Below, in pieces: positions 1 to 64,000 of a DNA stretch of 64,000 nt. Location: the NCBI GenBank assembly GCA_022376925.1, contig JAIOJX010000028.1, forward strand, positions 69,405,001 to 69,469,000. Direction: 5' to 3'. How positions within the stretch are numbered: the stretch's first letter is position 1; each line of letters begins with the position of its first letter. Both the position numbers and the translations under genes were made by a program. This DNA comes from Tragulus kanchil (lineage: Eukaryota; Chordata; Mammalia; Artiodactyla; Tragulidae). The notes under the pieces were generated by a model that saw only the letters and a program-made list of their open reading frames with translations, was not told the origin of the DNA and ran no database searches.

Positions 1-2779
1 AGTGATTTCCATATCATGTAAACAAATACTTGTTCCACCGTATTTCCTTACAGGTATTATTTAAGGTTTATTTCATGTCATTTTATAAACAGCAGTTTCA
101 CAGATCAAAATAAAACATGCATGCTAAAAAGAAACAGCAATAGAGGAAATATTTACAAAATACAACTAAAGAATGAAAACATGAAGTTGAATTTCTTCAT
201 TTTTAATGTTTCATATCCAAATTTGTTGGATATTCCGATTCTCAACTGGATTGATTTTTGATCCTAGACAACACTTGGCAGGTCTGGAGACTTTGTGATT
301 GTCACATCTGGAAGGTGTCACATCTGCCTCTGTTGTTGTCACAACTGGCATCTAGTAGGTAAAGATTAAAAATGCTCCTACCCTTTTTCCACCCTAATAT
401 AGAGTTATCCAGTCCACAATGGTGATCATGCTAAGGTGGGGAAGCCCTTGTGTAGAGTAGATAAGATCAAGTTATTTAATGTATTCTGCCAAGTGTCCAA
501 TTCTCCCTGCAGCTCTTTGGAGAAACAAAAGAAAATCACATTTCTTATAATGACCACCTATACAAGGAGAATAAATTGATATACAGAAAACAATAACACA
601 ACTCTTCATTACAAATCAGTAATGCTGAATTAGTAAGGCAGATCTAACCTGTACCAAGAAGAAATCAAATATTGAGAGCCTTAGAATGAACAGCATCTTT
701 TATCTCTCTTAATAAAAAGTGTGGAAGATGAAGCTGTTGGTGTTTTAGTTTCTCAAAAATGCCAACTTTATTGTAGTCTTTGCTTCACAGGCTTTAGATT
801 GCTGCTGTGCCTTCAGGTGGAACGAATGTTGGAAGAGGGGGAAAAATGAAGGAGGGGCAGGGGTGGTGGTGATGGTGGTGCCAATCATTCTTTTTTATCA
901 GTAAAAAGGAACACGCTCCTGGAAGCTATCGGCTTACTTCTGCTTACATTTTAGTAGCCAGAAGTGTGTTGCATTGTAAACAAGGCTGAAAAAGCATTAT
1001 TCAGAATTTTAACCTCAGTAACAAAGCAACAGTGAAGAAAATAGTTGAGACTGTGTTGAGTGGATCACCCAAACAAGCTCTGCTACAAGCTATTTATTTG
1101 TGTCATAGTTTATAGAAGGATTAAGAGTACTGTTTTCAGCTGAAAAAGGAATGTGGAACTGAATTATATGCAAATGCTTATCCAAAATGTATGATGTAAA
1201 GGATAAAAGCAAAACAACTTTCCACACAAGCACGACAGACCCAAAGCTTGGCAAATTTGTAGCAGAAAACATTGTGTCGTGGTTTTTATTCTAAAGCAAA
1301 AGGAAAATGTAATACACATTGAACTGTTACATATATACTTTAAAATGATTTTTTGAATTAGCTTGATCAATGTATGCTTCAAGGAAAGTTTGCATTTTTC
1401 CTTCCTAAGACAAAAATGAGTATCTTATAATAAGATTCAATCAGTTGTCAATCAGTCTTAATCTCTTAATCAATGGTCTTATTGTTGTTTGTAACTGGCT
1501 TTAACTCTGTATGTGAATCTGTTAATAAGCATATGTTCTTGATTTTAAAAAAATAGTCAACTCCAGCAGTTCAAGGGCAGTGTGTAGTGACTTTGCTTAT
1601 TAAGAACCAACAAAGCCTTATGTCTGCACTTTAGTATACATCTGTTTCTTGTTTTCTGTATCTCAGGGAAAAATATCACATCTCAGGATCCCACTGGCGT
1701 AGGTTACTAGTCAGTGGAAACTGCTGTAATGACTCTAAAGAAAAATAAAAAAAATAAGATGATAAAGGTTGCAGCCACTGTAAGGAGTCTTATTCCCACA
1801 GGCAGCGCAGGCTCTGTAATATCAATCAAAGTTTCCCAAAAAGGTTCACTTTACTGATGTCTCCTCTGGTGTTGCTATGGCCTTTGTTGCTAGGGAACTA
1901 CCCTGTCAAAACCACTTCCTAAAGGAATGGCCTGGTATTAGTGCTGAATCATCACCTGAGAAGAGTAGTAATATTATTTAATACTTCCCAGAGGCTACCA
2001 ATCCATGTTCTTCTTTCAACTCAGTCAGATTAAAAAAAAAAAAAAAAAAAAAAAAGTGTTCAAGACAGGAGTCAATTCAAGATGGCCTCAAGTAAAAGGT
2101 TTGTGTGCCATGTTGCCAAAACATTTTATATTTTAGCACTGTCAATCTTTGTAAACCTTTTCAAGAAACAAATGCCACAATGAAAGATTTGAGGACATAA
2201 CACTTATTTTAAGAAGGTAGAAAATCTTTCTCATTAACTGTGCATCAAAATGTTATAACTCTAATCAGTCATAAAGAACATAAGAAAAAAATACTAATTT
2301 TCAATTCATTTTGACTAACTTGTAAGACCTTTTTCGTTTATACTCCATGATATAAACATTTAAAAATAAAATTACATCCAAAATAATCTCTTCTCTCTGA
2401 TCCTACAGTTCTTTCAAATGAAACACAGTTCTAGCTCATGTTTTATATTTCAGCATGAAAGTGTTCACTATATATTTTTTTCCCAGCACAAAAATAATCA
2501 TAGCCAACAGTGATCATTAACAATAAGAATTCAACAGAAACAATATACTTGGCAGTCCTGAAATGTGTTATCATTCTAATATAAATCATGAACATAGGAA
2601 TCTCAACTAATAATACTTCAAATGTGATTACATTTGACAACATTTTGAATACTCCATTTGAATTTACATATAGTCACAAAACAACTTCATAGACTAAAAT
2701 ACTGTGATAAAAAAAAAGCCTCTACTGTTTATTGTAGTTTGTACAGTGAGAAGACTTAATTAACAAGGACATGAACTTG
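1..2779. other. Unique AT-rich intergenic or intronic DNA
   Basis: I recognise no interspersed repeat, exon or RNA gene here. The only open frames are 60-72 codon frames on the minus strand (near 1090-1382 and 2443-2643) with no recognisable domain. A purine-rich stretch lies at about 836-883, and a 24-base A run lies at 2032-2055. Old diverged repeats could be missed by eye. Confidence 0.5.
2032..2055 (+). repeat. Poly-A run (24 bases)
   Basis: An uninterrupted A tract. No recognisable SINE or LINE body precedes it, so it may be a simple repeat or the tail of an unrecognised old retroposon. Confidence 0.8.
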
Positions 2780-3485
2780 ACTGGCTTAAAACTCAACATT
2801 CAACAACTTAGGATCATGGCATTCAATTCTGTCACTTCATGACAAATATAAGGGGAAAAAGGAAACAATAACAGATTTTTATTTTCTTGGGCTCCAAAAT
2901 CATTGCTGAGAGTAACTGCAGTCTTGAAATTAAAAGATGCTTACACCTTGGAAGAAAAACTATGACAAACCTAGACAGCATGTTTAAAAGTAAGGACATC
3001 ACTTTGCCAACAAAGGTCTGTATAGTTAAAACTACTTTCTCCATGTAGTCATGTACGGATGATATAGTCATGTACGCATGTGAGAGTTGGACCATAAAGA
3101 AGGCTGAGCACTGAGGAACTGATACTTTTAAATTGTAGTTCTGGAGAAGACTTGAGAGTCCTTGGACATCAGGAGATCAAAACAATCAATCCTAAAAGAA
3201 ATCAACCCTGAATATTCATTAGAAAGACTAATGCTGAAGATGAAGTTCCAATACTTTGGCCACCGGATGCAACGATCCTACTCATTGGAAAAGTCCCTGA
3301 GTCTGAGAGAGATTGAAGGCAGGAGAAAAAGGGGGTGACAGAAGATGAAATGGTTGCATAGCATCACTGACTCAGTGGACATGAGTTGGAGCTGTGAGAG
3401 ATAGTGAAGGACAGGGAAACCTGCTGTGCTACAATCCACGAGGTTTCAAAGAGGTGTACAGGACTTAGCAACTGAACAACAACAA
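2780..3485 (+). mobile_element. BovB LINE, 5'-truncated 3' end
   Basis: The sequence follows the last part of the ruminant BovB (RTE-clade) LINE in order. It has the stretch reading 'aactcaacattca', then the blocks around 'actttgccaacaaaggtc', 'tgagagttggaccataaag' and 'catcactgactcagtgg', and ends in 'agcaactgaacaac'. These encode the C-terminal end of the BovB reverse-transcriptase protein plus the short 3' tail. Frames are broken by stops and indels, so it is dead. A small internal duplication of about 19 bases containing 'tagtcatgtac' lies at 3045-3080. Most of the element is repeated at 3903-4573. Confidence 0.9.
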
Positions 3486-3536
3486 AATAACTTTACAAGA
3501 GGAAAAAGCTTTTTATTTTCATTTTTTAAAAAATCA

Positions 3537-3764
3537 GGGGACTTCCCTGGTAGTCCAGTGGTGAAGAACCTGACCTGCAATGCAGGGGGTGTGGGTTCAA
3601 TCCCTGGCCAGGCAACTAATATCCCACATACCTTGGACCAACTAAGTCCACGCACCATAACTAAAGAGTTTGTGCACCACAAGGAAAGATCTCACATGAT
3701 GCAATGAAGCTCCTGTGCACTACGACTAAGACCTGATGCAGCCAAATAAATAAATAAACAAATA
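3537..3764 (+). mobile_element. CHR-type tRNA-Glu SINE
   Basis: It starts with the tRNA-derived head 'acttccctggtagtccagtg' and has a B-box-like 'gggttcaatccctgg'. It continues through 'ccaactaagtccacgcacc' and 'gatgcagccaaataaataa' to an (AAAT)n tail. The body is the older, cattle-like CHR-2 layout, unlike the C-rich subtype elsewhere in this window. The copy at 4625-4851 belongs to the duplicated block. Confidence 0.85.
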
Positions 3765-3902
3765 TTTTTTAAATATCAAAATACATTGGAAAATCATGGC
3801 CATTTAGTATATTTGTTAATTAACATTGTTGGAAAACTAAACAAATATAAAGTTTAAGACTTCTTTTCTGTTCAGAACATATGAGCATAACTTTTAAAAT
3901 TT

Positions 3903-4573
3903 TCATGGCATTCAATTCTGTCACTTCATGACAAATATAAGGGAAAAGGAAACAATAACAGATTTTTATTTTCTTGGGCTCCAAAATCATTGCTGAGAGT
4001 AACTGCAGTCTTGAAATTAAAAGATGCTTACACCTTGGAAGAAAAACTATGACAAACCTAGACAGCATGTTTAAAAGTAAGGACATCACTTTGCCAACAA
4101 AGGTCTGTATAGTTAAAACTACTTTCTCCATGTAGTCATGTACGGATGATATAGTCATGTACGCATGTGAGAGTTGGACCATAAAGAAGGCTGAGCACTG
4201 AGGAACTGATACTTTTAAATTGTAGTTCTGGAGAAGACTTGAGAGTCCTTGGACATCAGGAGATCAAAACAATCAATCCTAAAAGAAATCAACCCTGAAT
4301 ATTCATTAGAAAGACTAATGCTGAAGATGAAGTTCCAATACTTTGGCCACCGGATGCAACGATCCTACTCATTGGAAAAGTCCCTGAGTCTGAGAGAGAT
4401 TGAAGGCAGGAGAAAAAGGGGGTGACAGAAGATGAAATGGTTGCATAGCATCACTGACTCAGTGGACATGAGTTGGAGCTGTGAGAGATAGTGAAGGACA
4501 GGGAAACCTGCTGTGCTACAATCCACGAGGTTTCAAAGAGGTGTACAGGACTTAGCAACTGAACAACAACAAA
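3903..4573 (+). mobile_element. BovB 3' end, second copy (duplication 1)
   Basis: Near-identical to 2814-3485. It starts abruptly inside the element at the block junction, so it is not an independent insertion. Confidence 0.9.
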
Positions 4574-4624
4574 ATAACTTTACAAGGGGAAAAAAGCTTT
4601 TTATTTTCATTTTTTAAAAAATCA

Positions 4625-4851
4625 GGGGACTTCCCTGGTAGTCCAGTGGTGAAGAACCTGACCTGCAATGCAGGGGGTGTGGGTTCAATCCCTGGCCAGG
4701 CAACTAATATCCCACATACCTTGGACCAACTAAGTCCACGCACCATAACTAAAGAGTTTGTGCACCACAAGGAAAGATCTCACATGATGCAATGAAGCTC
4801 CTGTGCACTACGACTAAGACCTGATGCAGCCAAATAAATAAATAAACAAAT
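4625..4851 (+). mobile_element. CHR-type SINE, second copy (duplication 1)
   Basis: Same element and same flanks as 3537-3764. It is part of copy B of the block, not a new insertion. Confidence 0.85.
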
Positions 4852-4895
4852 ATTTTTTAAATATCAAAATACATTGGAAAATCATGGCCATTTAG

Positions 4896-6966
4896 TATAT
4901 TTGTTAATTAACATTGTTGGAAAACTAAACAAATATAAAGTTTAAGACTTCTTTTCTGTTCAGAACATATGAGCATATGAACAGAATATAATCTGTTCTT
5001 ATGCTTCAGAACAGATTAAAATTACTTAATGGAATGAACTAGTTCCTGTGTTTTATTCATATTTAGGTTTTTAATGTTTTTTTTTCCTGTCAACTTTTCT
5101 CTTTCCCAAAGTTTCTAATAAAAAGGTTAACGCATATGTTTTCCACAAAAGAATGCTATTTGAATAATAAAAATAAACATGTAGATTTCAATTATTTAAG
5201 GATACTTTCTACTTGTAGGAAACCCACAAACCTGGGAAAAAACACTTTCAATAAAAGCTAAATATTAGACTGCTGGCATAAATTCTTTACTTCGCTCCTG
5301 TCTAGTCTTACTTAATTCTAATACTATGGTATTGGTCACTTAGAGGAAATCCAAATAAAATATTTTGGTCCAGTAAGTATCACAGTTCAAAAATACCATT
5401 AAACTTAAATTAAGTAGTCATTCTTCTGACACAATGGCTTAGAAAATTGGCCACCAAATTTGTTTTTCAAGGTAGACTGGAAATAGATCCAAGAAATTTA
5501 AATTTAGCTGGAAAGTGGTTTCTGTTTTTTGAATTTTTCTTCTATGCTTATCTTGTTATATTAATGTTCACTCTCCTCTCAGATGTTCTAGTGATGCTAA
5601 AAGAAATTATTTTATTAGAAAACTTTAATAAAACAGTGAGCTTAACATGTTTGTATTGATATAAAATTCTCCCCAAATATATTAAATGTTAACAGTAAGG
5701 TAGAGAATAATGTTCAGAGGGTTTATGTATATGGAAATAATTCCTACTATGAGTGTTTTGTCAACAATTATTATCTTATATTGAGATGAAAGTAGTAAAA
5801 TAGGAAGAGAATATGTTTTGTGCTCAATCCAAAACTGAATCTAATATTGCCCCTGCCAAAGTGTTGCAGTGTTTTTCTTAGTCAAAGTAATACTTCATAG
5901 AATTATTGTAATCACATATGCATGTTTTAAATTATTATATTTGTTAATTAACATTGTTGGAAAACTAAACAAATATAAAGTTTAAGACTTCTTTTCTGTT
6001 CAGAACATATGAGCATATGAACAGAATATAATCTGTTCTTATGCTTCAGAACAGATTAAAATTACTTAATGGAATGAACTAGTTCCTGTGTTTTATTCAT
6101 ATTTAGGTTTTTAATGTTTTTTTTTCCTGTCAACTTTTCTCTTTTCCAAAGTTTCTAATAAAAGGTTAACGCATATGTTTTCCACAAAAGAATGCTATTT
6201 GAATAAAAAAAATAAACATGTAGATTTCAATTATTTAAGGATACTTTCTACTTGTAGGAAACCCACAAACCTGGGAAAAAACACTTTCAATAAAAGCTAA
6301 ATATTAGACTGCTGGCATAAATTCTTTACTTCGCTCCTGTCTAGTCTTACTTAATTCTAATACTATGGTATTGGTCACTTAGAGGAAATCCAAATAAAAT
6401 ATTTTGGTCCAGTAAGTATCACAGTTCAAAAATACCATTAAACTTAAATTAAGTAGTCATTCTTCTGACACAATGGCTTAGAAAATTGGCCACCAAATTT
6501 GTTTTTCAAGGTAGACTGGAAATAGATCCAAGAAATTTAAATTTAGCTGGAAAGTGGTTTCTGTTTTTTGAATTTTTCTTCTATGCTTATCTTGTTATAT
6601 TAATGTTCACTCTCCTCTCAGATGTTCTAGTGATGCTAAAAGAAATTATTTTATTAGAAAACTTTAATAAAACAGTGAGCTTAACATGTTTGTATTGATA
6701 TAAAATTCTCCCCAAATATATTAAATGTTAACAGTAAGGTAGAGAATAATGTTCAGAGGGTTTATGTATATGGAAATAATTCCTACTATGAGTGTTTTTG
6801 TCAACAATTATTATCTTATATTGAGATGAAAGTAGTAAAATAGGAAGAGAATATGTTTTGTGCTCAATCCAAAACTGAATCTAATATTGCCCCTGCCAAA
6901 GTGTTGCAGTGTTTTTCTTAGTCAAAGTAATACTTCATAGAATTATTGTAATCACATATGCATGTA
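4896..6966 (+). repeat. Tandem duplication 2 (about 1.04 kb unit)
   Basis: Copy A is about 4896-5938 and copy B about 5936-6966, with microhomology around 'aaattattata' at the junction. The content is unique AT-rich DNA. A 70-codon open frame at 5447-5659 reappears at 6486-6698 only because of the block. It has no recognisable domain. Differences are mostly homopolymer lengths, for example near 5760 versus 6799. Confidence 0.95.
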
Positions 6967-7324
6967 AATTATTATACCTTTAGCATTTATATTTAGAGTG
7001 AAATCTTCAGATTATATGACATATAACTCATGATTTCATCTTAATACCATTCAGAAATATAGTAAATAAATTAGATTTAATATATAAATCAATATAATTA
7101 AGCACTGATTAAGGGGTTTTATAAGATTTTAATGAAAATATGAGCATAGAATAATCTTGATAATACATTTTTGCATCATTCTATTTGTAAGTGGCATTAG
7201 CACAGTGACTGAGTTAAAAAAAAAAAAACACACTGATGACTAATATGAGATGCCTCTTTGTTTATATTCTGTCAAAGCTCATGTTAGCTTAGTGTACCTG
7301 TCAAAGCAAACAAAGCAAAGTTAC
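6967..7324. other. Unique AT-rich DNA
   Basis: A short unique stretch with an A run near 7217-7228. Nothing else is recognisable. Confidence 0.5.
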
Positions 7325-7391
7325 AGCTATCAAAGCAGGAGGAGGGACAAATTAGGAGTATAGATTTAACAAATGAAAACTACTATAAAAT
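7325..7391 (+). mobile_element. L1 3' end, left part (split by a SINE)
   Basis: The purine-rich 'caggaggagggacaaattag' and following 'aacaaatgaaaactactata' match the start of the artiodactyl L1 3' UTR. It resumes after the Bov-tA insertion, at about 7600. Confidence 0.75.
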
Positions 7392-7590
7392 GGGCTTCCC
7401 TGGTGGCCGAGAAGGAAAGTATCTGCCTGCATTTCAGGGGACCTGGGTTCAGTCCTTGGGTCTGGAAGATCCTCTGTAGGAGGGAATAGCAAACCACTCT
7501 AGTGTTCTTGCCTGGAGAATTCCATGGACAGAGATGCCTGAATGGGCTACAGTCCACAGGGTTACAACATGACTGAACAACTAGCACATA
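7392..7590 (+). mobile_element. Bov-tA SINE inserted in an L1 3' end
   Basis: It starts 'gggcttccctggtggcc' and has a diverged B box, 'gggttcagtccttgg'. It continues through 'ttcttgcctggagaattcc' and 'ctacagtccacaggg' to 'catgactgaacaactagc'. The L1 UTR flanks it on both sides, with a short 'ataaaat' repeat at both edges that may be the target duplication. It is younger than the L1. Confidence 0.9.
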
Positions 7591-7599
7591 CATAAAATA

Positions 7600-7792
7600 G
7601 ACAAACGAAAAGGATTTACCGCATAACATAGGGAATTTACCCAGTATCTTGCAATAACATATAGTAGAATATAAGTTACAAAAAAGAAAAATAAATCCCC
7701 AGGTTACTCTGCTGTATACCTGAGACTAACACAATATTGTGTATCAGTTACATTTCAAAAAAGAAAAGAAAAGAAAGAAAAAGAAAAAAGTC
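7600..7792 (+). mobile_element. L1 3' UTR, right part, with A/G-rich tail
   Basis: It matches the artiodactyl L1 3' UTR: 'gcataacatagggaattta', then 'ctgtatacctgagactaac' and 'acaatattgtgtatcagtt'. It ends in an A-rich tail that has grown into an (AAAAG)n-like tract at 7757-7790. Confidence 0.85.
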
Positions 7793-8153
7793 CCACAATG
7801 TTACCTTACCTATTAGCAAGAAACATTCTCCTGGTATTTTCTTGACAACAAAAAATGCTTATAATCACTAAAATAATTGATTGTGGTTCCTTAATATGTT
7901 TGGTCCTACCAACAGAGGCTTTATTTCAGAGGCTTGAGGGAAATTTTGGCTCTCACTTTCAATTAACTGCCCACAGGCAAGGCCTTAATGAAATGAGAAG
8001 AACTTACTTCAGATGTATATCAGAGAGGAAATATTTTAGTGGGACATCTACTTGTCTCAACTCCTATTGCTTCTCACAAAAGCTTTGATATAAAATTGAA
8101 TACAGAATTTAAGAAAAAAATACTTCCAATTCAGTATATTCTTTAAAATGGGT
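7793..8153. other. Unique DNA
   Basis: A 77-codon open frame (7855-8088, +) crosses this stretch. It has no recognisable domain and no sign of a real gene. No repeat is recognised. Confidence 0.45.
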
Positions 8154-8340
8154 TGCTGTTGTTCAGTTGCTAAATCATGTCTGACTCTCCAATTCCAAGG
8201 GCTGCAGCATGCCAAAGCAGGCTTTTGTGTCCTTCATTAATTCCCAAATTTTGCTCAGATTCATGTCTGTTGAGTTGATGATGTTATCCAATCTCTCATC
8301 TTCTATTGGTCCCTTCTCCTCCTACCCTCAATCTTTCCTA
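8154..8340 (-). mobile_element. BovB 3' end, antisense fragment
   Basis: Read on the plus strand it begins 'gctgttgttcagttgctaaa' and continues through the complement of the BovB tail: 'gtctgactctcc', 'ttgagttgatgatgttatcc', 'tcaatctttcc'. This is the last ~190 bases of BovB, or of a Bov-A unit derived from it, on the minus strand. Confidence 0.85.
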
Positions 8341-8903
8341 GTTGGTTTGTAGCCAACTTTGATTAATTACCATTTGCACAGATCACTTTTATTATTCTTG
8401 ATTTAGAGTTACATGAGTAACTGAACTCAACTCCATGGATGCTTATTCTTTAAAATAATATTAATATTTTAGGGAACTCTAGGTAGCTACTTTAGTGGGT
8501 TTCAGGCAGCATCTTTTAACTCAAAGACCAGATATATACTTTTTATTATACATGCATAGGAATAAATCAATCCTGCCAAAAAATATGTATATTCATGTAT
8601 TACTAAGAAATCATTCAGAAGTTTCAGTAGGTTATAATCTGTTTTTTCTTCTTTTATTCTACATTTTAGATATATAAAAATAGCATTTTACCTAAACATT
8701 ATGAAACTATATAAGATACTAAAATAGAGATTAATGATTTCATTACTTTCACCTAAAATTCTTACATTTATTATAAGGAATTTTAGTGCTAATTATATTT
8801 TGTTCATTCAGTAACTGAAAAACATTAGGCACTTGCTTAATAATCAGTGTTCAACTTAAAACAGCTACAAATGGATTATTTGAATTTCTCTAAAAATATG
8901 AAT
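8341..8903. other. Unique AT-rich DNA
   Basis: No repeat or gene recognised. A 60-codon frame at 8495-8677 has no recognisable feature. Confidence 0.45.
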
Positions 8904-9100
8904 GGGCTTCCCCAGTGGCTCAGTGGTAAAGAATCCACTTGTAATACAGGAGACACGAAAGACATGGGTCTGGAAGAACCCCTAGAGGAAGAAATGGCAA
9001 CCTCCTTCAGTGTTCTTGTGGGAACAAACCCAGAGACAAAAGAGCCTGACAGGCTACAGTTGATGGGGTTGCAAGGAATCAGCCATGATCTATTGACTAA
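8904..9100 (+). mobile_element. Bov-tA SINE, diverged
   Basis: The head 'gggcttccccagtggctcag' is followed by 'aagaatccacttgtaatac', 'ttcagtgttcttg' and 'ctacagttgatggggttgca'. It is clearly the Bov-tA order, but with many substitutions, so it is an older copy. Open frames on both strands here are SINE translations. Confidence 0.9.
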
Positions 9101-9562
9101 CCACACACAAAACATGTGCCCACTAATAGAATTAATAAATACATGTATACAATATGATTGAGAGATATTGACATATATCTACCTGCAAAAGCACATATAT
9201 GTGTCTAAAATCTCTATATTTATATTACACATCCATGACAGAAAACACGCTATTGACTATGTAGCTGCATAAAAGCTGTTTTTGTGATTTATGTCTCTAA
9301 CAAATGCTGATGCTATTTCTTTATGGAATAATAAACATGGAATTTCTTTTTTAATGCATCATATAGTTCTAAAAGTTTTCAAATAAATATGTATTACCTT
9401 AAAACAGCAGTAAAATTATTTTTTCCGTAATGAGATAAATATTAATCATTCATGAATAATTGTAAGTAAATGCCCAAAAGCTTATCAAATTGTGAAACAA
9501 AACTTCTGATTAAAAATGTGAACAGAATACTTAGAAGTTTATTGACTTATATTATTAGATAT
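9101..9562. other. Unique AT-rich DNA
   Basis: Nothing recognisable. It is strongly A/T-rich. Confidence 0.45.
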
Positions 9563-9761
9563 GGGTTTCCCTGGTGGCTTAGTGGTAAACAATCTCTCTG
9601 CCAGTGCGGGAGACCTGTGTTCAATTCTTGGATTGAGAAGATCTTTTGGAAAAGAAAATGGCAACCCACTCCACTATTCTTGCCTGGGAATTCCCATGGA
9701 CAGAGGAGCCTGTGTGCTACAGTCCATGGGGTTGCAAAACCATTGTACATGACTGAGTGAC
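9563..9761 (+). mobile_element. Bov-tA SINE
   Basis: It starts 'gggtttccctggtggcttag' and has 'aatggcaacccactccac' and 'ttcttgcctgggaattccc'. It ends 'catgactgagtgact'. Three overlapping 63-96 codon frames here are SINE translations. Confidence 0.92.
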
Positions 9762-10558
9762 TAAAATACACATACAATATTATTATTATATACTTTCCAA
9801 ACATAGCTTTCCCATTGCTCTAACTTTAGCCATTTTGGTAGGTATGTATTTAATTCCCATCTAAATTGCATTCATTTGATAACCAATGTTTTAGGCACAG
9901 CTTTATATGTTTTTTGTCAATTTGTCTTTTTGACAGTCTCCTTAAAACCATTTGCCCGCTCCATTGTCACAAGAACATATTTATTGTTACTTTCATTATT
10001 TTTAATTCATTTTATAAAACATTAATTAACATGTAATAAATTTGATATTCATTTTATATTCATTACTGTGTAGATATTTTAAAGCATGTTTCCACTTCTA
10101 ATATAGTAAATATTAATAAATAATATAAACAGAACCTAATTATAATCCTCAATAATTTTAAGAGAGAAAAGGGATTCTGAAACCAAAATTTTGAGAATTG
10201 CTTACAATTTCTTTGAAAAGAGCTAAGTGCATTATTTTATATATGACTTTTGTGTGTGAGGCACACTTCTCATCTGCATGTGACTTGAATAACATTTTCA
10301 TCACTACAGGATTCAGTATGGAATTCCTGTTGCATTAGGAATGCTTTTCTAAATTATTCTCCACTAACAGTGTAGCTAAGGACTGATTCTCCATAGTTTT
10401 GGAAACACTTGATATTTTGTCTTCATTTCAGTCACTCTAATGGGTCTGTATCATAAAATGATTTTAATTAACATTTCCATGTTTAATTTTGCTAATAATT
10501 ATAAGAATAGTTTTATATATTTATTATTTGGGTATCCTTTTTAAGTGAGATGTGGTAA
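9762..10558. other. Unique AT-rich DNA
   Basis: About 800 bases with no recognised repeat, gene or RNA. Confidence 0.45.
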
Positions 10559-11054
10559 TGTGATGGGTAATTTTATGTTTTAACTCGACTAGTCATGTGA
10601 TGCCCAGATTAAATATTATTTTCTGAGTGTTTCTGTGAGAGCTTTTTTTTTCCTGATGAGATTCGCATGTAAATTGGTGGATTCAGTAGATTTCCCTTCA
10701 CAATGTGGGTGGGCATCACCCTATCCTTTTAGGGTCAGTATAGAAGACAGATGAATTGGCCTCATTTTGCATGTCTCACTGATGCCTCACATCTCATCTC
10801 ATTTTCTCTTGCCCTCTGACTGAAATTTACATCACTAGCTACCTTGGTTCTCAATGGTGAAGAACTATGACCCTGGTGGAAGATTTTGATCTTCAGCTGA
10901 AGCATACCACTGACTTCCCTTGGTTTACAGCTCACAGGTGGTGGACTATGGACTTAACATCCATAATTTGTGAGCCATTTCTTCATAATATATCTCATTT
11001 TAAATGTGTGAAATTATTTGAATTCTATTGATACTCTTTCTCTGAAGACCCCTG
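10559..11054 (+). mobile_element. Ancient mammalian interspersed repeat, family not assigned
   Basis: The run from 'tgatgggtaattttatg' through 'catgtgatgcccag', 'gtgtttctgtgagag' and 'caatgtgggtgggcatcacc' to 'ttctctgaagacccctg' has the order of a diverged eutherian repeat. I know the pattern but cannot name the family with confidence. It is not a ruminant-specific element. Confidence 0.55.
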
Positions 11055-11139
11055 CATGATGTGAGACAGGGATACACTATTTTTTCTTATGGGTATTCAA
11101 TTAACCCAGTATTATGTACTTTAAAAGATCATCCTTTTA

Positions 11140-11416
11140 GGCTTCCCTGGTAGTCCAGTGGGTAAAGAGTCCCCCTTGCAGTGCAAGGGGCCCTGGTTCA
11201 ATCCCTGGCCTGGGAAGATCCCACTTGCCTTGGAGAGCCTGGACAGGTGTGCCCAATTACGAGCCAGTGCTCTGGAGTGCCTGTGCCCACAGCTGGTGCT
11301 CTGCAATGAGAGAGGCCATTGCAATAGGAGGCCCACACAGGCCAAAGAATAAAGATGGCTAAAAATAAATAATTAAAAAAAAACAATAAAAGAGGCCAAA
11401 ATTAAAAAAAAAAAAA
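11140..11416 (+). mobile_element. CHR SINE (tRNA-Glu head)
   Basis: The A-box-like 'tggtagtccagtgggtaaag' and B-box-like 'ggttcaatccctgg' sit in the tRNA-derived head. The body has 'cccaattacgagccagtgc' and 'ggcccacacaggcc', then an A-rich tail. It lacks the C-rich segment seen in other copies of the same group. Confidence 0.88.
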
Positions 11417-12202
11417 AGGCTATCCTTTCTCCACTATACATCAGTGCTGCTTTCCTCACATATCTGGAGACTGTACATGGGTGGTACTGTTTCTTGTTAC
11501 TCACTTCTATTTCATTATTTATTTGCAAACCACCCTTTCAAACTCTATGCCTCCCTCTTGTCTTATCCAAAACCTGGCAGATAATAGTTGTACTTATTTG
11601 ATAAGGTTGTTGAGAGGTACTAATTGGCTAATGTATTTAAACTACAATTAAGATTTCCTGGAGTAATTGTTAAATGTGTTAGTAAAATTTGATAATGATG
11701 ATGATCACTATCATTATCATCATCCTCATTTGTTTTCTCTCAGTCTCTTCCCTGAGCTCTTTAAGATAGTCCTCATTATCTTCAGTCACAGAAGCAATTG
11801 TATATTTGATTCACAGAAAAATATAGTCTTACTTTTAATCCACCCTATAAAAATGCATTTTATTCCAACCTGGGAAACTTCATCTTCCATTTCTTTCTTC
11901 CTTTTTTTGGACTGTAACATCTACATTTAGACCAACTCCTATTTCCTTTTTAATTATTCATCATAAGCACTTTTTTTTTAACCAGTTGTTAAAAAGAAAT
12001 CTATTGGGGAAAGAATCAGCACATTATTTCAAGCCAACTAATTTTTTTCTCATATAATAGATCTTATTTAAGAGTAAAATTAGCTTTTACTTCTTTCTAG
12101 TTAATGGACATGGGCAGATAGAGATTGTCTGCAATATGGATACTATTTTCCTTTCTGCTGTCAAAAGATGGAATACTTATACATATATGGATATATGTAT
12201 GG
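11417..12202. other. Unique DNA
   Basis: No gene or recognised repeat. A small ATG/ATC-rich patch lies at 11692-11727. An 87-codon frame (11667-11930) has no recognisable domain. Confidence 0.45.
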
Positions 12203-12449
12203 TTCTTGATTTATGAATAGATCTGTTTTTAGGACAAATCTGGGTACAAGAAGCTCCAGATGATAATAGTTATACTTTCTTTATTCCAGACAGGAAATTT
12301 AGCGTCTTCACCTCAAGAATCAACACTCACCATAATGCTTTTTCTAAAACAAAACAAAAACCATCATGCCACCACTGAATTCCTTTCCATGATTTCTTTA
12401 GCCTTCTCCTGCATTCCTCCTACACTACCATCACTTTATTTACTTTATT

Positions 12450-12452
<3 letters not shown>

Positions 12453-12496
<44 letters not shown>
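12453..12496. repeat. (TA)n microsatellite
   Basis: About 22 uninterrupted TA units directly next to the 3' side of an antisense Bov-tA SINE. It probably grew from the SINE tail. It is repeated at 13633-13676. Confidence 0.95.
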
Positions 12497-12498
<2 letters not shown>

Positions 12499-12507
12499 TA
12501 TGTTCCA

Positions 12508-12760
12508 TCACTCAGTCATGTCTGACTCTATGTAACCCTGTGAACTGTAACCCACTAGGTTGCACTTTCCATGGAACTTTTCAGGTAAGTATACTGGAGT
12601 GAGTGGCCATTTTCTTCTCCGGGGATCTTCCAGACCCAGATATTCCAGGCAATCTTCCAGATCGTTCTCCAGGACAACCTTTCAGATATGGGATCAAACC
12701 ACATCTCCTGCATTTCCTGCAATGCGGGCAGATTCTTTACGACTGAGCCACCCAGGAAGT
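12508..12760 (-). mobile_element. Bov-tA SINE, antisense, with internal tandem part
   Basis: The plus strand reads 'ctcagtcatgtctgactc' first and ends 'gactgagccacccaggaag', the complement of a Bov-tA head. It is about 50 bases longer than a normal copy because the segment around 'atcttccaga' recurs near 12625 and 12652. Confidence 0.9.
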
Positions 12761-13629
12761 GTATGCATATATATATTTGTATTATGTCTTGGTGCTTTAT
12801 TTTGTCCTCTTTAAAGTATTTTTTTTATTGCTTGATTTCTAGGGAGAGAATGGACATTTTAATTTTAGTTTCAAACCAGAAAGAAAACTCAATTTATATG
12901 TTCAAATGAGAAAAAAAGATGCATCATTTTAACATCTTGGTGAGATGATTGAGTTTTAAAAGTTTATACTATAGCAGATACTTAATTTCCTAGAAAGTGT
13001 CAGCTTACAGATATCTAAATAATTTTTATATGAAGCTTGTCATTCTAAAAGGATAAATAAATATAGGTGCATACTGTGTCACCTGACACCACCTGTAGGT
13101 TAACAAGTATGGAGATACTTTGCCTGAAGCTAATCTGTTCCTTTTACCTTATATATTTATGAAATCAACTGCAAATGCAAAATTAGCAAATTATAACTTA
13201 CAGGACATCCTTGCAAAATTATGTACAGAGTAAGCAAAATCATAGATTCTGAGATCAAGCTAATCATTTTCTGGAGGAGATTTTGCATAATTTTCCTAGA
13301 TTTTAATATCTTGATTCAGATACCTTACCAAAAGAAATTGTTCTTCCCTAAGGTCACCTACAACACCTCACTGATCCAGGACACTTCTTGATTTATGAAT
13401 AGATCTGTTTAGGACAAATCTGGGTACAAGAAGCTCCAGATGATAATAGTTATACTTTCTTTATTCCAGACAGGAAATTTAGCGTCTTCACCTCAAGAAT
13501 CAACACTCACCATAATGCTTTTTCTAAAACAAAACAAAAACCATCATGCCACCACTGAATTCCTTTCCATGATTTCTTTAGCCTTCTCCTGCATTCCTCC
13601 TACACTACCATCACTTTATTTACTTTATT

Positions 13630-13632
<3 letters not shown>

Positions 13633-13676
<44 letters not shown>
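13633..13676. repeat. (TA)n microsatellite, second copy (duplication 3)
   Basis: Same array and flanks as 12453-12496. Confidence 0.95.
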
Positions 13677-13678
<2 letters not shown>

Positions 13679-13687
13679 TATGTTCCA

Positions 13688-13940
13688 TCACTCAGTCATG
13701 TCTGACTCTATGTAACCCTGTGAACTGTAACCCACTAGGTTGCACTTTCCATGGAACTTTTCAGGTAAGTATACTGGAGTGAGTGGCCATTTTCTTCTCC
13801 GGGGATCTTCCAGACCCAGATATTCCAGGCAATCTTCCAGATCGTTCTCCAGGACAACCTTTCAGATATGGGATCAAACCACATCTCCTGCATTTCCTGC
13901 AATGCGGGCAGATTCTTTACGACTGAGCCACCCAGGAAGT
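13688..13940 (-). mobile_element. Bov-tA SINE, antisense, second copy (duplication 3)
   Basis: Identical by eye to 12508-12760. It is part of copy B of the block. Confidence 0.9.
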
Positions 13941-14446
13941 GTATGCATATATATATTTGTATTATGTCTTGGTGCTTTATTTTGTCCTCTTTAAAGTATT
14001 TTTTTTATTGCTTGATTTCTAGGGAGAGAATGGACATTTTAATTTTAGTTTCAAACCAGAAAGAAAACTCAATTTATATGTTCAAATGAGAAAAAAAGAT
14101 GCATCATTTTAACATCTTGGTGAGATGATTGAGTTTTAAAAGTTTATACTATAGCAGATACTTAATTTCCTAGAAAGTGTCAGCTTACAGATATCTAAAT
14201 AATTTTTATATGAAGCTTGTCATTCTAAAAGGATAAATAAATATAGGTGCATACTGTGTCACCTGACACCACCTGTAGGTTAACAAGTATGGAGATACTT
14301 TGCCTGAAGCTAATCTGTTCCTTTTACCTTATATATTTATGAAATCAACTGCAAATGCAAAATTAGCAAATTATAACTTACAGGACATCCTTGCAAAATT
14401 ATGTACAGAGTAAGCAAAATCATAGATTCTGAGATCAAGCTAATCA

Positions 14447-16552
14447 TTTTCTGGAGGAGATTTTGCATAATTTTCCTAGATTTTAATATCTTGATTCAGA
14501 TACCTTACCAAAAGAAATTGTTCTTCCCTAAGGTCACCTACAACACCTCACTGATCCAGGACACTTTTATATTTTTAGAATGAAAACTTTTGAAACTCAT
14601 TATTTTTGTGATAATAGAATTTGAGTCTGACCTACCCAGTTCTCTGATGGTTCACAGTGCTATAAATTTTTACAGTGGTTGATTGGGTTCACTGGGTTTA
14701 GAAACAGTGTAAAAGGAACTGGCTTCAGAATGGATCCAAAGTTCAATCATGGTCTTTGTACCAAAATGTATAGGGTCAGTGATAAAGCAAATTCTTCAAT
14801 ACGGTCTATGTCTTATTTATACAAGCAAACTAAATTATACTTAAGGTGATTTAAACTGCATTATAATAATCTCTCAATCACATGCTATAGATATCGTACC
14901 TAAAAAGAAAAAATTCTGGTGGAAACTGGGGGCAGGAGAATCAAAATGGCAGAGTAGAAGTATGTGGAGCTCACCTCCTCTGAAAAATACATTAAAAATA
15001 CGTCTACATGTGAAACAATTCTCACAGAATACCTACTGGAAGTTCTCAAAGCTGCAGGAATGATCCTCACATAATGAAGTCAGACCAAGGGAAACAAAGA
15101 GAAGAGGAATAAAGACAGAGCAGTGAAGGAGAAAATGTCCCGTGTCTCTGGAACCCTCCTTCACCAGCTGGAAGGTCTGTCAGGACAGATAAGGAGTGCA
15201 GAGGCTAGAGAGGAGAATGTGCGAGCAGACTTGTGGCCCTGAAATAAACAAATGGTACCTAATCAAACTTACAAGTTTTATACAGCAAAGGAGATCATAA
15301 ACAAAACAGAAAAAAAGGAAACCTATGAACTGGGAAAATATATTTACAAACAATACAACCAACAAGGGCTTAATTTCCAAAATCTCTTTATCCAAGAAGA
15401 CACATGGATGGCTAACAAACACATGAGAAGATGCTCATCATCACTAATTATTAGAGAAAAGCAAATTTCTTTATCCCATTGGTCAGAAGAAAACACATGG
15501 ATGGCCTAACTAACATAAATGAGATCAAGCTTTTCTGGAGGAGATTTTGCATAATTTTCCTAGATTTTAATATCTTGATTCAGATACCTTACCAAAAGAA
15601 ATTGTTCTTCCCTAAGGTCACCTACAACACCTCACTGATCCAGGACACTTTTATATTTTTAGAATGAAAACTTTTGAAACTCATTATTTTTGTGATAATA
15701 GAATTTGAGTCTGACCTACCCAGTTCTCTGATGGTTCACAGTGCTATAAATTTTTACAGTGGTTGATTGGGTTCACTGGGTTTAGAAACAGTGTAAAAGG
15801 AACTGGCTTCAGAATGGATCCAAAGTTCAATCATGGTCTTTGTACCAAAATGTATAGGGTCAGTGATAAAGCAAATTCTTCAATACGGTCTATGTCTTAT
15901 TTATACAAGCAAACTAAATTATACTTAAGGTGATTTAAACTGCATTATAATAATCTCTCAATCACATGCTATAGATATCGTACCTAAAAAGAAAAAATTC
16001 TGGTGGAAACTGGGGGCAGGAGAATCAAAATGGCAGAGTAGAAGTATGTGGAGCTCACCTCCTCTGAAAAATACATTAAAAATACGTCTACATGTGAAAC
16101 AATTCTCACAGAATACCTACTGGAAGTTCTCAAAGCTGCAGGAATGATCCTCACATAATGAAGTCAGACCAAGGGAAACAAAGAGAAGAGGAATAAAGAC
16201 AGAGCAGTGAAGGAGAAAATGTCCCGTGTCTCTGGAACCCTCCTTCACCAGCTGGAAGGTCTGTCAGGACAGATAAGGAGTGCAGAGGCTAGAGAGGAGA
16301 ATGTGCGAGCAGACTTGTGGCCCTGAAATAAACAAATGGTACCTAATCAAACTTACAAGTTTTATACAGCAAAGGAGATCATAAACAAAACAGAAAAAAA
16401 GGAAACCTATGAACTGGGAAAATATATTTACAAACAATACAACCAACAAGGGCTTAATTTCCAAAAATCTCTTTATCCAAGAAGACACATGGATGGCTAA
16501 CAAACACATGAGAAGATGCTCATCATCACTAATTATTAGAGAAAAGCAAATT
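14447..16552 (+). repeat. Tandem duplication 4 (about 1.02 kb unit)
   Basis: Copy A is 14447-15467 and copy B 15531-16552. Between them lie 63 bases (15468-15530) that contain a degraded piece of the true downstream sequence ('cattggtcagaa', also at 16576) and a stray copy of 'acacatggatggc'. The first ~120 bases of the unit are also the end of duplication 3, so they occur three times. Confidence 0.93.
14928..15467 (+). mobile_element. L1 with 5' end fused to ORF2 C-terminus, first copy
   Basis: 14928 to about 15240 resembles an L1 5' UTR ('aaaatggcagagtag', 'gagctcacctcctctg'). From about 15245 the sequence is the end of L1 ORF2: 'acctaatcaaacttacaag', then 'aagggcttaatttcc' and 'gatgctcatcatcactaatt'. 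Almost all of ORF1 and ORF2 is missing between them. This copy is cut off at the block junction. The complete version starts at 16012. Confidence 0.8.
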
Positions 16553-17355
16553 ACATCTACAATGAGGTACCACTTTACATTGGTCAGAATGGTCATCATC
16601 AAAAAGCTTTCAAACAATAAATGTTGGAGAGGGTGTTAAGAAAAGGGAACCACCTACACTGTTGGTGGGAACATAAATTAGTACAGCCACTATGGGGAAC
16701 AGTATGGAGGTTTCTTAAAAAGCTAAAAATAGAGTTACCATATGATCCATTAATCCCACTCCTGGGCATATATCCAAAAATGATAAAAACTCAAATTCTA
16801 AAGCATACATGCACCCCAACGTTCATAGTAGCAATATTCACAATAATCAAGACATGGAAGTAACTTTAGTGGACATCAACATATGTGAATTCTCTCATAA
16901 TCCAGTAGTCAAGTCTCCACGTGCCCAACGCAGGGACCATAAATTTGATCCCTGATCAGGCAACTAAGACCTTGCATGCCACGACCAAAAAAACAAAGAA
17001 GAAAATGTGGTATATCTATGTGTGTGTGGGGGGGTGTGGATGTGTGGGTGTCTGTACATCCATAGAAGAGAATTACCCACACAAGAATATTACTCACCCA
17101 TAAAAGAGAATAAACTAATGCCATTTGCAGCAATATGGATGAACCTAGAGGTTATCATACTAAGTGAAGTCATACAGAGAAAGACAGTCATATGGTATCA
17201 GTTATATGTGGAATCTAAAAAACAGTACCAATGAACATATTTACAAAGTAGAAACACACTCACAGACAAAAAACAAACAGAATTACCAAAGGAGGAAGGG
17301 GCAAATTGGGAGTAGGGGATTAACAAATGCACACTACCATATATAAAATAAACAA
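16012..17355 (+). mobile_element. L1 with internal deletion (5' UTR joined to ORF2 3' end)
   Basis: The same fused element as at 14928, but reading on past the junction. It has the L1 ORF2 end ('ccatatgatccattaatccc', 'cctgggcatatatcc', 'gcagcaatatggatgaacc', 'ttatatgtggaatctaaaa') and the start of the 3' UTR. It is broken by an old short SINE (about 16897-17005) and by a CHR SINE at 17356. No usable reading frame remains. Confidence 0.85.
16897..17005 (+). mobile_element. Short CHR-like SINE inside L1
   Basis: L1 ORF2 sequence stops after 'gtggacatcaac' and resumes near 'aaaatgtggtatatc'. The insert has 'atccagtagtcaagtctcc', a B-box-like 'tttgatccctgatcagg' and 'gcatgccacgacc', which is a truncated, diverged tRNA-derived SINE. 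Just after it, at 17018-17050, is an impure TG/GGTG tract. Confidence 0.75.
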
Positions 17356-17620
17356 CAGGGCTTCCCTGGTGGTCCAGTGGGTAAGGACAACACCTTGAAG
17401 TGCAAGGGGCGCTGGTTCGATCCCTGGCCTGGGAAGATCACACGTACCGCAGAGCAGCTGGACCAATGTGTCCAGCTACTGAGCCGGATCTCTGGAGCAC
17501 ATGCACCCAGAGCCAGTGCTCTGCAAAGAGAAAGGCCACTGCAATGGGAAGCCCACATAGGCCAAAGAGCAAAGATAAATGAATGAAAGATCAATAGAAG
17601 TGGCCAAAATAAATAAATAA
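17356..17620 (+). mobile_element. CHR SINE in L1 3' UTR with 13-bp target duplication
   Basis: The head has 'ggtggtccagtgggtaagg' and the B box 'ggttcgatccctggc'. The tail is (AAAT)n. The direct repeat 'ataaaataaacaa' occurs at 17343-17355 and again at 17621-17633, a perfect target-site duplication. Removing the SINE restores a continuous L1 3' UTR. Confidence 0.93.
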
Positions 17621-17822
17621 ATAAAATAAACAATAAGGATTTATGGTATAACACAGGTAACTATATTCAATATCTTATAGTAAATTATAACGCAATAGAA
17701 TGCAATAAATATATATGTATATAAGCATATATGCATAATTGAATCACTTTGCTATAGCTGTGCAGCTGACACTAACACAATATTGCAAATCAACTGTAAT
17801 CAATTAAAAACTTCAAACATGA
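17621..17822 (+). mobile_element. L1 3' UTR, end of the fused L1
   Basis: It matches the artiodactyl L1 3' end: 'ataacacaggtaactatatt', then 'gaatcactttgctatagc' and 'acactaacacaatattgc', ending in an A-rich stretch. Confidence 0.85.
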
Positions 17823-18240
17823 TTAGGTTTCTGGGAGATTCTCCGTAACTCAGTGGTCACTCATTGAATAGAAGCATCACAAAGATTTACCACTTTTCAT
17901 TTCTCTCTGACAGATTACTACAGAAAATAACGCAGATGTAGCTGGATTTTGAGGCAAATGGTAGATATCTTTTTCTTCAAATGGAGTCCACAAAATGCTT
18001 TTTTTGTTTGTAATCTCAGGTAAAAGGAAAACAGGGAACATCTCTGAGGCCCAGATGAAATAGCTGCTGCTTTAGCGAGGGGAGAGAAAGTCCATTCTAG
18101 AGAACTAATCAGTTCTAGAATTCAAAAAGGATAAAGTTTAAAAAGCAATCAAAACACATCATAATATATATGCTAATATATATGCTAGTGCTTTATTACA
18201 CCACTGTTGTTATTAACTGCATAATGCAATTAGGGTGGTG
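17823..18240. other. Unique DNA
   Basis: No recognised repeat or gene, apart from a possible Bov-tA head remnant near 17834 ('agattctccgtaactcagtg'). Confidence 0.4.
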
Positions 18241-18309
18241 TCATTTGCATACCTGAGGTAACTGATATTTCCTTCAGCACTCTTCTTTTTTTTTTTTTCC
18301 TCCAGCACT

Positions 18310-19135
18310 CTTGATTCCTGTCTGTAGTTCATTCAGCACAGCATTCCTCATGATGTAATCTGAATATAGGCTAAATAAGCGAGGTGGGAGTATACAGCCT
18401 TGACATACTCCTTTTCAAATTTTGAACCAGTTCATTGTTCCATATCTGGGTGTAACTGTTGCTTTCTGACCTGCATACAGGTTTGTCAGGAGGCAGGTAA
18501 TGTGGTCTGGAATCCCCATCTCAACAATAAACTGGTATTTTCCACAGTTTATTTGTTATCCGTATAGTCAAAGACTTGAGTGAAGTCAATGAAACTGAAG
18601 GAGATGTTTTTCTGGAATTTCCTTGCCTTTTTATGATTCAACAGATATTGGTAATTTCATCTCTGGTTCCTCTGCCTTTTGTAAACCCAACTTGTTCATA
18701 TGGATGTTCTTGGTTCTCATACTGCTGAAGCCTAGCTTCAAGGATTTTGAGCACGACCTTGCTGGCACGTGAAATGAGTGCAATTGTGTGGTAGCTTGAA
18801 CATTCTTAGGCATTGTCCTCTTACGGATTGGAAAGAAAACTGAACTTTTCTAGTCCTGGGGCCACTGCAAAGTTTTTCAAATTTGCTGGCATAGTGAAGG
18901 CAACACTTTAATAACATCATCTATAACTTTCTACTTTTGCATTCCAATCCCCAGTGACGACAAGGATATCCTTTTGGGGTGGTAGTTCTAGAAAGTCTTG
19001 TAGGTCTTCACAGGATTGTTCAATTTAAGCTTCTTTGGCACTGGTGGTTGAGACACAGACTTGGAATATTGTGATACTGAATGGTTTACATTGGAAACAA
19101 ACTGTCATTTTTGATATTTCACACATTGGACTCTT
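18310..19135 (-). mobile_element. BovB LINE, antisense internal fragment (endonuclease and RT region)
   Basis: Read on the minus strand it carries part of the BovB endonuclease region (19135 down to about 18930), then, after an internal gap, the reverse-transcriptase region (about 18920 down to 18310). On the plus strand this shows as 'cattcctcatgatgtaatct', 'tgacctgcatacaggttt' and 'ctctggttcctctgcctttt', as in BovB. Frames are broken, so it is a dead fragment. Confidence 0.9.
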
Positions 19136-19417
19136 TGAGTTCAGAGACACTTCATCCAAAGAGCAATACCTTCTTCTCCAGGACAGGGTTTATACTCCAT
19201 GAGGCCTGTCTGTAATTTCTTGAGTCTTAATAATTCCTTCCTCTTGGCATTTTCCCCAGATCTAAGAGGGTTTCCTCAGATCTAGGAGGGATCTACTTCC
19301 TGCGACTGCCACCTCCTTGATATCTTAAAATCTCTTATTATCTTAGAAGCCACCTAGCCCTAAACAAAAAAAAGGTTTCTTCATTTGCATACCTGAGCAC
19401 TCCTTCTTTTTTTGCCT

Positions 19418-20251
19418 CCAGCACTCTTGATTCCTGTCTGTAGTTCATTCAGCACAGCATTCCTCATGATGTAATCTGAATATAGGCTAAATAAGCGAGG
19501 TGGGAGTATACAGCCTTGACATACTCCTTTTCAAATTTTGAACCAGTTCATTGTTCCATATCTGGGTGTAACTGTTGCTTTCTGACCTGCATACAGGTTT
19601 GTCAGGAGGCAGGTAATGTGGTCTGGAATCCCCATCTCAACAATAAACTGGTATTTTCCACAGTTTATTTGTTATCCGTATAGTCAAAGACTTGAGTGAA
19701 GTCAATGAAACTGAAGGAGATGTTTTTCTGGAATTTCCTTGCCTTTTTATGATTCAACAGATATTGGTAATTTCATCTCTGGTTCCTCTGCCTTTTGTAA
19801 ACCCAACTTGTTCATATGGATGTTCTTGGTTCTCATACTGCTGAAGCCTAGCTTCAAGGATTTTGAGCACGACCTTGCTGGCACGTGAAATGAGTGCAAT
19901 TGTGTGGTAGCTTGAACATTCTTAGGCATTGTCCTCTTACGGATTGGAAAGAAAACTGAACTTTTCTAGTCCTGGGGCCACTGCAAAGTTTTTCAAATTT
20001 GCTGGCATAGTGAAGGCAACACTTTAATAACATCATCTATAACTTTCTACTTTTGCATTCCAATCCCCAGTGACGACAAGGATATCCTTTTGGGGTGGTA
20101 GTTCTAGAAAGTCTTGTAGGTCTTCACAGGATTGTTCAATTTAAGCTTCTTTGGCACTGGTGGTTGAGACACAGACTTGGAATATTGTGATACTGAATGG
20201 TTTACATTGGAAACAAACTGTCATTTTTGATATTTCACACATTGGACTCTT
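19418..20251 (-). mobile_element. BovB antisense fragment, second copy (duplication 5)
   Basis: Same element, same breaks and same flanks as 18310-19135. It is part of copy B of the block. Confidence 0.9.
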
Positions 20252-20474
20252 TGAGTTCAGAGACACTTCATCCAAAGAGCAATACCTTCTTCTCCAGGAC
20301 AGGGTTTATACTCCATGAGGCCTGTCTGTAATTTCTTGAGTCTTAATAATTCCTTCCTCTTGGCATTTTCCCCAGATCTAAGAGGGTTTCCTCAGATCTA
20401 GGAGGGATCTACTTCCTGCGACTGCCACCTCCTTGATATCTTAAAATCTCTTATTATCTTAGAAGCCACCTAGC

Positions 20475-20929
20475 TAACAAAATCATACCTAATTAACACA
20501 TTTTAAAATATCGATAGTTACTCTTTTAGAGTAACTAATGTGCTTTCTTTTTCCATACTGACACTTATATATCCATGTCACAAAGCAGGTCCTGATAGTT
20601 AGAATTAGAACTTAAAATCCGAATCATTCTATAACTGAGTTCTTTCAACCATCCCCTACTACACTAGATATTGTAGAGACAGGGAAACTAGTCTGGTATT
20701 TGGAAGAAAAGGCAATAGGCCATTTGACATTGTAGTAGTTTATCCATAGCTGCCTGGATCTTAGCTACTCAACTAGTTCAAGGGAAAGCAAAACAAGTGA
20801 AAACAAAGAAACAGACACAGGTTAACAACATAAACTCATGCTAGAATCTAATATAAGAACTGTGCTGCTCAAGAATGAGTTAATATTAAATGTTTATTTT
20901 TGAAGCTTTCATACGTGTCTGTAAAAAGG

Positions 20930-20935
<6 letters not shown>
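20475..20935. other. Unique DNA
   Basis: No recognised repeat or gene. Confidence 0.45.

Positions 20936-20971
<36 letters not shown>
20936..20971. repeat. (TG)n microsatellite
   Basis: About 18 uninterrupted TG units. A clean candidate for length polymorphism. Confidence 0.97.
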
Positions 20972-20972
<1 letters not shown>

Positions 20973-21748
20973 CATATACAAATGAAAATAAAAGATTTTA
21001 CCCTAAAACATGTGATTAGAGTAGATGAAATTCTTTCCATATAAGTCAGTACCATTTGGAAAGCCATGGGTGGAACTGAATAAATTTTGAAAAGGATGCA
21101 GAATCTCAAAATCAGACAGGGTCTGGGAATTATTTTTTTATGGAGTTGGCAATCATACTGTGACTCTGAAAAGTTACATTAAAATAGCTAATATAAACCA
21201 ATTTTTTTGAATCCATATTTTATCTTTGGTCCTTTCTTATCTGCAGAAAAGACAGCATCACTAGAAGAAAATGCAAGTTAAATAAACATTAGCCTTTCTT
21301 ACAGTGCACACAGACAGTACACTTAGTTCTAATAACAGTTTAATCAGTGGTGCTTGAATTAGTCTAAATATACCAAAGAATGATCTGTAAGCCAATGATA
21401 CTGAGTCCTTTCACACAGAGGAGAGCCTTAGAGTTAATGGAAGAGCAATTAAGTCTTTTGAGTGTCTGTGACCCATCAACTTTGCTGCTCTAAAACGCCA
21501 CCCTCTTTATTAATACTTGCTGAGTAAAATTATTTACTGTAATTTCTTTTCCTACTCTGATTTGCTGATGACAAATTTTGGTTATAATGCACATTGGAAG
21601 ATATATATCTTATCAGTCTATTAATTTTTCAGATATAATTTTCCAGATACCATGCCTTTCTTATTTTAGAACCAGCCACTGCTTAGCATAGAACTTTACA
21701 CACAGTAAGATTCAAGTATATTATTTGAAAATAAAAATGCTGACCCTA
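20972..21748. other. Unique AT-rich DNA
   Basis: No recognised repeat or gene. It ends in the 15-bp target duplication of the next SINE (21734-21748). Confidence 0.45.
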
Positions 21749-22054
21749 GGGCTTCCCTGGTGATCCAGTTGGTAAGGATGCCACCTTGCAGTACAAGGGG
21801 CGCTGGTTCAATCCCTGGCCTGGGAAGATCCCTTGTGCCACGGAGTGGCTGGACAGATGTGTCCAATTGCCGAGCCAAAGCTCTGGAGGGCACGCGCCCA
21901 GAGCCGGTGCTCTGCGACACCAGAGGTCGCTGCGATGGGAGGCCCACACGGGCCAGAGAGCAACGATGGATGAAAACAGATAAATGGACGACCAAGGGAA
22001 GTAGCCCACCAGCCCGCCTCCCTCTCCAACCCACCCCCACCCCACCCCACCCCC
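21749..22054 (+). mobile_element. CHR SINE, C-rich subtype, lacking an A-rich tail
   Basis: The head has 'gatccagttggtaaggatg' and the B box 'ggttcaatccctgg'. The body has 'gtccaattgccgagcc', 'cgcccagagccggtgctctg' and 'gatgggaggcccacacggg'. It stops in an expanded C/A tract (22029-22054) without the usual (AAAT)n-CTTT-A tail. The flanks 'aaaatgctgaccct' and 'aaaatgctggccct' form a near-perfect target duplication (21734-21748, 22055-22069). Confidence 0.9.
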
Positions 22055-22069
22055 AAAATGCTGGCCCTA

Positions 22070-22804
22070 TTATTGAGCTTGAAGGAATCAGTAGGATATA
22101 TAATTTACTAGCTATTTAGGACAAAAAATATTTTAAAGAAAATATTATGTTATACATGATCTGACCCGTATCCAGATCCAACAAATATTCCATCCTTTGT
22201 AAATATTGACGATGCAGTCCTAATTCTATTCTAAAGGTACAAACATTCAAATTGTCATCGTTAATGTATATGATACATAAAACTCATATAGACCTATCTT
22301 TCCATGTGTAAATTTGTACATATACTTTTCAGTGTATCCTTCTGCCTTAATGTAATTATGTATCTGCAATAATCACATGAATTAAATTTTGTGAATTAAA
22401 ATTTCAGACTATTTTTCTGTAATATATCCTACTTTTAAATAAATTTGTAATATTTATACCTTACTTAAAACTTTGAAACAATTTCAAAATTTTAAATCCT
22501 ATTGTTTTATCTCTGTCACAGTTGGGTATGCTTTATACAACAGAAAACTACATAAGAGGGTTAAAGCACATTTTCAGCATGTACTTTTTAGTAACTAAAT
22601 TATTTTCGGATATTTTCCTTTCAAAATTATACTATTTCTAATTAAAATAATGTATGCTTGTTGATTCAATAGCACTCAAACTTCACCAAATTTAATGTGT
22701 TCCTTTCATACTTTCTCCCACTGCACTTATTTCCATAAAAATGGAAGCAGTTATATATGCTATTTTACAATTAGATTCTTTAGCCTAAAATGTTAACTAC
22801 ATTC
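22070..22804. other. Unique AT-rich DNA
   Basis: No recognised repeat or gene. Confidence 0.45.
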
Positions 22805-23297
22805 TAGGTCAGTTTTTATTCCAATGCCAAAGAAAGGCAATGTCAAAGAATGCTCAAACTACCATACAATTGTCTTCATTTCACATGCTATCAAGATTAT
22901 TCTCAAAATTCTTCAAGCTAAGCTTCAGCAGTGCATGAACCAAGAATTTGCAACTGTACATGCTGTATTTAAAAAAGGCAGAGGAACCAGAAAGCAAAAG
23001 GCCAACAGCTATTGGATCATAGAAAACGTAAGGGAATTTCAAAAAATTCTAATTCTGCTTCACTGATTACCCTAAAGCCTTTGGCTGTATGGATCACAAC
23101 AAACTGTGGAAAATTCTTAAAGAGATGGGAATACCAGAACCCCTTACCTTCCTCCTGCAAAACCTCTATGCAGGACAAGAAGCAACAGAATGGGACATTG
23201 AACAATGGACAGGTTCAAAATTTGGAAAAGAGTATGATAAGATTGCATATTGTCACCCTGCTTTTTAACTTATATGCCAAGTACATCATGCAAAATG
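22805..23297 (+). mobile_element. BovB LINE, sense, 5' part (reverse-transcriptase region)
   Basis: It begins near 'attccaatgccaaagaaagg', a typical internal BovB position, so the element is 5'-truncated. An 80-codon frame (22824-23066) opens MPKKGNVKECSNYHTI, the start of the RT core. It includes a 'KKGRGTR' stretch and then loses frame. The sequence continues through 'ggatcacaacaaactgtgg' to 'gccaagtacatcatgcaaa', where a SINE interrupts it. Confidence 0.92.
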
Positions 23298-23611
23298 GGG
23301 TTCCTTTGAAGCTCGGCTGGTAAAGAATCCGCCTGCAATGCAGGAGACACTGGTTCAATTCATGGTTAGGAGGATCCCCTGGAGAAAGGAGAGGTTACCC
23401 ACTTGAGAATTCTTGGACTTCCCTGGCGGCTCAGAGAGTAAAGAATCCTCCTGCAATGCGGGAGACCTGGGTTTGATCTCTGGATTGGGAAGATTACCTG
23501 GAGAAAGGAAAGGCTACCCACTCCAGCATTCATTTCTGAAGAATTCCATGGCTCATCCATGAGGTTACAAAGTGTTGGACACGACTGACCAACTTGACTT
23601 TCACTTTCACC
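23298..23611 (+). mobile_element. Bov-tA/Bov-A dimer inserted in BovB
   Basis: Two SINE units lie head to tail. The first is short (about 23298-23412). The second starts 'acttccctggcggctcag' and runs to 'acacgactgaccaactt'. BovB flanks both sides. The short repeat 'tcatgcaaaatg' / 'tcatgcaaagtg' (about 23286 and 23613) looks like the target duplication. Confidence 0.9.
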
Positions 23612-24672
23612 TTCATGCAAAGTGCCAAGCTGGATGAAACTCAAGGTGAATCAAAATTTCTGAGAGAAATATCAATAACCTCAGATATGCAGATGATATC
23701 ACCCTAATGGCAAAAAGCTGAGAGAACTTCTCGATGAAAGTGAAAAAGGAGACGGAAAAAGCTGGCTTAAAGGAGGTAGCATGAAAACCTATACTGTCAT
23801 ATGTGAAAAAAATAGCTTTTGCCATTGTGCTATGAGAAAAGAGGATCCTGCAGGGACATTGTGTGATGGCCTGGAGAGGTGGGATGGGGGGGATATACAT
23901 ATGACTAATCTGGGATCATACATATCTGTAAACAACAAAACTCTGTAAAAGTTAAAAGTAAAATAATAATAAAAAATTAAAGTGGGAACTACAAAGAAAA
24001 CCCACAAAACTCAACATTCAAAATATAAAGATCACAGCATATGGTCCCATCATGTCATAGCAGATAAAAGGGGAAAAAGGAGAAACGGTGAGAAATTATA
24101 TTTTCATGGACTCCAAAGTCACTGCATATAGTGATGGCAGCCAAAAAATAAAAGATACTTGTTCCTGGGAAGAAAAGGTATAACAAACATAGACAGCATG
24201 TTAAAATGCAGAGCCATCACTTTGCCAACAAAGGAACTAAAGTCAAAACTGTGGGTTTTCCAGTAGTCATGTACAAATGTGAGAGTTGGACCATAAAGAA
24301 GACTGAGGGCCAAAGAATTGAAGCTTTTGAACTGTGGTGCTGGAGAAGACTCTTCAGGGTTCCCTGGACAGGAAGCAGATCAAACCAGTCAATCCTAAAG
24401 GAAATCAGCTCTGAATATTCATGGGAAGGACTGATGATGAAGCTTCAATAATTTGGTCACTGGATGCAAAAAACTACCTCATTGGAAAAGATCCTGATGC
24501 TGGGAAAGACTAAGGCAAGAAAAGAAGGTGGGGACAGATGAGATGGTTAGACAGCATCACAGACTCAATGGATGTGAGTCAGCAAACTCTGAGAAAGAGT
24601 GACAGGAAAGAAATGACAGACAGGATGCAGTTGATGGGGTTGCAAGAGTCAGACATGACATAGCTACTAAAT
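23612..24672 (+). mobile_element. BovB LINE, sense, 3' part
   Basis: It resumes after the SINE with the RT end: 'ataacctcagatatgcagat' gives the LRYADD-type catalytic motif. It continues in order with 'tttgccaacaaagga', 'gagttggaccataaagaag', 'ggagaagactcttcagg' and 'gacagcatcacagactcaat', and ends at the BovB tail. An extra ~150 bases near 23850-23990 look unlike the consensus. Frames are broken. Confidence 0.9.
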
Positions 24673-24852
24673 AACAACAATGGTACTAAATCATTTTCTG
24701 ATGGTTTTGTTTTTCTCATTGGTATAAAATTTGCTTCAGTAAGTATCCTTGAAACTGCAGTCTTATTAAATATTATTGCTTTATTTCTTTGAAAAATTCC
24801 CAGGAGGAAAATTTATAGGTCAAAGTGTTTTCCTGTTTTAAAACATAATGGT

Positions 24853-25184
24853 GGGCTTCCCCTGGTGGTCCAGTGGGTAAGGACAACGCCTTTCAGTGCA
24901 AGGGGCGCTGGTTCGAGCTCTGGCCTGGGAAGATCCCACATGCCACCGAGTGGCTGGACTGATGTGTCCAATCACCGAGCCGGAGCTCTGGAGCGCATGT
25001 GCCCAGAGCCGGTGCTCTACGACGACAGACGTCATCGCGATGGGAGGCCCACAGGAGCCAAAGAATGAAGACTAATTAAAATAGAGAAATGAAGGACCAG
25101 TGGAAATGGCCCGCCCACTCCCCTCCCTCCCCAACCCGACCCCCTGCCCAAAGTAAATAAATAAATCTTTAAAAAAAAAAAAAA
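24853..25184 (+). mobile_element. CHR SINE, C-rich subtype, full length
   Basis: The head has 'ggtggtccagtgggtaagg'. The body has 'ccaatcaccgagccgg', 'gagccggtgctctacgacg' and 'gatgggaggcccacagg'. The 3' part is the C-rich 'cactcccctccctcccc', followed by 'aaataaataaatcttt' and poly-A. It is one of the most complete copies in the window and useful as a reference for this subtype. Confidence 0.93.
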
Positions 25185-27899
25185 TTACAGAAATGATCAG
25201 TTTGTGTTACTCCAAGCAGATTTGAGATACACTCATTAAAGTTATATCAATCTTATCAACTTTATTTTTAAAAGATGTCTATTTTATATCTTCTTCCACC
25301 ATTATGGCTGTATATCTTTTCTCATGTTTAGTATGTATTTTGTTTCTTATTTTATGAATATTGTTTATAAAATTTCCCATCTCAATTGTTTTTATTGTCA
25401 TGGTTTTATCACTTTATAACATATATTTAGGTACCAACCTCTCCTGCAGCTGTTCCTACACGCTCTTTCCTGCCTGTGCTGCATAAGTCCTGGGAGTTCT
25501 ATGACTTTGAATTCCCCTAAAATGAAAGCAGCTTGGCCTTTAATCCTGCTTGAGAGAAGACTATCCACCAGTCAGGAATATCTGTTTCGGCATCAATGTG
25601 TGCAAGGCTAAATGCTGTTGTTTTAAGACACTGAATATTGAGTTTTTCTGTTACCATTGTTTAACTGTCCTTCCTGACATATTTGAAACACAGAATTTTA
25701 AAAATCATCCTGTCAGTGGTTTGATTCATGGCATCTGTGTTTTTGATTGTTTAAGCTTCCCACTTCTGATCCAATTCCTTACAATTGTATTATTTTAATC
25801 CTTGCTACTGATTTAATCAAATTTATGGTTCTTTTAAACAAGATAAATTAAGAATAATGAAAATAATTTTTTTTAAATAAATATATCACTAAAATTTGGG
25901 AGTCTGCCCACATACTATTCATATGTTATGCAAATGACAATACTAATACTATCTACATTATGAAGGATAAGTAAAAATAGAAAATAAAACAAAGAAAAAA
26001 TAATTCATAAACTATTTTATCAATAGATATAATTACACCCACATTGACATTAATATATATTAAATTTATGTGTTCCATCATTGTTTACAATTAAGTTTAC
26101 AAGGAAATGTAAATATGTATTACTTTTCACTTAAGAACAAACATACAAAAAAGTAATGGATAAAAGGAAAATGTATTCAGCTCAAGAGGAACTTATTTTA
26201 TTAAATAAAACAGTAGAAATAGTTAAGAACAAAGAATATGCAATACTGTATTCAAAAGTTTTTATTCTCTTTACTTTTCAAAAATCATATCTCTAGCATA
26301 ATGGGTTATTTAAGCTATGAGATTAGTGTAGAGATCACAGAATTCAACACTCAATGAGATCTACAATTTTTATGTAGCTTTATAAGTCAAGCATTAGCTA
26401 ACTTAGTTTTTCTGTGAATATAGTAATCAGTAGAGGATAACCAGACAGTTTGATTTATATGGTATTTACAAATCTCTATGTCTGTCTATGTAGATGTATA
26501 TGTGTCTGTGTCTATTTTAATTAGTCTATGTTCATAAGAACAAAAAGGATAAATCATACCTTAGGTGATGATTACAGTTTAAGTCATCCACAATCTGCAA
26601 ATAAATACAAGCTATTAGATTAATATGAAACTATGGCAAATAGTTCCAAATATTTGCTCCGTGGAAATTAGTTTTAAAGTATATTATAAATATACATTAT
26701 TTGAAGGCATGTTACATTTTTTTTTTATTGGTAGATTTTTACGAAATGGCAGCTGGAACTATTAATTAGCTATTTACATCAGAGACATTTTGCTTTGAAA
26801 TATTTTGCTCAACAAATTTTTTTGGACACTATAGAGCATATTCAGTCAAACATTAAAAAAATATTGAGCCCCTAGTAAACGCACTAGGTGTAAAACTAAG
26901 AGTAATGGGCCAATAACTAAGCATGGTACCTCTTCCATGAATTCAGATTGTATTCTAATCATAAAAATGAACCTCGACTTGTAATTTAAGCATGAAGTAT
27001 AATTTATTGGTTTTTTTTTTTGTATTTTTATATGTCCAGTTTCCATTTGGAAGCCATCTTCTGAGAAGTGATTCTATCCTTGGCCCAGTGGTATTTAGTG
27101 TCAGTGATATTTTTCTTATTGATTTGTAAAACCTGCATATATAAATATTCAATAAAATTTTCATTGGTTATATGTTTCTCTTTGTGATTATCCTGTTTTC
27201 TATAAAATGTATGCCATCATTCTTATAAAACATGGTTTTAATACATAGTAATAAAGTTTAATAAATATTTAATTTTTCTCACACCACTAAGTATTATTTC
27301 TATCATATTAAAAATATGTTTTTAGCTGTTATGTTCAATTAGCTTACTGAAGTAACTGTGTAAATACCAACGTCTAAAATTTTAGGAGTTTATATATCTT
27401 GATTCAAGTAGCATGTACTCCAACATCTCCTTCTTAATCTATATTTATTTTCCTTATCTTTTTTTTTTATTCTCCACTATCTCTTTATTCTTTTATTTCT
27501 TTTCTCCTCTTCTGTTTCCTAAATTATGCAGATTATCCTTTAACATTTATTTTTGTCTATGAATTCATGCTTGTTTAAATCAGCATAGATCCCATGAAAC
27601 ACTCTGTAGAAATTTTGTTGGATATCATCTTTAATTTGTGGATTAATTCTGGGACAGCTGACACCTTTATCAAATTAATATTAAATGAAGTTTTCTATCC
27701 AAGTCTATTTATTTAGTTCTTATTTCCTCCAATAGATTTCTCTGATTTACTCTCATAATATTTTGACAAACTTCTTACCCCATTTTCAGTGTATTTGTTT
27801 CCTAATTCTTATTTCAAGACTATAGAGATTTTACAATAAAATATACTTTGTTATGATACTCTTAGGCTTAAATAGGAAAATCTTAATTTAAACTATTTA
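25185..27899. other. Long unique AT-rich stretch
   Basis: About 2.7 kb without recognisable SINE, LINE or gene. A part near 25600-25690 ('gttgttttaagacactgaat') faintly resembles the end of an old mammalian LTR, but I cannot confirm it. The open frames here (82 codons at 25550-25798, about 66 codons on the minus strand near 26846-27164) have no recognisable domain. Confidence 0.45.
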
Positions 27900-29515
27900 A
27901 TTAAATTGTTTAATGTAAAGGCTTCCAGTCTGGACAAAATGGCATATACCTTTTTCTTGTTCCTCCCATGTAAGTAAAAATCTGCAAACAATATAAAAGG
28001 CAACCACAGGAGAACTCTAGAAGTTGGAAAGTAGGAGACAAATTTGTTCAGGACCCCAGAATTGGAGGAGAGACCTAACAGCAAGATGTTTTATATTCCT
28101 CTTCCCAGTAGAAGAAAGCAACCCAGGCCCAGAATGTTCTGGTCCAAAACTCAGGAACATAAAGAAGCCCAGGTAGTCTCATTCTATCCCTGGAGGGAAC
28201 CTAAACCTTTGGATAACACCAAATAAGACCTTCCACCTGGCCTCCACCAGCAGGCACCTCCTGGGAACCCTGGGAACCATAAGTGACCAGGGAAAGAACC
28301 TGGGAAAATTCTGTCCACACTGGGTTGAAACTCACCCTCCTCACCAAGAAGCACATGGGTGGCTGAGTAGCATGGGGAAAGGAGGCAAGGGATCCTCCAT
28401 GGAAGCCTCTTTGTCCCTACAGGCCAACTCAGGACTCTTCTTTTCATGGAGTGACAGCACTTTATTCAGTCAGCCTCAACAAAGGTGACTCAGCCCAAAC
28501 AAGTGGTCCTATCCAGAATGGCCTCTTGTCCCAGTGGGCCTGAGTATCCTTTTCCCTGACTAGAGAAAGAACATGGCCAGAATAGCAGTAGGCGAAAACG
28601 CTGTCCCAACAAACGCCTGACATAGGAGGCACTTTCCATCCCACACAGACAGGGGAACTCCTCACCCCTGGAAACTGGATAGGGAAGTCTCTTTATTCCT
28701 CAGAGCTTGAAACTCACCCTCCCCACTGCCTCCCTGAGAGGTATCTGGTGGCCAGTACTGGAAATAGCACTCCTACCCATGAAGACAGCCACAGCACCAG
28801 CAAAGAAGCCAAGTAGGCCAAAGTAACACTGCAAAGTTCGAAAATGAAACTGCTGTTGGTCTCAGAGCCCACAAAAGTAGACTAAACTTAAGCAGTGGAG
28901 GTATCTGGCAAAATAAAGGCTATAAATGGATCAGGAAGTATCCCATATAACAGGCAAAATGTCCAGGGTGAAATACAAATCACTCATCATATTGGAATCC
29001 AGAAAAAAATCACAGCTTGGAGGAAAACCTAAAACCACTGACACCAGCACTAGAATGAGTCAAATGGAAATATTCTGTATGTATTTTAAAGCAACTATCA
29101 TGAAAATGCTTTAACAACTAATTAGATATTTTCTTTAAGCAAACAAAAAAATTAGATATAATCAAAAAATAGAAGGTATTAAAGAAAGTTAAATGTGAAT
29201 TATAGTACTGAAAAATATAATAACAGAAATAAAAATGCATGATGGATAGACTCATTAGTAGAGTGGAATCACTTAAGTTGAGAACAGATCAATTGATTTA
29301 CCTACTCTCAATCACTGAAAGAAAACAGACTGGAAACAAAATTAACAACAACTAAAGGATCCATGAGATGATTGCAAAAGGTCCTGTACTGTGCCATCTA
29401 TGTCCCAGAGAGGAGAAAGAGAATTGGGCTGAAAAAGTATTGGGAGAAACTGGCCCTCAAGTTCCAAATTTGACAAAAGACACAACAATTTAAGAAACTG
29501 AGCAAAGAAACAACA
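27900..29515 (+). mobile_element. Ancient L1M-type 5' region
   Basis: It is locally GC-richer than its surroundings. 'gtccagggtgaaatacaaat', 'gcaactatcatgaaaatgc' and then 'agaggagaaagagaattggg', 'caaatttgacaaaagacac' follow the order of the long 5' region ahead of ORF1 in old mammalian L1M elements. 27920-28720 ('gacaaaatggcatatacc', repeated 'gaaactcaccctcc') looks like the matching 5' UTR. No functional frame remains. Confidence 0.7.
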
Positions 29516-30132
29516 GTGAAGGAGTTATCAAATACTTGTAATGTTTTCTTTGTGTTGTAAGAACTGGAATGCTTTAGAATACATAGAGATGTACTCCATC
29601 AAAATTTGCTGAGAAAATTAATGTGTTGTAGTATATTAAGTTAAAATACATTTGTGGTAAATTGAATATTTTACTTTTTTCTGAGTCTGACCTGACAAAA
29701 ATTGTAGTACTGTGTTTTGATAAAATATAGAAGCACAAATATTTTTGTAAAGGACTATAGACCATAAAAATGCTTTCATTTTCTCTTGATCTTATAAATA
29801 GCTACAAAACAGAAGGAAATAAATTATTCCTTTTTTACTAGAGCTTTTTGCCTGATTCCAACAGATGCTGCTTCCACAAATCAGTTTATAATTTCTTTCA
29901 TAACTCAGACAGAATAACCCTTCAATTGATAGTCAGGAAATAGAAATAGTGATGCATATAATTCTGATAGTCATGTAACAAAACTGCACTTTGCTATATG
30001 AAAACCTCGGCCATCAATCATTCTGTTTAATGTTGGGGCAACTTAATCCTCTGTAGCAACAGCTGTGCAAGGCTCAGTCTCAAATACAACAGATTTGCCA
30101 GACCTCCAGAGTAAAAAAGTAAATGTTCAGTG
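29516..30132. other. Unique AT-rich DNA
   Basis: No recognised repeat or gene. Confidence 0.45.
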
Positions 30133-32290
30133 TGAAAATTAACAGCTAGACACCTAGCCAGCTAATGAAATAGAACTAATCTATACTGAATGCAATTAAT
30201 GTAAACTTATTTTTTTCTAGGGGGTGGGAGGGGCATAATCAATTTTGCACTTTAAAGAACTCCAATATACTTGTTATTCAGTTTGCAAATAATAAAAACA
30301 ACTGTGGTTTAAACAGAATAGATATTTTCTTTTTATGAAAGAAAATTAATTCAATAATATTGGAATTTAATGTCATATCTTAAGAGTCTTGGATTTGAGA
30401 AGAAGTTATTTTAGATACTATAGTTCAGAATGACAATGTTTTAATTTATAAATAGTGAGGGGAAGAAATGGCATATGTAGTTTAGGAAATGTACATTCTT
30501 AAGAGCCAACGGTCAATTTCAAGGGTTTTCCATTTATTCAATACAATGTTCATGTTTTATCTCACACACCTGAAATAGAATTTCATTAATGATAAAATGA
30601 TTAAGTTAACTGTCCTAGAGAATCACTGCTCATCTTAATATTTCACATTAGTTAATAATTTATATTTCAAAGGTATTTTCTATTCATTTTCTCATTTGAT
30701 GCTTAAAATATGTGAAGCTTAAAATAAAATAGTTGATGTAAACTATTGATCACACTTTATAGGCTATGTTGAAATTCAGAGAAGGAAAATAACAAGTCCC
30801 ACAGTATGCAGGTGGCAAAGTCAAAATACAAGTCTAACATTTCAGCTTCCATTCAACGGCTCCATAAAAATGGATATCCTTGTTGTTTATAATACTAGTA
30901 ACTGTATTATTTGGGAAATACATGCTTTTTAAAGTGTTATATGTTCCTACATATTCAAACTTCTTTAGAATGTGATTTTTTTTTTTTTTTTTGTAGTAAC
31001 AATGAGGGCTTCCCAGTAGCACTAGTAAAGAATCTGCCTGTCAATGCAGCAGATGTAAGAAACTTCGGTTGCATCCTTAAGTTGGGAAGATCTGGCATAG
31101 CAAATGGCAAGCCACTCCAGAAATTTTGCCTGGGAAATCCTATGTGCAGAGGATTCTGGCAGGCTACAATCTATGGGACCATAAAGAATCAGACATGACT
31201 GGAAAGTACATGGCATGAGTCTGAAAATTAACAGCTAGACACCTAGCCAGCTAATGAAATAGAACTAATCTATACTGAATGCAATTAATGTAAACTTATT
31301 TTTTTCTAGGGGGTGGGAGGGGCATAATCAATTTTGCACTTTAAAGAACTCCAATATACTTGTTATTCAGTTTGCAAATAATAAAAACAACTGTGGTTTA
31401 AACAGAATAGATATTTTCTTTTTATGAAAGAAAATTAATTCAATAATATTGGAATTTAATGTCATATCTTAAGAGTCTTGGATTTGAGAAGAAGTTATTT
31501 TAGATACTATAGTTCAGAATGACAATGTTTTAATTTATAAATAGTGAGGGGAAGAAATGGCATATGTAGTTTAGGAAATGTACATTCTTAAGAGCCAACG
31601 GTCAATTTCAAGGGTTTTCCATTTATTCAATACAATGTTCATGTTTTATCTCACACACCTGAAATAGAATTTCATTAATGATAAAATGATTAAGTTAACT
31701 GTCCTAGAGAATCACTGCTCATCTTAATATTTCACATTAGTTAATAATTTATATTTCAAAGGTATTTTCTATTCATTTTCTCATTTGATGCTTAAAATAT
31801 GTGAAGCTTAAAATAAAATAGTTGATGTAAACTATTGATCACACTTTATAGGCTATGTTGAAATTCAGAGAAGGAAAATAACAAGTCCCACAGTATGCAG
31901 GTGGCAAAGTCAAAATACAAGTCTAACATTTCAGCTTCCATTCAACGGCTCCATAAAAATGGATATCCTTGTTGTTTATAATACTAGTAACTGTATTATT
32001 TGGGAAATACATGCTTTTTAAAGTGTTATATGTTCCTACATATTCAAACTTCTTTAGAATGTGATTTTTTTTTTTTTTTTTTTGTAGTAACAATGAGGGC
32101 TTCCCAGTAGCACTAGTAAAGAATCTGCCTGTCAATGCAGCAGATGTAAGAAACTTCGGTTGCATCCTTAAGTTGGGAAGATCTGGCATAGCAAATGGCA
32201 AGCCACTCCAGAAATTTTGCCTGGGAAATCCTATGTGCAGAGGATTCTGGCAGGCTACAATCTATGGGACCATAAAGAATCAGACATGAC
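30133..32290 (+). repeat. Tandem duplication 6 (about 1.07 kb unit)
   Basis: Copy A is 30133-31200 and copy B 31222-32290. The 21 bases between them ('ggaaagtacatggcatgag' and on) are a shortened version of what truly follows copy B ('agagtacatggcagtgag', about 32300). So copy A decays into its downstream sequence before the sequence snaps back. The unit is unique DNA plus a Bov-tA. Confidence 0.95.
31008..31200 (+). mobile_element. Bov-tA SINE, diverged
   Basis: It starts 'gggcttcccagtagcact' and has 'aatctgcctgtcaatgcag' and 'gcaagccactccagaaattt'. It ends 'aatcagacatgact'. A T run (about 30969-30992) lies just upstream. The same element recurs at 32098-32292, and its 3' half recurs at 33301-33403. 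Confidence 0.88.
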
Positions 32291-32292
32291 TG
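32098..32292 (+). mobile_element. Bov-tA SINE, second copy (duplication 6)
   Basis: Same as 31008-31200 but with an intact 3' end ('catgactgagtaacag'). This suggests the second copy is the better sequence. The upstream T run is slightly shorter or longer than in the first copy. Confidence 0.88.
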
Positions 32293-34405
32293 AGTAACAG
32301 AGTACATGGCAGTGAGTCTGAGAATAGGCAAAAGTCAATTTCAGTGATAGGTTCCTGGGGCTGAGAATGCATAATTCCCTGAGAGACTCATAGCCAAAAC
32401 CAACATTTCTATGAACTTGAGCAAGTGAAGATTACATGTTTCATGCCTTAACTGATCTGTTTTGTGGGAAACTAAGGATTAGAGAATCACTCCCCATGCT
32501 GAGTGGAAAGCAGGACTTCTAGAATATTAAATCACTGATTTTAGCTAACAAAAAGACTACTTCACATTTCTTGTAGAATGTGATATCTTAAGATGCCCAA
32601 GGGTTGAACTTAAAGCTTGCAGTTACGACCACATTGGACTTTCAATGAGCTTGCCAAGAAGTGCCAGTAGCTCCAGGTGTAGTATCTTTACTTGGAAAGT
32701 GAAAACACATGTTCATGTAATACAAACTCTGTGTTTTGAATCTCGGTGGGGTAAATCATTTATACTAAAAACAGACATATTAAAATGAGGTTCTAGATTG
32801 TCTCTACATTAATGGTATGCACCTTTTTGACTTTTCCTTTAGTTTTACATTTTTTGATCATATGGGTGAGTGTTGCTAGTGTGAAAATGGATCTCCCAGG
32901 AAGAGAGGGGCCTGGCTGCATCAGATACAGTGTTGAGGGGAAAAGGGCACAGATGCAGCACAACTAAAAGCTAGGTTTTAATCGTGAAGAGATATGAATC
33001 TGGTGCAAGAAACCGAGACTGTTAAATTGAAATCATTTTTAAGGCCCTAAGGAATGTACTACCTGTAGCCAGGTCACAGATGCCTGTTCTCACCTAACAT
33101 CAACAGTGCTCAACTACGAGTTTAATGCAGAATTGGAATTTAATTTCTCACCTAAAATTCCAAAGACTTGAGAAGTATATGATATGCTATCATTTGAAAT
33201 TTGACTCTTAGTCAGTTGTCTATACAGAGTAAACAATAAAACTGATGAAATTAATCATATTTTCAATAGATCTCCATGAAAACAATGTCATGGAAAAACA
33301 AATGGCAAGCCACTCCAGAAATTTTGCCTGGGAAATCCTATGTGCAGAGGATTCTGGCAGGCTACAATCTATGGGACCATAAAGAATCAGACATGACTGA
33401 GTAACAGAGTACATGGCAGTGAGTCTGAGAATAGGCAAAAGTCAATTTCAGTGATAGGTTCCTGGGGCTGAGAATGCATAATTCCCTGAGAGACTCATAG
33501 CCAAAACCAACATTTCTATGAACTTGAGCAAGTGAAGATTACATGTTTCATGCCTTAACTGATCTGTTTTGTGGGAAACTAAGGATTAGAGAATCACTCC
33601 CCATGCTGAGTGGAAAGCAGGACTTCTAGAATATTAAATCACTGATTTTAGCTAACAAAAAGACTACTTCACATTTCTTGTAGAATGTGATATCTTAAGA
33701 TGCCCAAGGGTTGAACTTAAAGCTTGCAGTTACGACCACATTGGACTTTCAATGAGCTTGCCAAGAAGTGCCAGTAGCTCCAGGTGTAGTATCTTTACTT
33801 GGAAAGTGAAAACACATGTTCATGTAATACAAACTCTGTGTTTTGAATCTCGGTGGGGTAAATCATTTATACTAAAAACAGACATATTAAAATGAGGTTC
33901 TAGATTGTCTCTACATTAATGGTATGCACCTTTTTGACTTTTCCTTTAGTTTTACATTTTTTGATCATATGGGTGAGTGTTGCTAGTGTGAAAATGGATC
34001 TCCCAGGAAGAGAGGGGCCTGGCTGCATCAGATACAGTGTTGAGGGGAAAAGGGCACAGATGCAGCACAACTAAAAGCTAGGTTTTAATCGTGAAGAGAT
34101 ATGAATCTGGTGCAAGAAACCGAGACTGTTAAATTGAAATCATTTTTAAGGCCCTAAGGAATGTACTACCTGTAGCCAGGTCACAGATGCCTGTTCTCAC
34201 CTAACATCAACAGTGCTCAACTACGAGTTTAATGCAGAATTGGAATTTAATTTCTCACCTAAAATTCCAAAGACTTGAGAAGTATATGATATGCTATCAT
34301 TTGAAATTTGACTCTTAGTCAGTTGTCTATACAGAGTAAACAATAAAACTGATGAAATTAATCATATTTTCAATAGATCTCCATGAAAACAATGTCATGG
34401 AAAAA
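32192..34405 (+). repeat. Tandem duplication 7 (about 1.11 kb unit)
   Basis: Copy A is 32192-33298 and copy B 33299-34405, joined without spacer at an A run. The copies look identical over long stretches. The unit begins inside the Bov-tA, so the SINE's 3' half is present three times in total. Confidence 0.95.
33301..33403 (+). mobile_element. Bov-tA 3' half, third partial copy
   Basis: It starts abruptly at 'aaatggcaagccactcc', exactly at the block junction, and runs to the SINE end. It exists because duplications 6 and 7 overlap inside the SINE. It is not a separate insertion. Confidence 0.88.
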
Positions 34406-34704
34406 TCTGAAATTTTAAGCATTTTTAAGAATTTTTAAAAAATTAAATGTCAAAATTTATATTTTCTATTACACATGTGTCAAAACATGTGTTTTAACTG
34501 TAAGGAATTTACCCTAATTTCTGACATCATTGGGAGGTTGCTTCCACATGAAAATTAGCTTAATAACACAAATTTTTACAAATGGAACTGTATGTTTTTT
34601 GCTCATTGACGGTAAAATAAATTTGTTAAATAAAAATTCTGTTTTCCTACTTAATTATTTCTGCTTTTGTTTCTGGAGCTTTTGGTGTCATATTAAAAAA
34701 TAGA

Positions 34705-35036
34705 GGGCTTACCCTGATCCAGTGGGTAAGGACACCGCCTTGCAGTGTAAGGGGCGCCAGTTCGATCCCTGGCCTGGGAAGATCCCACGTGCTGCGGAGC
34801 GGCTGTACTGATGTGTCCAATTACCGAGCCAGAGCTCTGGAGCTCATGCGCCCAGAGCCGGCGCTCTGCAACAACATACACCACCGCGATGGGAAGCCCA
34901 CAGAAGCCAAAGAACAAAGACGAATGAAAACACAGAAATGAAAGACCAATAGAAGTGGCCCGCCCATCCCCCTCCCTCCCCAACCCGACCCCCGCCCAAA
35001 ATAAATAAATAAATAAATCTTTAAAAAAAAAAAAAA
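34705..35036 (+). mobile_element. CHR SINE, C-rich subtype, full length
   Basis: The head is damaged ('gggcttaccctgatccagtg' lacks a few bases), but the B box 'agttcgatccctggcc' is good. The body has 'tccaattaccgagccag' and 'gagccggcgctctgcaac'. The 3' part has the C-rich segment, four AAAT units, CTTT and poly-A. Confidence 0.92.
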
Positions 35037-35117
35037 GAATTGTTAGTGCCAATGCCAAGAAATATTTGTCCATATATTTTCTATTAGAAGTTTTATGATT
35101 TTGAGCATCCGTCTTTA

Positions 35118-35140
35118 ATATATATATATATATATATATA
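35118..35140. repeat. (TA)n microsatellite
   Basis: A 23-base TA array. The second block copy has 29 bases at 36261-36289. Confidence 0.93.
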
Positions 35141-35847
35141 TTTAAGTTTTTCCAACACCATTTATTGAAGTATCTACCCGTATTATGATAGTGACAGTAT
35201 CTTTCATGACATATTATAGAGAAGGGAAATTGATATTTTAAACCTGTAAGTTTTCCTTAAATAGATATGATTATGTAGACTAGGTTTACAGGAAAAAAAA
35301 GGAAAATATCTACATGTGCCAGGTCACAGATGCCTGTTCTCACCTAACATCAACAGTGCTCAACTACGAGTTTAATGCAGAATTGGAATTTAATTTCTCA
35401 CCTAAAATTCCAAAGACTTGAGAAGTATATGATATGCTATCATTTGAAATTTGACTCTTAGTCAGTTGTCTATACAGAGTAAACAATAAAACTGATGAAA
35501 TTAATCATATTTTCAATAGATCTCCATGAAAACAATGTCATGGAAAAATCTGAAATTTTAAGCATTTTTAAGAATTTTTAAAAAATTAAATGTCAAAATT
35601 TATATTTTCTATTACACATGTGTCAAAACATGTGTTTTAACTGTAAGGAATTTACCCTAATTTCTGACATCATTGGGAGGTTGCTTCCACATGAAAATTA
35701 GCTTAATAACACAAATTTTTACAAATGGAACTGTATGTTTTTTGCTCATTGACGGTAAAATAAATTTGTTAAATAAAAATTCTGTTTTCCTACTTAATTA
35801 TTTCTGCTTTTGTTTCTGGAGCTTTTGGTGTCATATTAAAAAATAGA

Positions 35848-36179
35848 GGGCTTACCCTGATCCAGTGGGTAAGGACACCGCCTTGCAGTGTAAGGGGCGC
35901 CAGTTCGATCCCTGGCCTGGGAAGATCCCACGTGCTGCGGAGCGGCTGTACTGATGTGTCCAATTACCGAGCCAGAGCTCTGGAGCTCATGCGCCCAGAG
36001 CCGGCGCTCTGCAACAACATACACCACCGCGATGGGAAGCCCACAGAAGCCAAAGAACAAAGACGAATGAAAACACAGAAATGAAAGACCAATAGAAGTG
36101 GCCCGCCCATCCCCCTCCCTCCCCAACCCGACCCCCGCCCAAAATAAATAAATAAATAAATCTTTAAAAAAAAAAAAAA
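35848..36179 (+). mobile_element. CHR SINE, second copy (duplication 8)
   Basis: Same element, same head damage and same flanks as 34705-35036. It is part of copy B of the block. Confidence 0.92.
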
Positions 36180-36256
36180 GAATTGTTAGTGCCAATGCCA
36201 AGAAATATTTGTCCATATATTTTCTATTAGAAGTTTTATGATTTTGAGCATCCGTC

Positions 36257-36260
<4 letters not shown>

Positions 36261-36289
<29 letters not shown>
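36261..36289. repeat. (TA)n microsatellite, second copy (duplication 8)
   Basis: Six bases (three TA units) longer than its partner at 35118-35140. Confidence 0.93.
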
Positions 36290-36293
<4 letters not shown>

Positions 36294-36477
36294 AGTTTTT
36301 CCAACACCATTTATTGAAGTATCTACCCGTATTATGATAGTGACAGTATCTTTCATGACATATTATAGAGAAGGGAAATTGATATTTTAAACCTGTAAGT
36401 TTTCCTTAAATAGATATGATTATGTAGACTAGGTTTACAGGAAAATAGAAACAATAATTAAAAATACAAGGAAAATA

Positions 36478-36749
36478 GGGCTTCCTGGGTGGTCCAGTGG
36501 GTAAAGAGTCTGCTTTGCAGTGCAAGGAGCGCCCGGTCGATCCCTGGCCTGGGAAGATCTGACATGCTCCGGAGTGGCTAGACCGGTGTGTTCAATTATG
36601 AGCCAGCACTCTGGAGCGCATGCTCCCAGAAGGTGCTCTGCAATGAGAAAGGTCACTGCAATGGGCGGCCCACACAGGTCAAATAACAAAAACAGATGAA
36701 AATAAATAAATGAAAGACCAATAAAAGAGGCAAATATTAAAAAGAAAAA
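36478..36749 (+). mobile_element. CHR SINE with 12-bp target duplication
   Basis: The head has 'ggtggtccagtgggtaaag' and the B box 'ggtcgatccctggcc'. The body has 'ttcaattatgagccagc' and 'gcggcccacacaggtc', then an A-rich tail without the C-rich segment, like the copies at 11140 and 17356. The direct repeat 'acaaggaaaata' at 36466-36477 and 36750-36761 is a perfect target-site duplication. Confidence 0.94.
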
Positions 36750-36761
36750 ACAAGGAAAATA

Positions 36762-37062
36762 AATATTAGAGATTTAGAAATACTATGCAATGTTCACTAA
36801 CTTTTAGAAGCTCGAAAAATTAAGGAAATGAAGATTGTGAATTAATCGACATTACTTTGTGCCTTGCATACTGCCAGGATTTTTGAATATGATAAAGGTA
36901 GATAAGAAAAGAGTTTAACTTTCAAGCTAAACTGAGATCTTCACACTTCTGAAGTAAAGGACTTGCAGCTTTTTGGCCTCTTTTCCTCTGTGTTTAATAA
37001 AAAGTAGATCAGTTTAAACATGATCTATGTAAGAGCTAAAAGATGAGGCAATTTATATCTAT
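36762..37062. other. Unique DNA
   Basis: No recognised repeat or gene. Confidence 0.45.
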
Positions 37063-37823
37063 TATATATATGCCTCACTGAATGAAACAAGAACCATAGT
37101 AAGATAAATGCTTAATTTGGTGACTTAGTTTATAACAATTTAAACAAAAAAGTTATCATGTGATATTACATGATTAAACATTTTTTAACACTCACTAGAG
37201 TTTTTTTAAACTAAAATTTTGGATCATAATACAGATTATTAATAATTAAAGTCTTTTATTTCTTCTTTATGCTGAAATTGTCTTATAAAAACAAGTTTGA
37301 CATTTATTTCATTGTTATACAGTAAGTTTTCCAAATATATATATTCCTCTAGGCACTAGAGTTATTACAGACTATGCTTGTGTACTTCTTCCATAGAAAT
37401 TAATCAAGATTCTGAAAATGTAAGTAAACAAAAAGCATAAGTAAACCAAATCAGTATACACTTAAACATAACTTACATATAAAAAATAGTGTTTTTCAAC
37501 ATTTTTAAGATATATTCAAATACAATGCTAATAGAATGTAATCCATTTTTGCTTTGATTCCTTACTATCATTGCTGTTAATAGTTATATGTGGCTCTGTA
37601 GTTAGCCAGAATTCGGTTTGAATCTCTGTGCTTTAGCAAGATATTTAAACTTCCTGAGCAAAATTTTTTTCTAAAAGTGACAATAATACTAGTTCCTATC
37701 TCTGTACCATTAAGTATACACTTACAGTAATATATGCCAGTTTTGGTACACCAGTAAATATGCATATATAGACTACTGTCACACATTAAGTATAAATGCA
37801 TACAAACATATACATAAATATAT

Positions 37824-38019
37824 GGGAGTTTCCTTGGTAACTCACTGGTAAAGGAGACTTGCAATGAAAAACCCAGTTTTGATCCCAGAGTTGGGAAGAT
37901 CCCGTGGAGAAGGTATAGCAACCCACTGCAGTATTGTTGGCTGGAGAATCCCATGAACAGAGGAGCTTGGAGGACTATAGTCCTTTGGGTCACACAGAGT
38001 CAGACACAACTGAAGCAAC
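37824..38019 (+). mobile_element. Bov-tA SINE
   Basis: It starts 'gggagtttccttggtaactc' and has 'gttgggaagatcccgtgg' and 'gcaacccactgcagtattg'. It ends 'cagacacaactgaagcaa'. About 12 bases are lost in the head after 'aaaggagacttgcaatg'. Confidence 0.9.
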
Positions 38020-38796
38020 AAAGTAGTAGCATACATATATATATGCCTCACTGAATGAAACAAGAACCATAGTAAGATAAATGCTTAATTTGGTGACTTA
38101 GTTTATAACAATTTAAACAAAAAAGTTATCATGTGATATTACATGATTAAACATTTTTTAACACTCACTAGAGTTTTTTTAAACTAAAATTTTGGATCAT
38201 AATACAGATTATTAATAATTAAAGTCTTTTATTTCTTCTTTATGCTGAAATTGTCTTATAAAAACAAGTTTGACATTTATTTCATTGTTATACAGTAAGT
38301 TTTCCAAATATATATATTCCTCTAGGCACTAGAGTTATTACAGACTATGCTTGTGTACTTCTTCCATAGAAATTAATCAAGATTCTGAAAATGTAAGTAA
38401 ACAAAAAGCATAAGTAAACCAAATCAGTATACACTTAAACATAACTTACATATAAAAAATAGTGTTTTTCAACATTTTTAAGATATATTCAAATACAATG
38501 CTAATAGAATGTAATCCATTTTTGCTTTGATTCCTTACTATCATTGCTGTTAATAGTTATATGTGGCTCTGTAGTTAGCCAGAATTCGGTTTGAATCTCT
38601 GTGCTTTAGCAAGATATTTAAACTTCCTGAGCAAAATTTTTTTCTAAAAGTGACAATAATACTAGTTCCTATCTCTGTACCATTAAGTATACACTTACAG
38701 TAATATATGCCAGTTTTGGTACACCAGTAAATATGCATATATAGACTACTGTCACACATTAAGTATAAATGCATACAAACATATACATAAATATAT

Positions 38797-38992
38797 GGGA
38801 GTTTCCTTGGTAACTCACTGGTAAAGGAGACTTGCAATGAAAAACCCAGTTTTGATCCCAGAGTTGGGAAGATCCCGTGGAGAAGGTATAGCAACCCACT
38901 GCAGTATTGTTGGCTGGAGAATCCCATGAACAGAGGAGCTTGGAGGACTATAGTCCTTTGGGTCACACAGAGTCAGACACAACTGAAGCAAC
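38797..38992 (+). mobile_element. Bov-tA SINE, second copy (duplication 9)
   Basis: Same as 37824-38019, including the head deletion. It is part of copy B of the block. Confidence 0.9.
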
Positions 38993-38999
38993 AAAGTAG

Positions 39000-39180
39000 T
39001 AGCATACATATATATATGCATAGTACACATGTATATATAGCTTATGGTGCTATATTATGTGAATATATACACCAATATATTTGTGTATATATTCATATTT
39101 TGGCATTTACAGTACATATGTACATGATAATATATATATGCATATATATAATAGCAGTATGTATATCGAGAGATATATGT

Positions 39181-39231
<51 letters not shown>

Positions 39232-39235
39232 CACA
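39000..39235. repeat. TA-rich region with (TA)n core
   Basis: About 235 bases of alternating A/T-rich sequence around a pure TA core of about 46 bases (39184-39229). Tyrosine/isoleucine-rich frames on both strands here are translations of the repeat. Confidence 0.92.
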
Positions 39236-39984
39236 GGTACATGGGCCAGTAATGTTCTGATAAACACATCATATATGATACTCTATTAACCCATATCAAT
39301 TTCTCAGAACCATTGGTACCACCATCCTTGTTATCATCAGTTATTTTCCAAGCATTTGGTTATTAGCAAACTTAATTTTAATTTTCTCAATTTTAAATTC
39401 AAATCAAACTCCAGATCTATATTGGTCTTTATTATATGACTTTATTTCCTGTTTTATCTTGAATTTAATTTCTTCATCTATTCAATGATAATAGTACGCT
39501 CTATCCTATTTGTTATAATGAAAATCACAGAGGAGCAGTCAAAATAATTTCTAAATCACAAATCTCTAAAGGTTATTAAGGTTAAATTTTCCTGATATCA
39601 TAGAAATAAAAATTAACAAAGTATAAAGAAATCCATTAGTCTATCCTAAGGGATTATTCTAGCCTTATTCCAATGTTTATATTTATTAGAATTTTGAACA
39701 GCAACTATTTTAAAGGTAAGTAACCTGGGGAAAATGTCCAAAATATTCAAAAAGAGTTTATAATACAAACAATTACATAATATTTTGTTAAAAGAAAGTT
39801 CATATAACCTTAACTGATAAATGGATTATTATATTTCTAATTTATTACTAGCTTGAGAAATCATATTTGATTCACAAAATGCTAAGAAATAATCTCTCAT
39901 GTACAATGGAACACACCCTGAACGTGAAATTCTGTCTGTCAGAATTTTTAATCTCTCACCTTATGAAGAGCAGTTTAGAAAACT
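39236..39984. other. Unique AT-rich DNA
   Basis: No recognised repeat or gene. Confidence 0.45.
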
Positions 39985-42200
39985 GTATTTGCTTAAAAAA
40001 CAAAGAAAATTACAGGCAGCCTCTTAAAATATTAAGTGGCAGATACTTCACAAAAAAACGGCTGTGGGGTAACATAAAAGAAACCTAGATTTTAATGATA
40101 TATTTTATTATTTTTTTTTCAAAATGTGTCTTTTATGCGTATGTCAGCTCCTTAAAAGCTGTATCAGAACTCTTTTCCAGGACATAAGGAAGGTCATATA
40201 GATGAATCTGGTGCTAAAATTCCAGGCTCATGTCTTCAGGCTCTGTTCTCTCAATACCACCAATCACCAGGCATGTACAAAGTTGTGCTGGTGATACTAA
40301 GAATGTCAGAGTACAGAGTACACAACGCAGTTTAAGTGAAAATGAACTACAGCCATTTAAACCCTAGAAGTTTTCATATCTGTCACAAATTCAGAAAAAG
40401 AAATACTGAAAACCAGACCAGCGAAACAGTATTTAGGAAGAGATTGCTGTGCGCAAAGGAACAGTCCTTGAATTTGGAATCTTCAAATGCAAAATCGATA
40501 TGAAGCTCAGAGACATGACTTTACAGGACAGTTTATAATGTGAAACAGGAAGTTAAAATCTTTATAACGAGTGGTTATTACAATGGGGGTTTCCAGATGA
40601 CATGGTGCTGGTTAAAAGTAATTATACCATTTTTGGAAGATGATTTAAGTTTCTTTTATGATTAGCTGGGGACATTTACAAGAAATGACCTAAGTTTCAT
40701 TTAAGTTCAGAGAATAAGTTACAATTTGTTTTGCATAAGTGGTTCAAATAATTTTGTATGCTTGGGATATTTTTTTTTTAGTTTTTAAACTTTATTTATT
40801 TTTGACTATTCTGGGTTTTCAATGCTGCTGCAGGCTCTTCTCTAGTTGCAGGGAGTGGGGACTACTCTCTAGTTGAGGTGAGCAGATTTCTTGTTGCAGT
40901 GACTTCTCTTGTGGAACTCAGGCTCTGGGGTACATCAGCTTCAGTAGTTGCGGCACATGGGCTCAATAGTTGCAGCTCTGAGGCTCTGGAGCACAGGCTC
41001 AATGGTTGTGTCTCACGGGCTTAGTTGCTCCACAGCATGTGGGATCAGGGATCGAACCTGTGCCTCCTGCATTAGCAGGCAAACTCTTTACCGTATTTGC
41101 TTAAAAACAAAGAAAATTACAGGCAGCCTCTTAAAATATTAAGTGGCAGATACTTCACAAAAAAACGGCTGTGGGGTAACATAAAAGAAACCTAGATTTT
41201 AATGATATATTTTATTATTTTTTTTTCAAAATGTGTCTTTTATGCGTATGTCAGCTCCTTAAAAGCTGTATCAGAACTCTTTTCCAGGACATAAGGAAGG
41301 TCATATAGATGAATCTGGTGCTAAAATTCCAGGCTCATGTCTTCAGGCTCTGTTCTCTCAATACCACCAATCACCAGGCATGTACAAAGTTGTGCTGGTG
41401 ATACTAAGAATGTCAGAGTACAGAGTACACAACGCAGTTTAAGTGAAAATGAACTACAGCCATTTAAACCCTAGAAGTTTTCATATCTGTCACAAATTCA
41501 GAAAAAGAAATACTGAAAACCAGACCAGCGAAACAGTATTTAGGAAGAGATTGCTGTGCGCAAAGGAACAGTCCTTGAATTTGGAATCTTCAAATGCAAA
41601 ATCGATATGAAGCTCAGAGACATGACTTTACAGGACAGTTTATAATGTGAAACAGGAAGTTAAAATCTTTATAACGAGTGGTTATTACAATGGGGGTTTC
41701 CAGATGACATGGTGCTGGTTAAAAGTAATTATACCATTTTTGGAAGATGATTTAAGTTTCTTTTATGATTAGCTGGGGACATTTACAAGAAATGACCTAA
41801 GTTTCATTTAAGTTCAGAGAATAAGTTACAATTTGTTTTGCATAAGTGGTTCAAATAATTTTGTATGCTTGGGATATTTTTTTTTTTTAGTTTTTAAACT
41901 TTATTTATTTTTGACTATTCTGGGTTTTCAATGCTGCTGCAGGCTCTTCTCTAGTTGCAGGGAGTGGGGACTACTCTCTAGTTGAGGTGAGCAGATTTCT
42001 TGTTGCAGTGACTTCTCTTGTGGAACTCAGGCTCTGGGGTACATCAGCTTCAGTAGTTGCGGCACATGGGCTCAATAGTTGCAGCTCTGAGGCTCTGGAG
42101 CACAGGCTCAATGGTTGTGTCTCACGGGCTTAGTTGCTCCACAGCATGTGGGATCAGGGATCGAACCTGTGCCTCCTGCATTAGCAGGCAAACTCTTTAC
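39985..42200 (+). repeat. Tandem duplication 10 (about 1.11 kb unit)
   Basis: Copy A is 39985-41092 and copy B 41093-42200, joined without spacer. Visible differences are homopolymers: one A fewer after 'gtatttgctt' in B, and a longer T run in B (about 41877) than in A (about 40770). The unit ends inside an antisense CHR SINE, so copy A holds only part of it. Confidence 0.95.
40770..41092 (-). mobile_element. CHR-2-like SINE, antisense, cut off at block junction
   Basis: The plus strand shows the complement of the A-rich tail (T run, 'actttatttatttttgac'), then 'agttgcggcacatgggctc', 'gcttagttgctcc' and the B-box complement 'gggatcgaacctg'. It stops before the head. This is the older cattle-like CHR layout, not the C-rich subtype. 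Confidence 0.88.
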
Positions 42201-42221
42201 CACTGAGCCCCCAGGGAAGAC
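41877..42221 (-). mobile_element. CHR-2-like SINE, antisense, complete copy
   Basis: Same element as 40770-41092 but intact. It ends with the head complement 'ccactgagcccccagggaag'. It is flanked by 'ttgggatat' and 'tttggatat', a possible target duplication. Confidence 0.9.
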
Positions 42222-44306
42222 CTCCTTTGGATATTCTTAAGCCTGGCTGTCGTTTCATTTTATTTTAACCCTTCTTCAGATGAATGACTGAAGAGATGTC
42301 ACTTTATGTCTTGTCTACAATTTGGGTCTCACTTTTAAAGTATTTTATTTATTAATATTACATCTCAATCATAAAATAGCAGAAAATCATGTGATAAAAT
42401 TTTTGATTTGAAAATTAGAGAAACATGCAGAGGTCAGAGTACAGAAAAAGCATGCACCTAGTAGCAATGGGTTGAAAGGATACATTTATGAAAACAAATG
42501 CCATAATTTTAGCAAAGGTTATAAATCTCCAGTTGATTAATTTCTGAAGCTTCAAGTAGTAAGAGGTCATTGACAAGCACCATTGGGATTTGTTGAAAAA
42601 GGAAATTTCAAGTTATTCTGAAATCTCTAAAGGAGGCAAAGTTTTAAACTAAATATGTAAGTATTAAAATCTGTAAATACAGCAACTGAATAGTGTTCCA
42701 GCATCTGCCCAGTGTGTTATGTTGACGATTTCCTATAGGAAGGTAACAGCGTGTGTTGTCAAGATATTTTGCAGTATGCCTGTATTAGAAATTCTGATAA
42801 AGATAATCTGAGGCTTCATTGAACAAGATGTTAATGAACAAATAATTGTTATATAGTACTATGATTAAGTATGATGAGCCTTGATGAATGTCATTTATTA
42901 GTCCATCATGGCATTTAATTGATCTAATACTGAACAGAATTTGAAAAGATTGAAAATAGGACGCAGTGAAGGGCAAATAGGTTGAATCATGCCTTATGCT
43001 TAAAAATGTACTTTAATAGGAAAACCATTAACTATCTCATCAAGCAAATTAAATAGATAAGGGATTCTTATAAGACACAGAATTATTCTTTGGAGGAGCA
43101 GAAATGTCATGTTCATGTGGAAAAAGGACACTTTTGCTATTGAACTCATTTGATGGAATAGATAAAGTTAGGCTCTGGGGTACATCAGCTTCAGTAGTTG
43201 CGGCACATGGGCTCAATAGTTGCAGCTCTGAGGCTCTGGAGGCTCAATGGTTGTGTCTCACGGGCTTAGTTGCTCCACAGCATGTGGGATCAGGGATCGA
43301 ACCTGTGCCTCCTGCATTAGCAGGCAAACTCTTTACCACTGAGCCCCCAGGGAAGACCTCCTTTGGATATTCTTAAGCCTGGCTGTCGTTTCATTTTATT
43401 TTAACCCTTCTTCAGATGAATGACTGAAGAGATGTCACTTTATGTCTTGTCTACAATTTGGGTCTCACTTTTAAAGTATTTTATTTATTAATATTACATC
43501 TCAATCATAAAATAGCAGAAAATCATGTGATAAAATTTTTGATTTGAAAATTAGAGAAACATGCAGAGGTCAGAGTACAGAAAAAGCATGCACCTAGTAG
43601 CAATGGGTTGAAAGGATACATTTATGAAAACAAATGCCATAATTTTAGCAAAGGTTATAAATCTCCAGTTGATTAATTTCTGAAGCTTCAAGTAGTAAGA
43701 GGTCATTGACAAGCACCATTGGGATTTGTTGAAAAAGGAAATTTCAAGTTATTCTGAAATCTCTAAAGGAGGCAAAGTTTTAAACTAAATATGTAAGTAT
43801 TAAAATCTGTAAATACAGCAACTGAATAGTGTTCCAGCATCTGCCCAGTGTGTTATGTTGACGATTTCCTATAGGAAGGTAACAGCGTGTGTTGTCAAGA
43901 TATTTTGCAGTATGCCTGTATTAGAAATTCTGATAAAGATAATCTGAGGCTTCATTGAACAAGATGTTAATGAACAAATAATTGTTATATAGTACTATGA
44001 TTAAGTATGATGAGCCTTGATGAATGTCATTTATTAGTCCATCATGGCATTTAATTGATCTAATACTGAACAGAATTTGAAAAGATTGAAAATAGGACGC
44101 AGTGAAGGGCAAATAGGTTGAATCATGCCTTATGCTTAAAAATGTACTTTAATAGGAAAACCATTAACTATCTCATCAAGCAAATTAAATAGATAAGGGA
44201 TTCTTATAAGACACAGAATTATTCTTTGGAGGAGCAGAAATGTCATGTTCATGTGGAAAAAGGACACTTTTGCTATTGAACTCATTTGATGGAATAGATA
44301 AAGTTA
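42029..44306 (+). repeat. Tandem duplication 11 (about 1.14 kb unit)
   Basis: Copy A is 42029-43170 and copy B 43170-44306, joined without spacer. Copy B lacks five bases in the SINE part near 43240. The unit begins inside the antisense CHR SINE, so part of that SINE occurs three times. The rest is unique DNA with no recognisable gene. Confidence 0.95.
43171..43358 (-). mobile_element. CHR-2-like SINE, antisense, third partial copy
   Basis: It starts abruptly at 'ggctctggggtacatcagc', exactly at the junction, and runs to the SINE head. It is a product of the overlap of duplications 10 and 11. The 90-codon frame at 43104-43376 is a SINE translation. Confidence 0.88.
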
Positions 44307-45323
44307 TGTATTCACTTTTTTAAGTGCCATTGATTTATAGAGAATTTGATCAATTTCAGTAAAGAAAGTATCATATAGTAAATGGTAGCTTATAGCAACA
44401 GTTGAAGAAATGGGGATTATTTAAGATTTAGAATATAAAACTTGAAGGATGCATATCTGTTATCCTCAGATAATTGATCTATTGGCATGTAGAAGTGAGT
44501 TCAAACTTGTTCTTTGTTTCTCTGGGTGTCCCTTGTTCAAATGACAGTGCTTATATGACTATATTATTTAGCCTGAGCTGTACCCTAGTTTTGTTGGAGT
44601 TCATATAGGTTGATTTTTTTTCTTCTCCATAGCCAGTTTCTATTTCAATAGCTTACCTAATTCCATTTCTCCTATATATATTCTAGAGGACCAGTGCAGT
44701 TCTTTGGCATGTTGGAGTACTATTCCAAAACTCAAGATTGATAATTGAGGACTGTCTTAACCATGAAACAGACAGTGAACACATTACCTGTAAGATTTTC
44801 CAAACAGAATCTGCCAAGATTATCTATTTCTATGCCTTACTCTGTTTTGGAAAAGAACACTCAGTTTCTGTCCTGAGCTTCCAAATATAGACTGCTAGAG
44901 AAGATTACTTTTTTGAAGAACAATGTGGGCAGTCTTAAACATTAGCACTCATCCTGTAGTCAGTTGTCTTCTGAATGATAGCCCTACCATATTCCAGCGC
45001 ATAATCTACTGATACATCATCAAACTGAGTTGATCAATCTCCAGATATTCTACACGTTTATCTTGATTTAATGTTATATGCCCTTCTTCGGCTTTCTTTT
45101 CACTACTTTCTCACTTTCTGTGTCTCTAGAACGTATTCTATTTGCCATAACATGTCATAACTCTGTTCAAATTAAAACCTCCTTTGCATAGTTTCCTTAG
45201 AAAATAAAGATAGACTGCTTCTTTATAAATGTTAAAGCTGAGTTTTTGAGAACAAGTTTCAATGCAAATCCAGTTTCCTAAAATAATTATGTTTCATTAC
45301 AAGTATCTGTCAAGAACATGAGC
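44307..45323. other. Unique DNA
   Basis: About 1 kb with no recognised repeat or gene. It is one of the few unduplicated stretches in the second half. Confidence 0.45.
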
Positions 45324-45463
45324 ATCCTAAAGAGATCAGAATAAAGTCTGAAAAAATAAGATTCTGGAAATAAAGGATCCGTGTTGTAATATTTTTTCTC
45401 CAGTTCATTATTTTGAATTATCAATATGATCTCTTTAGTTAAAATACCTGGTATTACTGTGAT

Positions 45464-45670
45464 GAGCTTCCTAGGTTGCTCAGTGGTAAAGAATCTGCCT
45501 GCCAATGCAGAAGACGTGGGTTCAAATTCTGGGTGGGAAGATCCCCTAGAGAAAGAAATGTCAACCTGCTCAAATGTTCTTGCCTGGAAACTCTCATGAA
45601 CAGAGGAGCCTGGTGGGCTATACAGTTCATGGGGTCACTAAAGAGTTGGACACAACTTAGTGACTAAACA
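45464..45670 (+). mobile_element. Bov-tA SINE
   Basis: It starts 'gagcttcctaggttgctcag' and has 'gggtgggaagatcccctag' and 'ttcttgcctggaaactctc'. It ends 'ggacacaacttagtgact'. 'attactg' flanks it on both sides (45452-45458 and about 45674) as a possible short target duplication. Confidence 0.92.
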
Positions 45671-46579
45671 ACACATTACTGAAATAACCTATCTTATGTT
45701 TTAGAACAAAAATAGTTTTTTGTTGTTTTAAAATGGAAGAAGGTTTGCAAACCAAATACAGTATTTATGTTTCATACTTTTAGATTTAAGATTTTCTCTA
45801 CAGAGATATTAAGAAAGTAAAGGATATCTTCACTAAATCATACTCACACAAATCAATATACTATCAAATATTACTAATAAATTTAGAGAGATGCCCCATG
45901 TTCGAGTGTGACTGGCCCATCAGGTCTTCTTTCTCACATCAAATGTGCTTTCTAGCCAACATTAGTAGAAGAGTTTTCTAAGACAAATGAGGTTATTTCA
46001 TGCAACAAGGAGAATTTTAGGATGCAACGTATCTCCATTTTATGTTCAAGTAGTTTCTTATGACATATGAATCTTCCGGGATTACATAGATTCTAGTTTT
46101 GTTTTTACCAAAAAAATTGTAAGCCAAGACAACCATGTCAAAAGCATTCCATAGTTGGAAGAAACTCCTTTTAACAAATATCATGTATGCATATTAGTCC
46201 ATATCATCAGGTTTACCAAGCATTTAAACCTCACCATCTACCTCATTTTATTCTCAGTGTGTACTTGATAGTTGAAAGAAATGGATCTTAATGTAGTTTA
46301 TTAACTCCTATCTTTGATCTAAAAAAAACCAATTTACTTGATGAGAACAAAAGAAGAAGAAAAAAGACCTACAAAACAAATTCAAAACAATTAACCAAAT
46401 GAAAAAAAAACCTTTTTACAAAACAAATTGCAAATACAATATCCTAAAGAGATCAGAATAAAGTCTGAAAAATAAGATTCTGGAAATAAAGGATCCGTGT
46501 TGTAATATTTTTTCTCCAGTTCATTATTTTGAATTATCAATATGATCTCTTTAGTTAAAATACCTGGTATTACTGTGAT

Positions 46580-46786
46580 GAGCTTCCTAGGTTGCTCAGT
46601 GGTAAAGAATCTGCCTGCCAATGCAGAAGACGTGGGTTCAAATTCTGGGTGGGAAGATCCCCTAGAGAAAGAAATGTCAACCTGCTCAAATGTTCTTGCC
46701 TGGAAACTCTCATGAACAGAGGAGCCTGGTGGGCTATACAGTTCATGGGGTCACTAAAGAGTTGGACACAACTTAGTGACTAAACA
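46580..46786 (+). mobile_element. Bov-tA SINE, second copy (duplication 12)
   Basis: Same as 45464-45670 with the same flanks. It is part of copy B of the block. Confidence 0.92.
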
Positions 46787-47511
46787 ACACATTACTGAAA
46801 TAACCTATCTTATGTTTTAGAACAAAAATAGTTTTTTGTTGTTTTAAAATGGAAGAAGGTTTGCAAACCAAATACAGTATTTATGTTTCATACTTTTAGA
46901 TTTAAGATTTTCTCTACAGAGATATTAAGAAAGTAAAGGATATCTTCACTAAATCATACTCACACAAATCAATATACTATCAAATATTACTAATAAATTT
47001 AGAGAGATGCCCCATGTTCGAGTGTGACTGGCCCATCAGGTCTTCTTTCTCACATCAAATGTGCTTTCTAGCCAACATTAGTAGAAGAGTTTTCTAAGAC
47101 AAATGAGGTTATTTCATGCAACAAGGAGAATTTTAGGATGCAACGTATCTCCATTTTATGTTCAAGTAGTTTCTTATGACATATGAATCTTCCGGGATTA
47201 CATAGATTCTAGTTTTGTTTTTACCAAAAAAATTGTAAGCCAAGACAACCATGTCAAAAGCATTCCATAGTTGGAAGAAACTCCTTTTAACAAATATCAT
47301 GTATGCATATTAGTCCATATCATCAGGTTTACCAAGCATTTAAACCTCACCATCTACCTCATTTTATTCTCAGTGTGTACTTGATAGTTGAAAGAAATGG
47401 ATCTTAATGTAGTTTATTAACTCCTATCTTTGATCTAAAAAAAACCAATTTACTTGATGAGAACAAAAGAAGAAGAAAAAAGACCTACAAAACAAATTCA
47501 AAACAATTAAC

Positions 47512-48504
47512 CAAATGCCAATAAAAACATATATATTGATAATTATCTTTAAAATAAGTGGATTAAATGTGCCAACCAAAAGACACAGATTGGCTGAACA
47601 AATACAGAAATAAGATCCATAGGCATGCTGTCAACAAGAGAGACCCACTTCATGTCTAGAGACACATACAGCTTGATAGTGATGGAAAATGGTATTCTAT
47701 GCAAATGGATATCAAAAGAAACATGAAGTAGCAGTTCCCTTATCAGATAAAACAGAATTTAAAATGAAAACTGTTACAAGAAGCAAAGAAAAACATGACC
47801 TAATGATCAAGGGATCAATTCCAGGATAATATATGATAGCTGTTAATATACATCACCCAACATATGAGCACATCAACATATAAGGCAAATACTAACAACC
47901 ATAGAAATAGAAGTGGATAGCAACACAAAAATAATGGGGAACTTTAGCACCCCAGTTACATCAATGGATAGATCATCCAGACAGAAAAATCAATAAATGG
48001 GCTTAAATAACATATTAGATCACTAAACTAAATTGATATTCATACAACATTCCATTTAAAAGCAGCAGAATACATTTTTTTTCTCAAGTGCACACACAAC
48101 ACTCTCCAGGATAGATCATACCTTGGGCTACAAAGCAAGCCTCAATAAATTTTAAGAAAAATTGAAATAATATCAAGCATCTTTTCCAACTACAATGCTT
48201 TCAGATTAGAAATATACTATAGAATAAAACTGTAAAAAATGCAAATGTAGAGGCTAAACAATGGCATAAACAACCAATGGATCACTGAAGAAACCAGAAA
48301 GGAAATTTTAAAATACCTAGTGACAAACGATAATGAGAACACAATGGTTCAAAGTGTATGGGACACAGAAAAAATGCAGTACTTTGAAGGAAGTTTATAG
48401 TAATACAATCTTACCTTAGGAAATAAGAAAAAAAAATCAAATAAAAGCCCTAACCTTACACTAAAAGCCAGAATTAATAGAAGAATTTATAAAGATTAGA
48501 GCAT
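47512..48504 (+). mobile_element. L1 ORF2 fragment, endonuclease region
   Basis: 'aagtggattaaatgtgccaa', 'agagacccacttcatgtc', 'gatcaagggatcaattcc', 'agatcatccagacag' and 'caggatagatcatacc' follow the order of the artiodactyl L1 ORF2 apurinic-type endonuclease and the linker after it. The start is 5'-truncated, and stops break the frame. It continues into the RT region at 49611. Confidence 0.92.
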
Positions 48505-48571
48505 TAAATGAGTGTGTACTTGATAGTTGAAAGAAATGGATCTTAAGATTTCCCAGATCAAAACAATTAAA

Positions 48572-49614
48572 AACAAAAGAAGAAGAAAAAAGACCTACAA
48601 AACAAATTCAAAACAATTAACCAAATGCCAATAAAAACATATATATTGATAATTATCTTTAAAATAAGTGGATTAAATGTGCCAACCAAAAGACACAGAT
48701 TGGCTGAACAAATACAGAAATAAGATCCATAGGCATGCTGTCAACAAGAGAGACCCACTTCATGTCTAGAGACACATACAGCTTGATAGTGATGGAAAAT
48801 GGTATTCTATGCAAATGGATATCAAAAGAAACATGAAGTAGCAGTTCCCTTATCAGATAAAACAGAATTTAAAATGAAAACTGTTACAAGAAGCAAAGAA
48901 AAACATGACCTAATGATCAAGGGATCAATTCCAGGATAATATATGATAGCTGTTAATATACATCACCCAACATATGAGCACATCAACATATAAGGCAAAT
49001 ACTAACAACCATAGAAATAGAAGTGGATAGCAACACAAAAATAATGGGGAACTTTAGCACCCCAGTTACATCAATGGATAGATCATCCAGACAGAAAAAT
49101 CAATAAATGGGCTTAAATAACATATTAGATCACTAAACTAAATTGATATTCATACAACATTCCATTTAAAAGCAGCAGAATACATTTTTTTTCTCAAGTG
49201 CACACACAACACTCTCCAGGATAGATCATACCTTGGGCTACAAAGCAAGCCTCAATAAATTTTAAGAAAAATTGAAATAATATCAAGCATCTTTTCCAAC
49301 TACAATGCTTTCAGATTAGAAATATACTATAGAATAAAACTGTAAAAAATGCAAATGTAGAGGCTAAACAATGGCATAAACAACCAATGGATCACTGAAG
49401 AAACCAGAAAGGAAATTTTAAAATACCTAGTGACAAACGATAATGAGAACACAATGGTTCAAAGTGTATGGGACACAGAAAAAATGCAGTACTTTGAAGG
49501 AAGTTTATAGTAATACAATCTTACCTTAGGAAATAAGAAAAAAAAATCAAATAAAAGCCCTAACCTTACACTAAAAGCCAGAATTAATAGAAGAATTTAT
49601 AAAGATTAGAGCAT
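48572..49614 (+). mobile_element. L1 ORF2 endonuclease region, second copy (duplication 13)
   Basis: Near-identical to 47462-48504. It reads straight on into the reverse-transcriptase region, so this copy gives the true continuation of the element. Confidence 0.92.
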
Positions 49615-50708
49615 AAATAAATGAAACAGAGTCTAAGAAGACAATAGAAAGGACCAATGACATTAAAACTTGGTTCTTTGAAAAGATAAACAAAATGGAT
49701 AAACCTTTATCTAGACTCATCAGGAAAAAAAGGAAAGTCCAAGTTAATAAAACTAGAAATGAAAAAGGAATACTCACAGTTGACCCAACAGAAATACAAA
49801 GGACCATAAGAGACTACTACAAGCAACTCTATACGAATAAAATAGAAAACCTAGAAAAAAAAAAGGGAAAATTCCTGGAAAGGTACAATCTGCCAAAACT
49901 GAAACAGGGAGAAACAAAAATTGTGAACAAATCAATTACAAGTAAAGAAATTGAACCTGTGATTAAAAACTCCATTGAAACCAAAGCCCAGGACCAGATG
50001 ACTTCATAGGCAGATTCTACCAAACATTTAAAGATTTTATACCCTGTCCTTCAAAATTTACTGCCAAAAATTTCAAAGGAAGGAAAACATCTGAATGCAT
50101 TCTTTCAGGCCACCATCACCCTAACACCAAAATGAGACTAAAGCAAAAAAGAAAATTGAAGGCTGATAATCATTGATGATTATAGATTCAAATATACTAA
50201 CAATACAGTAAAGAATCATATACCATAATCAAGCAGGATTTACCTCAGAGATGCAATTTTTTTTCAATACCCACAAATCAATCAGTGTGACACACATTAA
50301 CAATTTGAGGAAGAATGTATTATTCCAATAAATGAAGAAAAGGTTTTTGATAAAATTCAATATCCATTTATGATAAAAACTCTCTAGAAAGCAGGCATAG
50401 AGGCAATATACCTCAACATAATAAACGTCATATTATGACAAACCAACAGTTAACATCATTCTTGATGGAGATAAGCTGAAAACATTTCTTCTAAGTTCAC
50501 AAACAAGACAAAGATGTCCACTCTCAACACTTTCATTCAACAGTTTTGGAAGTCTAACCATGGCAATCAGAGGAGAAAACCAAATAAAAGGGATCCAATT
50601 TGGAAAAGAGGTAAAACTACTACAGTTTGCAGATGACATGATACTATAAAAACAGAACAAACCATGATTTGGCAAACTAGCTGAATATAAAGTCTACATA
50701 CAGAAAGT
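49611..50708 (+). mobile_element. L1 ORF2 reverse-transcriptase region, first copy
   Basis: An open stretch at 49695-50009 encodes the N-terminal RT region (begins MDKPLSRLIRKKRKVQ, ends near KAQDQMTS). After that the frame is broken. The catalytic box is visible as 'tttgcagatgacatgatac' (FADDM) at about 50627. Two codons later comes a stop, so it is inactive. Confidence 0.92.
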
Positions 50709-51844
50709 ATTAGGGGGCATAAATAAATGAAACAGAGTCTAAGAAGACAATAGAAAGGACCAATGACATTAAAACTTGGTTCTTTGAAAAGATAAACAAA
50801 ATGGATAAACCTTTATCTAGACTCATCAGGAAAAAAAGGAAAGTCCAAGTTAATAAAACTAGAAATGAAAAAGGAATACTCACAGTTGACCCAACAGAAA
50901 TACAAAGGACCATAAGAGACTACTACAAGCAACTCTATACGAATAAAATAGAAAACCTAGAAAAAAAAAAGGGAAAATTCCTGGAAAGGTACAATCTGCC
51001 AAAACTGAAACAGGGAGAAACAAAAATTGTGAACAAATCAATTACAAGTAAAGAAATTGAACCTGTGATTAAAAACTCCATTGAAACCAAAGCCCAGGAC
51101 CAGATGACTTCATAGGCAGATTCTACCAAACATTTAAAGATTTTATACCCTGTCCTTCAAAATTTACTGCCAAAAATTTCAAAGGAAGGAAAACATCTGA
51201 ATGCATTCTTTCAGGCCACCATCACCCTAACACCAAAATGAGACTAAAGCAAAAAAGAAAATTGAAGGCTGATAATCATTGATGATTATAGATTCAAATA
51301 TACTAACAATACAGTAAAGAATCATATACCATAATCAAGCAGGATTTACCTCAGAGATGCAATTTTTTTTCAATACCCACAAATCAATCAGTGTGACACA
51401 CATTAACAATTTGAGGAAGAATGTATTATTCCAATAAATGAAGAAAAGGTTTTTGATAAAATTCAATATCCATTTATGATAAAAACTCTCTAGAAAGCAG
51501 GCATAGAGGCAATATACCTCAACATAATAAACGTCATATTATGACAAACCAACAGTTAACATCATTCTTGATGGAGATAAGCTGAAAACATTTCTTCTAA
51601 GTTCACAAACAAGACAAAGATGTCCACTCTCAACACTTTCATTCAACAGTTTTGGAAGTCTAACCATGGCAATCAGAGGAGAAAACCAAATAAAAGGGAT
51701 CCAATTTGGAAAAGAGGTAAAACTACTACAGTTTGCAGATGACATGATACTATAAACAGAACATCCTATGGACGCGCCAGAAAGCCACTAGAGATCACTG
51801 ATGAATTTGGCAAACTAGCTGAATATAAAGTCTACATACAGAAA
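49611..51844 (+). repeat. Tandem duplication 14 (about 1.1 kb unit)
   Basis: Copy A is 49611-50708 and copy B 50717-51844. Near its end copy A loses about 35 bases present in B (the stretch at 51766-51800), again a degraded end to the first copy. The content is the L1 reverse-transcriptase region. A 104-codon frame at 49695-50009 recurs at 50801-51115. Confidence 0.95.
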
Positions 51845-51925
51845 TTTGTTGTATTTCTATACTCTAACAAAAATATCATAAATTGAAATTAAGGAAATAA
51901 CTTAATTTACTCTCCCATAAAAAAG
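50717..51925 (+). mobile_element. L1 ORF2 RT region, second copy, running to the fragment's 3' end
   Basis: It repeats 49611-50708 and continues past the catalytic FADDM box (about 51731) through 'gaatttggcaaactagctga' to about 51925, where L1 similarity stops. The 3' end of ORF2 and the 3' UTR are absent, so the element is truncated at both ends. Confidence 0.9.
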
Positions 51926-53667
51926 TACTAGTAGATACTATACAGTAGTAGATACTATAATTGAAATGAATTGCTCAAGTAGCTTTTCCAAACTCTTTCT
52001 ATTGCAAGAAAGCTAAATATCACAGTTTCTAAATTTCCTTACAACCTGAGATTTAGATGTAATTTAGACTTCTACTACCAAACCCTGGATTTTGATCTGC
52101 ATTGTGTGCTAAGAGAAGAATGACACACTGTATCCATTTCTTTGGTTGTTTATCTTTTGTGCCAAAACTAATATAATACTCAAACCAGCTAATATGCAAC
52201 AATTTTGCAGTAGTTTTCTGACTCTCCAGTCAGTTTCCTAATTTGACAATTTCCTAACAGTGACAAACCCCATTGGCCCTGAGAGTTTAGGAGTTGCTTT
52301 GCTTTTTGTGGAACTTCTCATTTATAGCAGAGCTATAGCAAACTTGGTGGTCCAGTTTTATTATGAAGTGTATGAAATAACTCCCAGAAAATAAGCCTAG
52401 AGAAACGTCATTGGTCTTCCAGATGAATGTCCTTTAGTACACTGCTGTGTGATTGGTATATATTTCTATATCTAATGCTTTAACAGGAAAAAATGGAGTG
52501 CTTACTATTTAAAATGCTCACCATCTCTCTGACTCACATTAACAATTTGAGGAAGAATGTATTATTCCAATAAATGAAGAAAAGGTTTTTGATAAAATTC
52601 AATATCCATTTATGATAAAACTCTCTAGAAAGCAGGCATAGAGGCAATATACCTCAACATAATAAACGTCATATTATGACAAACCAACAGTTAACATCAT
52701 TCTTGATGGAGATAAGCTGAAAACATTTCTTCTAAGTTCACAAACAAGACAAAGATGTCCACTCTCAACACTTTCATTCAACAGTTTTGGAAGTCTAACC
52801 ATGGCAATCAGAGGAGAAAACCAAATAAAAGGGATCCAATTTGGAAAAGAGGTAAAACTACTACAGTTTGCAGATGACATGATACTATAAACAGAACATC
52901 CTATGGACGCGCCAGAAAGCCACTAGAGATCACTGATGAATTTGGCAAACTAGCTGAATATAAAGTCTACATACAGAAATTTGTTGTATTTCTATACTCT
53001 AACAAAAATATCATAAATTGAAATTAAGGAAATAACTTAATTTACTCTCCCATAAAAAAGTACTAGTAGATACTATACAGTAGTAGATACTATAATTGAA
53101 ATGAATTGCTCAAGTAGCTTTTCCAAACTCTTTCTATTGCAAGAAAGCTAAATATCACAGTTTCTAAATTTCCTTACAACCTGAGATTTAGATGTAATTT
53201 AGACTTCTACTACCAAACCCTGGATTTTGATCTGCATTGTGTGCTAAGAGAAGAATGACACACTGTATCCATTTCTTTGGTTGTTTATCTTTTGTGCCAA
53301 AACTAATATAATACTCAAACCAGCTAATATGCAACAATTTTGCAGTAGTTTTCTGACTCTCCAGTCAGTTTCCTAATTTGACAATTTCCTAACAGTGACA
53401 AACCCCATTGGCCCTGAGAGTTTAGGAGTTGCTTTGCTTTTTGTGGAACTTCTCATTTATAGCAGAGCTATAGCAAACTTGGTGGTCCAGTTTTATTATG
53501 AAGTGTATGAAATAACTCCCAGAAAATAAGCCTAGAGAAACGTCATTGGTCTTCCAGATGAATGTCCTTTAGTACACTGCTGTGTGATTGGTATATATTT
53601 CTATATCTAATGCTTTAACAGGAAAAAATGGAGTGCTTACTATTTAAAATGCTCACCATCTCTCTGA
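51399..53667 (+). repeat. Tandem duplication 15 (about 1.13 kb unit)
   Basis: Copy A is 51399-52532 and copy B 52535-53667. The join has the short shared 'ctctctga' / 'cacattaac' context and almost no spacer. One A is lost near 52619. The first part is L1 RT, which therefore occurs three times (50292, 51399, 52535). The rest is unique DNA. Confidence 0.95.
52535..53062 (+). mobile_element. L1 ORF2 RT fragment, third copy
   Basis: It starts abruptly at the block junction in the middle of the RT domain and includes the FADDM box (about 52866). It owes its existence to the overlap of duplications 14 and 15. It is not a separate insertion. Confidence 0.9.
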
Positions 53668-55537
53668 ACTGTTTTCAGTTTCCCATTGCCTGTTTCTTTA
53701 AACACGCTGTCAGAACTATAGTCTCACTTTAAATCAGTAAAGTGTTATCTGGGTTTTCAGTGTTTAATTTCAAATGTATTTTCCTATGGAAATTGCTCCA
53801 TTCATTGAGATAATGTGACACCAAATTACAAGCTCTGTGCAGCTGTCACTCTTTGCCAGGCATTCAGAAATATAAATGAAAACTGACATGCCATTTATCT
53901 GACAAATCTCTGTCACCAGTAATAGTATCACTGGGTTTAGTACATTACCAGCTTTGAAAATATGTAAATTAAAAAGGAAAACTGAAAATAACTTTGTGTA
54001 TAAGAATAAAAGCGTACAACTAGTACTGGTATCAGTCATATTTTAGTTTGCAATTGGGAAAACTCAAGGTACTATATGTGAAAATGAATGTTGTACTAGA
54101 AGAGGAAGAATCTTTTTTTAAGTGAATAGAGCTCCTGGTAGCTATAATATGAATGTTGCGCTTCTAAAAACAAAATTTTAACTTAACTCCTTATATTTGT
54201 TTAAAGACTTATCATATACAGAGTAGTTATATATCCACAACTTTTATGAAATTCATGAATTTCCTTGTATTTTTTAAACTGAAGGATAATAGCTTCACAG
54301 AGTTGTGTGGTTTACGGCCAAACATCAACATGAATCAGCCACAGGTGTACATACATTCCCTCCCTCCTAAAGTTCCCTCCGTCATGAATTTTCATTTTAC
54401 CAATTTGGAAATTGGATCTCAGAGCATAAATCACAACTTTTGATGAAGATTCATGAATATTGCCTTGATTTTTTTTCAAACTAATTAATTGCGCTTATAT
54501 ATTTCTATATCTAATCCCCTTTGAGAGTTTAGGAGTTGCTTTGCTTTTTGTGGAACTTCTCATTTATAGCAGAGCTATAGCAAACTTGGTGGTCCAGTTT
54601 TATTATGAAGTGTATGAAATAACTCCCAGAAAATAAGCCTAGAGAAACGTCATTGGTCTTCCAGATGAATGTCCTTTAGTACACTGCTGTGTGATTGGTA
54701 TATATTTCTATATCTAATGCTTTAACAGGAAAAAATGGAGTGCTTACTATTTAAAATGCTCACCATCTCTCTGAACTGTTTTCAGTTTCCCATTGCCTGT
54801 TTCTTTAAACACGCTGTCAGAACTATAGTCTCACTTTAAATCAGTAAAGTGTTATCTGGGTTTTCAGTGTTTAATTTCAAATGTATTTTCCTATGGAAAT
54901 TGCTCCATTCATTGAGATAATGTGACACCAAATTACAAGCTCTGTGCAGCTGTCACTCTTTGCCAGGCATTCAGAAATATAAATGAAAACTGACATGCCA
55001 TTTATCTGACAAATCTCTGTCACCAGTAATAGTATCACTGGGTTTAGTACATTACCAGCTTTGAAAATATGTAAATTAAAAAGGAAAACTGAAAATAACT
55101 TTGTGTATAAGAATAAAAGCGTACAACTAGTACTGGTATCAGTCATATTTTAGTTTGCAATTGGGAAAACTCAAGGTACTATATGTGAAAATGAATGTTG
55201 TACTAGAAGAGGAAGAATCTTTTTTTAAGTGAATAGAGCTCCTGGTAGCTATAATATGAATGTTGCGCTTCTAAAAACAAAATTTTAACTTAACTCCTTA
55301 TATTTGTTTAAAGACTTATCATATACAGAGTAGTTATATATCCACAACTTTTATGAAATTCATGAATTTCCTTGTATTTTTTTTAAACTGAAGGATAATA
55401 GCTTCACAGAGTTGTGTGGTTTACGGCCAAACATCAACATGAATCAGCCACAGGTGTACATACATTCCCTCCCTCCTAAAGTTCCCTCCCGTCATGAATT
55501 TTCATTTTACCAATTTGGAAATTGGATCTCAGAGCAT
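53415..55537 (+). repeat. Tandem duplication 16 (about 1.01 kb unit)
   Basis: Copy A is 53415-54427 and copy B 54522-55537. The 94-base bridge (54428-54521) is informative. Its first half is an insertion-ridden version of the nearby 54234-54284, and its second half contains 'tatatttctatatctaat', taken from about 53596. The unit is unique DNA with no recognised gene. The 89-codon frame (53770-54039) recurs at 54877-55146. Confidence 0.94.
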
Positions 55538-57550
55538 TAAATAACTTCTTTCTATGTTCCTGGATGACAAGTGTTAATATTAAAACAAGAAGATAGAAGG
55601 TATGTCTTGTTAGTCTAATGTTCGTATTTTGTATTCCATTGCCTCTCCTGCTTATTCACTTTGATTTTTATTTCATAAGTCTTTCAGACAGGTTTCGAAT
55701 CATAGTTTAATGTTTATTTTCACATATGATAAATAAATTTGTAGTAAACAAAGGGAACACATTTTAATATGATAATTTTTCATTGAAACCTGAAATTTTT
55801 TCATTATGCTTATTAATACCACTTGTATTTGTATATTTTATTTCCTGAAGTCCAATTTCATAAATATAAGAAATACTACTATAGGATGAACAACCTCTAT
55901 CAAAAGGTCAAGATCATAGCAGTCATGCCATATGTAATAAAATTGTCAAATAAAGTAATAACCCCAGGATAAAACAGAGATAATTAAAAATTAATGGATG
56001 TTTTTTATCATTTGACTAATGAGTCTTTTATATTAATATACATGAATACATATAGGAAAAACATATGATAAAACAAATTAAATGTATTACATAGAAATTG
56101 AATTCAAATTTGTAATGAAAATGTTTTCTATACATTACTCTGTTTCTAGAATCAGCTGATGTGAGATTTTATTAAGGATTTTTAAATGCTGTAAATGGAA
56201 CCTCATTGTTGATTTAACACATTCCAGATTAACTGACATTCACAGCCAATTCAGAGTCAAGCTTTTATTAAAAATTTTCCTTAAAGTGCTCTAACTCTTT
56301 GGATGGGTAAAGTTAAAGGTCAAACTCTTTTCATAAATTAAGCTGACAAAGTAAAATGCCAATATAAAACAGCTACATAACTTTCTCAACGTGTAGTCTC
56401 TTTAAACCAACTAACAAATTTTAACTCCTTATATTTGTTTAAAGACTTATCATATACAGAGTAGTTATATATCCACAACTTTTATGAAATTCATGAATTT
56501 CCTTGTATTTTTTAAACTGAAGGATAATAGCTTCACAGAGTTGTGTGGTTTACGGCCAAACATCAACATGAATCAGCCACAGGTGTACATACATTCCCTC
56601 CCTCCTAAAGTTCCCTCCCGTCATGAATTTTCATTTTACCAATTTGGAAATTGGATCTCAGAGCATTAAATAACTTCTTTCTATGTTCCTGGATGACAAG
56701 TGTTAATATTAAAACAAGAAGATAGAAGGTATGTCTTGTTAGTCTAATGTTCGTATTTTGTATTCCATTGCCTCTCCTGCTTATTCACTTTGATTTTTAT
56801 TTCATAAGTCTTTCAGACAGGTTTCGAATCATAGTTTAATGTTTATTTTCACATATGATAAATAAATTTGTAGTAAACAAAGGGAACACATTTTAATATG
56901 ATAATTTTTCATTGAAACCTGAAATTTTTTCATTATGCTTATTAATACCACTTGTATTTGTATATTTTATTTCCTGAAGTCCAATTTCATAAATATAAGA
57001 AATACTACTATAGGATGAACAACCTCTATCAAAAGGTCAAGATCATAGCAGTCATGCCATATGTAATAAAATTGTCAAATAAAGTAATAACCCCAGGATA
57101 AAACAGAGATAATTAAAAATTAATGGATGTTTTTTATCATTTGACTAATGAGTCTTTTATATTAATATACATGAATACATATAGGAAAAACATATGATAA
57201 AACAAATTAAATGTATTACATAGAAATTGAATTCAAATTTGTAATGAAAATGTTTTCTATACATTACTCTGTTTCTAGAATCAGCTGATGTGAGATTTTA
57301 TTAAGGATTTTTAAATGCTGTAAATGGAACCTCATTGTTGATTTAACACATTCCAGATTAACTGACATTCACAGCCAATTCAGAGTCAAGCTTTTATTAA
57401 AAATTTTCCTTAAAGTGCTCTAACTCTTTGGATGGGTAAAGTTAAAGGTCAAACTCTTTTCATAAATTAAGCTGACAAAGTAAAATGCCAATATAAAACA
57501 GCTACATAACTTTCTCAACGTGTAGTCTCTTTAAACCAACTAACAAATTT
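55290..57550 (+). repeat. Tandem duplication 17 (about 1.13 kb unit)
   Basis: Copy A is 55290-56420 and copy B 56421-57550, joined without spacer. A T run is two bases longer in A (about 55375) than in B (about 56507). It is unique AT-rich DNA with no recognised gene. The first ~250 bases are also in duplication 16 and occur three times (54181, 55290, 56421). Confidence 0.95.
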
Positions 57551-57821
57551 AAAAATACATTTTCAGAGTTATAAGAAACCTGTTTGAACCAAGTAATAAT
57601 ACTATTTCTTTAGAACAAAACAGTCACCTACATAGAGTCAGTCAGGGTGTTGTTCTCCTTTCTTTACTTCCTAATTCTCTCTCTTCATTCCTTTTTAAAA
57701 GATAATATCCCATTCCTAGCAATCAACCTGAATAATTAAGTTGCCATAATAAACAAAAATGCTAAAGCAATCTTCAAAATGATTGGAGAAGTCAACTGCT
57801 ACAGTAGGTTATGTCTATTCA
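57551..57821. other. Unique DNA
   Basis: No recognised repeat or gene. Confidence 0.45.
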
Positions 57822-57833
57822 AGAACTAATATG

Positions 57834-58063
57834 GGCTTCCCCTGGTGGCGCAGTGGGTAAGGACACCGCCTTGCAGTGCAAGGGGCGCCGGTTCAATCCC
57901 TGGCCTGAGAATATCCCATGTGCCGTGGAGCGGCTGGACCAGTGTGTCCAATTAGAGAAATGAAAGACCAATAGAAGTGGCCCACCTGCTCCCCTCCCTC
58001 CCCAACACGACCCCTGCCCAAAATAAATAAATAAATCTTTAAAAAAAAATTATTAAAAAAAAA
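57834..58063 (+). mobile_element. CHR SINE, C-rich subtype, recent, internally deleted
   Basis: The head has 'gcgcagtgggtaaggacac' and the B box 'ggttcaatccctggcc'. The body jumps from 'gtgtccaatta' straight to 'gagaaatgaaagaccaatag', losing about 130 bases present in 24853-25184. The C-rich part, AAAT units, CTTT and A tail are intact. The perfect 12-bp direct repeat 'agaactaatatg' (57822-57833 and 58064-58075) marks it as one clean, young insertion. Confidence 0.95.
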
Positions 58064-58075
58064 AGAACTAATATG

Positions 58076-58879
58076 ATATCCCCCCATCATCGCTGATAGA
58101 AATCAATCTGGACTGAATAAAGCTGTGTGTAAATAACTCATTGCAGCCTTTCTCAACGCAAATATCCTATCAAGCCAATTCTTGAAAAGTCATGAGAGAT
58201 TATGTCAGACTTGAAACATTTCATGCTTTTTACTTGCTCATGAATTCACAGATCAATGCAGATGGGGCTTTTACACAAAACATAAAAATTGCTTACCATG
58301 TGGATATAAATCTTCCCTGGATTTCTCTGTTTTCTGCAAAGTCCTGGCCTCCTGAGATGTGGAAATTGATATGCTACAAAGATAGAGAATATTTGTCTTT
58401 ACTTCCCTCAAAAACATTTGCTTTCTCCATGCCTTGAGTATCAGATCTGATGTCATTTGTTTCCTTATTATCCCATCCACAGAACAATAAACTTTTCTTT
58501 ATGTTTCCAACAACAAAATGGTTGCATTCCAGGGTAGTGACCTGGGCAAACAGAAAGGATGACTGAACATCCTGTAGGCTTCCAAGAAAATTTAGAGTAT
58601 TATCTTCCTGTGTGATAATATTCAAAAGGGATAAAACTCTTGGTTGTAAACAGTAGACACTTATCTTCCTCCTGGAGAGATTTATTTATATTTGAAGAAT
58701 TAAGATCCAGTCCAGGATCTTCTCCTCTTTGTTAAAAGAGAGAATTTGCTTATACTGAGAAGATTACAATTATTTTCCTCTCAGGAGGGGAGTGAATGAG
58801 AGTTGTCCTTCCGTGTAAGCACAGAAATTTATTTTGCCACGTTACTCTCCTATAACCAAACCTTGCTGTGAGTATAGAC
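58076..58879. other. Unique DNA
   Basis: About 800 bases. Overlapping 69-83 codon frames on both strands (58192-58625) have no recognisable domain. No recognised repeat. Confidence 0.45.
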
Positions 58880-59070
58880 TTAGGTGACTCAGTGGTAAAA
58901 AAAAAAATCCATTTGCCAAGCAGAAATGAGTTTGGTCACTGTGTTGGGAAGATGCCCTGGAGAAACAAATGACAACCAACTCCAGTATCCTTGCCTGGTA
59001 AATTCTATGGACAGAGGAGCCTGATAGGCTACAGTCCATTGAATTGCAAAGAGTTAGACACAACTGAGTG
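58880..59070 (+). mobile_element. Bov-tA SINE, diverged
   Basis: The head is truncated ('taggtgactcagtggtaaaa', with an A run inside). Then come 'ggaagatgccctggagaaac', 'actccagtatccttgcctgg' and 'ctacagtccattgaattgc'. A short CA-rich tract follows at 59069-59088. Confidence 0.88.
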
Positions 59071-59088
59071 CACACACAGACACACACA

Positions 59089-59440
59089 TCACATGCAGGG
59101 TGCTAAACATAGGGAGAGCCATGCTGCCATGTTACTGCACCCACTACGACTACCATGAATAAGTATAGTCTGACCTCTTACTAGAGACTTGGCCTCTCTG
59201 CTAGCTACTATCTAAATCTAGATCTAGATTCATCTCTATATCTGTATCTGTAGTTTTATGTTATGAATATTTATGTAATAAATCTTTGCCTGTAGTATAA
59301 CATCTTAGATCTTTTGCAGTTTCTGACTTAACACTTAAATGAGGTATCATTCAACTTCATTCACTTAGGCACAGAGCAGATTCTGGAGTACCTGTGAAGG
59401 GCTATACAATAGAATTTTATATAAAATATTGATAAATTAG
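59089..59440. other. Unique DNA with small ATCT-rich patch
   Basis: An ATCTAG/ATCTGT-rich patch lies at 59208-59252. The last 15 bases include the target duplication of the next SINE. Confidence 0.5.
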
Positions 59441-59645
59441 ACTCCCCTGGTGGCACAGTGGTAAAGAATCTGCCTGCCAATGCTGGAGAGGTGGATTCAG
59501 TTCCTAGGTTGAGAAAGATTCCCTGGAGAAAGAAATGACAACCCACTCTAGTGTTCTTGCCTGGGAAATCCCATGGACAGATGAGCCTGGCAGGCTATAG
59601 TCACGTATAGTCACAAAAGAATCAGACATGACTTTAGTGACTAAG
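59440..59645 (+). mobile_element. Bov-tA SINE with 14-bp target duplication
   Basis: It starts 'gactcccctggtggcacagt' and has 'aatctgcctgccaatgctgg' and 'ttcttgcctgggaaatccc'. It ends 'catgactttagtgact'. The flanks 'atattgataaatta' (59426-59439) and 'atattcataaatta' (59646-59659) form a target duplication with one mismatch. Confidence 0.94.
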
Positions 59646-59659
59646 ATATTCATAAATTA

Positions 59660-60007
59660 ACGTAAGAGTTATAAAAATACAATGGTAGCAGATATTTCCT
59701 TAGAAATTAGGCCTATGTCAGAGCTAAATGACTTTCATGTTAGAATCCAAACTGTAAGGAAATATTTATGTGCTTAAAAATACATTATACAATATAATTT
59801 TATTCATAAAAGCAGCAATATTTTAATTTTTGTTTCAGCATCTCTTTCTCTTCTAATGCTTTTTTTTCACTTTTCAAAACTTTAGTCTTAATAACAAAGA
59901 GTTCAATGTATTCACAGACAAATTAGAATGAGTACGTAAGGATCACATTAAAGTATTTTTAATAAAAGAAAATATATTCCCTACTGTTGGAAAATGGTAC
60001 AAATCTT
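59660..60007. other. Unique AT-rich DNA
   Basis: No recognised repeat or gene. Confidence 0.45.
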
Positions 60008-60260
60008 CATTGGAAAGAATGATGCTGAAGCTACAATCCTGTGGCCACCTGACGCAAAAAAGAGCCTGATGTTGGGAAAAACAGAATGCAAAAGGAGAAG
60101 GAGACGACAGAGGACGAGATGATTGCATGGCATCACTGAGTTAATGGGTATGAATTTGAGCAGATTCTGGAAGACGATGAAGGACAGGGATGTCTGGCAT
60201 GCTGCAGTCCATGGGGTCACAAACAGTTGGACATGACTGAGCAACTGAACTGAACTGAAT
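60008..60260 (+). mobile_element. BovB 3' end, sense, with small deletion
   Basis: 'aatgatgctgaagctaca', 'gtggccacctgacgc', 'gagacgacagaggacgaga', 'gcagtccatggggtcac' and 'tgagcaactgaactgaactg' are the last 270 bases of BovB. About 20 bases around the usual 'actcattgg' are missing. A minus-strand 94-codon frame over it is a repeat translation. Confidence 0.92.
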
Positions 60261-60366
60261 TGCACAGTAACTTATGTGAAGAAAAAAGAAGACACACACT
60301 TTTAATTTCCTAGTAATTATTCTGGATAATTGACTAGATACTGACTAGATAACCATATTGACAATT

Positions 60367-60583
60367 ATGAATTCCCTGATGGCTCAATGGGTAAAGAATT
60401 TGTCTGCAATGCAAAAAACACAGAAGATGTGGGTTTGATCACTGGGTTGGGAAGATCCCTTAGAGAAGGAAATGGTCACCCATTGCATTGCTTGTTATTC
60501 TTGCCTGAAAAACCCAAAGGACAGAGGAGCCTGGCAGGCTACAATCCAAAAGGTCATAGTCAGATGCAACTGAACACATACAT
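60367..60583 (+). mobile_element. Bov-tA SINE with 12-bp target duplication
   Basis: It starts 'gaattccctgatggctca' and has 'gttgggaagatcccttag', an insertion near 'gcattgcttgttattcttgc', and 'gagcctggcaggctacaat'. The perfect direct repeat 'atattgacaatt' lies at 60355-60366 and 60584-60595. Confidence 0.94.
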
Positions 60584-60595
60584 ATATTGACAATT

Positions 60596-60899
60596 TTATC
60601 AGATCAAAAAAGAGCATTCCAGTGTTATATGAAAATCATTCAACTTTAAAAATCCTTTCTACTATATCAAATTAAGCTATTTTCTTGTAAGATTTCAGGA
60701 TTTAAAAACCCCAACTAATTCAAGGTATAAGTATTTGCTGTTTTGTTGTGTGTGTTTGGTCACCATGTGGTACAAATATATATATTTTCAATTTCTTACT
60801 TAACTAAACATGAAGTAATCTTTTTATGATATATTCAGAGGGTTAACATTTTACAATTAAAATAACTAGGCATAGATAGGCTGATTCCCCAGAAGTTAC
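60596..60899. other. Unique AT-rich DNA
   Basis: No recognised repeat or gene. Confidence 0.4.
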
Positions 60900-61235
60900 C
60901 ATATTTAACATTTAACACAATGTGTTCTAATAAGCACTGTCAAGAAAACATAATCTACTTTATACCTGGGAATTTGTACCTTTTGACCCCCTTCATTCAA
61001 TAGTAGACATCATGATGACTACGATTAATAAAACTATTGCATATTTGAAAGTTGCTAAGAGAGTAGACCTTAGAAGTCTTCATCACATGAAATTTTTTTT
61101 TTTTGTATCTAGTTTGGTGATGAATGTTAACTACACTTAAAACAGGCATAATTTTGCAGTATATCCTAATAACAAATCATTATATCATACACATGAAATC
61201 AGTGTGTTACATGTCAATTATACCTCAATAACAAG
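60900..61235 (+). mobile_element. Ancient L1M-type 3' end
   Basis: 'atttgtaccttttgaccccc', 'attgcatatttgaaagttgc', 'taagagagtagaccttag', 'gatgaatgttaactacac' and 'tgtcaattatacctcaat' follow the order of the 3' UTR of old mammalian L1M elements, including the closing 'cctcaata' motif. Confidence 0.8.
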
Positions 61236-61587
61236 ATAATGACACATTCCTTGGAGTATAACAGATTAGTGCTGCCATCAAACACTTGAAAGCTAAAACT
61301 ATGTAAATTCCTACAAAATACGTTTACCTCTGATTGGTAAAGGTAAAAACCTTTGATTGTGAAGACTGCAGATATTACAAATTAAAGACTGGTGTTGATC
61401 ACTGTTTGATTATAATGGGCATTGTTGGATTTGTTATTAGTCTTGGAAAAAGTTTTCTGATTTCCTATATCTGTCATGAGGTTATTGACAAGCAACTGTT
61501 TCATTACTGTTTCATTGCCATATGTAACAATAAAAATATGAAGAATGAATGTATTTTTCCATCAGTTTGGAATGTGAAAGGAGTCAC
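61236..61587. other. Unique DNA with a 92-codon open frame
   Basis: A frame at 61334-61612 (+) has one hydrophobic stretch (about residues 25-48) and several cysteines. I recognise no family, no splice context and no conserved start. It runs across the start of duplication 18. Most likely a chance frame. Confidence 0.35.
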
Positions 61588-63793
61588 TAGACTAAAGTAC
61601 ATACTAACATGAGACTTTTATTTAAGGATAATCAATAGAGAGCAAGAAATGAAAGAAAATTCAGGCAAGTATCAAGAATCTCTGGAGAATCTCTACCTTT
61701 GTTCACTCCTCTGAGTTTCTGTCTTCAACACCCATGATGTTTGCCAGGCAAATTGACTTTGAAAGAGTTCAGGGAGTTCTCAGTGGGGGACCCTTGGTCA
61801 ATAGTCCCCTTGGTCAGTAATCAAGCCACATCTGTCAGACTAATTAGGTGGTTTGCAAACCATTAATCTGTACAGGTTATTCATTTAGTCACTTATTCAT
61901 TTATTTAGTCACTGAGCCTAGGCCTTACCCCATGAAGATGACAAAACTCTGGGTTCAATTTTAGTCTCCATTCCCTGATTCTTCTATACCCTTTTCTCTT
62001 TCCTGACACAGTATATTTGACTTGGTGACATATTATTCAGTCATGTTTGCCCATATTTGCTATCTTCTCACAAGTTATTAGATTATTTCATGGTACTTAA
62101 ATGAACATGTTAATAATGATTCTCAAATTTACACATAAAATCTATTTTTTTCCTGACTTCCAGTTCTTAGGTGTAATTGTTTACTGTTTACTCCCAGTAA
62201 ACATTCAGCAACCATTTAAAGCTTAGTGTCTCTGCAGTGATACTAATCATATCCTGTGAAGCTGCCCTTCCTTCTGTTTTCCTATTTCAGTGCATAACAT
62301 GAGAGCACACTTAGAGGGTCACATTATAAATGAACTCTAATCAATTCCTTATTTCTTTTACACCCCCATCCAATCTACCATCTGAAAATGTTGAGTCTCC
62401 TTTTTTGTTGGGTTCACTGAATATTTGGTAATTTAATAAGACAAAGTCTAACATGGTTTCTAATAATGTAGGACATTTTCCTTATCTAGGGATATAAAAG
62501 TAGACAGATGGAAAAAAAGGCACTAGCCTGCCTTGAGCCTATCTCAAAGTTCTTGTTGTCATTTTGTCACTAATTTGTATTTGACTCTTGCAGCTCCATG
62601 GACTGTAACCTGTGAGGCTCTTCTGTCCAAAAAATTTTTTTCCCCAGGGCTCTCCTAACCAGGGATTGAACCTAGACTAAAGTACATACTAACATGAGAC
62701 TTTTATTTAAGGATAATCAATAGAGAGCAAGAAATGAAAGAAAATTCAGGCAAGTATCAAGAATCTCTGGAGAATCTCTACCTTTGTTCACTCCTCTGAG
62801 TTTCTGTCTTCAACACCCATGATGTTTGCCAGGCAAATTGACTTTGAAAGAGTTCAGGGAGTTCTCAGTGGGGGACCCTTGGTCAATAGTCCCCTTGGTC
62901 AGTAATCAAGCCACATCTGTCAGACTAATTAGGTGGTTTGCAAACCATTAATCTGTACAGGTTATTCATTTAGTCACTTATTCATTTATTTAGTCACTGA
63001 GCCTAGGCCTTACCCCATGAAGATGACAAAACTCTGGGTTCAATTTTAGTCTCCATTCCCTGATTCTTCTATACCCTTTTCTCTTTCCTGACACAGTATA
63101 TTTGACTTGGTGACATATTATTCAGTCATGTTTGCCCATATTTGCTATCTTCTCACAAGTTATTAGATTATTTCATGGTACTTAAATGAACATGTTAATA
63201 ATGATTCTCAAATTTACACATAAAATCTATTTTTTTCCTGACTTCCAGTTCTTAGGTGTAATTGTTTACTGTTTACTCCCAGTAAACATTCAGCAACCAT
63301 TTAAAGCTTAGTGTCTCTGCAGTGATACTAATCATATCCTGTGAAGCTGCCCTTCCTTCTGTTTTCCTATTTCAGTGCATAACATGAGAGCACACTTAGA
63401 GGGTCACATTATAAATGAACTCTAATCAATTCCTTATTTCTTTTACACCCCCATCCAATCTACCATCTGAAAATGTTGAGTCTCCTTTTTTGTTGGGTTC
63501 ACTGAATATTTGGTAATTTAATAAGACAAAGTCTAACATGGTTTCTAATAATGTAGGACATTTTCCTTATCTAGGGATATAAAAGTAGACAGATGGAAAA
63601 AAAGGCACTAGCCTGCCTTGAGCCTATCTCAAAGTTCTTGTTGTCATTTTGTCACTAATTTGTATTTGACTCTTGCAGCTCCATGGACTGTAACCTGTGA
63701 GGCTCTTCTGTCCATTGGATTTCCCAGACAAGAATACTGGAATGGGTTGACACTTCCTTCTCTAGAGGCTCTCCCTAACCAGGGATTGAACCT
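61588..63793 (+). repeat. Tandem duplication 18 (about 1.09-1.12 kb unit)
   Basis: Copy A is 61588-62673 and copy B 62672-63793. Copy A is about 36 bases shorter because its end, inside an antisense Bov-tA, is garbled at 62630-62660 (A and T runs replace real SINE sequence). Copy B reads cleanly. The rest is unique DNA with no recognised gene. Confidence 0.95.
62556..62673 (-). mobile_element. Bov-tA SINE, antisense, garbled first copy
   Basis: It matches the first part of 63641-63843, then decays into homopolymers before 'ccagggattgaacct'. It is cut off at the block junction. Confidence 0.85.
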
Positions 63794-63843
63794 GCATCTC
63801 CTACATTAGCAGGTAGATTTTTTACCACTAAGTCACCAGAGAA
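63641..63843 (-). mobile_element. Bov-tA SINE, antisense
   Basis: The plus strand reads 'gctccatggactgtaacctg', then 'acaagaatactggaatggg', 'ccagggattgaacctgcat' and 'ccactaagtcaccagag', the complement of a Bov-tA body and head. Confidence 0.92.
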
Positions 63844-64000
63844 TGTAGAAAAAAATGTAGATTGTATTATCAATATCCTATCATTTATTTTCACAGGAAA
63901 AAACATTTCATACATAGCACTAACTTCAGATTCCTCCACAAGTTAGTGTGAAAGATGATGGACACAGTAAAAGAAAAAAAACATTTTTATCAGATTAAAT
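63844..64000. other. Unique DNA to window end
   Basis: Too short to judge. Nothing recognised. Confidence 0.4.

What the first reader, a model, noticed from the sequence alone, without database searches (positions are those of the whole stretch)
2814..63793. Eighteen independent ~1.1 kb direct tandem duplications in 61 kb
Seen directly: 18 unrelated stretches each occur twice, adjacent and in the same orientation, at near identity. Unit lengths are all between about 0.97 and 1.18 kb, although the content varies from BovB and L1 to SINEs and unique DNA. About 19-20 kb of the window is second-copy sequence. No known transposon or recombination process makes many unrelated tandem copies of one fixed size. 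The likeliest cause is overlaps between adjacent contigs or gap-fill reads that were joined without trimming. A real burst of size-limited tandem duplication would be remarkable, but I rate it unlikely.
Basis: partly seen in the sequence, partly recalled or inferred. Interest (0 to 1): 0.75.

Follow-up and report, generated by a model that had tools for sequence, protein, structure and literature searches.

The report
Genome-wide assembly stutter, 1.1-kb repeats
The eighteen side-by-side copies are really in the sequence file but almost certainly not in the animal: wherever sampled, this assembly tends to write overlapping pieces of about 1.1 kb twice, which makes it too long.

Summary
Observation confirmed: 18 direct, head-to-tail pairs, offsets 973-1182 bp, identity 99.0-100%, 30.6% of the window second-copy. 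They are not local. Of 18 other 10-kb stretches on 18 contigs of the same 3.167-Gb assembly, 17 hold the same kind of pair (44 pairs). The 55 pairs counted as full-length have mean offset 1109 bp, SD 38. Of 91 myosin-motor matches in the genome, 42 sit in pairs 1061-1160 bp apart. About 25% of the sampled sequence outside the window is second copy, implying a true size near 2.37 Gb (small sample).

Differences between copies look like independent consensus calls: in the core, indels outnumber substitutions 54 to 25, and differences are about tenfold denser within 60 bp of the copy ends. Once collapsed, the 36 measured junction spacings are at least 700 bp and cluster near 0.7-1.04 and 1.6-2.1 kb; the clustering is only suggestive.

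Best explanation: overlapping consensus tiles written end to end without merging the shared node, as a wtdbg/wtdbg2-type assembler with 1024-bp nodes could do. The artefact is near certain; the software is inferred.

The parts
2814..4977 (.). pair 1: 2814-3889 repeated at 3903-4977
   Evidence: 99.6% identity, offset 1089
4892..6976 (.). pair 2: 4892-5939 repeated at 5932-6976
   Evidence: 99.2%, offset 1040
12203..14566 (.). pair 3: 12203-13386 repeated at 13385-14566
   Evidence: 99.8%, offset 1182
14447..16552 (.). pair 4: 14447-15467 repeated at 15531-16552
   Evidence: 99.9%, offset 1084; 63 unaligned bases between copies
18288..20482 (.). pair 5: 18288-19369 repeated at 19404-20482
   Evidence: 99.5%, offset 1116; 34 unaligned bases between copies, 17 of them matching sequence upstream of copy 1
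30129..32325 (.). pair 6: 30129-31228 repeated at 31218-32325
   Evidence: 99.1%, offset 1089
32192..34405 (.). pair 7: 32192-33298 repeated at 33299-34405
   Evidence: 100%, offset 1107
34156..36445 (.). pair 8: 34156-35296 repeated at 35299-36445
   Evidence: 99.0%, offset 1143; core difference is an AT-repeat length change
37063..39019 (.). pair 9: 37063-38046 repeated at 38036-39019
   Evidence: 100%, offset 973
39982..42201 (.). pair 10: 39982-41092 repeated at 41090-42201
   Evidence: 99.6%, offset 1108
42029..44306 (.). pair 11: 42029-43170 repeated at 43170-44306
   Evidence: 99.6%, offset 1141
45324..47528 (.). pair 12: 45324-46411 repeated at 46441-47528
   Evidence: 99.6%, offset 1117
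47462..49618 (.). pair 13: 47462-48509 repeated at 48572-49618
   Evidence: 99.9%, offset 1110; bases between the copies match sequence just upstream of copy 1
49611..51763 (.). pair 14: 49611-50659 repeated at 50717-51763
   Evidence: 99.8%, offset 1106; bases between the copies match sequence just downstream of copy 2
51394..53667 (.). pair 15: 51394-52532 repeated at 52530-53667
   Evidence: 99.8%, offset 1136
53415..55542 (.). pair 16: 53415-54431 repeated at 54522-55542
   Evidence: 99.6%, offset 1107; T-run near 54270 differs in length between copies
55290..57550 (.). pair 17: 55290-56421 repeated at 56421-57550
   Evidence: 99.8%, offset 1131; the same T-run differs again between these copies
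61587..63714 (.). pair 18: 61587-62629 repeated at 62672-63714
   Evidence: 100%, offset 1085

Best explanation
An assembly artefact spread through the assembly: neighbouring pieces of consensus that overlap by about 1.1 kb were written one after the other without removing the overlap. Most likely a long-read assembler laid the genome out as a path of nodes, called a consensus for each edge (a node and the next node), and for many neighbouring edges failed to merge the shared node. Each failure writes one node twice. The size and spacing fit a fuzzy-Bruijn-graph assembler of the wtdbg/wtdbg2 type, whose nodes are 1024 bases of raw read. The untrimmed overlap is what the sequence shows; the particular software is inferred (about 0.75-0.8), and the confidence given here is for the artefact.
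For: (1) Spread: 17 of 18 other stretches, 44 pairs. (2) One size: 55 pairs counted as full-length (18 window, 37 other), mean offset 1109, SD 38, range 973-1194; one of the 55 (in L026) starts 4 bases from the stretch's edge and is probably cut, which does not affect its offset. (3) Coding sequence is hit alike: 42 of 91 myosin-head matches lie in 21 same-domain pairs, on 5 contigs; all 21 such pairs found within 5 kb are 1061-1160 bp apart, measured between match ends. (4) A SINE-like stretch: by my count from the table, 22 of 38 matches outside the window are in pairs 1085-1190 bp apart, on 8 contigs. (5) Error type: in 53,423 aligned core bases 54 indel events (30 in mono- or dinucleotide runs) against 25 substitutions; within 60 bp of the ends 102 differences in 6,498 bases. 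(6) One T-run reads short, long, short in three successive copies. (7) Collapsed junction spacing: minimum 700; 18 of 36 at 700-1040, none at 1041-1599, 9 at 1600-2115, 9 longer. (8) Where steps are shorter than the overlap, tile i shares its end with the start of tile i+2, as overlapping tiles must. (9) Node length of 1024 bp in wtdbg2: a methods passage of PMC7506008.
Against: One of the 18 stretches (L027, unplaced 263-kb contig C12) has no pair, and 20483-30128 of the window lies in none, so failure is not uniform. The overlap is about 1109 bp, not 1024; deletion-biased reads or slack at tile edges would explain this, untested. The clustering of spacings is only suggestive: 700 of 20,000 random sets show as large a gap near the middle of the distribution, 2338 of 20,000 with a looser test. 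Some differences at copy ends may be forced alignment past a tile's true end, so the tenfold figure may be too high. The assembler behind this genome is not known to me, and no reads were available.
Confidence: 0.97

Rival explanations
1. Same artefact class, different software (a rival to the named software, not to the artefact): untrimmed overlaps from gap-filling, contig merging or chunk-wise polishing rather than from an assembler's node consensus.
For: Any tool that concatenates overlapping chunks gives tandem copies. Chunk stitching with overlap removal is described for MarginPolish in a passage of PMC7483855.
Against: Chunks of fixed coordinates should give a near-constant overlap and regular spacing; here overlaps vary from 973 to 1194 and spacing is irregular but with a floor of 700 bp. 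Gap filling is unlikely to touch a quarter of the sequence.
Confidence: 0.2
2. Haplotype-based false duplication: both alleles of a heterozygous locus placed in tandem.
For: This is a known class of false duplication (passages of PMC9516828).
Against: Core differences are mainly indels: 54 against 25 substitutions in 53.4 kb. Three of the window's 18 pairs are 100% identical over 984-1107 bp. Allelic copies have no reason to be of one length.
Confidence: 0.01
3. Real tandem duplications of about 1.1 kb throughout the genome, made by a size-limited mechanism.
For: The copies are truly head-to-tail and nearly identical in the file.
Against: It would need several hundred thousand events of one size (arithmetic from 44 pairs in 180 kb), all recent, in coding sequence too, with differences that resemble consensus noise and cluster at copy ends. 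At 95% and 300 bp no dispersed copies within the 19 sequences apart from the shared tile ends about 2.2 kb apart, and none inverted or between them.
Confidence: 0.005

Closest known systems
Homotype false duplications in long-read assemblies (Ko et al. 2022, PMC9516828; VGP paper PMC8081667)
   Same: Under-collapsed copies of one sequence caused by read errors, not by alleles (12 of 37 matching places of PMC9516828 seen; PMC8081667 seen in search listings only)
   Different: Here the copies are adjacent, of about 1.1 kb, and make up about a quarter of the sampled sequence. The passages I saw do not describe a fixed-size form.
False segmental duplications from mis-assembly (Kelley and Salzberg 2010, PMC2864568)
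   Same: Apparent recent duplications created by assembly (search listing with start of abstract only)
   Different: That abstract speaks of divergent chromosomes of a diploid; here the copies show no clear allelic pattern.
wtdbg2 fuzzy-Bruijn-graph assembly
   Same: Nodes are 1024-bp stretches of read (methods passage of PMC7506008). That each edge's consensus shares a node with its neighbour, and that nodes are built of 256-bp bins, is recalled, from no call.
   Different: Merging of neighbouring edges normally succeeds (recalled). I saw no published account of failure on this scale; my literature searches were narrow.

Membership tests
Untrimmed overlapping-tile assembly artefact | Copies adjacent, same orientation, near-identical | tested here: met
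Untrimmed overlapping-tile assembly artefact | Independent of sequence content and present across the assembly | tested here: met
   17 of 18 stretches; coding matches too, 42 of 91
Untrimmed overlapping-tile assembly artefact | Copy differences are consensus errors (run-length indels, worse at tile ends) | tested here: met
   core 54 indels (30 in runs) against 25 substitutions; 102 differences in 6,498 end bases against 79 in 53,423 core bases
Untrimmed overlapping-tile assembly artefact | Reads skip one copy; depth about half in each copy | not testable with these tools
   no reads held
wtdbg/wtdbg2 node artefact | Duplicated unit corresponds to a 1024-bp node | tested here: inconclusive
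   mean 1109, SD 38, about 8% longer than 1024
wtdbg/wtdbg2 node artefact | Junctions fall on a grid of node steps | tested here: inconclusive
   pattern fits; null reaches it in 3.5% or 11.7% of sets
wtdbg/wtdbg2 node artefact | Assembly record names the software | not testable with these tools
Real tandem duplication | Divergence dominated by substitutions and spread evenly along the copies (general knowledge) | tested here: not met
   core 25 substitutions against 54 indels; denser at the ends. All 55 pairs are 97.6-100% identical

The most novel reading that the evidence does not exclude
The animal's genome really carries hundreds of thousands of recent 1.1-kb tandem duplications produced by a replication or repair process with a fixed length.
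Probability: 0.004. Interest if true: 0.97.

Novelty: not a real feature. Interest (0 to 1): 0.08.

Why it matters
Biologically it does not. Practically it does: if the sample is representative, this chromosome-scale assembly is about a third too long (3.167 Gb against an implied 2.37 Gb), with coding sequence written twice in places. Gene models, exon counts, repeat landscapes, duplication scans and read mapping on it would suffer until the tiles are collapsed. Other findings of tandem copies of 1.0-1.2 kb from this assembly should be discounted.

Tried and rejected
Haplotype duplication, fixed-coordinate polishing chunks and real duplication were considered and rejected for the reasons given under the rivals. 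Pfam gave no family over its cut-off for the two copies of the 130-residue frame at 49617 and 50723 (weak matches below cut-off, best E 0.0047), so the L1 label for it is only recalled resemblance. Rfam gave no match in the window at gathering scores. The species was not identified: the 16 contigs over 70 Mb whose lengths I saw add up to about 3.15 of 3.167 Gb (summed by hand), which suggests few, large chromosomes; a guess at giraffe or another ruminant with a wtdbg assembly led nowhere (of PMC12621783 I saw passages only). The spacing-grid test was weaker than it looked by eye. Of 62 pairs in the window and stretches (18 and 44), 7 cut by a stretch edge, interrupted by N or shorter than 900 bp were left out of the size and error counts, and pairs whose aligned copies lay more than 150 bp apart were left out of the spacings. 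Literature searches for this exact fault. One search returned none; in the listings of the others I saw no paper on it, but of the papers in them I opened only PMC7483855, for passages.
Full report
What is there. Self-alignment of the window gives 18 long direct pairs. Each pair is adjacent (aligned copies -11 to +90 bp apart), identity is 99.0-100%, offsets are 973-1182 with mean 1104 and SD 44, and second-copy sequence is 30.6% of the window. In several places a shorter stretch occurs three times, the first and third copies about 2.1-2.3 kb apart. Random sequences of the same composition give none (0 pairs in 20 sequences).

It is not local. The window is 69405001-69469000 of contig C23 in an unnamed 3.167-Gb, 32-contig assembly. 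I fetched 18 more 10-kb stretches, one on each of 18 other contigs, at places chosen by round coordinates without looking (13 of 20 asked, the other 7 not existing; 5 of 5). Seventeen of 18 contain the same kind of pair, 44 pairs in all; the exception is L027 on a 263-kb unplaced contig. The 37 pairs counted as full-length outside the window and the 18 within it pool to a mean offset of 1109 bp, SD 38, range 973-1194; one of the 37 starts 4 bases from its stretch's edge and is probably cut. Second-copy sequence is 45,182 of 178,394 bases other than N outside the window (25.3%), which would bring 3.167 Gb down to about 2.37 Gb; the sample is small, so this is rough. At 95% and 300 bp, no direct pair with another offset was found in the window and the 18 stretches except the shared ends about 2.2 kb apart, no inverted pair was found, and nothing matched between the sequences.

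Genes are hit in the same way. The myosin motor domain (PF00063) gave 91 matches in the genome. Same-domain matches lying within 5 kb of each other form 21 pairs, which take in 42 of the 91; all 21 are 1061-1160 bp apart (between match ends), on five contigs. The tool scored 65 of 518 first candidates, so the rate is not a census, and some matches are not intact exons (several contain stops). A SINE-like stretch from the window behaves alike: by my count from the table, 11 pairs (22 of the 38 matches outside the window, on eight contigs) are 1085-1190 bp apart; there too only the best 40 of 1833 candidates were scored.

The differences between copies look like consensus noise. Over the 55 pairs, 53,423 aligned core bases hold 54 indel events, 30 of them in mono- or dinucleotide runs, and 25 substitutions; a few messy spots contribute several events each. 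The outer 60 bp at each end hold 102 differences in 6,498 bases, about ten times the density; part of this may be alignment forced past a tile's true end. Evolved mammalian duplicates show mostly substitutions (general knowledge, not tested here). One T-run is short, long and short in three successive copies of the same place. In 8 of 18 window pairs 13-90 bases between the copies do not align at first. In three of these (pairs 5, 13 and 14) part of them matches the sequence just upstream of copy 1 or just downstream of copy 2, as expected if tiles extend a little beyond the clean alignment; the other five gave no convincing match.

The geometry is that of overlapping tiles. With one unit removed at each junction, the 36 successive junction spacings that could be measured have a minimum of 700 bp; 18 are 700-1040, none 1041-1599, 9 are 1600-2115 and 9 are longer. 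Exponential spacing with the same mean would leave no spacing below 700 with a probability of about 6e-6. The gap between the two clusters is less secure: 700 of 20,000 shifted-exponential sets have as large a gap in the middle of the distribution, and 2338 of 20,000 by a looser criterion. So the floor is firm and the grid is suggestive.

Mechanism. A methods passage on wtdbg2 says that each point of its graph is a 1024-bp stretch of read (PMC7506008). From recall: consensus is computed per edge, that is for two neighbouring nodes and what lies between, and successive edges share a node that must be merged. If merging fails, one node is written twice, tiles of about two nodes follow each other, and tiles i and i+2 share a short end when nodes overlap. 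The sequence shows each of these outcomes. The duplicated unit is about 8% longer than 1024; deletion-biased raw reads or slack at tile edges would explain that, but I could not test it. I put the artefact at 0.97 or higher and this software family at about 0.75-0.8.

Known kinds. False duplication in assemblies is well described, including a homotype class caused by read errors (passages of PMC9516828). I did not see this exact fixed-size form in my searches, which were narrow and cover open-licence papers only.

Limits. No reads, no related assembly and no record of the assembly method were available. 

Noticed in passing
G000:C12:120001-130000 (L027): Only sampled stretch without a pair; an unplaced 263-kb contig, perhaps assembled or filled differently.
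   Followed up: no
window 20483-30128: The longest run of the window outside any pair, about 9.6 kb; why merging succeeded there is not known.
   Followed up: no
window 49617-50009 and 50723-51115: An open frame of 130 residues that looks by recall like part of an L1 ORF2, present in both copies of pair 14; no Pfam family over its cut-off.
   Followed up: partly
G000:C14: Contig length is exactly 200,000 bases, which suggests that it was cut mechanically.
   Followed up: no
window 12453-12496, 13633-13676, 39130-39228: Long TA/AT dinucleotide runs; the first two are the two copies within pair 3.
   Followed up: no
window 17362-17436: ARAGORN calls one tRNA-like stretch without a clear anticodon, possibly a tRNA-derived SINE; not examined.
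   Followed up: no
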